From positions 3,100,001-3,164,000 of the forward strand of contig OY987250.1 of the NCBI GenBank assembly GCA_963920765.1: 64,000 nucleotides of DNA. The letters are read 5' to 3'. Of the stretch, positions 1-64,000 are shown one piece after another. The stretch's first letter is position 1, and the number at the start of each line of letters is the position of its first letter. The stretch comes from Ulota crispa (Eukaryota; Streptophyta; Bryopsida; Orthotrichales; Orthotrichaceae). The position numbers and the translations under genes were made by a program. The notes under the pieces were generated by a model. That model searched no databases. It had not been told where the DNA came from and saw only the letters and a program-made list of their open reading frames with translations.

Positions 1-885
1 GTGGATTCAGGATATTGTGTTTTGGAAATGAATACCGATGTATGAGCTTGTGCGAAATTCGTTCTCTCGGAATTTTGGTTTTGGACGGACTTTTTGATGT
101 CGGTTGTATTAGGGCATGTCAGAATACAAAGCTTTTCTGTTGTTTTTTGATATGCAACAAAAGGTTAATTCTTAAATGCGTTTGAAAAAATTTACAGAGT
201 GTGTTTGTATTCTCGGACGAGATTTTAGGGCAGAAATAGGTGAAATTTTTAGCAGTGTAAGTTGAGGTTTTTTGATAGTAGTATTGGTTGCTCTTGTGGT
301 TTTTAGTACTTGCTTTCCTTGGACTTTAGACCTCGTGGATATTGTAGCTGAAGAATATACCATTGAGCTAGTTGGAAGACCGTGCTTGTGGGAAGAAATT
401 CGTCTGTAGACTTTTTATTTCTGGAGTTGTTTGGAGAGAATAATGAAAAGAGGTTGGTTGTACTATTGGTTAGGATAGAAGGGCATGATTTTGGTCAGTA
501 AAAGTATCGTCTTTGTGCGCGAAAGAAGTATAGTTAGGGTTTTAGGGTTGTTAGAGTGTTTTTATTCGATTGCAGTACTCTCCGCTTTTCTTTCTATCTT
601 AAGACTGATATTATTATCTACAGCTCCAAATTCTCTTTATCAGTATTTGCCTTAACATAAATGAGTTTGAAGTCTCGTTTTCAGAGGCACCTCTTGCTGA
701 ATTTGCTTCCTCTTTCAGAACGCAAGTCTTGCAGTCTGATTCCCACCTTTTTTTTTGTGAACATACAAGAATCCCGTAGTAATCAGAAGTCTTTAGGGGA
801 TGATGTATAGGGCATTACTTCAGTGTTATGGAAGGACAATTGTTAGATTGGGGTTGATTTTGACATTGAGATGGCCGGATTGCAG
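1..885 (+). other. 5' portion of CNOT9 locus, probably intron
   Basis: No exon can be read here. The first recognisable CNOT9 exon starts at 886 after a ttgcag acceptor, and about 60 N-terminal residues expected for the family are missing. This stretch is therefore most simply the intron before that exon, with the 5' exons left of the window. The sequence is T-rich, with no repeats or other genes seen. Confidence 0.5.
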
Positions 886-3611
886 AAAAGAGAAACGTAT
901 CCTGAACTGGCTCCAATCCTTTGGCATTCATGTGGCACTATTGCAGCTCTTCTACAGGTTTATTTTCCGTGTTCCTGATCTCAAGTTTGAGCTTTTTCTC
1001 TGGTTTCTGTTTTAGGTGAATCTTGCTTTTATTTATGCAATGAATTTGATGTGCATTACCTTTCGTGTGTTGATGTTTCTGTTTTTTTTTATCTTTGGGG
1101 GTTTGTGACCCTGGTATGGTAGCAGATTTGCTAAAGTGGTCCAAGTGTTTTGGATGGCGTCATGTAAGATTATTTTGATTTAGGATCCTAATTGTGCTTA
1201 TGAATGTTTCATCAGGAAATTGTGTCCATCTATCCTATGTTGGCTCCGCCTACATTGACAGCAGGAGCTTCCAATCGAGTCTGCAATGCTCTCGCTTTAC
1301 TCCAGGTGAAACACTCTCCTATACTACCTTTTTGAAAATTATTACAATAGAGATCCTAGATTTATATGACAGAGTTGAATAACATCTTGTACATACTATT
1401 TAATATATGTTTTTATAATTCTTATGGGTGCAGTGTGTCGCTTCCCATGCGGAGACTAGGGCTCTTTTTCTGAACGGTACTTATTACTTCCACATTTTCC
1501 AACTTTTATTCTTTCTGCTAGGAGTTGATGCTCTAAGTCTTCTTATTATTTGATGGTCTTGAATTCTAGTTGCAGTTTTTGAATGTGTGATTTTTGAGGT
1601 TGCAGCACATATTCCCCTCTATCTTTATCCATTTCTCAACACAATTAGCAAGACGAGACCGTTTGAGTATCTTCGACTGACAAGCCTTGGAGTCATTGGC
1701 GCCTTGGTTAAAGTAATCCTTCTTCACATGACAGTCGTTAAGGAGTTGAATGCAGGATTCAGATGTGATTAAGACCCTTAATTTGACATACCTTGTTCCA
1801 TTTTTTTCTAATTTGTTACAATTTTAGATGTGATGATATATTTACCCTGGGTTTATATATATTTTAATGCTTCAGTCTGAAGTTTATACAATTTATTTTG
1901 AAGGTTCTCTTTCTAAAGGAACGCATACTGAACGATTCAGAAATACTGGATGAATTCTTAGGTGTCATACTTGCAGAGTATTCTTACTAGTTCTTGTAGT
2001 ATCGGACCCATGCTTTTTTTGGAGTATTTTTTGCGCTGTATCTAAGTTGGTGCATGGCTTCTTAGTGTACAGATCGAGCTTCCCTACTCTTATAATCTTT
2101 GTTGTTACTGTTATATACTTTCAGATCATGAAGGCCAAATGCTTATATACTAATGAGAGTTTTTTTATTTACAGGTGGATGATACTGAAGTTATAAATTT
2201 CTTGCTTTCAACAGAGATTATTCCTCTGTGTTTGCGGACTATGGAAATGGGGAGCGAGTTATCTAAGACAGTAAGTATTCTACTTCATTTATGTGATCTT
2301 TATCGTGCTATAACAATTGTGTAGCATTAAAGAACACTTGGTCAACGGATTACTCACTAGCTAGGATTTTCTTTCATTTGACCATCTTGTCGATATTTTT
2401 GGATGCTCCTAATGCGTGGTCGAATGTAGTCTGTAGGTTTAGTATGCAAATCTGTTGTTGTCCTTCAAAATTCCTTGAGATTCTATGGAAGCTTTCAATT
2501 TCGTTGTACCATCTTCTCCACTTCAACAAGGTTTTTTTTAGCAAATTTAGACTATGCCCAGAATTTCCAGACAACATCATAAAAGAAAATCTTTTCAGCT
2601 TTGTAGCCTCATTGAAACTGGAACATGACAACCATTTATAAATTGGCAGGTGGCGACATTCATAGTTCAGAAAATTCTTCTAGACGACGTGGGTCTTGCA
2701 TACATTTGTGCTACTGCAGAGCGGTTTTTTGCCGTGAGTGCAGTACTCGCAAATATGGTCCAAATGCTCGCTGAACAACCTTCCGTACGCCTCTTGAAGC
2801 ATATCATTCGATGCTACCTCCGACTTTCTGATAATCAAAGGTGAGCACTTTTGTACACGCAGGCCGTAGTAAAGCTTTTGATGGAGACAATACCTTCAAT
2901 CCATCCATTCATACGCTTAGTTGCCAAAATGACTATAGTCACTGATCTTTGAATGAAAATGAGGTTTTTTACAGTCACTTTTTATAATCAACAACTTCAA
3001 AATTGTACTTGAAATTTCTACATACTAAATTGATGCAATTTTTCAACAAGAAGTTCTAACTTTCAAAGCCCAATCATTGTGCTATAGATATAACACTCTT
3101 ACGTATTTGTTAATGATACGAAGAGCATTGTCTACCTACTACAACTATTGTACAGGAGAATCGGATTGCAGTTGCTTTAGAGGTGTCCCTATGTATCTTC
3201 ACTAGGCGGCAAGCAACCATATTCTCTAATTCTTTGCTAACGTTTTTTCACGTGTCTCTTGCAGAGCTTGTGAAGCTTTGAAGAATTGCCTTCCTGAGCT
3301 TCTTCAAAACGGAACTTTCAACAACTGCCTAAGAGTATTTTTTCTGCTATTTCCTGTTGGCATATTGGAACCTTTTCTAGTTGCGATGGGTAGAATTCAA
3401 CTCAGTAGCTTTTCTGTAATGCTTTTATGGGGGCTTGTTTCTACTAGTGTGCATCACGGTGTTTCCGGGTGTCTTGCACCTTTTTCTTTTTTCTTTTTTC
3501 TTTTTTTGCTTACATAGATGTGGGGTTGGATGTGTGCAGAATGATGAAACAACTCGGAGGTGGCTTGCACAACTGATGATAAACGTGGTCGGAACGCAGA
3601 TGCATCAGTAA
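886..3611 (+). CDS. CNOT9: CNOT9/RCD1-type subunit of the CCR4-NOT complex (5' partial)
   Basis: CNOT9 (Rcd1/CAF40) is an armadillo-repeat scaffold of the CCR4-NOT deadenylase, acting in mRNA decay and translational repression. Eight exons join without a stop: 886-957, 1216-1305, 1434-1476, 1606-1712, 2175-2270, 2650-2840, 3265-3334 and 3540-3611, giving 246 residues plus TAA. All introns are GT-AG and the phases agree. Family blocks in order are [122 protein letters not shown] and TTRRWLAQL. The family is usually about 300 residues, so roughly 60 N-terminal residues lie outside. The stretch [20 protein letters not shown] and the short C-terminus differ from the flowering-plant version as I know it. 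No lesions are seen, so it looks functional. Confidence 0.95.
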
Positions 3612-4371
3612 TGTAAGCCAGGAAGTTCTTTGTGGAGCAGGTCCTGTAGACTCTCTATTGTATTATATCTACCTTCTCCACAAGCAGAGGCTTCAGATAT
3701 TCTGGCTTGCAAAGAATCGGTAAGCATTTCGAGTGCTCTCTCGTGCCGGGTTTCAGATTCTCTAGCTATTCCTCTGGCTCTCCCGGCTCTGTCATGATCA
3801 AGCTTTTCCTCTGGTGTAGTTACGAGGGTGCAATTTGACAAGGCTAGCACCATTGGAGTAGAATTTGTCAGATACACGCTACACATGGTGACCATAGATT
3901 AATTTATACTCGGAAAGTCAAAGACCAGCTCATAGAACAGTTTCAGACAAACCATTTTATTTTTATTTTTGCTGAAATGGTGGATGATAGGTTAATCAGA
4001 ACAGAAAGGATAGGTTGGGGAAAAGCCTTTGTAAAAGTATCTGTTAGGGTCCATCATGACATGAAGTTTATCTCTGTAAGAAGGGTGGTTTTTCATTGTT
4101 GGCCAACTGGTTCGAAATATTCACTGTGATAAATGTTATCACATAGTTGGATTTTGGTATTATGGACTCTGGTTGGATGATTTTTTTTCATTAGGTTTGT
4201 TTGGGAATGTGGGTAGCGTCACGTCCCAAATCTCATCAAGATTTAATTAATTGAGAGGCTTAAAGAAATCAAGACTTATATCTCCACACTAAGAGCATGC
4301 AGTAGAAATTGCTTGTTGTTTCTGGGTTTTTGGATTTTGTGGATTTTGAGGCCAGCATGGAAGTTTACTCT
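3612..4371. other. CNOT9 3' flank, no gene
   Basis: Probable 3' UTR followed by intergenic DNA. A 96-codon open frame on the minus strand over 3605-3895 has no recognisable domain and overlaps the CNOT9 end, so it is not called. Nothing else is seen. Confidence 0.4.
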
Positions 4372-4690
4372 AAGAGCATCTCCCCCCTTACGTGCCTTAC
4401 GTGCAAAGGGTTTGATACTTGCTATACTTGGATAATAATTGGTTTGGGTCTTTCAAAATATTCTCATGGCACTCAATCTTAGTGTGTCAAACAATTGTCC
4501 TTGAAAACACTATTCATTTTAAGTTTACTGAGCAATATCTTATATTCCACTTGGTGATTGATTAATCGACTATTTATGAGACACATTTAGTGAGCAATGG
4601 TGGGGGACAAGATCTTTGAGGACTCTTCAAAAATAAATGTAAACCTTTAGCATGTCAAGTTTGACAAGTAATGATGAGATGCCTAAGTCC
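4372..4690 (+). mobile_element. MITE, AGAGCATCT-ended family (copy 1)
   Basis: The ends read ctaagagcatctc on the left and, reverse-complemented, cttaggcatctcatc on the right. Diverged relatives are at 29391-29640 (same orientation) and 33498-33745 (opposite orientation). They share internal blocks such as gtgggggacaag and ttccacttg. No coding capacity. The end motif resembles hAT-type MITEs of plants, but no clear target duplication could be read, so the class is inferred. Confidence 0.55.
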
Positions 4691-5237
4691 CTATTCCAAG
4701 CTCCCAACTCCTAAGGTGTTCAAACGTGACCACAAGGCGACACTTCATCCAAAAGTTTTGGTGAGCCAAAATACAAGGTCCAACTTGGGAGCGAGTCCCA
4801 AATAAAAATTTATATATTACATCACGACATTCAAGCATGTTTTTGTTATTTGTAACTGCCCTTTTTTCTCTTCCCAATGCAACATGATCACCCAACTTGA
4901 GAGTATCCTCATTGTAACGTTGGAGAAGGTGCTTGATTCAAAGCAAAGCCATGTGTGGGCTTTGAGAGTTGTGAATGCCTACTCAAAATAGGTGCTTCAC
5001 TTGTTTTTTTGGTCCTATACGTTGCAAATTTCATCTTTCACATTGAATATTTTGCACATTTTTTAGAGCCTTGTATGTTGCACACAAAGGTTCTATCAAA
5101 GCCATGGGCAACAACAGAGGATTTCAAAATTTGTTGAGAGAAGAATCCATCCTCAAACAAAGTAGGGGAGCTTGCTACAGTGACAAGAAGTGCACTTTTT
5201 GCTCTTTCTACCATGTCTCTACTAGAACTCAATGCAC

Positions 5238-5470
5238 TTAATCCTTGAAGGGCCCTTGGGCTCTAGAGCTATGGTACCAAATACGGTTGCAACCAACATT
5301 CAGAAGTTTGAATCAGCTAAACATTAAGTGTTACAACCATATATATTGAAGGTTTGTATGATGGTGGGTGCATAAAAAAAATTGGAAAACCCTCAGAGCA
5401 ACTCAAATATGTTTGTACAATACAACCATACATATGGCTGCAAAGGGCTTTTGTGACGTTCAGGGGTTAA
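5238..5470. mobile_element. TTAA-flanked MITE, GGGCCC-end subtype, 233 bp
   Basis: TTAA on both sides (5238-5241 and 5467-5470). The left end reads TTAATCCTTGAAGGGCCC and the right end is GACGTTCAGGGGTTAA. The left 100 bases match, in reverse complement, the stretch 11444-11540 next to the assembly gap. It belongs to the window-wide class of TTAA insertions. Confidence 0.65.
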
Positions 5471-8400
5471 ATCAACTTGTCAAGTTTCCAAATAACAATT
5501 TTAGCCTACTACCCACCTTCTTATGTGTGTGCAAGTGAAAAAAAAAGATACTCCTAGGCCCTCTCATCACGACCATCAATAAATCCTTTGTCATCCTTTT
5601 ACATGCATACACAAGTCACTAGCAAGTTTTTCTCAAATGTGGCAAAATATAGCAAAACTTGTACCAATTTCTAGTTGTATTGCTCCAAAATTATGTAGAT
5701 ACTACAATACATGGGTTTTATTTTTGTTTGTTTTCTCATTGAGCAAGCAACATGCACCCTCATATACATGCACGTAAGGAAATTACAAACAAAGCAATTT
5801 ACGTGTGCACCTTCATTCCGATAATCAACTAATATTAGCAACTTTCATCCAAATTTTGGAGCCATCAACCCTTTCTTTGAGAGGTATTTAGCAGTTTCAT
5901 TCAGTTTTTCATGCATGTATATTTTAAGTGCTAAGGTAACCAATGACAAATGAAGTTAAAAAAATAAGGGAAAAATCTGCCAAAGAAGAGTTCCCTTACC
6001 GATATTAAATTTGAAAACATTTAGCGCAATTAGAAGGTTTTGATCTACTTGAGCTGATCAAGGAGTTTCAAAACTCGGTAGATTTCTCAACTAAGCTTAT
6101 TTTTCTCTCCAACCCATTTTCCTAAGGGAAATTTTTTTCCTTTGTAGGCAAGACGCAAGAGAGCCTGTGTCTCCACTTTTCTCCACCCTCACTAGGTTTG
6201 CAAGGCTGTTTTCTTCTCATTTTCCTCACCTTCTCAAACAAAAGACCCCATCCATACTTACACTTTTTGTTAGGCGTGCAATTTTATTTTATTTTTCATT
6301 TGAGAAAAGCCCATTTTGTTCAAACAAAAGTTTTTGGATATTTGTTACAATATAGCGTCTTACGAAAGTTTGGATCTTGTTTTCATGGAGATTTGGAAGT
6401 GTAGGGTAAGGGCCTCACACAACTGCATGCTCATGTTTAAGCCACTAAGAATCAATGTACAAGAAGTACTTGCATTTAATTACAAGCTAGTTGGTTGATC
6501 TTTAAAATTGTTGAATTGAATTCAAAAATTTAGGAAAAAATTCAACCCTTTAAGAGGAAAAAAAGGGAAATATTCTTTATTTCTATAGGCTTAGCCGGGA
6601 GTATACTTTAGATAACCAGTTGGCCCAAGAGAATGTAGGATATTGGCCGGTTAAGTTAAAAAAACTTCCCAGACTGTGCTAAGAACAAGGACGGAGCTTG
6701 AAAATCAATGAGGCAAACATAAAAAATGCACTTGCGTGAGCAGTGAGGCCCCTTACCTTATGTAAATGTTGCTTGAACAAAATCTTGCCATTTGTCTTTT
6801 TTTTAATGGTAGGAGTGTGTTACACACCTCGACTCTAGTCACCAATTTCCTGCACATAACACCACTTTGCACTTTTTGCCCATATGCTCACAAGTAACAC
6901 AACTCCGCACTTTTCATCAATATCCCCTGAGCGCCCCACATGCCAGAATGTGACCTTTTCATATTTGACGGTTTGTTGTCTTTGGCCATTATAATCTTTT
7001 GATCCATGCATCAAAAACTTACCAAATTTTTCATACATATGGGGACCCTAAATTTTGTGTAATATCAATGATTAACTCTTCCAGATATTGTTTTTATACT
7101 TGCGGTGCCAAATTATTTACAATGAGGTGTAACACTACACGAATTTGGACTGGGCGCTCAGAGGATATGTTCACAAGTATAAGGACAATCAAAGATATAC
7201 CAGATTTTGCTGAAGCGACATTTACGTCCCCCGTAATCATGATGATCACGGCATTTGGGAATTGGGACCAGTGGCCGCCAGACAGCACTTGGTGCAATGA
7301 GTTGTGTTCGTGCCTGATTGGGAACAGGAAGACATGCGTGACGGGATCCAGCTTGAACGCTTGAACCCCCCCCCGTGTCTGCTGACTCAGCTCTGCTTGC
7401 GGCCAAAGGGCGCCATGCGCATGAATGCCCATGAATGCTCATGAATGCCCATGAATGCTCATGAATGAGCGAGGGAGCCACGGAGCCAGGGAGGGGAGCA
7501 GTGAAATTATTTTGTGCTAATTATCGTTTTTTTGCAACACTAAAATTAGTGTGGCTAATTTTTGAAAAAAAGTAAAATATTTAGCCTATTTTTATACACG
7601 AGTTTGGGAGTAGGAGCCTGGATTTCAAGGTTACACTTGATGTTGTCTCATCCTACTAGTGCAATATTCTAATTTCTCACAAAATCATTGTGAGATTTAA
7701 CTTTGATGGAAGGTTGAAGGCATCCAACTTTACACCTGTAAAAAAATTATAAGGTAGGAGGTTCATAAATGGAGCATCTAAGGGTTGAAACTGAATTTTG
7801 GGTAGGTGAAACTCCTTAAAATGATTTTCAGTAAACTTTCCTTGAAAGACAAGAAGAATCCGCATCTAACCCAAGTTGTTTCATATTTTTTGGAACTTTG
7901 TGGGATTAGTTATGAATATTTGAAGTGGAAAGACCATAGGGTTCTAAAATGTAACACCTCCTCAAATGTACATGAGCTGTACATTGTTAAAGGGTTATGA
8001 AAAACAAGATGTACAAAAAGAATACATTTGAGAAGGTGCTCCAAATTTGAATCTGCTCCAAATTTGAGCCTCCTACCTTAGCCATCCTTGCTACTCAACC
8101 ATTTTTTTTGGTGAAAAAAAAGCTAAGGCCACTTCATCCAAAATATTTTCGCTGGAAGGGAGGCGGCACCGTTTGGGCTCCCCTCACTCACTGTCTATCT
8201 GTAATCTGTCTGTCTGAGGTCTGTGAGAGTCTGTCTGTCTGTGAGTTGTACGGTGCCTTCCAGTGAAAAGCAATCATGCGGGGCTGCTGCGGTGTTGGAC
8301 TGCTGGCTTGGCTATTGGCCCCGGGTCAAAGTGGCGACACGGCAGACAAAGATGCAGCAGCCAGGCAGCCAGGCAGCCTTCTGCTTGCAATCATGTTGTC

Positions 8401-8643
8401 TTTCCAGTACCATCAGTGATCAGTGTTGCACTGCCCTCCAGGAAAATCGTACATTCCTATGCCCTTTGCATGAGTCAAGTTGACCGCCCTGGGGTCCACG
8501 TCACGGTTACCCTCAACCAAGGTGCTGGAAATATTTGAGATTTTCCTGTTGATTTCCTCCAATTCCCATATTGAACCGGTTTATGAAAGGAACTACTTCG
8601 GTTATTTTCTCTAATTAGTACTATAAATATAAATATAAATATA
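5471..8643. other. Gene-poor stretch with small tandem repeats
   Basis: No gene or transposon is recognised. Two simple repeats occur: five degenerate copies of the 10-mer atgaatgccc at 7421-7466, and a CTGT-rich stretch at about 8190-8245. The overlapping open frames at 7094-7481 exist only because this part is GC-richer; they share no domain and are not called. Confidence 0.5.
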
Positions 8644-9051
8644 GAGAATTGCTAAAGCCACACCCAAAATTATTAGCGCTACACTCCAAGGTGTACTTTG
8701 AATATGGACCATGAGAATTTAATATTAATTTTTTAAATTTGGATCAAAAGATATGTTTCATCTCTATCATTCTAATGATGTATTCAAAAAAATTGAAGGT
8801 GCTTGAATTTGAAACTAAAAATAAAGGACTTTTGGAATATTTAAAGCAAAAATACATCAAAATAATAGTAATGGTGCAATTAAAGTTCAAAAAAATATTG
8901 CATTCATTTTCTTTGTTTTGAGAAGGTGGTAACGCCTAGATTGAATGATTGATGGACCACTTGAATTAAATAAAATAACAGTAAATTTGCAAAATACACA
9001 ATTATAGGGGGTGTGGCGTTAGCAATTTTGGGTGTGGCTTTAGCAATTCCC
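8644..9051. mobile_element. Terminal-inverted-repeat MITE, GGGAATTGCTAAAGCC ends
   Basis: The left end GAGAATTGCTAAAGCCACAC and the right end (reverse complement GGGAATTGCTAAAGCCACAC) form an inverted repeat of about 44 bp with few mismatches. A flanking TA dinucleotide on both sides is a plausible target duplication. The 408-bp body is AT-rich and non-coding. The first bases of the ends match the larger foldback at 16486-21458. Confidence 0.7.
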
Positions 9052-9188
9052 TATATATGTTTTTTATTGTTAGGATTTTAACCGGCTTTTTAGCCGATAT
9101 TACAAATTGCAAACAATTTTTTCTCATTTCAACTGGCTAGCTTTGAACTAGCGGTCAATTCATTCCGGCTGAGGTCCTCAACGCTCTC

Positions 9189-9570
9189 AGAGCACCTCCA
9201 CCATGGACTTCCCAATCCCCATCCCCATTGGGATGAAGTGGGAGCAAATATGGGGATAGGGAAAGGTAAACCCCACTTGTTCTTCCCTATCAAGGAGCTT
9301 CTTACTTTTATAGTTACTAAAATGGGTCGGGAGAGATGGGTCAGGAGAGGAGATGGAGGTGAAAGGGGGTAACAAATTGCACTTTTTGGGAAAAATGTGG
9401 ATATTATTCATTGCATTTGAGTTCCATGTATGACCTCTTGTAATTTGGACTCCCTCTCATTCGAATTCTTTATGTTTTTAAAGTTACAAGCTTTTGGTGG
9501 GAGAGGTCTCCCCTATCATGATGAATTCCATTTGGATACAAATTGGGAAGCCCCCTAGTGGAGATATTCT
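9189..9570. mobile_element. MITE with AGAGCACCTCCAC ends
   Basis: The left end (AGAGCACCTCCACCATGGAC, then TTCCCAATCC) pairs with the right end read backwards (AAGAATATCTCCACTAGGGG, then CTTCCCAATTT). This end type is common among plant hAT-like MITEs. About 380 bp, non-coding. Confidence 0.5.
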
Positions 9571-11243
9571 TATGTCTCCAACCCCTAGGCCCCCACCTTG
9601 GTTACCTTCACACTCTCTAGTCTCTACCATGGTTAACCCCTAAAGTACAACCCAAACAAGCATCTTGTAAATTGAGAGCAAATAGGTAGTGGATTTGTAG
9701 TGATCTCAAGTGCCTTCTAGTCATGATTTTAGCTAAAAAAGCCATCTTTTCTTACAACAACTTCTCCCTATTTGATGAACATAAAAATTTAACAGTTTAT
9801 GTCTACCATTCTCATCTTGCACCATTTGTAATAAATTTTTAATTCCATGAGAATTGACTTTATGGAGAAATACCTAAAGAATGAATTTATCTTTTTGTCC
9901 CTAACTTTGGTACAAACAATGTTAGGGCCGCTGTTGGGGCTCAAGCAAGAGCTTTAACTCCTAAATTTTTTTTTGTGTTTAGAGGTCCAAAATTGCTTCA
10001 AAATACTAGTCCCCAAACTAGGGTCAATGTCTTCATTGAAACTTATTTTTTAACAAATCCAACCGTAGGGTCCTTTAGTTGGCTTGCACAAGTACATTGT
10101 CCCAAAATTTCAGGATGAATATCTCCACCAATTGCAAGATCAATGTGCCTAAACTTCAAAATGTAGGTTTTTCTAGTCCTTCCAAAAGGTGAAGTTTTGA
10201 TTTTCAAACTTTTTAGAAAAAAACACACATGTTGTATTTCTTGTGCAGTTTTTGCAATATGTCGGAAAATGGGTTGAAAGCATATATAAAAAAGTTTAAC
10301 CAAAAAACAAAATTGGAATTTTACAAAAATTGTAAAGTGAAGGGTATTGATGAATGTAAGATATAACTAACATGCTAATAAGTTTTGGAAGAATTTGAAA
10401 ATTGTTAATCCCAATGGTGAGTATGCTCTAATAGACAATTAGTAACTTTATTTTTCATTTTCATTTGAAATTTTTCAAAATTGAGAGTAAAAGATAACTT
10501 TATATGCTTTTCCTACCCTCTTCCTACCTTCATTGCCCGCAAAAGAAAACTCCTTTTAACCCCAAAGCGTCATTGGGGACAAAAATTGTCCTCAACCAAT
10601 TTTTGAAGTTAAACAAAACCCAACCAAATTAATATTTTTAGTATTTTATGTTTTTGAAAAGTTCTTTTAGAAGCTTAGTTTTAAATTGAACAATCTGATT
10701 TTGCACATGATTGATTATGATTTTTATATTCAAGATTTAGTGCATGGGTATTCATTGCATTCTTGACTTTATGTAGTGTTGAGGGCTCTTGGGAATGAGC
10801 CTCAAATACACTAGATCTTTAAGAAAAAATCACATTAGAAATTCATTTAAAAAAAGTGTAGAGTAAACTTTGAGAAGTCATAAATTGGTTGGGGTTATAA
10901 ATGTTAGGCTCTTTAACCTCATATTTTTTTGGTGACCAAGTTTTTAATTTGACATGTGAAAAGAAGATTGAAAGACTTCAAATCACTTTTGTAGTTTTAA
11001 CACCCTCATAATCAAACATTATAATCTTTCAATCCATAAGAGATATTGTTGTGTTTTCTTTTCTAATGAGATCTCTAACACGTCTTACAATTCAAAAAGA
11101 ATTGATACAACTTATCAAAATGTTGGCTTTAAATTCAAATTAGAGCAAATTCCTAGAAGCCTCTGAAATGCAATGTCACTTTGGGGTTAACTTTTACCTC
11201 ATTATTTGGAATTGAGTGATTCACTTTTTTTGAGTAGGTATCA
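9571..11243. other. AT-rich intergenic stretch before the gap
   Basis: No gene. A possible element end (TTTTAACCCCAAAGCG) at about 10555 resembles the TTAA family, but a partner end could not be fixed. Otherwise nothing is supported. Confidence 0.35.
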
Positions 11244-11443
11244 NNNNNNNNNNNNNNNNNNNNNNNNNNNNNNNNNNNNNNNNNNNNNNNNNNNNNNNNN
11301 NNNNNNNNNNNNNNNNNNNNNNNNNNNNNNNNNNNNNNNNNNNNNNNNNNNNNNNNNNNNNNNNNNNNNNNNNNNNNNNNNNNNNNNNNNNNNNNNNNNN
11401 NNNNNNNNNNNNNNNNNNNNNNNNNNNNNNNNNNNNNNNNNNN
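11244..11443. other. Assembly gap, 200 N
   Basis: Exactly 200 unknown bases, a conventional scaffold-gap length. The true size is unknown. The gap removes most of a TTAA-type element whose right end is at 11444-11540. Confidence 0.99.
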
Positions 11444-11540
11444 TGTAACACTTATTTCTAGCTGATTCAAACTTCTAAATACTAGTTGCAACCATATTTG
11501 GTATCATAGCTCCAGAGCCCTAGGGCCCTTCAGGGGTTAA
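11444..11540 (-). mobile_element. Right end of a TTAA MITE cut by the gap
   Basis: The reverse complement of this stretch matches the left part of the element at 5238-5470, ending in CCCTTCAGGGGTTAA. Its terminal TTAA (11537-11540) is shared with the next element, which starts at the same four bases. Confidence 0.6.
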
Positions 11541-12449
11541 CCCCTAAAACGTTTGGCTCATTTCTCACCAAAATGGCTCCAAAACTGCCATTTCTAGTAC
11601 AAGTACCAAATTTATAAAAAAAAAAAAACTTTATTTGACAAATGTAGTCGCAAGATCTTGTACTACACTAGTATCAAAATATGTGGAAAAATTTAGGAGT
11701 TTTCATGATCTAGATTGTTAAATATTTGGGTTTGAATTGACAAAAAGCCATTTTTGTCTTTGCAAAAATCCAGGCAGTTGCACTTCACGAGGTCATATTT
11801 GTATGAAAAAAACTCCAAAATTGTTGTAATTTTTGGATTTGTTCTTCAAAGCAAGTTGGGTACACACTTGAAATTTTCAAATCATTTGGAATTGTAAAAC
11901 AATAGTAAGTAAAAAGAAGTAGAGAATGATTCAAACCACTAAATTGTTAAGAATCTAATTATGGAAATGAAAAATTCCAATCCCAATGATTATAATGTTG
12001 TGATAAACAATCTACTTCTTTAGGTTTTGTTTTTTTTCTATAATATTGAAAATTGAGTAAATGAATGGACTTCAAAGTTTATTTTAGAGTAGAGAGTCCA
12101 TAACTGCCCACAAACAAAACCTCCTCATAACTTTCATTTCATTGATAAAAATGGAATGATTCAAAGCTTCCCAAGTATATATAAATCTAAAGAACCAATT
12201 TCAAAAAACAACTGAAAAAATGAAATTTTAAAAAAGCTTTTTGCCTGCCCGCCGAGCAAAGAAAATTGCATATCATGCAATAAGTTTTGAACCATGAAGT
12301 CAAAAGTTATGAAATTTGTTGGGCCTTAAAGCTACCCCTTGGACACATCATGTGAAAATTTCAAAGAAAAAAAATGAAAACCCCATTGGTAGTGCGTTGC
12401 CCAAAATTGCTATGTTGCCAAAAGAAAGTGTTCAATGCTTTAGGGGGGG
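11537..12449. mobile_element. TTAA element, 0.94-kb subtype (T10)
   Basis: Begins TTAACCCCTAAAACG and is related through its length to the elements at 14904-15853, 16769-17682, 18694-21349 and 21911-22849. For example, 12060-12230 matches the reverse complement of 15180-15310. The right end (ctttaggggg near 12445) has lost its TTAA. No coding capacity. Confidence 0.6.
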
Positions 12450-13656
12450 ATGCTAAATTGTGAGAAGGTTCCGTGAGCCATGAACCTAGATTTTTTGTCA
12501 AGATATTAATATCACCTATAAATTTGTACATAGGGCCTTAAAATTGTACATTATAAATGTATATCTTTTGAAAAACTTCCTAAATTTTAAAATTTCTATT
12601 GCTTTTGAGCTCAAAGTTGGTTCCCACACACAAAATTGTGGCTCACTACTCATGGGCTCAAAATTTTACGCTCACAAGTTAGAGTCGTCTTGTATGTAAA
12701 TACTAGCACTTTGTTAAATTTTGTAAAGGATCACTTCATTATCTCCAAGAAATACAAGCAATATATACCTGAAAATTATAAAAATGAATTTTATTATAAT
12801 TTGTATAGAAAGCATTTGCTTCCCTATCATTTGTAGTAAGTGAAGCGCAATTTTGGTTGAGATTTTTTTGCACAAAGAAATGTAATCCAATATATACATG
12901 TATATGTATGTATGTGTATGTATGTGTATGTATGTGTGTATATATGTGGGTATGTATATACATACATACATTTTCATATGCATGGACCACCTAAAAGCAT
13001 ATTGAGAGTGTGTCTATCTTTTTGTTTGTTCTAAAGTCAAGTCTATGAATATAAGCACAAGTGAAAAAAATGACCTAATTTGGTATAAGTAATATTTCAT
13101 GAAGGACACTTATTCTGATAAATTTCAATCTCTATTAGTTATTAGTTAGACTGAAATCAAACAAATGGTAGAATTAAAATTCAAGCTCCCATTAAACTCT
13201 TATTTTAAAAAACTTCAAATATCGTTTGTGATTTTTTTTTTTCTCATAAAAGAAATTAAGTAGATTTAGTTGCTTGGGTCATTCATGAGACCGCAGATGT
13301 TGAAATTTTGGTTCAAATAACCCAAAGATTTGATAGCCTTGACTCCTATTGTAAAGAGGACCTTTGAGTTTGGGGGCACAGTGGTTTAGAGTTGCCGTGC
13401 ATGAGGTGATGAGGGCAGTACAAACATTTCAAGGATATTAGTACCCCTGAGGCCCTGACACAGCAGTCAAGTGTTGTCACTGACATATTAGTCCCTCCAT
13501 CTTTTCAATAGTTTCCTCTTTACGCTTCCCACTGACTTAATTAAGACCTATTTGCACTAGGAGTCAAGGTCACCATAAACTTGGGATGGTTTGAAAAATG
13601 TTTTAGTCCAAGTGCCTTCATGCCTCATGAAAGGTCCCAAGCATTTGTTATAATAA
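12450..13656. other. AT-rich spacer with a TG/TA microsatellite
   Basis: No gene. At 12899-12975 there is an imperfect tgtatgtatg microsatellite that ends in tatacatacata, so it can fold on itself. The short open frames across it are repeat translations and are not called. Confidence 0.5.
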
Positions 13657-14003
13657 GGGGCGGTTCGCACCTCGTCCCACTAAATCTGAGAATTTGATTG
13701 GGGACTTGGGGCTTCACACTAAGTTCCAATTTTTATATCTAGAATGATAGTATTTTGATTACTTGGCAACACTTTTTGGAAAGTTTGAGACCAAAAAAGG
13801 TGGAAATGCACTCAAGGTTTGGGTTGGCCATTTTGCTAGACTCAAGTTTTAGCTCAAGTCTCACTAACATTTTTGTAAAGAGATGTTCTTGACTTTCTTT
13901 AGTGCCTTTTTTTTTTCCCTTGATAATCCAATGGAGTTGGAATATTGCATTGAGGTTGAACTTACACATATGGGATATGGGACATAGTGTGTATTGTGCT
14001 CAA
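13657..14003 (+). mobile_element. PIF/Harbinger-like element, degenerate copy
   Basis: The left end GGGGCGGTTCGCACCTCGTC follows a TAA triplet. The body is a diverged, uninterrupted relative of 36602-37842: both carry aaggtgga, a diverged ctcaagtc block and gactttctttagt in the same order. The right end (gacatagtgtgta) is decayed. It serves as an empty-site comparison for the nested insertion at 36828-37549. Confidence 0.5.
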
Positions 14004-14903
14004 GAGTATGAAGGGAATGTTTTTATTTTATGTCTAGTGGTTATAAGACTAAAAAGTTAAGGCCATACTTTTAAAATAGTGAAATTTTTAGAAAAGTCCA
14101 AATGAAGGACAAGATTGGAATGCAACTCCATTTTAATAAGCCCCCCCGCCAAAAGTAATTATTGAAGTAATGGTAGAATAACAAAATTTGACAATGCTCC
14201 TAGGGCTGCATGTTAGCTTTCTTGTACTTGGCACATCTAATTGTTGAAGTTGGAGCTTTGAACAAAGTTTCTCATTAGATATTTGAATATCTTTCAAAAA
14301 TTTGACCGTGCCTCCTAAGATAATGGCACAAGAGAGGTTGAAATGAGAAAAAATCGTTTGCAATTTATAACTTTGGTTAAAACTCAGTTAAAAGCCTAAA
14401 AATATATATACTTATAGTATGGAATGGAGAGGATAACAGAAATAGTTCTTTGATAAACCGGTTCAATACAGGAATTGACGGAAATCAACCAAAAAAACTC
14501 AAATGTTTCCAGGAACCTGGTGTGCATTGTCTTTCAGCATTTTCCTTTCGACAAACCGCCGTAGAAAACGGCGTCGTCTCTCCCAAGTCCCAAAGCAGCG
14601 CTTCAATCAAAAGACCACGAAACTACAAGGTAAGTAATAAGTGGAATCCAAAACACACCGTCTCCATTTAACGGAAAAGAAAAGCAAAGGAAAGAAACAA
14701 GCCACCGGCCATTGCACACACTCCGACAAGCGAGGGTTAAAAAATCTTCATAAATCATGAAAAATCGTCAGAGCATTCTCAATGCAACCGGCAAATAGGC
14801 CTGGTGTAGCAAGCCTGATTGTTTTCTAGGTAACTGATCATAATACAAAAATTACATGATTTGAAGGGCACAATTTTTCTTATTGTAAAACCACAATAAA
14901 TTT
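14004..14903. other. Spacer, no gene supported
   Basis: A 73-codon open frame at 14450-14671 lies in slightly GC-richer sequence but shows no domain and no splice-consistent continuation. Nothing else is seen. Confidence 0.35.
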
Positions 14904-15853
14904 TTAACACCATCTTCACCCGTAAAGGTCTAGGTGTCCCCCAGGGGACAGACGGATTTTGGGCATGTACTTATAGTTAATTTAGTTTTTGTGATTTTTT
15001 TAAATTTTTATGAAAGGTAGGGAATTCCAAGACCTACTCAGGCATCTAATTTTTTTTGTCATTTTGACATTTGACGAAGAAGTTATGCATGAATTTCTAC
15101 TGCCTGAGGGAAGGAGGGCAATCTAGGCAACCCAAAAACTTCATAAAATTTTGTGTTTTCTAAAAATAGAAATATGAAATTGGTTCTTTCAATTTTTTCA
15201 TATGTGAGAAGCGTTGAATCATTCAACTTCAATCAATGAGATGAAAGTTATGAGATGCTTTAGTTTGTGGGCAGTTATGGATTCTCTACTCTAAAATAAA
15301 CTTTGAAGTCCTTTATTTTCCACAATTTTCAATATTTTAGAAAAAAAAACTAAACCCAAGGAAGTAGATTGTTTATTACAACATTACCACCTTTGGGATT
15401 TGCATTTTTCATTTAAATAATTAAATTCTTAACTATTTAGTGATTTGACTCATTCTCTACTTTTTACTTACTATTCTTCCCCAAGTGTTCTATAGTTGCA
15501 ATTGATTTGAAAATTCTCCCACACATACCTAACTTGGTCTTCTACATGACAAAGGTAGTCCTCAGCTTTGTGCAGAGTAATTTTTTTCATGTAAGAGTGG
15601 TCAAAGGCTTTTGAAATTTACTAATAGCAAGGAAAAAAACATTTTCCCTTCACCTCAAATGTAAATATCTCCCTCCTCTCCATCTACAATGACCTATTTT
15701 TTTTCCCACAAGTACCTCTTCTATTCTAAGGCAAGATCCTACCGGTGGATTTGCAAAACAAACTTTATATCCTACTTTTCTACTCATTCCCCCCAAAGTG
15801 GCAGTTAATAGTGACTTCCACTAGAAAAAAGGGCTTGGGTCTTTAGGGGTTAA
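14904..15853. mobile_element. TTAA element, 0.94-kb subtype (T5)
   Basis: The left end TTAACACC is partly scrambled but is followed by the subtype's typical gtcccccaggggacag and ggattttgggcatgtac. The right end is GGGTCTTTAGGGGTTAA. The last 40 bp are tandemly duplicated with their flank (15837-15876 and 15877-15916), giving two copies of the element terminus. Confidence 0.7.
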
Positions 15854-15916
15854 GTGAATTGGAAAAAAGCAATTTTGGGTCTTTAGGGGTTAAGTGAATT
15901 GGAATAAAGCAATTTT
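15837..15916. repeat. 40-bp tandem duplication containing an element end
   Basis: Two nearly identical 40-mers beginning gggtctttaggggttaag sit head to tail. Each contains the complete TTAA terminus of the adjacent element plus flanking DNA, so the duplication happened after insertion. Confidence 0.85.
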
Positions 15917-16020
15917 GGGACTTTTGGGTTTTGTATATTTTAAAGTGTACTTAGAGAATCTCCTTTCAAAATTGGGAGGCGACATTATCTCCCTCAGGGC
16001 GCTAAGGGATTAATATTGCG

Positions 16021-16271
16021 TTTTTTGGTTTGGACATTGGTTTATTTAGATACATCACACCAAATGCTAACTAACCTCCAAAAAAATTAGAGGGCCTCTC
16101 CAAATCAAGCCTAAACAAGGAGAATTTAACAAAGGGTTCCATATAATTGCAGTAGCCTTTGCTATAATTTTCCTTGTTTAGGCTTGATTTGAAGAGGTCT
16201 CTAAATTTTTTGGAGGTTAGTTAACATTTGATGTAATGTATCTAAACCAACCAATGTCCAAACCAAAATTT
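16021..16271. repeat. Near-perfect palindrome, about 100-bp arms
   Basis: The left arm 16021-16120 (ttggtttggacattgg to aagcctaaacaagg) is the reverse complement of the right arm at about 16172-16271 with few mismatches. The loop is about 50 bp. It is probably a foldback MITE; a transcript would form a long hairpin. Confidence 0.8.
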
Positions 16272-16768
16272 TATTGCTTGTGTTACAACAAGAACACTCA
16301 CGCCCTTCTGAATTTTTATTTTTATTTTTTATTAAGATCAATTATCTATTAAAAAATCAGACATGCTATACTAGGCATGGGCTTGTTTACCAATTGCATT
16401 GAAGATGCCTTCAGGCGATGGCGGACTGGCGATGCCGGGACCATGACAAAACACCAGCAAAGTGACTCGGCGATAGTTACTTGCAGGGAATTGTTGAATC
16501 CACCTCACTTTTTGCTAAATCCACCACATGCCCCAATGCACATCCCACCCCACACCACATGCCTCACCCTAGATTCTGAGCTTCTTCTCCAAAATCTTGC
16601 ATTTCTCATTTTCACCCGACTTTTAAATCCATACACCAGAAAATAGAAAATTAAATTGGTTTTTAACCAATTGATTTCAGTTTCACTTAATTTTTTTCAC
16701 ATTTCATTTTGCCAACTTTCAATTGCTTTTTGGCTCTACCTAATCTCCAAACATTATATAGAAGCTCC

Positions 16769-17682
16769 TTAACCTCTAAAGCCATGTTGTCCCTCGGGGG
16801 ACAAATGGAATTTTGGGCAGGTACCTACGGCCTTGATTTTTGTCTTGATTTTTTAAAACTTTTTTGAAGATTGAAAAATACATTAGCTTTTGGGGAATAT
16901 AAATTTTATTCCAATCTATGCCCACAAGCAAAAGTTATGCCCACATAAGCAAAAATATATGGAGATTGGGCAGCACAAAAAATTTGCAAAAACTTCAAAA
17001 AAAATCAATTTTTTGTTCTCATAGGATATAGTTTTTTCTACATCTGAAGCTTTGATTCATTCCATTTGGACTAGTTATGAGAAAGTTATGGACAATCTTG
17101 TTTTTTGGGCAATTCAAGCATCTTCTTGAAAAAATAACTTACAAACTTCATTTTTGAATGCAAGTTTAACATTTTTCCAAAGAGAAATTGTTGGGAAGGG
17201 TGAAGTTGGTTTTCTAGAAAAATCTTATCATTGGGATTATTGCGTTTCAATTCCATTGCAGGGTTATTAACAATTTAAATTTTTCTTCAAGCTTGTACCT
17301 TGTTCTACCTAATGTTTTTTGAAGAATGAAAACTAAGTATTTTTTTGTTTTGATTTTTTTCCAAAGATTCTCAACTCAATTTTCCACCATAAAAAATAAA
17401 CCTCAAAATTGTGTGGGGCAAAACATTAAGTAAAAAAATTCAATGTCAAATAATCTAGTCATGCAAGGTCCAAAAATGTTTGTTTTTAACACTAAATATC
17501 TTACAATCTATGCGGTTAAAGTTTTTGAATAATTTTCCCACATTTTTATACTAGCCTAGTACAAGATCCTATGGGTAGATATGCAAAACAACCGGTTTTC
17601 AAATTACTTTTCTCTTTGCTATAGAAATGGCAATTTTGAATGTCTTTTGACAAAATAAAGGCCTTAGGGTTTTAGGGGTTAA
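16769..17682. mobile_element. TTAA element, 0.94-kb subtype, in the left foldback arm (T4)
   Basis: TTAA occurs at 16769-16772 and 17679-17682. The left end TTAACCTCTAAAGCCATG continues into gtccctcgggggacaaatgg, and the right end is AGGGTTTTAGGGGTTAA. The opposite arm of the host foldback lacks it and reads gttcctcaaagaaa at the equivalent point. Confidence 0.85.
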
Positions 17683-17696
17683 AGAAACAAAAATTT

Positions 17697-18537
17697 AATT
17701 GATATGGGCACACTTGGGGTTTGAAATATGCACATCTCTTAAGGTAAATTTTAGACTTTTACCATCAAAAAGGTTGAACATGAAAACTTTGAATTTAGAT
17801 TTGGACTTAGAGACCTTGATTTAGTCTAGAGCCATGAAGGAGGTTACAATTGAACATCACTCAATGAAAAAGCTGCTTTTTTAGAAAAATGAGCTCAAGA
17901 GAAGGCCCCTACACCTTGACAAACCACTGTATTTATTGAGGTAGGAGAAGCATAGGTAAGGTGCTTATACAAGGGTCTCTACCTTGTGTGAAGTACTCAA
18001 ATGTACCATGGTACATAACAAAAGGATTGATTATGGAAAACAATATTACAACATGACAATGACAAATGCAAGGACCTTTAGTGGGACACAAGAATAAACT
18101 AGGACTAGAATTCCCAATCAAATAAGGTCACTCATTAAACAAAAAGCATATGATATTGTAAAAAGAAATTATTCTCATGAAGTACTTGTAAGCAAGTATA
18201 GAGGATTAGTCTCTTTTTATTTGAAAAAGGACATTACATTCAAATGCTTTTGACCCCTCCAACCACTTCCCATAGGGGCCTTCTTTTGAGCTCATTTTTC
18301 CTCTAATATTAGTTTTTTTAAACAAATAAAAGGAAAAGTAATACTTCCCCCCTAGCTAAGTTTTTTCATTGGGTGTTATTCAATTGTAACCTCCTTCATG
18401 GCTCTAGACTAAATCAAGGTCTCTAAGTCCAAATCTGAATTTAAAGTTTTCATGTTCAGCATTTTGAAGGTAAAAATCAAAAATTTACTCCCAAGGAGTG
18501 TGCACATATCAAACCCCAGGTGTGCCCGTATCAATTC
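17697..18537. repeat. Inverted-repeat core of the foldback
   Basis: 17697-17900 (attgatatgggcacac, then agaccttgatttagtctaga) pairs with 18360-18537 in reverse. The same sequence type forms the arms of the separate foldback at 32665-33113. Confidence 0.75.
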
Positions 18538-19007
18538 ACTTTTTTTTTTCTTTGAGGAACTTCTAAGCAATGTATGGAGATTGGAGAGAGCCAAGAAGCA
18601 ACTGAAAGTTGGCCAAATGAAATGTGAAAAAAAAACAAGTGAAATTGAAATCAATTGGTTAAAAACCAACTTAATTTTTTATTTTCTGGTGCATTAACCC
18701 CTAAAGGACCAACTATCCCCTCGAGAGACAAATGGACCTCAAGCACGTACCTATGACTAAACTAGTTTTTATAAAATTTTGAAGATTTTGAGGTTGGTGG
18801 AGAATTCAAAGATGTACATGCACATCTAAATTTCCTTCATTCCGACATTTATTGAAGAAGTTATGCATAGATTTCTGAAAAACAAGGGAGGGTGGGCAAT
18901 TTAGGTAGCCCAAAAAACTTTAAAAAAAATTTCATTTAAAAAAATAAAAAATCAGAAATTGTTTCTTTAGATTATTATATATCTGGAATTGAATCATTCA
19001 ATTCTAA

Positions 19008-20727
19008 TTAACCCCTAAAGGACCAAGGGTGCTTTTTGAGAAAAAATCTCAAAAACTGCCAACTTTTAGTGCATTGCCCAAAATTGAAATTAAAAACCTT
19101 TTTTCTCTATTTTAACCATACAAAAGTGTGCAAAACAGATAAAAGAATATGTGCAAAAAAAAGTCAGCCCATTCGACCACGAGGATTGTAAGATTATAAT
19201 GTTTAAAGTGAGAAAAACCATTTTTATAATTCCTGCAAAACAAGGTCAGCAGACTTTGACCCTTCTTAGAGTAAATTCTTTGCTCTACACAAATTTGATC
19301 TTTTTGACCATTCACAAGTATATGATGTTAGGTTCACTCATGAAAATTTTCAAATGCAAAAATACAACCTAGCTTGCTCTAAATCATCCTCCAATGCAAA
19401 GAGGTTAAGCAAATTGGCAACACATTAGTCATTCTTTCATGATTTCTTGTGTAATGAGGGAGTATTTTATTTGAAATTTGAATGGTGAAAAATTGGAAAC
19501 AAACATTTGGAATATATGAAAAAAGTTTCAAGAGCTAAGTGATTGCAAGAATGACCTGTCCTGCTCATTGTTCCCTTCACCTCCTGCGGATGGTTTTTGG
19601 ATCCTATCTTTTGCGGTTTTAGTTATTTTGACCTAAAATTTCAAAGTAAGGTGAACATGAAAGTTATTGACATTCTCTATTTTTTTTGTTTTTTTAAAAT
19701 TTGTTTTACTATTTATAAGTGGACCTCGATTGCATGTCTACCTTGGCAATTTTGGTGGGTTTTAGTACTATTTTGGATTGAAAAAAGCAAATCTCATGCC
19801 ACAAATTAGGGAAGTTGTTCATTATAAAGCATTACATAGATCTATAGATCCGTTTTACAAAACTCAAAAAACTCTGCCCTGCACATTGTTTCAAAGTAGG
19901 CATCCTTTCTCCCTCCATTGGTGAAAGACAAAAACCTTCCTCCAAAAAGCACTTGCATCAGTTCAAGCTAATGAGAGAGATAAAAAATGGTCTTATTTTA
20001 TTTTATTTTTTTGAATTTTTTTTATTATTTTCTAAAAAGCAATAAGGAAAATTGTCTTTTTATTGGTAATTTTTGTCCCTCTATTTTTGTGCATTACTTT
20101 TAGAATAATTTTTTTTCTAGTTCTGAATTTTCACAAGTATGCTATTTTAAGTGCTTTACAAATTATCCATATTCTATTTTATTTAAAATATATATATTTC
20201 AAAAGCTCATGGTACTACCTAGTACTACCAATTTTAAGGGTGTTTGAGACAAAACTGGCAAGTCATTCTTGCAACTACCTAGCTTTGGATTTATAGATTG
20301 GAAAACAATAGAGCTTGAAGTTAGAGGTTTTTTTTTTTTTTTTTATTCTTTTTCTTGAAACTACCCAAACATATTAGCAAAGTTTGACTCCCTTCAAATT
20401 GTGATGTGAGAGCTCAAATTTTTTTTTGACAATTGTACACCATGTTTTTTTTTTAGTAACATACTTGCCAAATTTCAAAAGTTGATGAGAGTTTTAGCCT
20501 AATATTCTCCAAAGATGCCCAAATTGCCCAAGCTGCCCAATTTCTTTTGGGCAACACAACTTTTGAATTGGGCATCCAATTGAGGAAAAATTTACATTTC
20601 CAATTAGGGAATACATATTTGCACCTTGTGTAACAATTTTGAGAAAATCAAATAAAATTGACTCCATATGACCATACCCGAGTTCTCAAGTGGCTGTTGA
20701 ACAACCACTTGGTCCTTTAGGGGTTAA
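19008..20727. mobile_element. TTAA element, second subtype, nested in T2 (T3)
   Basis: TTAA occurs at 19008-19011 and 20724-20727, with ends TTAACCCCTAAAGGACCA and TGGTCCTTTAGGGGTTAA. Removing it restores attcaattctaattaatgagtg, which matches the uninterrupted sister element (reverse complement near 22540-22555). Its body is unrelated to the 0.94-kb subtype but matches 34437-35389. It carries a further 740-bp insertion. Confidence 0.9.
19539..20278. mobile_element. 740-bp inverted-repeat element inside T3
   Basis: The left end GTGATTGCAAGAATGACCTG pairs with the right end read backwards (GTAGTTGCAAGAATGACTTG). The related TTAA element at 34437-35389 lacks it. A second copy, with GATTGCAAGAAACACTTG ends, is at 36828-37549. 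The bodies share ccccttcacctc/cccttcacctcctgcg and tttttagtactattttgg. Confidence 0.75.
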
Positions 20728-21676
20728 TGAGTGAGAAGTTTTAGTTTGCAAGTAGGTATGGGACTCCCAAACCTCCATTCCTTTTGCCCATTGAAAATTT
20801 TGGTGCTTTAACTTTTTTTTGACTTTTTATTTCCAAGTTGTAGTAGACTAAGATTCCTTCATTTCCTTAGTTTTCACCATTTGGATCAAAGTGATTCAAA
20901 TTTCTCAATTTTACATAAATCCCCCAATTTTGCCTAGTGTATTTGCAAATTTCATGTCCTTACGGCATTGCAAGATTTTACAAAGTATGATTTACACCTC
21001 CAATTCATTTGAATATTCTCCTATACTTACCTAACTTGGTCTTCTACATGGACAAAATAAACCTCAACTTTGCGTAGAGCAATTTTTTTGATGTAGGAGC
21101 GGTCAAAGGCTTCTAAATTTTTTTTGCAGTAAGAAAAAACTTTTTTTTGCACTTCAGATGTCAATATCTCACTCCTCTAAATCTAGAATGAGCTGTTTTT
21201 TTCCCAAAAGTACCTCCCATAGTCTAGGGCAAGATCCTATGATTAAACATTCAAAAAATCTTATTTTCCTATCTTTGTACTCATTCCCCCAAAAGTGGCA
21301 GTTTTCAATGATTTTCACATAAATATGGGCTTGGTCTTTTAGGGATTAAAAAGCCGGATGAAAATGAGAAATGCAAGATTTTAGAGAAGAAGCTCAAAAT
21401 CTGGGAGGGGGGGATTGTGGTAGATTTAGCAAAAAGTGGGGCGGATTTAGCAATTCCCTACTAGCAAGTTGCAACGTTGCAACTCCTGTAGTGGGTGTCA
21501 AACTTGGCCATTGCGCACCCCATAACTTTGGCTCAGACCACCTCATAACTCAACCACTTTTGCTAGTTATCAAGTATGATAACTTTGTCACCCACCTCTA
21601 GAAGTGAGTGACATCTCTAACTAGTTATGGCCTCTCTTTTTAAAAGTTATCAAGTGATCTTGTAGCTCTCTTTTAG

Positions 21677-21910
21677 AGAGAGAGTGTGATACTAAAGAGG
21701 GAGGGTGCAATATTGAAGAGGGAGGGTGCGACATTAAAGATGGAGGGTGTGATATTAAAGAAGGTGTGACATTAAAGAGGGAGGGTGTGATATTAAAGAA
21801 GGTGTGACATTAAAGAGGGAGGGTGTGATATTAAAGAAGGTGTGACATTAAAGAGGGAGGGTGTGATATTAAAGAGGGAGGGTGTGACATTAAAGAGGGA
21901 GAGTGTGATA
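21677..21910 (+). repeat. 21-bp satellite, left arm
   Basis: About a dozen units of gagggagggtgtgatattaaa, alternating gatatt/gacatt, with several shortened units that begin gaaggtgtgac. Each unit contains a TTAA. Confidence 0.9.
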
Positions 21911-22849
21911 TTAACCCCCAAAGGACCAAGCCCTTTTTTCAATGAAAGTTACTGAAAATTGCCACTTTTGGGGGAGTGAGTAGAAAGATAGGAAAAAGAA
22001 TTATTTTTGGAGATTCAACCGTAAGATGTTGCCCTAGACTATGGGAGGTACTTGTGGGAAAAAAAATCTGCTCATTCTAGATGTAGAGGAGTGAGATATT
22101 GACTTTTGAAGTGAAAAAAAAAGTTTTTTTCCTTGCTACCCAAAAATTTCAGAAGCCTTTGATTGCCCCTAAATCAAAAAAATGCTCTACGCAAAGTTGA
22201 GGTTTATTTTTTCCATGTAGAAGACCAAATTAGGGAAGTGTGGGAGAATTTTCAAATGAATTGGAGGTGTGAATCATACTTTGTAAAATCTTGCAATGCC
22301 GTAAGGCCATGAAATTTGCAAATACACTAGGCAAAATCAAAGGATTTATGCAAAATTGAGAAATATGAATAATGTTGATCCAAATGGTGAAGAACAAGGA
22401 ATCTTAGTCTACTACAACAAGGAATAAAAAAGTCAAAAAATAAATTCACAAAGAGCACAAAAAAGTAAAGTACCAAAGGCAAAAGGAATGGAGGTATGGG
22501 AGTCTTGTACCTGCCCGCAAACTAAAACTTTTCACTCATAAATCAAAATTGAATGATTCAAAGCTCCCCACATATGTATAAATCTAGAGAACCAATTTCA
22601 GATTTTTATTTTGAAAAAAATATATTTTTAAAAAAGTTTTTGGCTTCCCAATCTCGCATTTTTTTAGAAATTCATGCAAAACTTCTTCAATAAATGTCGG
22701 AATGAAGGAAAAATTAGATGCCCACGGAGATCTTTGAATTCCCCATCATCAATAAAAGTTCCAAAAAATCACGCAAAGTAGTTTAGCCATAGGTACATGC
22801 CCAAAATCCCATTTGTCCCCCGTAAGGACAATGGTCCTTTAGGGGTTAA
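21911..22849. mobile_element. TTAA element, 0.94-kb subtype, inside the satellite (T1)
   Basis: TTAA occurs at 21911-21914 and 22846-22849, with ends TTAACCCCCAAAGGACCA and TGGTCCTTTAGGGGTTAA. Excising it and keeping one TTAA restores a satellite unit in exact phase (gtgatattaaagagggaggg). It is the best-preserved copy of the subtype and the reference for its length. No open frame of note. Confidence 0.92.
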
Positions 22850-22927
22850 AGAGGGAGGGTGTGACATTTCTAATCATACTACTAAAATCTCAATTACCTC
22901 TGTAATATCAAACCCTAACCTATTTAA

Positions 22928-23246
22928 TATCACACACTCACTCTTTAATGTCACACCCTCCCTCTTTAATATCACATCCTCCCTCTTTAATGTCACACCC
23001 TCCCTCTTTAATGTCACACCCTCCCTCTTTAATGTCACACCCTCCCTCTTTAATATCACATCCTCCCTCTTTAATATCACACCCTCCCTCATTAATATCA
23101 CACCCTCCCTCTTTAATGTCACACCCTCCCTCTTTAATATCACATCCTCCCTCTTTAATGTCACACCCTCCCTTTTTAATATCACACCCTCCCTCATTAA
23201 TATCACACCCTCCCTCTTTAATGTCACACCCTCCCTTGTTAGTATC
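22928..23246 (-). repeat. 21-bp satellite, right arm
   Basis: About 15 units of the same satellite in inverse orientation (tttaatgtcacaccctccct). It produces long spurious open frames in several reading frames, because 21 is a multiple of 3. Confidence 0.92.
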
Positions 23247-23671
23247 ACACATCGATTTTTGTGACATTATCCCATACATAAGTTATGAAGACTTACTCAA
23301 ATTTTTATCAAATAGTTTTGTGAAACTTTGAAAAGGTGATAACTTTGAAAAATTTGGTTCAGCCACCACCCACTAACTTTACACAAAAATCTGCACAAAG
23401 TTATCCTCCAAAAATGCCAGGTTTGACACCCACTAGTGAGTCCAGTCCAGTGTGGAAAGGTACCGTGGCGGCTCATGATGCTTCATCTGGTCCTCTGCAG
23501 TTGTCAATAACAGAATACGGTACTACGACTACCCCCAGTCCCCCACCAGTCCACCACCAGTGGATCGAGGCGCCTTACAGGAGTTTCCACATCCCAAGGA
23601 ATCCACCAGAGTCCAGAACCGTCACCACCTACGCCGGCTGGCTAGCTAGCTTAGGTTTTAGCTACTACTGA

Positions 23672-23740
23672 CTTCTCCCAGAGTTTCCAGAACTTCCAGA
23701 GTTCCAGTCGTTCCAGAGTTTCCAGAGTTCCAGCCCAGTG
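23672..23740. repeat. TTCCAGAGT short tandem repeat
   Basis: Six or more irregular copies of ttccagagt/ttccagaac/ttccagtcg in a row. No other function is seen. Between here and the TATA-like box at 24291 no gene is recognised. Confidence 0.6.
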
Positions 23741-24290
23741 TAGTTGATCACCGTGCAAGAAAATCCACGAACAAGTCGTCCGACATACGACGAACCAGCT
23801 TAACTTACCCAGCTTCAAGTGAAAAGAAAAGGGCAGTACCAGAAAATAGTAAGGTAGTACGCTCGAAAACCGCCCATCTAGGGGCTTATCCCTCCTTTTC
23901 ATGGTCTTCCGTGGATGGAAGGAATTTTAGTTCATTTTTCAGACAAAGAGAAATAGATGCTGAATGCAACACAAGTCGTTTCATATTTTTTGAAGTATTT
24001 TTGAGTTACTTATGAATTCTCAAAGTGCATGTGTCATAGGTCCCTATTATTAACCTTATACCTTCCAAGAACCGTTCACTTGCAAGTTGTGAAGAGATTT
24101 GAGAAAGTAAGGAAAATGATTGGTTCTTGCAATTAAAAACAAATTTTCTTCCATGCATTCAATGAGCTGTAAGAGGGTAATGTAAGAACCACCAGTGCAC
24201 CATTTCACAACAAACTACTGGATGGTTCAAAATGAGCAAACGGCTTGCGAGCGTACTACCTTAGGCAGAGTAAACATCTGGAAGAATAAT

Positions 24291-24303
24291 CTATATATAT
24301 AAA
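24291..24303 (+). promoter_or_regulatory. TATA-like box for the dioxygenase gene
   Basis: The sequence ctatatatataaa stands in otherwise mixed sequence about 800 bp before the ATG at 25108. After it the composition turns G/C-rich, as expected for a transcribed leader. The leader contains a CAG run at about 24762-24781. The TATA assignment is inferred; a leader intron cannot be excluded. Confidence 0.45.
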
Positions 24304-25107
24304 GCCGGAAGAAGGGCACAGTGTGTCTAGCGAGTGGAGAGCCATTTCCATGTGAAGGAAGAGAAAGAGAGCCAGCCAGGGCTTGTCGAGGATCCCGCTG
24401 CTGCTACACTAGCTCTGGTGGGGGCAGAGAAGCGAGATTCCGGTGGAGTGCGAAAAGGAAGCAGGCAGGGGGGGACAGGGGAGATCCGGAGATGTCGTAC
24501 GTAGTAGTGACAACTCCTGTTTTCTGGTCTGGTCACTGGTGAGAGATTGCGAGCATTGCGCGCACGGGAATGAGTCTTGGTCGGCTTGACCAGGCGGGCA
24601 CCGGGCTTCTCGCGAGGGACACCTCTTTGGCTTCCCACTGTCTACGACTTTCACAGTCAGCGTGCATGTCGCCTTCTTTGAATCCATTATAGAATGGGAT
24701 TCGTAGCGTGCGGGTCATCGGTGGTAGTCATGTCGTAGTAAGCCTGCGCGGAATACCAGCAACAGCAGCAGCAGCAGCAGCTGGAGTGAGTGGCGCGAGT
24801 AGTATTTTGTGGTGGTGTGAGTGGCGACGTCGATCGAGTGCGAATTGAGATACGTCCTTAGCAGCGCGTGACATAGCGTAATCCACACTGGCAGCTGACA
24901 GATTTTCTTTTTTCTTTGGGGCATCGTCATCAATCGCCTGCATGCCGGGCGCGCGCTTTCATGTTGGGGAGTGAGTGTACTTGCACTTGCAATTCTTGCG
25001 AGACGTCGTTGTGAGTGGAGTGGAGTAGAGAGGATTAAGTTATTGGATTATTTGGGAGAGCGCAAATCTGGGTTTGCGAGGCGAGCGAGCGAGTACATTA
25101 GCCAGCT

Positions 25108-28100
25108 ATGGCGCCGTACGCGCACAATGCAGCCGATCTGGCGGCGGTACTGTCCAGCACCGACACGACGAAGCGAAACGCGAGCCTGCTGGCGGCGCTG
25201 GCCGCGGCCAAGTCGCAGCCGCTGCCGCCGATGTTCGTGGAGGCCGAGGACCAGCGGCCGGTGCTGGACCTGGAGGCGGCTTCGACGACCAGCAGCGTGA
25301 TTCCTGTCGTCGACATGTCGCGCCTGCATTCCAACGACCCGGCGGCGCGCGCGGCGCTCGTGACGGACGTGGCCACGGCGTGTGAGCGATTCGGGTTCTT
25401 CCAAGTGGTGAACCACGGCGTGGAGGAGGCTCTGATTCAGCGGTGCGAAGCGGAAGCGCATGAGATGTTCGCGCTTCCCTTGGAGGTGAAAGAGCGCGTA
25501 CATCGCCCGCCACAAACGTCGTTCGGCTATGGCGCTAATACCTGGGTGAACCAGGCGGTTATGCACTGGGCCGAAAGTTTTCACATGCAATTGCATCCCA
25601 AGTCCAACATCCGTGAATTCTCGGGCAAACTCTTCGCCGAGTCCGATCCTTCCCAATTCAGGTACCCCTCTCTGCTCCTTTCCCTCTCCCATTATTCACT
25701 ACTCCCTCTTTCCCTCTAAAAAAAGCTCCATATTAGACACATTTCTTGTTACCAGTATACAAAAATAAAAATAAAAACTCCGTTTTGCTGATTTCAAATG
25801 TTGAGAAAGCGTTTATCATGTTTCGATGATCTCATGCTTAGGGGCAAGTGAAGCGATTAGAGAGATTAGAGAGATTAGAGAGAGCATGCCTCTCTTAGCA
25901 AGCTTGGGCCTTGCTCATATGAGGTACCATTGTTACTAGTAACTTTTAAATCATCAATAACAAGGAGCTAGTAGCACGCACAAATATGATACTTTTCATA
26001 TATAATTTGGGTGCCCAAAGGGCAACATCAAAAGCTGGAGATTTTGCATACATTTGGGTAGATGGTATATTAATTCTAGAATGCATGTGACACTAACATA
26101 AAGACTAAAATAATGAGGAGATGTCAGCATTCACAAACTATGCACAAATATGATACCTTTTTTGCATGAAATTTGGGTGCCTAAATGACAACATCAAAGC
26201 TGAAGGTTTTACATACATTTGATAAATGATATATTGATTCTAGATTGCATGTGTCACTAGCACAAAGGCTAAAAACCACAGTTAATCCTTCACAAGAAAG
26301 CTTTTGGGGGGACAGAGGGAGTACTCAATAGTGCATGCCCAGAGACGAGAATGTTGACAGTCTCTCCAATGCCGATATTTGTTACCGCGGTGGTCGCTCT
26401 AGAGACCCCCCTGGTTTTTGTTAGACTTGTGTGTGTGAACCAATTGACCTGTTGTTTGCAGTTCGACGGTGGAGGAGTACATGGGGCAGATCGAGAAGCT
26501 GGCGCGGGAGCTGCTGGAGCTGCTGACGGAGGGGTTGGGGCTGGAGGCGACGCGGTTCAACCACTACGTGGAGCAGGAGCGCATGATGTCGATGCGGTTC
26601 AATCTGTACCCGCCGTGCCCGCAACCGGAGCTGGCCATCGGGCTGCGCGCGCACACCGACCCGCACCTGCTCACCATTTTGCACCAGGACCACGTCGCCG
26701 GCCTGCAAGTGCACATCGACGAGGAGTGGATCACGGTGAAGCCGCGCCCCGACTGCTTCGTCGTCAACGTAGGCGACCTTTTCCAGGTCTGCACTTCCAC
26801 CACTCCCTTGCCTCAAATCCTGGAATCCATCCCTGTCTTTGACTTGCGTTTTTCAATCCACAATATCCCCTTAACGGCTTAACCCTTAACCCCTAACGGA
26901 CGAGGCAACCCTTTGCGACCAGTACAATACGGTGTATTTTTCTTGGAGTGCATTCACACCTTTATTACATTTGAGATCAACAAAGAAGTTAGAATATAGA
27001 TCAATGTTGTTCTAGTGAGGTAGTCAAGATCACGAATTAAAATTTTTTGTTGGCAACAAATGCCAGTTACACAGTAGTGTACATACTATGTATTATAATA
27101 GCCTTGTCCTTTAAGGGCTAAATGACCATAGGGCATAATATATATGCTGGCGTATAATTGTCTTTTGCTACCATTAAGAAATTTTAATTTGGGATTTCAA
27201 GTAACTCACTAGAATTGCATTGATCTATTCTCCAACTTCTTTGTTGATCTCAAATGTAGTAGAGGTGTGGATCCATTCCAAATACAAGAAAAATATCTTA
27301 TGTTGTATTGGTCGCAAAGGGCTTTTCAGTCGTTTAAGAGTTAAAAGGCCACATTCTAAACATAATCTGAAATGAAGTGGTTTGATTTGCATTGTTAGTT
27401 GCAAAATATAGGTTATGAGTTAGTAAACCCATTTAGCTTAACAAGCTAAATGAAGATCAAATGCCCGTGTAGATTCCATCGCATGCCCCCATCCTCATGC
27501 GTCCCATCCCCATGCCTGCCAATAAAGTTAAAGAAAACTTAGTTACAAAAAATTCAGTTATCAATTGATTGACCACCACGGACACAATTTGAAATTGCAT
27601 TCTATTATATGTATATAGAGATATTTTAGACACGGCACAACCTTAAGCGAATTAATGAGATCTGCGCGAATTAATGAGATCTGCTTTGTGGGTTACTAAT
27701 TGCACTAAAACTCCACATAGTGAACTCTTTTTATCCTCACCACTTAGAATCCCAATTTTTTTCTTGTAACATAGTTCGATTTCGTATTACAATCAGGGAT
27801 TCTTCGATAGAAAATGCCGTTTTAAAAACAAAGAGATTTGAGTAGTTCATTTTAAACACAAAACCTTATCCCCGAAGGATGTTGCTGTTTTGTATATGGA
27901 CTCCCAAGTTGTATATGGATGGGGTATTTGGATAGCACATGAATTTTATTGGAGTTGTAAGTTTCAAGCCAAGTCATAGACATACTACTTGTCAACCAGA
28001 ATTTTTTGGGGAATTTTTAACATTTGTCATATAATCATTTCTTTAAGTACATACTAAATGGTTCTTGTACAAATACAAACACTTTTGGTAGGCAACATCC

Positions 28101-28599
28101 TTTAGGGGTTAAGCAAGGAGGTCTAAGCTTAGTACTTTGTATTATGAAATATGTATTGCAGAAAAACCATAAACCCCAAAATCTCTTCAGTTTTACCACT
28201 AAGGTTCCCAACTTGGTAGTATGACAAAACATTCTCAAATTTCATTATAGACGGTGGTTAAAATTAACGAAACCTGTTTGAGTGTTATATACTTAAAAGC
28301 AAGATGGATTAAGTAGCTATGAATTTCGGTAATTGCAGGTGTTGAGTAACTCAAAGTACAAGAGCGTGCTACACCGCGCCGCGGTGAACGGCGCATCAAA
28401 GCGACTATCGCTGGCGTGTTTCTTAAACCCACCGCTGAATGCAACAGTGGAAGCGCCACCGGAGCTGATCACAGCCGAGAGACCCCAAGTGTACCGGCCT
28501 TTCACATGGGGAGAGTACCTCTCCAACGCCTACAAGTTCCATCCTGCCAATGGAGGCGAGCGCCACGAACGCTTCTTACTGGAGTCCACTAGATCTTGA
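25108..28599 (+). CDS. Gibberellin 20-/2-oxidase-like 2-oxoglutarate Fe(II) dioxygenase
   Basis: Three exons, 25108-25661, 26462-26786 and 28339-28599, encode 379 residues, the usual size of plant GA oxidases. The N-terminal DIOX_N region includes GFFQVVNHG (about residues 98-106). The catalytic jelly roll has NLYPPCPQPELAIGLRAHTD, the iron ligands H249, D251 and H305, and R315/S317 (KRLSLA) for 2-oxoglutarate. LTILHQD and GLQVHIDEEW are typical of the GA20ox/GA2ox branch (DOXC class), and the second intron falls at GDLFQ/VLSN, where GA20ox genes also have one. The family oxidises gibberellin precursors or related diterpenoid acids in the cytosol; the substrate cannot be fixed from sequence. 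Exons 1 and 2 are strongly G/C-rich with G/C third positions, exon 3 much less so. Both introns (800 and 1,552 bp) are AT-rich and carry transposons. Confidence 0.93.
25702..26321. mobile_element. Stowaway-like (Tc1/mariner) element in intron 1
   Basis: The left end CTCCCTCTTTCCCTCTAAAA and the right end (reverse complement CTCCCTCTGTCCCCCCAAAA) match the Stowaway terminal consensus. TA duplications are at 25700-25701 and 26322-26323. At 620 bp it is long for a Stowaway, partly through an internal tandem duplication of about 150 bp (25978 to about 26120 and 26141 to about 26275, both starting cacaaatatgatac). Confidence 0.8.
26886..27121 (-). mobile_element. TTAA MITE, 230-bp subtype (M3a), intron 2
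   Basis: Begins TTAACCCCTAACGGACGAGG and ends with a decayed CTAA. It is the reverse complement of the copies at 36372-36601 and 51247-51480, sharing tttgagatcaacaaagaag. The end base block is shared with the next copy. Confidence 0.8.
27118..27344 (+). mobile_element. TTAA MITE, 230-bp subtype (M3b), intron 2
   Basis: Head-to-head with M3a, sharing four bases (CTAA, 27118-27121). It ends GTTTAAGAGTTAA. Its internal block gatctattctccaacttc is shared with the copy at 36372-36601. The pair makes an imperfect 460-bp palindrome within the intron. Confidence 0.8.
27866..28112. mobile_element. TTAA MITE, GGATGTTGC subtype (M4), intron 2
   Basis: The left end TTATCCCCGAAGGATGTTGC and the right end (reverse complement TTAACCCCTAAAGGATGTTG) form 20-bp inverted repeats. 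The body is 247 bp and non-coding. One target copy has mutated from TTAA to TTAT. Confidence 0.75.
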
Positions 28600-29390
28600 T
28601 AGTCTCTCACCTCATCACACAATCCCACATTACAACAACAACAACATACGATCACTTCCTTCGTCCTGCAACATTCAACAAAAAGGAACTCGATCATCTC
28701 GCTTTCTCCGCTCGAGATTGCACATTGATGATACATCCTCCGAGCTAGCATCGAAGTTCTGTGAAGAAAAAAGGGAATGTAGCTGACGCATTCACCTCTT
28801 CACCACCATCACCTCCGACGTTGCAATGGAACAACAATGAAAATCAGACCATCAAGCGTGCAAGAAATGAAGCAGAGTTGTGTACATTTTGGAACAGATA
28901 CTGTAAGATGAAAGGAGATCAGATTGATCAGCGCCTGTGTGGCCATTTTTGTTACGTCTAGTGCCGGCGTGCACTTGCTATTGGTAGATTATGGCATTGG
29001 TATATTTCGGCAATGGCATGCAGCTTTGGTACTGGTCCTGCTGGATTGTTGTATAGTAGTAGTTAGCATTTCAGGTGAGGTCTCTTGGGGGGAGGCGGGG
29101 AGTTTATCAAAGCTGGAAAGACACAAAGTAACTCCTTTGTAAGATAGATTTCGAAGGTTCATGTTGTCATTTGAGCTTTGAGTGCAAGTTGTGTATCCTT
29201 AGACCTGCAACTTCATGAGTTTTTTCATTGTTTTTTCGAGAGAGGAATGTGTCTGTCGTCCGCTGATTAGTTTCTTTAGTAAACTGTTTAAACTTTACAT
29301 GGAAGGTAATACTGATATTTGGGCTACTGTTCTTTTGCTGGATCTTAGCATGAGAGGCATCTTGGAGTTTTGGGGTGACTCGATTGTGCT
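28600..29390. other. 3' flank of the dioxygenase gene
   Basis: Probable 3' UTR (acaacaacaacaacat just after the stop) and intergenic DNA. No second gene is recognised. Confidence 0.4.
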
Positions 29391-29640
29391 TAGAGCATCC
29401 CAATCCTTATACGCTCAGAGTCTGATAAGAGCTCGTTAAAATGTTCTCTTGTCCCTCAAACTGATCATGTCAAGCAATGGGGCTTTCACTATTCATCTTA
29501 ATTTAATTGTGGTGAGCTTTATCTTGTATTCCACTTGATGATTAGTAGGACACCTTTGAAAAGCAAGGGTGGGGGACAAGAATTTTGAGGGCTTTTCAGA
29601 AGCAGGTGTACACTTGGCAAGTGATTGAGTGTAAGGGCGC
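29391..29640 (+). mobile_element. MITE, AGAGCATC family (copy 2)
   Basis: The end cttagagcatcccaatcctt and the internal ttccacttgatgatta, gggtgggggacaag and gaggg match the element at 4372-4690 in the same order. Confidence 0.5.
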
Positions 29641-30485
29641 ATATGCTCCTATACAAGGTTGGAGAGACTCAATAGATTCAAAATTTATTGGGATTTCAGA
29701 GATAATGGTATGATGTGCTTTGTAAGAATTGCATGTATGATATATTTTACAAGGAACGCCATATTTGTTAAATTGGGAAAAAGAATACATTTTGGGGCTT
29801 TTGAAGAATTAAGGTGGCCACCTTAATCCGAACTCTAGCATTTTTTTGGGTACATGTGCTCTCACCTGAGAGGAGGAATTTGTAAGGGAAAAAATCTTAA
29901 TAGCTCAAATTGAATCTAATACCTTCAAATCTAATTTTGTGTGACTTTTTGGATTTAAGGTGGAGTACAAAATGGTACCTCTGTTTTTCCCAATTTAACA
30001 AATATGGCGTTAAGAATTGCATGTATTATCTATATGATTCTAAACTTCTGGATTTTTATTTAATTTTAGATTGTTCAAAACATCCAAAATATCTCCAGAT
30101 GTTTTGGCAAAATTTGAGAGGTCTGTGGATGATTTGTATGTACCCCAAAAAATAAAAATTAGATTATATTTTTTCTGAGAATTTGGGCTATGCGAATTTG
30201 ACTATTATTTATACATGCAGATGCAATGCAAAGTGAAGTAACAATAGAACATGTTCTCTTTGAGGAGTCCTGTCAAAATCAATTCCCTCCCTACCAATTA
30301 GTTTAGAATGTACCAATCCCATATGTGATATTCATAACTGGCTCTAATGGCTAAAAAGGGATAAAACAACCGTAACTGTGCTAATTTTTTTAAGTTCAAC
30401 GTTCAAGTACCGATATTGTTGTATATGAGAAGGATTGGTAGTTTTTGGCTAAATGCCACTTCTTTGACCATAGGGTGGAAGAAAT

Positions 30486-30600
30486 CACTACAAGAAAAAT
30501 GTGTCTTAAATGATTAATTCACAATGATTACAAATGTCTACTACGATCATAATAGAGTCATCTAATAACCAATCATTTAGGACACATTTTTCTTATAGTG
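30486..30600. mobile_element. CACTA-type MITE, 115 bp
   Basis: The ends CACTACAAGAAAAATGTGTC and (reverse complement) CACTATAAGAAAAATGTGTC, with the 3-bp duplication AAT at 30483-30485 and 30601-30603, are the signature of the CACTA (En/Spm) superfamily. It is too short to code. Confidence 0.88.
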
Positions 30601-30603
30601 AAT

Positions 30604-31541
30604 GTGCTACACTTCAATGAGCAGGGACAACCCAAAAACAATAGAAAAATCAGCCAAATGAAATAACAAAGAAACTGATGAAAATTTAACTCTACCCAAA
30701 AAAATCAGTTCAAGTTTTGAGACATATATTGGGCAATATCTGCTGCAATTACTCATAATAGGTTGAAATTGAGAGATTCTGGATTTTGGCCTACCAAGTA
30801 CAAAGTCTCCCCACACATTGCTACAAACATACCTTAAACAATTCAGCAAAAAGCAGCAAAACGGTGAGTTTGGGAGACACAAACCACGGTGAAGCATGGG
30901 AGGGCTGTTATTTTGTTGGGGAAAGGGAAGGGAAGGGTATGGGACGAGGGGTATATTACGACGGAATCATGGCAGTGATTTTGAAGGGGGGGCATCCAGA
31001 TGAGATTAGAGTACTAGATAGGGGAAGCGGTCGAGAATGTGGAAACATTATTTAGTTACTCATGGTAAGGAAAGAAGGAAGGAAGGCTTGCTTGGATGCA
31101 AAGTTGCAAACATCAAGCCCTTTTGTGCTTGGCCCGAGATGAGGTGCCTGAATCTAGGCACTGAATTATTATGTGGACATGTAACCATGATGAATCGAGA
31201 AAGAGCCTGGCTTTGGAAATCACCCCCAGTCAGCCATACCATAGCCCCTCCAAGTGGGCATTGGGCAGGGCCAGTGATTGCCTCAAACTCTCCCCAGCAG
31301 GGGTGGTTTGCATGTAAGGCCATGACCTTCTTTCCTTTATCACTCCGGGTGTCCCGCCCTCTTACCAGGGGTGGTTCCCTTTCGAGTCCCAAGCACCCCT
31401 GTCCAGAGTGAATGGCCACCCACGGTAATGATAAGTGTTTGCTTTTTGGTTGTGTTGTTGGGGGTTGTGAAGTGTGCTTTGTGGATATCTCATCGTTGAT
31501 TCTTTCAAGATGTTGGGTCGTAGGTTGTTCCATCTGATTTA
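30604..31541. other. Spacer with a GC-richer block
   Basis: No gene. A 157-codon minus-strand open frame (31060-31533) and a 124-codon plus-strand frame overlap each other in a C/G-rich block, and neither has a domain. The stretch 31365-31400 contains a self-complementary ggggtg...cacccc around ttcgagtccc, vaguely like a Pol III box B, but no convincing SINE could be outlined. Confidence 0.35.
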
Positions 31542-31703
31542 GGGCGTCCTTCCTTCCATGAGCATCAATACCCGGTGAAATTATATTTAGCCGACTGATA
31601 ATCGGTCAGATCGGGGTTTCAAAAAATGGAACTCTGATCTGACCAATAATCAGCCGTCTAAATATAGTTTCACCGGGTACCAATGGAGCATGGAAGGACG
31701 CCC
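31542..31703. mobile_element. Tourist/PIF-Harbinger-like palindromic MITE
   Basis: A 162-bp near-complete palindrome. The left end GGGCGTCCTTCC and the right end (reverse complement GGGCGTCCTTCC) are followed inward by paired acccggtgaaa and atatttag blocks. The TTA duplication at 31539-31541 and 31704-31706 fits PIF/Harbinger. Confidence 0.85.
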
Positions 31704-31758
31704 TTACTACGTAACTCAAGAACTCCTTAGTCCCGTAACCCCTTAGTCTCGTAACCCC

Positions 31759-31838
31759 TTAACCTTTTGACAACTAGATGTATGATAAATGCACTTAGAG
31801 TCGACCTCTTTTTGGTCACTTGGTCGTCAAAGGGTTAA
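31759..31838. mobile_element. Minimal TTAA element, 80 bp (M5)
   Basis: TTAACCTTTTGACAAC at the left and (reverse complement) TTAACCCTTTGACGACCAAG at the right, bounded by TTAA. It is the shortest member of the class and shows how little sequence between the ends was needed. It is followed at 31843-31935 by a degenerate run of ccctnaa-like words. Confidence 0.7.
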
Positions 31839-32664
31839 TCCAGTGCCCCTGAACCCCTCAAACCCTCAATCCTTGACCCTTGAACCCTTTAATCTGTAAA
31901 CTCCTTAATTCTTTAATCCCTAAACGCTTAATTTGTAAGAGAACTAGAGAGCCAGCATTCTCTCGGGGTTAACCCCTAAACTACAAAAGTTTGTTCGACA
32001 GTCAGTTGAATGTTTGGGTAGGTTCCTATGAAATCAATTTTTGGTGGATGTTTTTGAAAATTGGAGACAAGGTGCACACAATGAACACCTTTGTGGTGAA
32101 AAAAAAATGATCTCATATCAGATGCTTGAGTAAAAAGTTATGCTACTCAAAAAAATTTGGGCACCTTGGATAATCTGAACATCTTTGAAGAATCTTATGC
32201 TAAAACTCTCATCAACTCAAGAAACTGCACAAAAGGTTACATTAGATCGGAGTTATGTCATTTTTTAGTATGTAAAACGGGATACAACTATACAAGTAAA
32301 AAATGCTCCTATTTTACAGGTTTTAATTGAACCTCTACCACATCCCAAGACTTCTAAGGCAACAAAGACTAAATATAAAACCCAATTTTCCAGACTTTGT
32401 CTTGCGATGGTAAATATCTTATTTTGTGCGTTTTATTTCAAGTAAAATTCGAAAGTTAAAAAGCACAACTCCTGGTTGGATCCGTTGCACGGCTTTATGA
32501 AAGTGTGGCCCTAAAAAGTGAGGAATTGCCTCGAGTTTCTACCCCCTTTCCAAGGGCCATCTGAACCCATTATGCAAGGGACCATGCAAGAGGGTCATTG
32601 GGGAGAGGGCCAGGTCGACCCCAACCAGATGCATTTGAGGGAGACAGTTTTGAAGTTTTCTTTA

Positions 32665-33113
32665 GGGCATTGATATGTGTACCACACCCTTTCCACTACT
32701 GTACCACATCCTTTCCACTACTGTATCACACCTTTTCCACTACTGTACCACACCCGTGGGTAAATTTTAGATTTCTACCATCAAAAAGTTGAATTTGAGA
32801 ATATGGAATGCAGATGGGGACCTAGAGATTGTCATTTAGTCTAGAACCACAAAGAAACATTGTAATTGAATAACTTTTAATGACAAAGTTCAGCTAGGGG
32901 GGAAAATATTACTTTTACTTTTGTTTATAAAAAAGATAAGCTTTTTCATTGGGTGTTGTTTGGTTAGAACCTTTTTATGATTCTAAACTAAATCAGGGTA
33001 GTCCAAATTTGAATTCCAAATTTTGAAGTTCAACTTTTTAATAGTAGAAATCTATAATTTACCCCAAGGTGTGCTATAGTAGTTGGAAGGGTGTGGTACA
33101 CATATCAATTCCC
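32665..33113. mobile_element. Foldback element with GGGAATTGATATGTG ends
   Basis: The left end GGGCATTGATATGTGTACC and the right end (reverse complement GGGAATTGATATGTGTACC) lead into long inverted arms. The left arm has an expanded 22-bp tandem repeat (ccactactgtaccacaccct) at 32690-32755. The arms match the core of the foldback at 17697-18537. Confidence 0.78.
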
Positions 33114-33497
33114 TTTTCTTTATTGTGAAAAAAGAGGAGTTGTTTGAGGGAGTCAATAAAGAGTTAGGCTTAGTTTAAACTAGCAACCAGACAAAATCTG
33201 CTCAAACCTCATTGGTTGAAATATCAATTTTGTTCACTGAAGTGTTCACATTTAGGATTTATGTGGTATTTTAACTTGTCATTTCATCAGCCAATATAGG
33301 CATGTCAGCATACAAGGTAGTAAAGTTTTGGGGATTGTTACTAGGGTGCCTCCAAACTTGTCCAGTAGGTGAACATTATTGCTTTGTAGCAACTTTCTTC
33401 TCCAACACCCTTGGATGACGCAAAAGCTCTCTGAAGGATGAAAGCCCAGACTAGGTGCCATTTTTTGTGTTTTGTCCGGTCACTAGTATGAACCAGG

Positions 33498-33745
33498 GCT
33501 TAGAGCATCTACACTCTTGCTTGTCAACTTTGATGCTTGTAAAACTTTACATTTATTCTTGAAATACCTCAAAATTCTTATCTTTCACCCTTGTCACCAA
33601 ATGTGTCTCCTAAAAAGTCAATTGATCAATCACTAAGTGAAATACAAAACAAGACTCACTAACTAGAGATGAATAATAATTTCATGGATCATTGCTTGAC
33701 ACACTAGGATTGAGTGCCACAAGAACATTTCAAGGGGATAAACCA
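33498..33745 (-). mobile_element. MITE, AGAGCATC family (copy 3)
   Basis: The end cttagagcatctacactctt is followed by blocks that match the reverse complement of 4570-4690, including tttacatttat and tcacc near aaatgtgtctc. Confidence 0.5.
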
Positions 33746-34100
33746 ATATTACGGGAGTGATTTTGGCTTCAACGGCTAAAATTTAGCATTTTGCATTTTC
33801 AGCCAGTTGTTCACTAAATTGCACTAAATAGTTTCCATATTTGAATTGCTATTCTAAAATTGGTTTTTTCTTACATAACTGGCCGATTTTTAGCTAATGG
33901 TTTCAAATTCAACTAATGTTTTCTGCTATATCAATTGGTTAACAATACAATAAATGCTATTTCTCCCCAAACAATGGTTCCCATGGAAGATTTCATTGGG
34001 AATGTGCAACCTTCAGGTTTTGTACCCGAAGAGTTACCTTGTAGCGACTCTCCTTCTCTGAAGGGAACACGTTCAAGCTTATCAAGCATGAACATGTCTT

Positions 34101-34436
34101 TTAACCTCGAAAGGACCAATGTTCTGTATGAAGGACAAATGGGATTTTGGGCATGTATTTATATATTTTGAAACAATATGGAAGATGGGGAATTCAAAAA
34201 TCTGTGTGGGCATCTAAATTTTTCTTCATTCCAACATTTATAGAAGAAATTATGCATAAATGTCTAGAAAACAAGGAAAGGCGGATGGTTTGAGCAACCC
34301 AAATTTTTTTTTAGAAACTATATTTTTTAAATAAAATTTTGAAATTGGTTCTTCAGATTTAGGTAGAGTCCAAGTAATCATTGGAGCAAATGTGAGATTG
34401 CTTATGTGTGAGACCCTTAGCTTGCATAAATGTCCC
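34101..34436. mobile_element. Fragment of a 0.94-kb TTAA element
   Basis: Begins TTAACCTCGAAAGGACCAAT, then gaaggacaaatgggattttg, the left end of the 0.94-kb subtype. Homology fades near 34390 and is not resumed after the element that follows, so it is truncated. Confidence 0.65.
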
Positions 34437-35389
34437 TTAACCCCTAAAACTATGAGGGTGTTTTTTGAGAAAAAAATCTTATACTGCCAACTTTTAGTGC
34501 AGTCCTCAGAATTGAAAAAAAAAAAAAAAGTTTAATTTAACTGCATGAAAGTATGTCAAACAAATAAATTAATGGGAGCAAAAATATCAGCCCACTTTAC
34601 CTTGTGGATTGTAAAATTTCAACATTTGAAGTGAGAAAAACAATTTTTTTATTCCTGCAAAACAAGGTTAGCAAACTTCAAACCCTCTTGGAGTAGATTT
34701 TTTGCTCTACACTAAAATGAGGTTTTTAACCATTCATAAGTGTATGATGTTGGGTTTACTCTTAAAAAATTTCAGAAGCAAACATGAAATCTAGCTTTTT
34801 CAATCTAAATCACCATGCAATGCAAGGAGGCTAAGTGAATTGGCAATGTAGTAGTTATTCTTTCATGATTTTTTGTGCAATGAGGAAGTTGTTTATTGGA
34901 AATCTAATTAGTGAAAATTTAGAGACAAACATTTGGAATACGTGATAAAAGTTTCAAGAACTATACGCTTATATATTGCATGATAATAGGGCTTGAAGTT
35001 AAAAGATTTTGTTTTTCTTTTAGAAACCACCTTGACATAGTTAACAAAGTTTGAATCCTTTTAGAATGTGATTTGAGAGCTCAATCTTTTTTTTGACAAT
35101 GGTATACCATATTTCATTAGTACATACATGCCAAGTTTCTAAAGGTGATGAGAGTTTTAGCATAAGATTCTCCAAAGGTGACCAAATTGCAAGTTGCCCA
35201 AATTCTTTCAAGCACCATAACTTTAGAATTGGGCATTTGATTGGAGAAAAATTTACATTTGCACTTGGTGGATAAATATTTATATCTTGTGTAACAATTT
35301 TGAGAACACCCAAAAAAGTTTGATTTTGTATGACCGTAACCAATTTCTCAAGTGTCCATTGAATGGGCACTTAGTCTTTTAGGGGATAA
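34437..35389. mobile_element. TTAA element, second subtype (T6)
   Basis: 953 bp, starting TTAACCCCTAAAACTATG and ending TTAGTCTTTTAGGGGATAA (target copy decayed). It matches T3 (19008-20727) through its length except for T3's 740-bp insertion, so it is the empty-site copy. No coding capacity. Confidence 0.82.
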
Positions 35390-35548
35390 AGAAAATATTG
35401 CCATGTGTCTTCTCTGCTAGCAAGAGTGATGTTACATAGCGTGACACTACTACACAATTTCTATCATCACTTTCATAAATATAAGGGCAACCAAAAAAGC
35501 AAATAATTTTATTCAAATGATGTTTACGTGCCAATAGTTGCCCATAAT

Positions 35549-35762
35549 CACTAGAAGAAAAACATGCCATAAACAACTGCCTCAAATTGTCACGACTAGG
35601 TCATATTAACTACCTTACAATTGCAGAAACAAGTGCACAACTGCAAGACTAGCAATCTAGTCGTGCAATTGTTGTGCAGTTGTTTCTGCAATTGTAAGGT
35701 AATTAATATGACCTAGTCGTGGCTATTTGTGGCAGTTGTTTATCCTTGTTTTTCTTCTAGTG
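35549..35762. mobile_element. CACTA-type palindromic MITE, 214 bp
   Basis: The ends CACTAGAAGAAAAACA are inverted and followed by paired taaacaactgcc and paired gacctagtcgtg/ttgcagaaac arms. The AAT duplication is at 35546-35548 and 35763-35765. Almost the whole element folds. Confidence 0.9.
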
Positions 35763-35765
35763 AAT

Positions 35766-36200
35766 GTAACCTTACCCATTCTCAAGCGTTTAAGGGTTTA
35801 TAGTACTTTTAGGTCTCAAAAAAATCACAAAAGAAATCCTCAAGGTTAGCCTTTCAACAAATTATGGAACATAATTTTTGTGGAAAAACATATTGTAGGT
35901 TATTTTGTATTAAAGGGCAAAGTGGCAGCTCATAGGATCCCTATTAGCAACTCTAGACCACATATCCTTATTAGAAACTCTAAACTACCCTTGAAATTGC
36001 TTGGATGTGTCCCTATGCATGTACTTGATGGTCCCAATCTCGACCCTCCCAAACTATCTCCTAAGTTGACATGTGGTAGTATTTGCTTGTGCAAGTGGCA
36101 TTCACTGCTCCACTTTAGGTTCAAGAGTGTGTGAAAAACACCCCAAATGTAGAATGCGGCATTGGGGATTGCTAAGGTATGGAGTAGGCTACCTTATTTT
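35766..36200 (+). repeat. Dispersed repeat R, plus-strand copy
   Basis: Matches the reverse complement of about 60240-60690 over most of its length (ggttagcctttcaacaa, gtggaaaaa, ttgcttggat, gatggtcccaat, atttgcttgtg). A similar reading frame is open in both copies (here 35880-36134), with a shared LKGKV, LKLLG, DGPN and ICLCK order. An in-frame 27-bp duplication is unique to this copy. The family is not recognised; it may be a remnant of a mobile coding element. Confidence 0.6.
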
Positions 36201-36371
36201 GATTCCTTCAATGCGTCTACAATGTGTTACAATCAGAATTGGTTTCCAGATTGTCAACCATCCGTTTTATTTTTTTCAAATCAATGTATTGGCATGGTTT
36301 GTAAATTATTTTGACACTCACTGGGCTGCTTTTGTGGTGCTCTGTGTTTTATGCTGCAAGGATTAGGGTGA

Positions 36372-36601
36372 TTAACCCTTAAACATCCAAAGGGCATAGT
36401 ATGCTGACGTATAATTGTCATTTGCTACCATTAAAAAAAAGTAGTTTGGGATCTCAAGTTGCTCACTAGAACCACATTGATCTATTCTCCAACTTTTTTG
36501 TTGGTCTCAAATGTAGTAGAGGTGTGGATCCATTCCAAATACAAGAAAAATAACCTATACTATACTGGCTACAGCGGCACGCTCAAATGTTTAGGGGTTA
36601 A
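36372..36601 (+). mobile_element. TTAA MITE, 230-bp subtype (M3c)
   Basis: TTAA occurs at 36372-36375 and 36598-36601, with ends TTAACCCTTAAACATCC and AATGTTTAGGGGTTAA. About 80% similar by eye to the copies at 27118-27344 and 51247-51480. It directly abuts the Harbinger-like element that follows. Confidence 0.85.
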
Positions 36602-36827
36602 GGGGTGGTTCACACTATGCCAATATGATTGTAGAGTCAAAAGATGGGACTCAGCGCCTCATACTACTCTCAAGTTTCACAGTTCATTGCATTTTGCTTG
36701 CATAGCAATTCTTTATCAAAAAAATTGTCACTAAAGAAGGTGGAACTTAACTCAAGGTCCAGGTTGTCCCTTTTGTTTAACCCAACTTTCAACTCAAGTC
36801 CCACCAATATTTTGCATGTACTGTTGG

Positions 36828-37549
36828 ATGATTGCAAGAAACACTTGTACTATTTCTTGTCCCCTTCACCTCTTGCGAGTGCTTTCTGGCTTGTAACTTT
36901 TGCACAGCAAGTTCTTTTGAGCTGAAATTTCAGAAGAAGGTACATATCATAGTTACAAACCTTCCATAATTTTTGCAATTTTTTTAAAATTATTTTACTA
37001 TTTTTAAACAGCCCCCAAATAAGTGTCTATCTTGGCCATTTTGGGGATTTTTAGTACTATTTTGGGTCCCAAAAAGTTTTTTTAGGGCCACAAATTAGGG
37101 ATGTTGTTTATGGAGTATGGTTACATGCATTTGTAGAAGGGTTTTGCAAAATTATAAATTCCATGGCATCTACATTGTCTCAAAGTGGGCATCCTATCTC
37201 CCTCATTGGCAAAATACAAAGAAATTCCTCAGCAAAGCAATTGTACCATGTGAATGTGTTTAATAGTTTCTCAAATGTCCAGTTTTTATTTTATTTTTTG
37301 AATTATTTTACTATTTTTTAAAAATCAAGTAAGAAATTAGCTTTGGTCGATGATTTTGTTTTGCTCATAACTTTTAGAATAAATTTTTTTTAGGTTTGAA
37401 TTTTCATGAGTATGCTATTTTAAGTGCTTTACAAATTTTCCATATTTTATTTTATTTTTAAAAAATTATTCCAAAAGCTTGGTAATACTACTAGTACTAC
37501 GAGTACTAAGGGTGTTTGAGGCAAAACAGAGAAGTGTTTTTGCAACTAC
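36828..37549. mobile_element. 722-bp inverted-repeat element, second copy
   Basis: The ends ATGATTGCAAGAAACACTTG and (reverse complement) GTAGTTGCAAAAACACTTC match the family at 19539-20278. The host copy at 13657-14003 lacks it. Confidence 0.65.
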
Positions 37550-37663
37550 CTTGTTCATGACTTTCTTTAGTACTCCTTTTTACCCTTTGCTCTTGATAAC
37601 TTACAGAGTTTTGCATTGAAGTGGGACATGTAGAGATAAAACATGGAACATAACATTGTACTA

Positions 37664-37805
37664 GGGGAATGCCTTCCCCGAGTGGAGGTATATCACTCCC
37701 CAAATACTTGGGGGAGTTTGATTATAATATTCTCACTCTGATTGGCTGAGAGCGAAAATATTACAACCAAATTCCCCCGGGTATCTGGGGAGGGATGCCT
37801 TCCCC
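37664..37805. repeat. 142-bp palindromic MITE
   Basis: The ends GGGGAATGCCTTCCCC and (reverse complement) GGGGAAGGCATCCC flank paired arms (ctccccaaatacttggggga with ccccgggtatctggggag; ttgattataatattctc with gaaaatattacaacca). No clear target duplication. Confidence 0.65.
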
Positions 37806-38106
37806 TGGTTAACAATGTTATGGACGTAGTGTGAACTACCCGTAAGTGTAATGTGGCTAAAAGAGCACAACGCAAGTGTCAGTGAGGTAGTAACACCAAA
37901 GGCTATACTGTGGGTGTGCCCTTATTTGTAGTCTTGTGCTCTTGTTATTAATGATTCCCCCAAAAGATTGGTAGGCGGATCTGACATGCATCGCGCTAAG
38001 TGGTGAGAGATTCTAGAATCACTTGCAATAAGATCAAGCATACTAATCTAAGCTTGTGTCATGTGATACTTACTCAAAAGATGAAAATTGCATTTGCAAC
38101 ATGGAA

Positions 38107-40447
38107 TCAGCCACTCATTATAAGATGTGATTCTGGTATGGTTAGAAGGTTAGATTGAAAAAATCTAAGAAGCATAGAATTAACTGAGAGAGCAGAAACG
38201 TCAAAACTTTTTCGTCGCTTCTTCTTGACGCTGCTGCTGTCACCTCCAGCCTCGGTCTTCTCTTTCCTCTTCATTTTCTTCTTCGGAGTATAATCGTTTG
38301 TGCCTTCCGATATTTCCGCTCTTTCCTCCGTAATTCTGCTCTCTTTATGTTTTGACTTTTCTCCATTCTCTGAAAGCCTGCAGCACCAGTCGACTCACAC
38401 ACCAAGTTTAGAAACTTGGCCCACTGTATAAGACAGCAAGTTTGAAAGAAAGAGAAAAAAAGAAGGTAAGTGAACTGAACTTGGAAAGATAGCAAGACAT
38501 TAAAAAGAAAAAGAAAAACTAAGTGAAGTGGTCATGTCCACTTGGAGCTCTCTATGAGACGGTTGAATGGACGTTTTGTCATGTAAGCATCCATTTCATT
38601 TTATCATCTATTGTCAAGATTGTTGCTTCTCCATGGATATTAATAACAAGGTGTAAAGACAGGTCTCCAACTTGTAATCAGCCACATTGCTAGATTTCTT
38701 AAAATATGATTGAAATGTTTTGCCCTAGAGGCTTTTCCAACAGATGCAAACCAATTCTAAAGCCATTATTTACCTCCTTCAGCAAAAAGAATAGAGACAA
38801 CAATGAGCAAGTATAGTAGTACCAATCCTATGATTGGTTTCATCTTGATCTCTTTTCTTCGAAGATGATGATGCAAGATATTTCACACAACCTGTCTGCG
38901 GTCCTATAAGAGCTCCAGTAAGATCAACAATCTCTTCATTCTCCTGAATACTGCTATTAAGACTTGTCAGAAATCGGCTCACAACAGATTTCCAACATTT
39001 TCGGTATGCTGGCATTCAAACAGGATACATAAACCCCATTATCCAGACAGAATTTTGATGTCTTTATTATGTTAGTACAAAAGAAAATCAAATGTTCTGA
39101 CCACAAACCGTGTTTCTCAACCATGATCAATATCTCAGTTCTTATGACCAGAAACTCATAATAAAAAGCAGGTAAGAAGTAAACCTTTTCACAGAAAATC
39201 GAATTAAGCTACCGAATTTTATACAATGACGTTCATCAGATTCACGTATCCATGCCTTCATTCCACCCTGGTCCATCCAAACTCATCATTAGTAAAGAAA
39301 ATAGATAAGAGAATCAAAAGCTTTGAAAATTCAACACGCTTTTCAAATATATAGTTTGTCAAATAATTGGCAATCAAAGTACTTACCATTCCTTCACTAA
39401 AAACAAGCTCGTTTCGAATATCTGAGAATCCAATTGCAGCATTGAACAATCCAAGAACTACCACTCCCAGATAGTCTTCTTTCACCTTGTTCACCTTCCC
39501 TTCTGCTTTCATATAGCAATGTAGCAACATTCAGATGCTAATCTTTTTTTTTTTGGCAATGCATACACTGAAGCTAGTATTTCACTGCTTCGCAAACAAG
39601 CACAGAGAGAAAATGAAGAAATATAACTGAAACTGGCTATTACAAAAATGTAAAGTTCTATAAAATTAAACGTCCAGCCCTCGAAACACTGTTGAAATAC
39701 GATGAGGTTTAGAGTAAAATACAATCTGAGCTTAGAATATACAGCATGCTTAAATATATTATTAAAGGCGTCATAACTAGTAATTAATAATAGACAATAA
39801 TACCTACAAAGAAATCAACTTTGGGAGAGAACAGAAGAAGCGTCGTTGTCAAGCGCACACAAAAGTAAGGTGTCAATTCTTCCAAAATAGCTGCTGTGCG
39901 CCCTTGCACTTTAGTGTTGGAATGTGCCAACACTGATCCTTCAAAATGCTCGTTGTACCTGCACAACAGAGTCTTAATTTTCTTAAACCTTTCAACTGCT
40001 TCACTTGATCGCAAAAAAAATTCCACAAGAGTGGGAACGGATGGAGTATCTATAAATAAACACGGAGAAAAACAGTTCCTCACGCGGCAATTCCTAAACC
40101 CTAAACCATCACTTAACATTTCCGGCACATGAATCGAGCTCAATTCCTAACCTCAGGGTTTAGGGTTTGAAAAAACTGTGGATTATATGTCTCTCCGTTT
40201 GCTTTCACACATTGCTGTGTGTCGAAGGATTCCTAGCAAAACTGAGATTTCAGAAAGGTCTAAGATATTTTAACACTGATAGATTGATAACCTACCTCAA
40301 GAGGAGTGAATTAAGAATCTCGCGAACTCCCTGTTGAACGTTGTTGGACGATCGCGAAGGATGTCAGTGAACCACCATCTTCACCTTCTTCACCTGCAGC
40401 CCCCCCTCCATTTGAGGCGCGTCATTTTTATCCGAAGTCGTAGTCAT
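38107..40447 (-). CDS. RPA43: RNA polymerase I subunit RPA43 (Rpb7-like), with in-frame TGA in exon 1
   Basis: RPA43 is the Rpb7/RPC25-like stalk subunit of RNA polymerase I that helps recruit it to rDNA. Six exons on the minus strand: 40447-40296, 39958-39804, 39502-39387, 39267-39185, 38950-38823 and 38369-38107. They join in phase to 299 codons. Family blocks: LLLRYNEHFEGSVLAH, PYFCVRLTTTLLLFSPK, FFVEGKVNKV, YLGVVVLGLFNAAIGFSDI, DERHCIKFGSLIRFSVKR, ENEEIVDLTGALIGPQTGCV, and a lysine/arginine-rich tail (PKKKMKRKEK, KKKRRKS), probably a nuclear or nucleolar signal. Codon 28 is TGA (40366-40364), between VVH and HPS, where relatives have leucine; no ATG follows in exon 1. Everything downstream is intact, so this may be a recent nonsense allele, a base error or an inactive gene. 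The exon 5/6 junction is the least certain; another acceptor would give a different basic tail. Confidence 0.82.
40094..40170. promoter_or_regulatory. Telo-box motifs in RPA43 intron 1
   Basis: Two AAACCCTAA-type words (cctaaaccctaaacc at about 40094-40108 and cagggtttagggttt at about 40154-40168) lie in the first intron. A third, aaaccctag, is upstream at about 40700. Telo-boxes in the promoters and first introns of plant ribosome-biogenesis and translation genes are well known, which fits a Pol I subunit. Confidence 0.55.
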
Positions 40448-40452
40448 GATCA

Positions 40453-40512
40453 CTTATCAGAGCGCTTATCAGAGCTCTTATCAGATCTCTATTCAGAGCT
40501 CTTATCAGAGCG
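40453..40512 (-). repeat. Five 12-bp GATAAG repeats just upstream of RPA43
   Basis: Five head-to-tail 12-mers of the form cttatcagagcg (minus strand CGCTCTGATAAG), with two variants. They begin six bases upstream of the RPA43 ATG, so they lie in its leader or core promoter. Each intact unit carries a GATAAG word. Confidence 0.8.
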
Positions 40513-40771
40513 CTGCTGCGCAACAATAGATCGACAGAACCAATCCCACCGCGGCTGTGGGCAGCTGGACAGCCAGGTGACTTTTTACCTGGAATTCAAC
40601 AGGAAACACGTTTCAGCTGAAGGTATAATTTCTACATAACCACCATCCTCTCTACTCACAACTAATCTCACACTTTCTTCTCTTCTTTCTCAAAACCCAA
40701 ACCCTAGTTATGGCAGCAGAGCAGAGCATCGACCAGGCTACTTAGCTAGCTTGTTAGAGGAGTCCGAGAAG

Positions 40772-40912
40772 ATGAGTATACTTTTGATTGAAGAAGAAGA
40801 GTTCCAAGAGGAGACAGAAGGCAAAGAAGCTGTGCAATCAAGCAAGGGAGGAAGAAAGAGCAACGCACGAGGCACAAGGAAGGAGGGAGCAAGGGAGGAG
40901 GTCGGCAAGAGG
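40772..40912 (+). CDS. Possible first exon of a divergent gene
   Basis: ATG at 40772 opens 47 codons rich in Glu, Lys, Arg and Ser (ILLIEEEEFQEETEGKEA, then KGGRKSNARGTRKEGAREE) that end at a good donor (AGG/gtgagc). It is preceded by a telo-box (aaaccctag) and a 12-codon upstream ORF at 40710-40745. It would be transcribed away from RPA43 from a shared region of about 300 bp. No second exon is recognised to the right, where repeats begin at about 41.6 kb, so the gene may be truncated or this may be chance. Confidence 0.3.
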
Positions 40913-41664
40913 GTGAGCATGATTTTTTTTTGGTTTTCTAACCACTCGGTATGTGGCATTATTTGAAAATGGTTTGTAGCTTGCGGGTTTCATCCCTATT
41001 TTGGTTGGAGTTGAAGGTGGCCCTTATGCATGGATTTTTGCAACATCATGGTATTTTTTTTGTAGGCAAAAAATACTTGTTGGTCTTTTTTTGAAAATAT
41101 TCAAATAACCATTGGCATTAATTAATTATTGCATGGAATTCAGTTAGATAATACCCCAAATAATTTTAAATGGTGGCATTGATTTTCAATTTGATGAGAA
41201 TTTTATGAAAGCCTAGGATGCAATACAATTTTTCTTATTGCAATCTGGCATTTTTTGAGTTTTTTTCCCATTTTTTTTTATAGGCTTGAGGCTTTTTTTA
41301 ATTTTAAGGCAATTGGGCCTTAAATTGCCCAAAAAAAAAGCCCTGGCCCAGAGTGTACCCATGAAGCTGTTAGAGATGGTGGCGAGTCTAAGGGTGGTTC
41401 TTCAATTCTCCTCTTGAAAATGCTTCTCAATATTAAAATAATAATAATCTCACAAGCTCTTAATACCCAAAACATAAAAGTATAAAATTTATGAAAACAC
41501 TTCCTATAGTATCTACTAGCATTCTCCAAAATATAAAATAAAAATAAAAATACAAAAACTACAAAAATAACATAAAATCTTGAATTAAGCTTGACCCCTC
41601 TCACATCTTCCAAATCACACTCCAAAACTACTCATACTTTGTAAGCAATTCAAGAGTAGCAATA

Positions 41665-42552
41665 TAATGCCCTCCAACAAAGTTTATTGCCCCCCTTTTA
41701 CCACTTAGCATGTTATAGAGTAAAATTGGCATTGATTGGCATTTTTGTGTGTTGCATCTTTTTTATATCTAATTCCTACCCCCAATCCCAATCAAGCATA
41801 CCAAAATTCATCCTCAACAAACCAAAATCCAATTTTCAGTAAATTATTTTGTGTCAAAATCATGGTTTTACAAGGAAATTGATCTAAAAACATTAGTGAT
41901 GAATTTTGGAGGTATGATTGCATGGGTGTGTAGTAAACAATTATATGCACATCTTTCATGCTAAAAAAACCCCCCTTAAGTAACAAAAAATTGATCTTCA
42001 AAGGGTTCAATTTGAACTGTGATATACTCAAATTTTGTGAAATAGGTACTTTCACTAAGGTAATCAAATTTTTGTTGTTTGACTCATACATTGTGACTGA
42101 GTTTTGTACCTTTGGACACGATGTTATGTTTACTTGGTGAAAAGCGAGTTGAAAAATCAAAATATAAAATTCACAAAATTTTGGCATATCACAAGTCACA
42201 CTAAATTCTTTGAAGATCAAATTTTTGTTACTTAAGGGGGGTTTTTTTAGCATGAAAGATGTGCATATAATTATTTCCTACATACCCATGCAATCATACC
42301 TCCAAAATTTATCACTAATGTTTTTTGATCAATTTTTTTGTAAAACCATGATTTTGACACAAAACAATTTACCAAAAATTGGATTTTGGTTTGTTGAGGC
42401 TAAATTTTGGTATGCTTGATTGGGATTGGGGCTAGGAATTAGATACAAAAAATGCAACATACAAAAATGCCAATCAATGCCAATTTTATTCTATAACATG
42501 CTACATTTTTTGAATGGTAAAAGGGGGGCAACAACCTTTGTTGTAGGCCATT
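41665..42552. repeat. Long palindrome, about 350-bp arms
   Basis: The left arm (ttgccccccttttacca, aaaattggcattgattggca, cccaatcccaatcaagcata, then accccccttaagtaac) is mirrored on the right from about 42197 to 42545, with a spacer of about 180 bp. A third, more diverged relative follows at about 42640-43060. Open frames of 153 and 69 codons inside read through the arms and look the same on both sides, so they are hairpin artefacts, not genes. Confidence 0.82.
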
Positions 42553-43218
42553 GTACTGTACAATCCTAAGAACAAAGTTTAATTTTTTCCTTTGATAGCA
42601 TTCAAACAACTTGCATAATTCACAACATAATTGACAATTTCTTATTTTGCATTGCTAATATTAAATCCTTGTGCAATTTTGATAAAGCACACCAAATTTC
42701 ACCTCCAAAAAATCAACATCCCATTTCTGGTGAATTGTATCCAATAATATTCACAGTTTTACATGATGATTGAATATAAAAAATAGGTGATGAATTCTTG
42801 AGAATTGATTGCATGGGCATATAAGAAACATCCATAAGCATATCTTATGTGTAACAAAAAAATTCTATTAAGTAACCAAAATACAATTTATGAAGAATCC
42901 AATGTGAGGTGAGGTATGATTAAAATTTGTCAAATAAATATATCTATATTTAACTGGTTTTTGGCAAAGTAAACATGTCATCTTGCTCAAAGGTAGACCC
43001 TCAATCATAGCAAATGAGTCAAATTTAGCAAAATCTAATTATCACAAAGTTTTTCATGATTTTTACAAGGAAAACCAGTTTTTTTTCTTTGAGTTCATTA
43101 ATGTTACCCAGAGTAATGTTAATTTGTATTTTTATGTTTTTGAGTGATTCTTTAAAATATCATAGTTGACTTTGAAGTTTTTTTGAGGGATTGTTAAAGA
43201 AGAAAATTGAACTGTATA

Positions 43219-43385
43219 CAGTGGTACCTCGATAAGGTGAAGGTATCCGGACAACATATTCATTTCGTGTAAAAAAAGCAATCATTGTAACCAAACACAT
43301 CTTCTATAGCTCCCCAACCACGAGGGATAATCATTTCCTTCATCTTAGCTAAGTGTTTTTTCTTATAAAGGTTGAGGCATTACTG
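43219..43385. mobile_element. Pogo/mariner-like MITE, 167 bp
   Basis: The left end CAGTGGTACCTCGATAAGG and the right end (reverse complement CAGTAATGCCTCAACC) with TA on both sides (43217-43218, 43386-43387) fit Tc1/mariner, pogo-like MITEs. Confidence 0.6.
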
Positions 43386-44020
43386 TAGTTAGTCTTTTGA
43401 GGTGAAACATAATTGTAGTTTTTGAACCAAAGAGCAAGTGCAAAGATTTTTTTTTAGAGGACTATCCATATGAATGTTAGAAAACTCATATACTTGTTTT
43501 GGAACTTAGGAATGCATGAAAAAGAAACCGAGTTTTTGTACATAGAGAATCTATTTACCTTCATTTGGTTTGTTCAAAATTCAAACACCTAGGTGTAAGG
43601 GATTACAAAACATGTTATCTTAATAAAAAGGTGGTACTTTCATGGTACTAGACATAACTTCAATTGTCAAATTTTTTAATAATACTTACCAAAATTGAAA
43701 AATGATACAATATCACTAAAATACTCCTATATTATAAAAAATAGCAAGCTTATTTATTTACATATATAGTGATTGATTGACTTTTTTTTTTTATAGAAAT
43801 ACGCTTCATTGATGATCTCAATTGTTATTTCACGATTAGCTCAAATGGTTAAACTTTTTGCTAAAGGAGCTCAGATTTTAAAATGATTCCATTTTTTTGT
43901 TGCAAAATAGAAATTTTGGTAGAATACTTGCTAAAGTTAGTTGCATTTGTGAGCTGTAGTATCCATTGAGGTTATAAGTGAGATGCTTATAACTTCTTGT
44001 AATTTCAAAATTTGTAATTG

Positions 44021-44206
44021 TCAAATTTTAAACAATAAATGAGCCAAAAAAATGTTGACTGTTACATTTAGTGAAACAGTCATACCCAATGTAATGTAAA
44101 CCATTGGCCACCTCGTATTGTCTTCATTCTCATCATTTTCTTCAATACTTTTTGTTTGGGCAGATTCTAACTGGGTCTCCAGTTTTTTTGGTGTTTCACT
44201 TGGCAT
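44021..44206 (-). CDS. Possible terminal exon: acidic segment plus hydrophobic tail
   Basis: 61 codons from ATG at 44206. An acidic stretch (EENDENEDNTRW) is followed by about 25 hydrophobic residues (MVYITLGMTVSLNVTVNIFL) and a short end. It could be the last exon of a membrane protein whose upstream part was separated by the inverted-repeat element that begins 10 bases away (44217). No family is recognised and chance is possible. Confidence 0.25.
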   Translation of the reverse strand: MPSETPKKLETQLESAQTKSIEENDENEDNTRWPMVYITLGMTVSLNVTVNIFLAHLLFKI

Positions 44207-44216
44207 CTCTACAATA

Positions 44217-45527
44217 GGGGGCTTCAAACATAAAATTTGGCCTTTGAACTTCTCACCTCACAGGATCTCCGCTCACTAGTGAATTGTTTTTGTTCCCTCG
44301 CACTCGCAAAGTCTGAGACATTCGTGAGTTTGCAAAAGTTTCTGCAAAAGAAGTTTTGGGGTTTAAGGAAGCATGTGCATGAGCCCCGGGAAGCCACGAA
44401 AGTGAGTTTCTGAAGTTCACTCCTCAAGTGAATCACATTAGGAGTGAAGTCCAGAAGTGAGTCACGCTCGAGGAGGTTACTTGCAAAAAAAGTAGAAACC
44501 ACGTGCAATAAAATATAGGGTCCATTTTATTAATTCTAGGTAAAATTTGTAAAAAAATTACATATAATATAAGGTGGTCTAGTAGTAGAAAACATGATTA
44601 TATATAATATAGGGTAGACAAAAAATGATAGAATTATGTAAGCCGTAGATGTAAAATAGCATAGAGAAAAAAGGTTAGTAGTGACTAGTAGGTATTTAGG
44701 GTATAGGGTGTAGGGTATAGGGTTTAGGGCCATGGGCTTTAGTGTTCATTCAACAAGAACAGAAAGTACAATTTTATTGTCCAAAATTTGTGGATGGATG
44801 GCTGTCACCAATCGGTTGGTCATCACTAAAGGAGTGGGTATCCAATGGTTTAAGTATTACCTTTTGGACTTGCCTTCATTGCAGTGGGGACGCTAATGGA
44901 AGTCCAAGTTATTTGAAAAAAATCTTGCCTATGTGCTCCATACTCCTGAGCAAACTTCAAATAACAAATGTATTGCAATGGAGGGCACATGTTCCCATCA
45001 TTCACTATATTTTTCAACACAAATTATACTCTTCTACTGTTTCTTATCTTACCATATGTATTACTAAGGCTTCTACTAGCTCTTCTTTGCCTGTGGTTTC
45101 TCATGCTAAAATTGTGTATATGTCATTGCACAATGGCTCATAGTACTAGACATTTTCAAGATAGTACTAAACTTAAGAAACAAAATGCATACAACAGATA
45201 GAATGATTTACAAGGAATAACTAGGGTATAAGGAAAATAAAGGATTGTAAGTAATATAGGGTAGCTTAAAATGAGCCCCTTGAAAAATTATAAGTACTAA
45301 TACGGTGCATTTAATCACTAACATTTACCTTTATTTTAAAAAATACCATGTCTTATAATCTTTTTGACAAGGAAAGTAGCCCTCATTTAAATAGGTCATT
45401 ATTGCAGGTGTATGCAAAATGTATGAGGGAGTGATCTCCCCAAAGAGTCACGTCATGGTTCACTAGTGAATTCACAGAGGTGAATCTTGACGTGAGTCAC
45501 CTGAAAAAGTTAAAGTTTGAAGCCCCC
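44217..45527. mobile_element. Inverted-repeat element with GGGGGCTTCAAAC ends
   Basis: The left end GGGGGCTTCAAACATAAA and the right end (reverse complement GGGGGCTTCAAACTTTAA) bound 1.3 kb. Both subterminal parts contain tcactagtgaatt and several gagtcac words. A run of degenerate telomere-like words (ttagggtatagggtgtaggg) sits at 44693-44730. No transposase. Confidence 0.6.
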
Positions 45528-45849
45528 TAATGTTTGTTATTGTATCTTGGCTTGTCATTTTGCTTTGTTAAAAATCTGCCAATATTCAAACGGGTTAATC
45601 AATATAACAAATATTTGTTGTATTATTGTGCACAAAACATTTATAAGTAAATGAATTGAATTTTTGCATAGAATGCTCCTTTTATACTATACCTACAAAG
45701 AATTTTAGTAGCTTTTAAGAGTAGAGATAGGTGAAGAATGCCTTTTTTTTGCAAATGCTATATACTTGTATTTTTACTTTAGTTCAAATTCTACTTTTGA
45801 TGTACTCTTTTTTTAAGTGGAAATGAATGGTTGTTATTTTATATATCTA

Positions 45850-46523
45850 CTAGTTTAGGTACCCATTGTACCAATGGGTGCAACAAAAATATCCTTCCAA
45901 TAAACAAATTGTTCAATAATAATCTTATCACAAAATGTAGTCAATCAAAAAAAAATTCAATTATTTAACTCACAAATGCTAGCAACCTAATTCAAAGTAA
46001 GCCTCATTGTAAACCACATTACGCACGTACCCCTCCCTCCCATGTTGGTTCTGTGCTAGAAGGACATGCACATTGTTGGGCGACGCGGCATGCGAGAACG
46101 CAACATACAATTCTCTCGGCCAATCAAAACGCTCATGTATTATTTTATCTTTATATGAGTATAAGCACCCGCTGTGCCAATTGAGACAATAAGAATATCT
46201 TTGCAATTAGCAAATTCTAAACTAGCAATCTTATCACAAACTATGGTCATTGCAAAAATTTAAACTATAAGTGACCAATTAACTTACAAACACCATCAAC
46301 TTGATTCAAAGTAAAGCCTCAATGTAAACCACTTTATGCATGTCTCTCTTCACTATATGCATTCTAAAACCCTTAAACCCTAATCAACAACCAAGGCTTT
46401 AAAAAGCATTAAAAAATAAGCAATAAAAATTCAAAAACACCAAAAAAGAAACTCACATGGCCAACTGCCTTACCTCATCCTTGTGTGAGAGGTATGATAT
46501 ATATGAGATTCATTTATGACTTT

Positions 46524-46571
<48 letters not shown>

Positions 46572-47920
46572 AAGATTCATTTATAGCCTTTACATTTTTT
46601 TACCTTTTTTCCCAAGTATTACAACTTTTTCTCGGCCAAACATAATGCTCATGTATTCTTTTATATACAAGTGTATGTACCCGTTGTACAAACAAAGGCA
46701 ATAGGAATATCCTTGTAATAAAAAGATTATGGGTTAGCAATCTTATCACAAATTATGGTCAATTTAAAAATTTAAGTCATGAGTGATTGGTTAACCCTTT
46801 AAAGACCACACACAATTTCCCAAAATCCACTAGAAACCGGGCCAATAAAATCAGATGTACATTTGAAACAAATTTGGACCCAATTTGAATAATCCAACCG
46901 TACAAATGTAAAGGACACCTTGTTTGTTATAATGTATCAAAATTTCAACTAGATTTATCATTGGAGGTGAAATATTATAATGATTGAGTGAGCCGTATAT
47001 GGAAAATCTCTAGTTTTTCATGCTTGTGTGGCTTTGAATGTTAATGCTTCATGCAAGCTTTGCTTGAGAAGAGCCTTTCATTTCTAGAAAGCAGGGTTTC
47101 CCATTTTCTTTGCTATTTTAAAATGGTTCTACAAGAAATTTGATAATTGTTACGGAAAATCTGATTGGTAAAAGCAATCAAGAATTGGCCTTAAATGAAG
47201 GAAGATTGTTTAAAAAAAAAATTTATAGCATCATTTCAATGGATTCTCAAATAATACAATTGTACTACCGTATAGAGAAACAATACAAGCGTGTTCCTTG
47301 AGCAATTTGAATTTTTTAGGATTGCACAATTGAAATGTGACATTCTTCTTAGATGTTTGATGTATTGTGTTGTTGCTTTGATCCATCTATGACCAAATAT
47401 GGATATGTATTTTGAGGCCATGATGTATAAACATCATTATTTATCAACTCACATGTCCGATTCCATTGTTGTTTCTTGGGTTGGATGCAAAATTCTTGTG
47501 ATCACAAGTGTTCTTGAAGATAATTTTCCAAATTGTTGAGCAATTTTATTGTACAGGCCAAAAACTACTCTCCCGAACCAAAATATGGTTCGGTGGTCTT
47601 TGAAGGGTTAACTCACAAACGCCACTAACTTGATTCAAAGTAAAGCCTCAATGTAAACCACTTTATGCATGTACCCCTCTCTCCACTCTATGCACCCCTT
47701 TCTTCCTTGTAAAAGGACAAACAGGTCATTGGAAGTTGCACCATGACTCTCTCTCAGTTAATCTCTATTCTTGGTTGTGTATTATATTCTTAGTTATATT
47801 CTTCTTTATATAGAAAAGGTTGTATTTTATTATTTATAATGATAAGGTCACTGATAGTTGCACTTCAACTTTCTCTCGGCCGATCAAAATGCTCATATAT
47901 TCTTTTATATGTAAAGATGA
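45850..47920 (-). mobile_element. Tandem Helitron-like array (three units)
   Basis: Read on the minus strand, the left edge is a hairpin (ACCCATTG/CAATGGGT, 45861-45879), seven bases, then CTAG, then T: the 3' terminus expected for a Helitron. Units start at about 45850, 46154 and 46668. Each carries cttatcacaaa, gcctca-tgtaaaccac and, at its right end, ctcggcc-atcaaaa-gctcat. No Rep/helicase is encoded. Unit 2 has an (AT)n microsatellite at 46527-46567 and unit 3 a TTAA element. Confidence 0.6.
46791..47611. mobile_element. TTAA element, 821 bp, in Helitron-like unit 3 (T7)
   Basis: TTAA occurs at 46791-46794 and 47608-47611, with ends TTAACCCTTTAAAGACCAC and TGGTCTTTGAAGGGTTAA. Excision gives gtgattggttaactcacaaac, which corresponds to gtgaccaattaacttacaaac in unit 2 (about 46270). 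No coding capacity. Confidence 0.9.
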
Positions 47921-48570
47921 CAATAAAGCATTTCTTTTACTTTGCATCTTAATTCTTTGGTATAATCTCTTTTTAAAATTTTGACATAATAATGTATTTT
48001 TTGTGTATTTGACATCAACTAAAAACAAATTTTTGTACATTTGTGAATGAAAGAAATGGGATAGAATTTGATAGTTTAGTCTTGTTTTTTAATACGCAAT
48101 CAGTAAAAGTAAGGGACTTGAAATTTAAATCATAATCAAATGAAGGGACTTGAATCTTAAATTAAAATCATATGAAGGGTTAAGTTTAAAAACTTGAATT
48201 TTTTTATTCTTAAAATTTCCTTCGAATTTGTATGTAATTATATAAAATAGAAATTTATATTCTCTTGTGCATGGATGATATAGATTTGATTTCACAACTT
48301 TATAGAAAAAAGTAAAATGGTAAATGAATGAAAAGACATTTGAAACGACATAGAACTCCATTTGCATTTGAAGATATACTCTTTTTACCTTGAGACAAAT
48401 GAAAGGTTTTCTCAGAAGACTAAACAAAAATTTCCTTAGATATATTTGCAAATTTTTGAATACTCAAAATGTTGTAATCAAGATTGAGTGATATGTAGTT
48501 AGTACAATGGTAATACGGTCCTATAATTCAAAACCTAGATTAGATGTTGAAATACTTAATTTGATTGACC

Positions 48571-49302
48571 ATGTCAAAATTTGAAACCTTGGATAAGGGA
48601 ACTTCAAAATCTCCCTTAAGAGATGGCTTTTTGGATGAAATTGACAAAATGAGCTATGACAATTCCAAACTTGTAATAAGACAATGTATTTGCAACCTCA
48701 AGGATGCAACCAGTCTACTAAATGGTAATAATACAATCAATAGTAAGACTTATGCTAATCATACTATCAAAAAAGAAAGAATCAATGAAAATTATGAAAC
48801 TTTAATCAAACAAATTCAAAATTGTTATTTAAAAGGTGAATCTTCAAATCCCTTAAAGGTAAATGATTTAATTAGCCTTGAGAATTTGCTATATCTTAGT
48901 AATAAAGATGAAGAAAACACCAATGTCACAAAAAACACAAAAAACACTCGGGTAGAGGTTTCAGAATTAAAGCCTTATGAATCATTGAATTGTAGTGTAT
49001 TTGATAAAAATTTAAAAAAAAAAATTGATTGTGAAGAAAATGTTTTGAAGAATTATCAAAAACAAAACAAAAAATATTTAAAAACAATTGATGACTTGCG
49101 TGAAAAAATAAGGACAAGAACCCAACAATGGCAAGTAACTTTGAGCCTCTATCTCAAAGAAAAATATGAACACGGTCAAGGTCTTACAACACTTGAAAAA
49201 ATTGCTAAAAAACAATATAGAGAATTTCATGAAGAGTTAAAAAACAAAAAAACACATGAAATGAGTGGAAAAACTAGTAGAGATTCTTGTATTATCATTT
49301 GA
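48571..49302 (+). CDS. Orphan AT-rich ORF, Lys/Asn-rich, CaaX-like C-terminus
   Basis: A single 243-codon frame from ATG to TGA in very AT-rich DNA, where stop codons should be frequent. The product is rich in Lys, Asn and Glu. It has a predicted coiled-coil-like second half (about residues 155-232) and ends in SCIII, which fits a CaaX prenylation box and would suggest membrane attachment. No signal peptide or membrane segment. I recognise no family. Codon use is A/T-ending, unlike the nearby G/C-rich dioxygenase. It has no introns and lies 650 bp from the Helitron-like array. It could be an orphan plant gene, cargo of a mobile element or a transferred gene. Confidence 0.6.
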   Translation: MSKFETLDKGTSKSPLRDGFLDEIDKMSYDNSKLVIRQCICNLKDATSLLNGNNTINSKTYANHTIKKERINENYETLIKQIQNCYLKGESSNPLKVNDLISLENLLYLSNKDEENTNVTKNTKNTRVEVSELKPYESLNCSVFDKNLKKKIDCEENVLKNYQKQNKKYLKTIDDLREKIRTRTQQWQVTLSLYLKEKYEHGQGLTTLEKIAKKQYREFHEELKNKKTHEMSGKTSRDSCIII

Positions 49303-51246
49303 ATATTAAATCAAGTTTAGATAGAGATATGTATTATTAATTTAATCAAAGATTACTGAAAGGCTCTTTACTTAAATACAAATTGAATGAAGTTTTTAAA
49401 GAATTTTTGATAGGGAAGGTTTGTAATGCCTTTTTGAGACAATTTTGGAAATAGGTTGATTACATTGTGTAATTAATCAAACAATTGTAGCCAATCAATA
49501 AGTACTAGTTCAACTTTATAGTAGTACTATAGTGTGGTAGTACTAAAAATTGTGATTCCAACCTATGTCAAATGCTTTCTAATTGCCTTCAATTTTTTAA
49601 CATGCCATTGGTACTCTTGAAGGAATTAGGATTATTTCTTTTCTGCCTTATGACCTGATTTTTGTTTCTAGGCTTTAGACTATCCATAATTAGTTGAATA
49701 TGGCATTAGAGAAAATGAGAACAAACAATAAAGTGAGTCTCAAACAACTTTCTATAAACTTGAAATCTCTTGTAATAATTGGTTTTTATGAAAGAGCTTT
49801 ATATTGTCTCATAGCACTTGGAGTGATATTATGAAACACTTAACAATTTAGCTCAAAAATTTAATTGAAAAGACTCCTACAACTAATAAGTTTACTATGT
49901 ATGTGTATTATAACATCTTGCAAAAACTTGAAACATTAATAGCACCTTGTTGTTTTGTCAAAAAAAAAGAAAAAAAAAGTCATAGTTGTTAAAGCACCTA
50001 TACTAGTAATTGTAATTTATTTATAATTTATTGAATAACTCAATACTCTCTTTTTCCTATGAATACTAAGTACTACTAGTATTTTCCATACATTTCTTCA
50101 AACTGCAAATACTAGTATTTTACATAAGTTTTAAAATGATTTATTACACATCTTCATGAGCTTTGTCTTCAATCATCATACAACTATTACTTGCTATTTG
50201 CTACATATGTATAGTTGTTATACTTGGTAATGAAAACGAAAAACAAATAATTATCATCAATATTATCAAAAAATAAAAAACCGTACCTTTAAGTTCAAAA
50301 TTGGGACTTTTGTTTAAGCACAAACATATTGTTAATTTTGATTTACGATAAATTGCACAAAAAATGCAACAAGAAAAAAAACATGTATCCAATTGCAAAG
50401 CAAACAAATAAAATTTATGAAAAAATAAATATATTAAGAATACAAGATTGAGCATGGGTTGCATTATAAAACAACTAATGTGATTGTGCTCAAAAACAAA
50501 GAATGAAAAATTTAACGTATTGATCATAGGTAGCAATATTTGATTTCTTAGAATAAATTTTTTAATTTGTAATCATATAAATTAAGAAAAAAAATTGCAA
50601 CTACTTTGTAAACCAACAAAATAAATCAAAACCATAAATAAAGATCTAATTAGAAGCAACTATAATTGAAAAGCATGTATAATGGACAATTGTGATGCTT
50701 CTTAATTCTAACATCCCTAAGATTTGGGGACTTAAAAATACATCCCAAAATGTAAATTCTTGGAGTTGAATATTTCTAATTACAGAAAGATGTATTAATG
50801 CAATCAAGACAAAGACATTATAAGCGAACTTTTGAAAAAATAAATAAATTATGAATTAATTGTTGATATAAAGATCATAGGATTTGACCACTCCACAATT
50901 TAGCTCTGATTTTCTGATCCCGAAATTATATTTGGAGTTATTGGAGGTCTTTGTTTATGTAACTTGCCTCGATTTGATCACGTTGATTATTTTTAATAAT
51001 CAAAATTTCCTCGGTTTGACCACTTTATATAACCCATGAAGGCCGATCAATAAAAAGCCAAATATTTCTTTGGAATTGTCAGAAGTTACTTGGACAAGAA
51101 ATTACTTAAATGTACCATGATTGTGATCAAATTATGATATTTAGAGAGCTTGAAAGACTTAAAGATAGTTTTATTTGTTGTCACTTTACCAAAGCTATAA
51201 TTCTTTTTTAAGAAGTCAATATTCATAGTAATTACATTCGAACAAT
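49303..51246. other. AT-rich intergenic stretch
   Basis: No gene or clear element. Very AT-rich, with short open frames only. Confidence 0.4.
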
Positions 51247-51480
51247 TTAACCCTTGCATGACCATAAGACATATGATATATGCTGATGTATGATTGTCAT
51301 TAGCTACTAGTAAGAAACTTTAATTTGGGATCTCAAGTAGCACACTAGAACCGCATTGATATATTCTTCAACTTCTTTGTTAGTCTCAAATATAGTAGAG
51401 ATGTGGATCCATTACAAATATAAGAAAAATATCCCATATTGTATTAGCCGCAAAGGGCCTCTCAGTTGTTTAAAGGTTAA
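51247..51480 (+). mobile_element. TTAA MITE, 230-bp subtype (M3d)
   Basis: TTAA occurs at 51247-51250 and 51477-51480, with ends TTAACCCTTGCATGACC and TTGTTTAAAGGTTAA. Same family as 27118-27344 and 36372-36601 (gtagagatgtggatccatta, ccgcaaagggc). Confidence 0.85.
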
Positions 51481-54377
51481 ACAAAAAATAAATAAATTCC
51501 ATACTACCTAGTTTGTTAATATCAATTTGTTGAAAAAAGGATTGTTTCACACCAAAGCCAAGACACGTTGTTGCAATCCATGAATCACAGATACTTACTT
51601 CCAATGTTTTAAACTTCACTTCTCAAATAATTACAAAGCGTAGCTCGTATAAAATCAAAACTATGAGTAAAATCATAGTAGGACTTTCATTAAACAAATT
51701 GGCATTGAATAAAAAACAATCTTTATGCAAGGGTGTCACTTTAGAAGAAAATGTAATGAGGCTCCTTTAGGGATTAAAACAAACATTGCAATTACAATAA
51801 GATGACATAATTTCCAATGCCATAATGTTACAACGCTTTAGTATTTGTGTAGGATGCTAAATAAAAAAGTTACTAACTAAAATAAGATATACTTTTATTT
51901 GTAAAACCACAGTGTACTTGAAGAAAATCTTGTTAGAAATCCATGTCATACAATTGTCAATAAACCAATACAAGAATCTAAAAACATTTGGAAGTACAAA
52001 AAAATGGCTACAAATTCATAAAAAATGTTTGGGTTGATTTGTTATTTGGATATTGGAATTCCAATTCTAAAAGGATGTAGTACTCAACATCCCTATGACA
52101 CAGCTGGTGAACTTTACATGCTATTCCATAAAACTTAGGTCATATATTAAAATAAGGATTTGTACTTATATAGGCTATCTACTTCATTACAAATTAGCAA
52201 GGTAGATTTCAATATGACAATTAAATCAAATGTGATAAAATCAAGATATAAAACCTAGATGTACAAGCAAAAATATCTGGCTAAAGACAACCTTCCTAAC
52301 ATATAAAGGTTGAATCCAATTAATGCATAGAATATTGCAACTATTACCTCACTTAGCTTCTAAATGCTTTTAGATTCTTAACCAAATTTGCTCTTCCACA
52401 GTACATAATTTTTGAAACAATACATAATATTTGAAACTCTCTTCAGATTTGCTTTGAATACACAAATGTTTGGACCAGATTATCCAAAATTATTTGTATG
52501 GTCAGTTTCAAGAACATCTTCATTGTTCTACCAAATCAATGTAGAAGCAATAAACTTTCAAAATTCACCAAAACTAAAACTTCTATTTTCAACAATAGAC
52601 TTTCGACACAAACTACAAGAAGTTTGAGGTAATCAACATGATACACTAAATGCTACATTAACACATAAAATTAAAGCATTATAATTTTTTAAATATTTAG
52701 TGAATTTTTCAACAACGGACAAGTATGGGTTTGTAATTAGAATTTTTAGGGTGATAGGTCACAAGGTATGATTTGAGTTCATTTGTGCACAAAGAGTGCA
52801 TTAAGCATATAACACTCCCTTGGGTTCAGTACACAAAAAGCATGATTTTGAGCTCAAGGTGTTAATTAGGTACCTCTGGGCAGGAGGTATGAACTAAGTT
52901 TGATTTTGCAACTCACTTAATGAACAGTAATAAGATTCCTTCAATTGACAAGCTTTTGTAGCCAAAAAATGTGGTCCCCGCAATGCTTCTAAAGGCTATA
53001 ATCAACAGGCACGCAAATGATACAATAAAATAGAAGTCTCTATCCATGACGGTACCTCCCTGAAAACCTCTGCCAGAAATGAAAGCAACAATCCATTTTG
53101 GCGTAGCACAAAACGGATTTTAAAGGATATCCTTACCATGTGTTCGGCAGTAGAACTTCTTCAGTTGAGATTGACTTTTGAGAGAAGATTTTATAATTCA
53201 CTATCAGTCTACCACCCGCCTTACTTAATTGCTTGTAAAACAATAGAAGCTGACATGGACATCTCTAAAAAAAACAAGCATAACTTCATCAAGACTCCAA
53301 CTCATATCCTTTCTAACAAATCGGCAATAAACTAAGTACATCTAATAAAACATTCATGTTGGAACAAATTCCTTACCTCCAAACCATTTTGTTTGGTGAT
53401 CTCAATCTAGCTCACACCAACACAAAGCAGTCACAAAGCTTGTCCAAACCTCAAGAGGTTCGGCTGAAGTCATAAAATGGATCATTCACTGTTGAGTTGG
53501 TGCTTGAAATTCATACTAAAAGCCCAAATGAGGTGGGCATGACGGCAAGGCTTCTGGAATACAGAAGTTGTTCTTGTTAGGAGGGACGATCAAGTCTAGC
53601 CTCCTATTAAGGTCTGCTGGTTTCCTATATCCAATTCATTAGGTTGAATCTTTTCAGCAAAAGCAGAGTTAGTGAGGAAAAAACTTAGGGGCGGGTTTTA
53701 TCTTAGAGAGAAGTTGCAGCAACGTTCTCCAAGGTCTTTACTAGACAATACAATGTGCATAATGATCATGTAGGTTAATTTTATGGGAACACTGGGATAT
53801 CCTAGTTTCTCTTCTGAATCTCTTCTGAATTGCAAATTAGAAGTACGTGCTTTTTGTAGCTTGCAAACAACCTGCTCTCTATTCTTCACATGCTGGTCAA
53901 TATTTCTCTTTTTGCGTCTCTCCTTTTAGGCAACAAGCGATGAATACCTAATTCGTTGGCATAGATTAGCTATAAGAACTTTTGGATATTTGGTATTAAC
54001 TTGAAGCAACAATTCCTTCTATCTACAGATCTTGGTAATTCTAGCGAGGTTATGAAGCAAAACCCTGGGAAGGTTTGGAGTGTACCAGCAACAAAGCTTG
54101 CAGTAAATGTCCTCTTAGTTGTTTTCAGAGCAATGGATGGCGAGCGCTAGGACTGGCGGCAACAAATTTCTCTCCAAACAAATTAAGCAATTCAATCAGG
54201 ATTGATCCAAGTATTTATTGATTGAATTCCATCTTTTTGTAATTTTGCTAGATAATACGCCCCCCTACTAGGATATTTCTTTGCCTACTCTTCATGCCGT
54301 GCACACAGAAAGCAAAAATAGTAAGCTACGATACTCATCTTCTAATCTTTGTGGAAACTTTTAGTTTAGCTCCGGAG
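51481..54377. other. Intergenic DNA upstream of the DUF688 locus
   Basis: No gene is recognised. Composition becomes less AT-rich after about 52.8 kb. Short frames only. Confidence 0.35.
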
Positions 54378-56533
54378 ATGGGAAAGAATTACCTTGATGC
54401 AAGCCACTCTATGGTGAAGGTGTCTTCCGCTTTGATGGAGACAGATTATATTTCTGTTACGGTGCCATTTGATTGGGAGGCTGCGCCCGGGAGACCAGCA
54501 GCTGCAAAAAGTGAGGTTGTTGATGTGCCCTCTTTACTGCTTCCTCCTAGAAGACGAACCAAAGATGGATTCTTCCTCCCAATTTCCAGGCCAACACAGT
54601 CCCCCCATTTGTAGAACAAAGAGGGTGGAATCAATCAGAGGAGACCTTTTAGTATGAAGTTCCCTAGCACTCTAAAGAAAACTTTGTTCAGGAGCCTAAT
54701 GCTAGGAAAATCCGCAAGGATGCGGATTGTGTTGAAGACACAGGTGGCATTTTCAATCAACTTTCTACTCATAGACTTGGCTCAAGAATCACAAGAAGAG
54801 AGCTTGTAGAGTCCCAAAAGAGTCCATCTTGTTTCAGACAGTGCTTGCCGGTAGGAAGGAAAGCATCTTCGTCGCACTCTGATCATCACAAGGGCAGAGG
54901 GTTGTGCTCTACAGAAATTTCAGATGGAGACAAATATTATGCCACTCCTCATTCTTCACCCCATTGTGGCCATGGCAAAGCACACGATACATCAATAGCT
55001 AGAGCAGGGAAGCAATTACAGGTTCCAAGCAATAGTTTTTGTATGGCATCCATGCTGCTAGCATTGGTTTTTTTTTAATCCAAAGAATCCAATAAAGTAG
55101 AAGACACTTATGGAAAAAGTAGAATCATTGTAGATGATGGGGACGAGGTCAGAATCTCTAAACACCTAACATCAAGAGCCCTAGTCTCCAATTCTTGCAA
55201 AAGTAGGAAGCTCCAACAGGTTCCTAGCAGTGACAGTTCTATGAACAAGCCTGATGAGAGAAATACCGTCGCGGATTACAAGGGCAAAGTTGGAGATGCA
55301 AATTATGTCATTGCCTCTTCAGACAGGGAATTCCGTCTCCGGCCAACAAAGGGATGCAGTCAATCCAAGTTTTCATGGAAATCAAGTGATCAGGTTAGGG
55401 AGAAGTTAGATCCTCTAGCGGCTTTCTAGACGGTGAATGTGCGGGAAATTGGGGAGGTTGCAAATGATTGGTCTGGAAAGATTCACAAGGAAGAAGACAT
55501 CAAGCGCCAGGGAAGTTGCAGCTCGCTAGTACAGAATTTTTCCTCAAGAGATAGCAACTGTTCATTGTCTTCAAGTTACTCAACAACAAGTCCCAGGGAA
55601 AATGCTATACTTCGAGATCCAGCTGCTAGTAACATGGAATTGTCTGCGCCAAGGTCATCCTCATGCGGAAGTTCAGATTATCCCTTCATCACCAGCTCTA
55701 GCCTTCATATCTCGCAGGTTGAAGGTGAAAGAGGGATGCCGACCTTGGGCTATGCTACGCTTTCTTCTCTTCAAAGATATTATTTTGAAGAACAATTAGA
55801 GCATCATCAACTACCCGCTAGCAAACCAATTTCAAGCCTCCCACAGAGCCCGCTTAAGAATCAAGCTGCATAGCATATTGACACACTCCAGGCTCTCAGA
55901 GTTGAGGACAAGAAAGTGTCAAGCAATTTGATCGAGTGGTTGGAAGAGTTGAAATTCTCTTCTCTATGGCCAAAACGCCCTCAAACGATATTTGCCAATG
56001 GCAATGCTAGTAACAATGATAGTTGTAGTGGATCCAGCAAAGATTATGAGCCAAGCGGCACGGGCTCATTTGAGTACGGGACTCCGAGAGCAAGCTCGTC
56101 AACACCGTCAATGAAATCTCTAGTCCTCCGCAGCTTAAATACTTTTCCAAAACTAGCAACGTAGGTGGTATCTAAGGAAATGCTTAAGTTGTCCCCCTTG
56201 CTCCAGCGCAAGCTCCAGCAACAACAGAGTCAAGAGTTGCCGCAAAGTTCATTTATGTTGGATCAAGAGACCACCATAGTACCGACCCTCAACATTGCTT
56301 TTGAACAAATTAGTGTCTCCGCTCCAATATTACTCACAGGTGCATCCAATGAATGTCATGATGCAAAATCCCCAGATCATGGTTCCAAAGGTGAAAATCT
56401 TGCAATACCACCTACAAGCGGATTTTCAGAAACATCTGAGTCCAGCTCCGCTGAGATGAACAAGGCAATTGCAGAGGAGTCCCAAGATGGTGTAAGATCC
56501 TTTGGCAAATCGTTTCCAATATATCTGTGTTGA
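54378..56533 (+). pseudogene. DUF688-family gene, interrupted by several stops
   Basis: The N-terminus from ATG 54378 carries VPFDWEAAPGRP followed by PSLLLPPRRRT, the hallmark opening of plant DUF688 proteins, whose function is unknown. That frame stops at 54614. A second frame then runs from about 54720 to 56533 with a consistent Ser/Pro/Gln-rich composition (SLSSSYSTTSPRENA, LIEWLEELKFSSLWPKRPQ, PLLQRKLQQQQSQELPQ). It is broken only by in-frame TAA (55076), TAG (55430), TAG (55871) and TAG (56162), with no frameshift among them. Nonsense changes without indels suggest a fairly young pseudogene; unseen introns could explain some of the breaks. Confidence 0.65.
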
Positions 56534-56739
56534 AGAGGAAGTACAATCATCACAAGCAAAGCAATTTCAAGGTAATAAATTTGTAAGTAAAAGGTAATCC
56601 TATTTGTACTGAAGTATCGTCATTTACCTGAAGCTACTTGTACCAGTCTTTGTCTTCCAATTAGAAAGTAATCATTTGTGAACACATAAAGAATGCTCAT
56701 TGTTGGAACGTATGAATCAGGTCAAGGTGTGACAGTGGC

Positions 56740-57230
56740 AACAAATCTGGAGAAGACTCTGACAATAGCAGCACAAATTCATTTGAACAAGCGACTCCCA
56801 TCTCGCCCATATTGTCACGGAGCTCGCTAATGTTTTGCAAATTTACTATATCCCTAGAATTTGAAACAAGGATAGTGTCTGAAGAGGTGATCCTCCTTGT
56901 TCCAATGCAAGCTCCAGCTGCAACTGAAGATCATGGGCTTGCAAACCAAGCCACTTGACGGAGCAAACCGTATTGAAAATTGGATCGCGTATTCATTTGA
57001 GGACAGGACTCTGAGAACACTCTCACCAACACCATCACTAAACTTGCTAGTCTTTTGTAGAGTTTATGTATCCCTAGAACCTGAATCATGGGTGGCATAT
57101 GTAGAGGTATTTTAAGGAGGCACTCAAATCGTCCTCCTCGCTCACACATGAGCTTCAGTGAAAACTCCACAGCACGGGCTAGCAAACCAAGACACTGCAT
57201 GAGGCACACCATGTGTAAGGAATTTGTGCT
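56740..57230 (+). pseudogene. Two decayed duplicates of the DUF688 3' part
   Basis: Stretches at about 56770-56960 and 56980-57200 repeat, with heavy decay, the order seen at 56060-56230: tcatttga, gactc, tcaccaacaccatcac, a tatccctag block, then ctcc-caagctcc. They look like old tandem copies of the gene's 3' portion. Confidence 0.45.
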
Positions 57231-60200
57231 GTGTCAATTCTCAACCCATTGCAAGCAGTGTAATCTAATAATTATACTAAAAAGATGAGCAAGAAAAGGC
57301 TTTGACAACTTCTAGTGGAGTGTGATAGGCCTAGACTAGTTAAGTGTAACGAAATTAGAACGTGTGAGGACATTGTCAAATCACATCAAGTTTCATTGTC
57401 GTAATTAAACTCATTTTACAAATCTCATTGTCATGATACTGGACGTACTATTTTCCCATCTATTTTTTAAAAAAAGCAAACATGTGAAATTACATTGAAA
57501 TATATTGTTCATGTCTAAATGTAATTGTTTTGCTAAATACCTAGATTATGGATGCTCTCTCATACCTTTTTTGACCGCGAGACAAGTAGGTTGGATAAAA
57601 ATTGACGTGCTGAGCTCTAGTTGGTTTGAATAACAAAGCTGCTTTTATAGCACTTCGGTATTCTAGTCGCTAATTCCACCTCCTTTACATCTGTTGCACA
57701 TGACACAAATTAGTCTCCGTCAATCAAAATTCCATGATTGACACTGCCATAACTAGAGAGAGTATATGTTACATTACAATAAATTCACAAGGACAAATTA
57801 CAATGCAACACCTTCCAAAACCAAAGATCCACAATACAAAAACTCATTAAGCCTGCTCAACATTCAACTCTTCCATTTAACAAGCTGCGGTATTCTTCAA
57901 AATAAAATAAAAACAAACAATTTTGTTTCTCAAAGATTGTCATAGTAAGCTTCCAAACGTTAACTATGAGAGCCTGATTCAAATCATCACATTACCTCGA
58001 CAAAAGCTCCTCATTAGACCGCGAATTGAAAACTTAGCAACACACAGTTCACAAAGGCATGCGACTAATTCTCTCTCTCTTGCACATATTCAGTACAAGA
58101 ACCAAAAATCAAAACCCCTAGAATAATCTAATGGCTGGAAATCAATAACACTTACATCAATAAACTCCGCGACATGTCCTGAAGCAAGTCGCAATTGCGC
58201 TAGTTTTATTATCCAGATTTCCACACGAGCATTTCCTGCAACTTCAAAATTTGTGCGCAACTCTTCGCGCACTACTCAAGAAATTCTAACAGAAATCTCG
58301 GACGTTTCTACTAGATCACAGAGTCCAGCATATGCATTGCACAATGCATTCGCAAAAGGAAACGCTGGAAAAGTTCACAATGGATGGCAGAACGCTCAGT
58401 TAAGGCGTTCAGTAATCTCACAACCGATTGTATACAAAAAAGCTTCAAAAACTCGGACAACGTGACCCGTTCAACAAACTTGCTGAAGACTCTGGAGCAC
58501 GGTCTTAGGGACATGGTCTTAGAATCACGGACTTAGGAGCACAGTATTAGGATCACGGCCTTAGGAGCACGGTCTTAGTAGCTCCATCGTGAGCCGTATA
58601 ATCCGCGCTTCCCTTTGTTGCAATAAATAGGAGCTACACTAAATATTGCATTTATGTTGCCTTATCAATTAGGATGCTTTCTTTTAGAGAGTTACTCATG
58701 AATGTTATTTCATGACTCATTGCCTAGTCACTTAGAGAATTAGAGGCTTATACAACTTTATAAGTATTAGGATTTCACATGGTCTACAACCTAAACTTCA
58801 CTAGACAATTTATTTTTTTGCAATTTCCTTGTTATTATGAGGTCCATTAAAAGTTGTTTATTGTAATGATTATTGATGAAAATTATTGGGAAATGTCAAG
58901 AAATTAGTGTAGGTCAACCTAAATGAAATATTTAGTAGGGAAAATTTCATGGATACCCTTGAAGTTTGCCATATTTACATAGACACACCTGATTTTTCAG
59001 AAATTACACAAATATCCTCAATTAGAGGATGCTTTTGTAAAAACGGGTTCATATAGCATACATTCATATAGCCTTTTCTATTTTAGAGCAAGCATGGAGG
59101 TTTGAAGATTGAATATCTAAAGAAACACTTTGTTGAGTTTGGAACTGTAGGGTGGAAGCTTTGCATCTAGAGAAGCAACCCCAAGTAAGTTTGAATAGAT
59201 ACCTTACTCAACAAGCCAACCAATGCTAAAGTGACAAAACCTCTAGCAAAGTAGCCGCTTGGTTTTTTGCTAACCCAATGGCAATATATGAAATACTCAA
59301 TAATTGTTTCATGTTAATTTGCAATGCAATGTTTACTCATATGATATTGTACTATGAGCAATTTAGGTGATCCAAGATAATACAATTTTTCTTTGCAAAT
59401 CCAAATCTTGAAATGATTTTTTGTTTAAAGAAGTTTCATTTTTTTAAACTGAATGAGTTGCTAAGAAGCTCTGTGTAATTTTTGACAAAAAGTAGCCAGT
59501 TGACTATTAATCTGCTCAGTAATTTTTTTTTGTTGTACGATAGCAGAAAGTATATCTGAGTCATAAGAAGTGATTTTTGCAATTTTTTTGCCAAGGACAA
59601 AGACTCCCAACCTAAAGCAGTCTGAAGATATTTCCAATGAATGTGAACTTCTCATGTAGATGTAATCTCCATGAATATTTGTTTTGTAATAATTTTTTGA
59701 AGTCAATCCAAAACTCTAATTTTATTGCAAAATCTATCTGGGAATTGTAAGATCTACTTCTATTAAAGCCCCCAATTTTTGCAAACAACCTAGAGCAAAC
59801 CTTTTGTAATACCAAAAGCTCGCAAATATGCCCTTAGGAAGGAGCCTTACATTGCTCTGGCCTTTCTTCAAATAAGATGCCCTCTACCTTTGAGCACCAC
59901 CCTTATGCTTCGAACATCTTATTTTCAGAAAGGCCCTTCAAAAGGTGCCTATCCCATATGTATTGTACATATTACAACTTTGTTGATAATCTTTTGCAAA
60001 TTGGTGCGTCCATTTTGTATGGGACAACAATATTTTGTGAGAGTAAACCGGTGAGTCATGGGCAGTGAGTCAAGATTTTGTAAGCAAGAACCAATTCTAA
60101 GTTCAAAATCAATGAAAAAAATAATAAATAAAAATAAAAATTTCTAAATATGGAAGTTTAAAATGCACAAGATGTTATGTACATGTTTACAGGTGAAATT

Positions 60201-60239
60201 TACTATTTTGACAAAAAAAATCAAGCTCATGGCTTAATC
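57231..60239. other. Intergenic, with one tandem repeat
   Basis: No gene is recognised. The only structured feature is the 14-bp repeat at 58495-58578, listed separately. Confidence 0.4.
58495..58578. repeat. Six 14-bp tandem repeats
   Basis: Six consecutive 14-mers of the form gagcacggtcttag with substitutions but no length change. No coding or protein-binding role is visible. Confidence 0.85.
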
Positions 60240-60690
60240 CTCGCTTGTGACGTAAGGTAGACACACCCATTCCCGACCCCTCTCCAATCCTGCACCCTAG
60301 ATTTGAGGCTTTCACCACACGGTGCTGAACCCATAATGGAGCAATGAATGTCATTTACACAAGCAAATTTTGTCACATTTTAGTTGCTGAGTTGCTGTGA
60401 GATGGTTGGGATTGGGACCATCTACTGCCACTATGGAAACATATCCAAGCAGTTTCAAGGTTAGTTTAGAGTCACTAATAAGGACCCTATGAGGTGTAAC
60501 TTTACCCTTTAATATTAAATAATCTACGATCAATTTTTCCACAATAATTACGTTCCAGGATAGCTTGTTGAAAGGCTAACCTTGCGGATATTATTCCGAA
60601 ATTTTCGGAAACCTTGAGGTACCCCAAGCCCTTAAACGGTAGGGTATGGGTATGTCTACCTTAGCATTCCCCGTTTCATATCTTGGCAGT
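60240..60690 (-). repeat. Dispersed repeat R, minus-strand copy
   Basis: Counterpart of 35766-36200. The outer parts look like inverted ends: aaggtagacacacccattcc near 60254 and (reverse complement) ctaaggtagacatacccata near 60660. The open minus-strand frame at 60542-60351 shares LKGKV, LKLLG, DGPN and ICLCK with the other copy. Confidence 0.6.
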
Positions 60691-61029
60691 GGGAGGAGTG
60701 ACAGGACAGAGGATGTGATATTAGAGAAGCTAGCAGAAGTGTATTATTGAGATACCTATGTTGAGAACCCGTGATACCCGTAATGCTGTATGCGTCCGGT
60801 TCTCTGCTGGTCCAGTCCAGTGTCTCCATCTCAAGCTCCTTTATGGCGCTCTTTTGATCAGGATTTCAAATTTTAAAATGCCGCTTGTTCACCGGACTCA
60901 CGACAGCTTCTCTCATCGTCATTGCTCCACAAGGATCATTTCTCATTTCAACTTCTGCTCGCCATCCTCTTGCAGTTGGTTCACTTCCGGTTGCGGTAAA
61001 GTTCTCACTTGTAATTTTCCTCGCTGTCT

Positions 61030-61760
61030 TTGTTTTGTTTGTTTTGATCGGAGTTATAGCTATGTTGTCGGGAAGGTGAACTCGCAAGTCTCTGTACGAG
61101 CAAAATAAGTAATGGTTGCAGTGGAACTTGCGAGTTGATCTTGACGAGCAATCGATGGCGGTTTTATTTCCTGCTTCGATTATGTCAGGTGGTTTTCGGT
61201 CAGGGCTGTATGATCATGTCTTCACTCTTGAATGAGTGATTACATTCCAATTTCTAGGAGGAGCTTCTTGACTTTCGTGCGGAAATGTTATGCGAGAGCT
61301 TCATACTGAAAAGTCGGAATGCTCTTGTTCTCCAGTTTCTATTTAAGCAAGAATTTGAACGTTTTCCAATCTTTTTCAAACTGCCTTCGTCTTGTGATTC
61401 TTCTTTATTTTGGTTGGAGTTGTCGCTATGTCGTCGGGATGGTGAACTCGCAAGTCTCTGTACGAGCAAAATAAGTAATGGTTGCAGTGGAACTTGCGAG
61501 TTGATCTTGACGAGCAATCGATGGCGGTTTTATTTCCTGCTTCGATAATTTCAGGTAGTTTTCGGTCAGGGCTGTATGATTATGTCTTCACTCTTGAATG
61601 AGTGATTACATTCCAATTTCTAGGATGAGCTTCTTGAATTTCGTGAGGAAATGTTACGCGAGAGCGTCATACTGAAAAGTCGGATCTCCGGTTTCTATTT
61701 CAGCAACAATTTGAACGTTTTCCAATATTTTTCAATCTTTTCATGTGAAAATTGAATTTA
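61030..61760. repeat. 366-bp tandem duplication upstream of ASY1
   Basis: Two head-to-tail copies (ggtgaactcgcaagtctctg at 61075 and at 61441), identical over long runs and diverging toward the ends. They include cgatggcggttttatttcct and gaatgagtgattacattcc. They lie about 300-1,000 bp before the ASY1 ATG, so they may be duplicated promoter or leader. The small open frames inside repeat with the unit and are not called. Confidence 0.88.
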
Positions 61761-62045
61761 AGAACAGAGGCTTGAAAATAAAGAACTGACTAAACGCCTT
61801 GTAAGAATGTTAAAACGCAACTAAATATTATGACAACGATTTCCAGTAAACAAGGTGACTCTCGTGAGAGTTTCTTGAATAGCTTGATGCTTGAGTAGTA
61901 ATGTATGAAGAATTTTTGTCTTTTGATTGAAATGTGTGTTCTACATATTATGTGTGACTGGAATTATGTCTCAGGACTTTCGATTTCTTCGATTGCAGAG
62001 CAGAACAGAGAGGTCTTCTAGATTGACGTTTTCCGGCGGTTGACC

Positions 62046-64000
62046 ATGGCTTCCGTAGCGGCAATTCAGGCACAGGCAACAAGACCAACGACTGAGGTCT
62101 TGGAACGTGATTCTTTGCAACTGGTACGTAAATTTCACATCCTCGAATAAAATTTCAAAATTAGAATGAGGTTGAACGACTTTCAATAAATATCGATGAG
62201 GGTTAAGAGGAATATGATAATTCGATGTTTGAGTCTAATGAATGCATTTGAATTTGGCATTCCTCCATTTTTGAGTTTAAGTTGCGCTGCTTGCTTACAC
62301 CTTTATTTGATATCCATGTCCACTTGCTTGACTGTCAGTAACCATTCTAGATGCAATTTTCGTGCCAGTGCTTCCAAATTTTCGGTATTATGCTTAAAAA
62401 GATATTTTGATGCAGACGAGGAACCTTCTCCGGATAGCAATGTCTAATATTAGCTACATCAGGGGCTTCTTTCCTGAAAGCTTTTATTGCAAAAAATTTG
62501 TGCCAGCACTAGGTATGATAAGCTGAGCTTTCCAGAAGCCACTACAGATCACTTGACTTTCCTCAATTTATTTAAACTCCTGTTATTATTCAAGTAAGTA
62601 GCTGTGCAATCACTTTTAGAGAATGTAAATGTTTGTCGACAATCCAGGTCAAAATCACGGCTTCACGTCCATTTTATCAAATTCGTGGCATGTAATTGAC
62701 GGTGAAAATCATACTGACAGAGATGAAGGTCAACAAATTATTGCCTATGGATATGGAGTCAAAAAGATTCATTGATTGGATAGAGAAAGGTACATTTCAC
62801 CAGCTTGACGGATGAGCTATTGGTGATGATTAGCAGGATGTAATCGATCACTTGATAGAATCACAATATCAAGAGCACTTTTCAACGAAATGAACTTGTC
62901 TTTTCGCGTGCTTTCTAAACGTAACATATCATATTCTGTGAGGGTTCGCAGGCGTTTTTGATGCTTTGCAGAAAAAATATCTAAGGACGTTATTCTTGAC
63001 GATTTGTCGTGGACAAGACGGTCCACCGATTGAGGAATATACATGTAAGCAATTAAACCAATTTAATAGCGTGTGATGTGGCAAGTACAATAGTAGAACA
63101 CCTCTACCAAGCATGTAATTTCGAAGAATTCTCTTGTAGCTAGTTCTGTTGCTGATCTTAAAGTATCGTAATGCTTTGTCCAGTTTCCTTCAAGTATGCT
63201 GCAGAGGGGTCATCGGAGAACACTACCTCTATGGCTATCGATAGTTCGTATGGCAGGCCTGTCCACACTAACACTACAAACCAATCTACTCCCTCGCAAA
63301 TGAGGTAAGAATTCTTTAGTTCACCACTATATTTAAGTTTGAAATATCATAAATCTCGCTGATAGTTATATTTATCTTTTCAGACCATCAGGCCGTAATG
63401 TGGTGTTGCTGTCTACCTGCAGGCAGTCTGCATGCAATATGGTGCGCACGCTTGTGCAGCTCATGCACGCAATGGATGATGTCCCAAAGGAGGTAATTGT
63501 TGAGTATGTTGAGAGAGTATTCTGAGGTTCACAGATGATATTGAATTCAATTAGGAAATCATTTGGATGCCGCGTAATCGTGCATGCACGCATAATCTCC
63601 AGCCTGCTGATAAGTCATGTGAATGGACCCGCACGATTGACTTCGAAAGTTCAGAGATCTCTCGGTTTTCAGTGCGGAATGTTTCACTCACCAAAGTTCT
63701 GGCTGCATTGTGATCAAATTTGTGACTAACCATCAGCGCACCATCTTCATGAGGCTTCATTACTATGACGACGTAACGGTAAGGCGTTCGCACCTACAAA
63801 CCGATATAAGTACTTCTGTAGCACATCTCTAGAATTGATACCAAAGAACAAATTCTTGTGCCATATGATGTCGGTTCGAGTCGTTGGTGATGAACGTAGT
63901 TGAAATCATTTAAGATAGGCTGCTATTTCATGGAAATAATCTCTTGGATGTTGTTCCAATGATTAAGATTAATAAATTTTTCAGCCAGTGAATTACGAAC
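62046..64000 (+). CDS. ASY1: Meiotic HORMA-domain protein ASY1/HOP1 (3' partial)
   Basis: ASY1 (Hop1 type) is a meiotic chromosome-axis protein needed for synapsis and inter-homologue recombination. Eight exons with matching phases: 62046-62123, 62416-62512, 62721-62789, 62952-63044, 63184-63304, 63384-63492, 63737-63778 and 63985 to the window edge. They give 208 residues of HORMA domain. Blocks: [99 protein letters not shown] and [19 protein letters not shown]. All match the plant ASY1 HORMA order. The first ATG follows tgacc and opens [10 protein letters not shown], a usual ASY1-like start (E-x-D-SLQLTRNLLR follows). The PHD/SWIRM or winged-helix and closure-motif C-terminus is outside. 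No lesions seen. Confidence 0.95.

Follow-up and report, generated by a model that had tools for sequence, protein, structure and literature searches.

Large families of TTAA-bounded non-autonomous elements, very probably of the piggyBac superfamily, in the genome of the moss Ulota crispa

The genome of the moss Ulota crispa contains many thousands of probable shortened piggyBac copies, and the TTAA-bounded elements found in the 64,000-nucleotide stretch of DNA analysed here (hereafter the window) are very probably MITEs (non-autonomous elements) of the piggyBac superfamily. The superfamily itself is known, and the host is what is unusual: a land plant in which piggyBac has formed large MITE families, while piggyBac jumping genes are best known from animals. 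An earlier note on this DNA had left the assignment between piggyBac and Kolobok; the choice is now decided for piggyBac with good confidence by the presence of transposase genes in the genome, by the same kind of ends and by the 5'-CCC termini. Direct support covers the TTAA duplication, the end motif and the boundaries of one transposase-bearing family, as well as the zinc-domain motif, the DDD homology and where a subterminal palindrome lies.

Results

The window is AT-rich and TTAA is common in it. The elements share an inverted end of about 18 bp that closes in GNCCA, and their termini after the TTAA are 5'-CCC..GGG-3' (YY, not 5'-RR). Matches to TTAACCCYNNANNGNCCA anchored on TTAA with up to 3 mismatches number 40 in the window; 30 Markov simulations averaged 11.7 and never exceeded 20. 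Inverted end pairs with TTAACC form 23 pairings in the window (several having one end in common), against 0, 0, 0, 0, 3, 0, 0, 0, 0 and 0 in 10 simulations. The genome-wide search for the 18-bp end that had been proposed as a check yielded 33,777 matches with up to 2 mismatches (16,847 + 16,930), while the reversed-pattern control gave 12 (6 + 6). The 11 large contigs total about 271 Mb of the 274.8 Mb assembly. Both the simulations and the reversed control support the TTAA-bounded repeat class with inverted ends as real.

The earlier note had counted at least 13 elements in the window. Paired ends or homology support eleven, of which two are represented by only a single end or a fragment; the full 13 were not reproduced. 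The supported elements are the following (window coordinates).

10556..11190, unstranded: 635-bp TTAA-bounded element with paired ends; empty site with TTAA in locus L008
14915..15853, minus strand: decayed copy of the 939-bp family, 939-bp span, first end mutated to TTCA
16769..17682, unstranded: 914-bp element, with relatives free of the interruption at window 18613-18499 and in L001
18694..21349, minus strand: 939-family element split by 19008-20727; target relatives at window 16688-16568 and in L001, junction differing by 4 bases
19008..20727, unstranded: element nested inside 18694..21349, ends identical over 20 bp
21911..22849, unstranded: 939-bp MITE, the family reference, within a 21-bp tandem array
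26886..27344, unstranded: 459-bp element with long inverted ends, adjoining what looks like an exon of a 2OG-Fe(II) dioxygenase gene
31969..32217, unstranded: single end of a 19008-type element, by homology
34101..34361, minus strand: 939-family end fragment, by homology
34437..35389, unstranded: 953-bp member of the 19008 family that lacks the inner insertion, last end mutated (TTAT)
46791..47611, unstranded: 821-bp member of the 916-bp family, shortened by an internal deletion, its empty site lying at window 46223-46342

Inside the element at 19008-20727 sits another insertion of a different kind, about 740 bp long (about 19540-20280). No transposase had been visible in the window, and this was borne out by profile and tblastn searches, which found no transposase trace there better than E 0.53.

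Five of these insertions had been named as having an uninterrupted relative of the target. A relative spanning the junction exists for all five, and three of the cases are not textbook clean. Four are spanned with 400-bp flanks; the fifth, 21911-22849, is spanned only with 60-bp flanks because it lies inside the 21-bp tandem array, the other units of which read through. At the 19008-20727 target, the relatives shown have TTGA, TTTA or a further variant and none has TTAA; those of the 18694-21349 target have 4 extra bases beside the insertion site, and for 16769-17682 TCAA stands in the window relative and TTAA in those of L001. A wider test on 286,164 bases (the window and the fetched loci, not a random sample) found a spanning relative for 6 of 26 candidate pairs, of which that in L032 aligns badly and one other is the case with the 4-base gap. 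As a feature of superfamily membership, TTAA duplication is supported by the empty sites of the window MITEs, clearly by that of the transposase-bearing copy L031 and weakly by that of L024 (both described below).

The TTAA-bounded ends might also be inner parts of a larger repeat or a low-complexity coincidence, a reading favoured by the base composition of the window and the abundance of TTAA in it. We give this reading next to no probability. The reversed control argues against it, and so do the copies of the 939-bp family across the genome: in 12 of 12 copies read, TTAA stands at both sides and the sequence changes abruptly there, the flanks being unrelated (pairwise identity averages 0.78 and 0.81 within the element and 0.27 and 0.28 beyond it). 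The best 40 of 8,717 candidates, the window copy included, were also scored, and the alignment covers exactly positions 1-939 in 34 of them and falls short by no more than 9 bases in the other 6, in a set that is biased to whole copies because the best were taken. Flanks without TTAA duplication and ends internal to a larger repeat had been named beforehand as refuting observations; neither was seen in the 12 copies, and the larger-repeat reading is refuted for this family.

It is exceedingly improbable that the DNA derives from a contaminant or symbiont and not from a land plant. The large contigs C1-C11 carry those 939-bp family and transposase copies that were listed, and plastid gene fragments are scattered over C1-C10. 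The same assembly includes a plastid contig whose PsaA/PsaB best match chains 8htu, 6l35 and 7ksq, which we take to be Physcomitrium structures, so that the plastid proteins indicate a moss, and the window itself holds a DIOX_N / 2OG-Fe(II) oxygenase gene, presumably of plant type.

The genome search for a DDD transposase, also suggested in the earlier note, was productive: the PF13843 (piggyBac family) profile gave at least 120 matches (116 of 528 candidates scored; best E 1.3e-73; every listed match over the cut-off) and none in 14 control genomes, and some of the elements concerned are bounded by TTAA ends. One translation matches the solved structures of piggyBat (9c0f, 2.6e-24) and piggyBac (6x67, 7.6e-20), with the stretches DE, DN and GVDxxDQ aligned. 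The transposase-bearing elements, about 5-6 kb long and scattered on chromosomes, have a DDE_Tnp_1_7 transposase with DDD residues inside, and most of the listed transposases are broken by stops. The motif of the C-terminal cysteine-rich (zinc) domain was found downstream of the transposase at 7 of 20 loci, compared with 0 of 20 in the upstream control, and was not detected at the other 13. The THAP family PF05485, a partial proxy which we assume can stand in for the Kolobok transposase, has no match in the genome; as it likewise has none in the 14 control genomes, its absence carries no weight.

The boundaries of one transposase-bearing element are set by three 5.0-kb copies on three chromosomes with the same TTAA end motif. 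Copies L019 and L028 share 90.5% identity across 5,029 bp and have unrelated flanks, their homology starting and stopping at TTAACCCCTCATCGCCAA / TTAACCCTTCATTGCCAA of L019; the first end of L028 is mutated to TTCA, and the third copy spans 1-5027 of 5,028 with TTAA at both ends. An outer end pair at L019 was rejected because this comparison places the boundary at 1863-6890. The insertion L031:1915-6939 splits one unit of a tandem array and the neighbouring units read through, giving a clear empty site (one neighbour carries TTAA once with two additional bases, and another carries CTAA). The empty site of L024 is weak, with 23 bases left of a site that reads TTAG, and none was found in the sequence examined for 7 of the 9 transposase-bearing pairs tested.

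Matching end pairs that face inward flank transposases more than permuted flank pairings would give (p 0.00035 for the mean; for the number of strong pairs, p 0.0097), and no pair scoring at least 10 was found at 9 of the 20 loci. The apparent pair of L034 ends in a MITE and that of L021 looks like the same case; both were rejected as autonomous boundaries because their matches show MITE ends. The MITEs with GGACCA ends are the commonest and their autonomous partner is absent among the 20 loci fetched, where no transposase-bearing copy combined such ends with 939- or 19008-type subterminal sequence.

A palindrome at bp 17-33 is not required of every piggyBac member. In the piggyBac of Trichoplusia ni it occupies this position at one end and is bound by the cysteine-rich domain (PMC7351741, in excerpt). 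With a criterion of at least 4 of 6 pairs, 7 of the 9 transposase-side 5' ends have a palindrome centred at bp 25 (it is missing from L024 and L020), as does 1 of 9 3' ends; the nine 5' ends were picked from the end scan, not blindly, and copy comparison confirms only that of L019, that of L034 lacking a true partner. It is also found in 22 of 69 other ends, which are not independent because related copies are among them, the control centres giving 4.2%. A free hairpin search gave a combined p of 2.5e-6 for the 5' ends and 0.81 for the 3' ends. The letters of the palindrome differ between lineages, and its position is constant. Two examples lie in the window.

47575..47591, minus strand: palindrome covering bp 17-33 as counted from the right end, 6/6 pairs, corresponding in position to the cysteine-rich-domain site of piggyBac
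20691..20707, minus strand: palindrome covering bp 17-33 as counted from the right end, 5/6 pairs

By analogy with T. ni piggyBac, the palindromes of the moss elements may be regarded as putative binding sites of the zinc domain.

Discussion

The MITEs could belong to a Kolobok lineage to which the piggyBac genes of this genome are unrelated. TTAA duplication fits both superfamilies alike (PMC9587614, in excerpt), and the dominant MITE family is without an identified autonomous partner among the fetched loci. This reading is nevertheless very unlikely: Kolobok, with a different transposase superfamily, is disfavoured because its termini are 5'-RR..YY-3' in the same excerpt and the moss termini are 5'-CCC; moreover, the same end motif bounds elements with piggyBac transposases, and the MITE ends contain the piggyBac-type palindrome at bp 25.

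Within the piggyBac superfamily, the ends of the T. ni element begin with CCC, as in the moss. Other likenesses to T. ni piggyBac (6x67, 6x68) are the TTAA target and its duplication, the DDD transposase, the cysteine-rich C-terminal domain and the one-ended palindrome (PMC7351741, in excerpt). The moss elements differ in the plant host, the shared GNCCA-closing inverted end, the length of the transposase elements, the lineage-variable palindrome letters, the very large MITE families and the broken state of most listed transposases. The piggyBat of Myotis lucifugus, the best match to one moss transposase among solved structures, differs in host and copy number. Plant occurrences of piggyBac are called occasional (PMC12732532, in excerpt). 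In the fern Ceratopteris, another land plant with the piggyBac label, annotated repeats comprise 1,230 entries and 122,417 bases, or 0.00% of the genome, and the excerpt of that report does not describe the elements themselves (PMC6890710). Among the matches listed in titles and abstract starts of the open-licence PMC literature there is no description of a native piggyBac in moss; PMC10619864 was rejected as such a report, the word there being 'piggybacking'.

The MITEs were probably moved by transposases of the piggyBac kind detected here. Excision through a TTAA hairpin, reinsertion and TTAA duplication are the known steps for piggyBac. In the moss, the DDD transposase would recognise the terminal repeat and its C-terminal cysteine-rich domain the palindrome at bp 17-33 of one end; excision would by analogy be seamless, through the TTAA hairpin route, and reinsertion at another TTAA would duplicate it. 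The source of transposase would be the elements of about 5-6 kb on the chromosomes, most listed ones of which are now broken by stops.

These findings suggest that moss repeats with TTAACCC ends should be checked as piggyBac instead of being left unclassified, and they raise the question of how piggyBac reached mosses. As piggyBac is a workhorse of genome engineering, the tens of thousands of piggyBac-type ends and at least 120 transposase matches form a natural set for comparing end recognition, in which the palindrome letters vary and the position does not. We are evenly divided on a broader proposal, that piggyBac is a major DNA-transposon class of this land-plant lineage, with many transposase lineages each keeping a one-ended zinc-domain palindrome at bp 25, its letters changing while pairing and position are kept, and with MITEs that inherited this asymmetric end design. 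If this is true, the palindrome would therefore document, over many families of a single genome, a protein-DNA pair in co-evolution.

TTAA-bounded elements of the window

The TTAA-bounded elements of the window are best explained as non-autonomous piggyBac members (MITEs) in a moss, a reading that we consider very probable. The density of such ends asserted in the earlier note holds: the window carries 40 TTAA-bounded inverted ends against 11.7 expected (maximum 20 in 30 simulations), and 23 pairings of TTAACC ends, several of them with an end in common, where 10 simulations gave between 0 and 3; both figures lie far beyond chance and above every simulation. For the five insertions that the note had matched to an uninterrupted relative, such a relative exists in all five cases, although for one it consists solely of tandem-array units; at three of the sites the letters are imperfect. 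By sequence comparison the elements group into families.

Family members of TTAA-bounded elements in the window
14915-15853, 939-bp family member
18694-21349, 939-bp family member, interrupted
21911-22849, 939-bp family member
34101, 939-bp family fragment
19008-20727, 19008 family member
34437-35389, 19008 family member
31969, 19008 family, one end
46791-47611, 916-bp family member (family also seen in the fetched stretch L024)

Nesting accounts for two of the long size variants, since 18694-21349 contains 19008-20727, which is itself lengthened by a different inserted repeat of ~740 bp. This repeat, found at 19540-20280 within the 19008 element and again at 36829-37551, has different inverted ends (TTGCAAGAATGAC) and represents a second family. 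The 939-bp MITE has also hit a 21-bp tandem array at 21680-23270 (unit near TTAAAGAGGGAGGGTGTGACA), nearly all units of which contain TTAA. A 2OG-Fe(II) dioxygenase gene with at least two exon-like stretches lies at 25102-26882; directly after the second stretch stands a TTAA element (26886-27344), and the gene may either extend past it or be cut. Between the TTAA ends of 5238-11540, which are separated by 6.3 kb and carry ~56-bp inverted repeats, there is no transposase trace; they perhaps belong to two separate elements.

Copy number and boundaries in the genome

The window, C9:3100001-3164000, belongs to an assembly of 274.8 Mb, of which eleven large contigs make up ~271 Mb. With up to 2 mismatches, there are 16,847 + 16,930 occurrences of TTAACCCCTAAAGGACCA (6 + 6 for the reversed control), and the degenerate end TTAACCCYNNANNGNCCA occurs exactly 12,804 + 12,902 times (control 6 + 5); these counts overlap and refer to ends, not to elements. 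The 939-bp element gave 8,717 first-look candidates, of which the best 40, the window copy included, each lack at most 9 bases of the full length. The other 39 are spread over contigs C1 to C11 and are 87-92% identical to the window copy, so that the compared copies differ by roughly 10%; one further row was a fragment. Flanks were read for 10 of the 39, the window copy and one copy in L027. TTAA bounds every one of the 12 on both sides, and between-copy identity falls from 0.78 and 0.81 inside the element to 0.27 and 0.28 outside. As this collapse coincides with the TTAA in 12/12 copies, the ends are true ends of the 939-bp family and not internal parts of a larger repeat, the possibility that the earlier note had raised against itself.

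Transposase-bearing elements

The window itself yielded no sign of a transposase (best E 0.53), in agreement with the note, and a genome-wide search revealed the piggyBac family PF13843: of 528 candidates 116 were scored, giving 120 matches, against none in 14 control genomes. All listed matches lie above the cut-off and most contain in-frame stops. One translated copy matches piggyBat 9c0f (2.6e-24) and piggyBac 6x67 (7.6e-20), with its DEIM, TDNFF and GVDIVDQ stretches, which we take to contain the catalytic aspartates, aligned to both. Kolobok transposons share the TTAA duplication with the moss elements, but their termini are 5'-RR..YY-3' (PMC9587614), whereas those of the moss elements are 5'-CCC..GGG-3', which disfavours Kolobok. 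A THAP domain search gave none in this genome and likewise none in control genomes, and so does not bear on the choice.

Twenty of the 120 listed matches were examined in 9.9-kb stretches. L019:1863-6890 and L028:1897-6923 are 90.5% identical across 5,029 bp, bounded by TTAACCC-type ends (the first end of L028 being TTCA) with dissimilar flanks, and a third copy on C8 covers 1-5027 of 5,028 at 88%, with TTAA at both ends. At the 20 loci 50 ends point inward and 25 outward; inward matching pairs score 7.88 on average against 5.42 for permuted flank pairings (p 0.00035), and 7/20 against 61/380 score at least 12 (p 0.0097). This test is supporting evidence rather than proof, because some pairs are MITE ends and 9/20 loci have no pair scoring at least 10. 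Direct target evidence comes from L031:1915-6939 (5,025 bp), inserted within one tandem-array unit: of the adjacent units that read through the site, one has a single TTAA with two extra bases and another CTAA. L024:1896-6997 has a relative of its target in L036 (77.5%), but this empty site is weak, since just 23 bases match to its left and it reads TTAG; the other seven of the nine transposase-bearing pairs tested had no such relative in the sequences compared. No transposase partner of the dominant GGACCA families was found in the 20 loci.

The piggyBac-type transposase gene at L035:4250-5938 (C1:1180709-1181995) consists of two stop-free halves, divided by what appears by eye to be an intron-like GT..AG gap, retains the DDD stretches and lacks paired ends at the usual spacing; it could be a host-adopted transposase. 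Equal-scoring transposase fragments in opposite orientation, ~14-20 kb apart, at C7:18203169-18224137 and C2:36765124-36780554 suggest inverted duplications.

End palindrome

In piggyBac of Trichoplusia ni, the left end carries a palindrome at bp 17-33 to which the cysteine-rich domain binds as a dimer (PMC7351741). When bp 17-22 are matched against bp 28-33 for complementarity, 4 or more of the 6 pairs form at this same position in 7/9 transposase-side 5' ends, chosen from our own end scan and confirmed by copy comparison for L019 only, against 1/9 3' ends, 22/69 other (mostly MITE) ends, which include related copies, and 4.2% at control centres. Mean pairing is highest at centre 25.0, both in 5' ends (4.11; next 2.56) and in the other ends (2.68, followed by 2.46 at centre 15.0). 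In an unconstrained hairpin search the 5' ends reached a combined p of 2.5e-6 and the 3' ends 0.81. Position and pairing stay constant while the letters vary (CGCC...GGCG in L026, GGAC...GTCC in L019, GGTC...GACC in L031); the 5' ends of L024 and L020 lack the palindrome. A cysteine-rich motif follows the catalytic domain on its 3' side in 7/20 loci and in 0/20 upstream controls of twice the length, and by analogy this domain would bind the palindrome in the moss elements.

Host and novelty

We take the host to be a moss, since PsaA and PsaB of its plastid contig C157 match best chains 8htu, 6l35 and 7ksq, structures of the moss Physcomitrium; 9lut scores ~35-38 bits and 7wfd (Arabidopsis) ~81-82 bits under the best. 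A further 46 PsaA/PsaB match rows on contigs C1-C10 show that the nuclear chromosomes carry many plastid DNA insertions.

The transposon system is of a known kind; what looks new is the host, the scale and a palindrome of fixed position and variable letters. Among the papers listed in our literature search, which covered open-licence PMC articles, we saw no account of native piggyBac elements in any moss, and a fern annotation gives 1,230 piggyBac entries as 0.00% of the genome (PMC6890710). DNA transposons are given as 23.68% of the assembly of the moss Pohlia nutans (PMC9247546), to which piggyBac MITEs may contribute.
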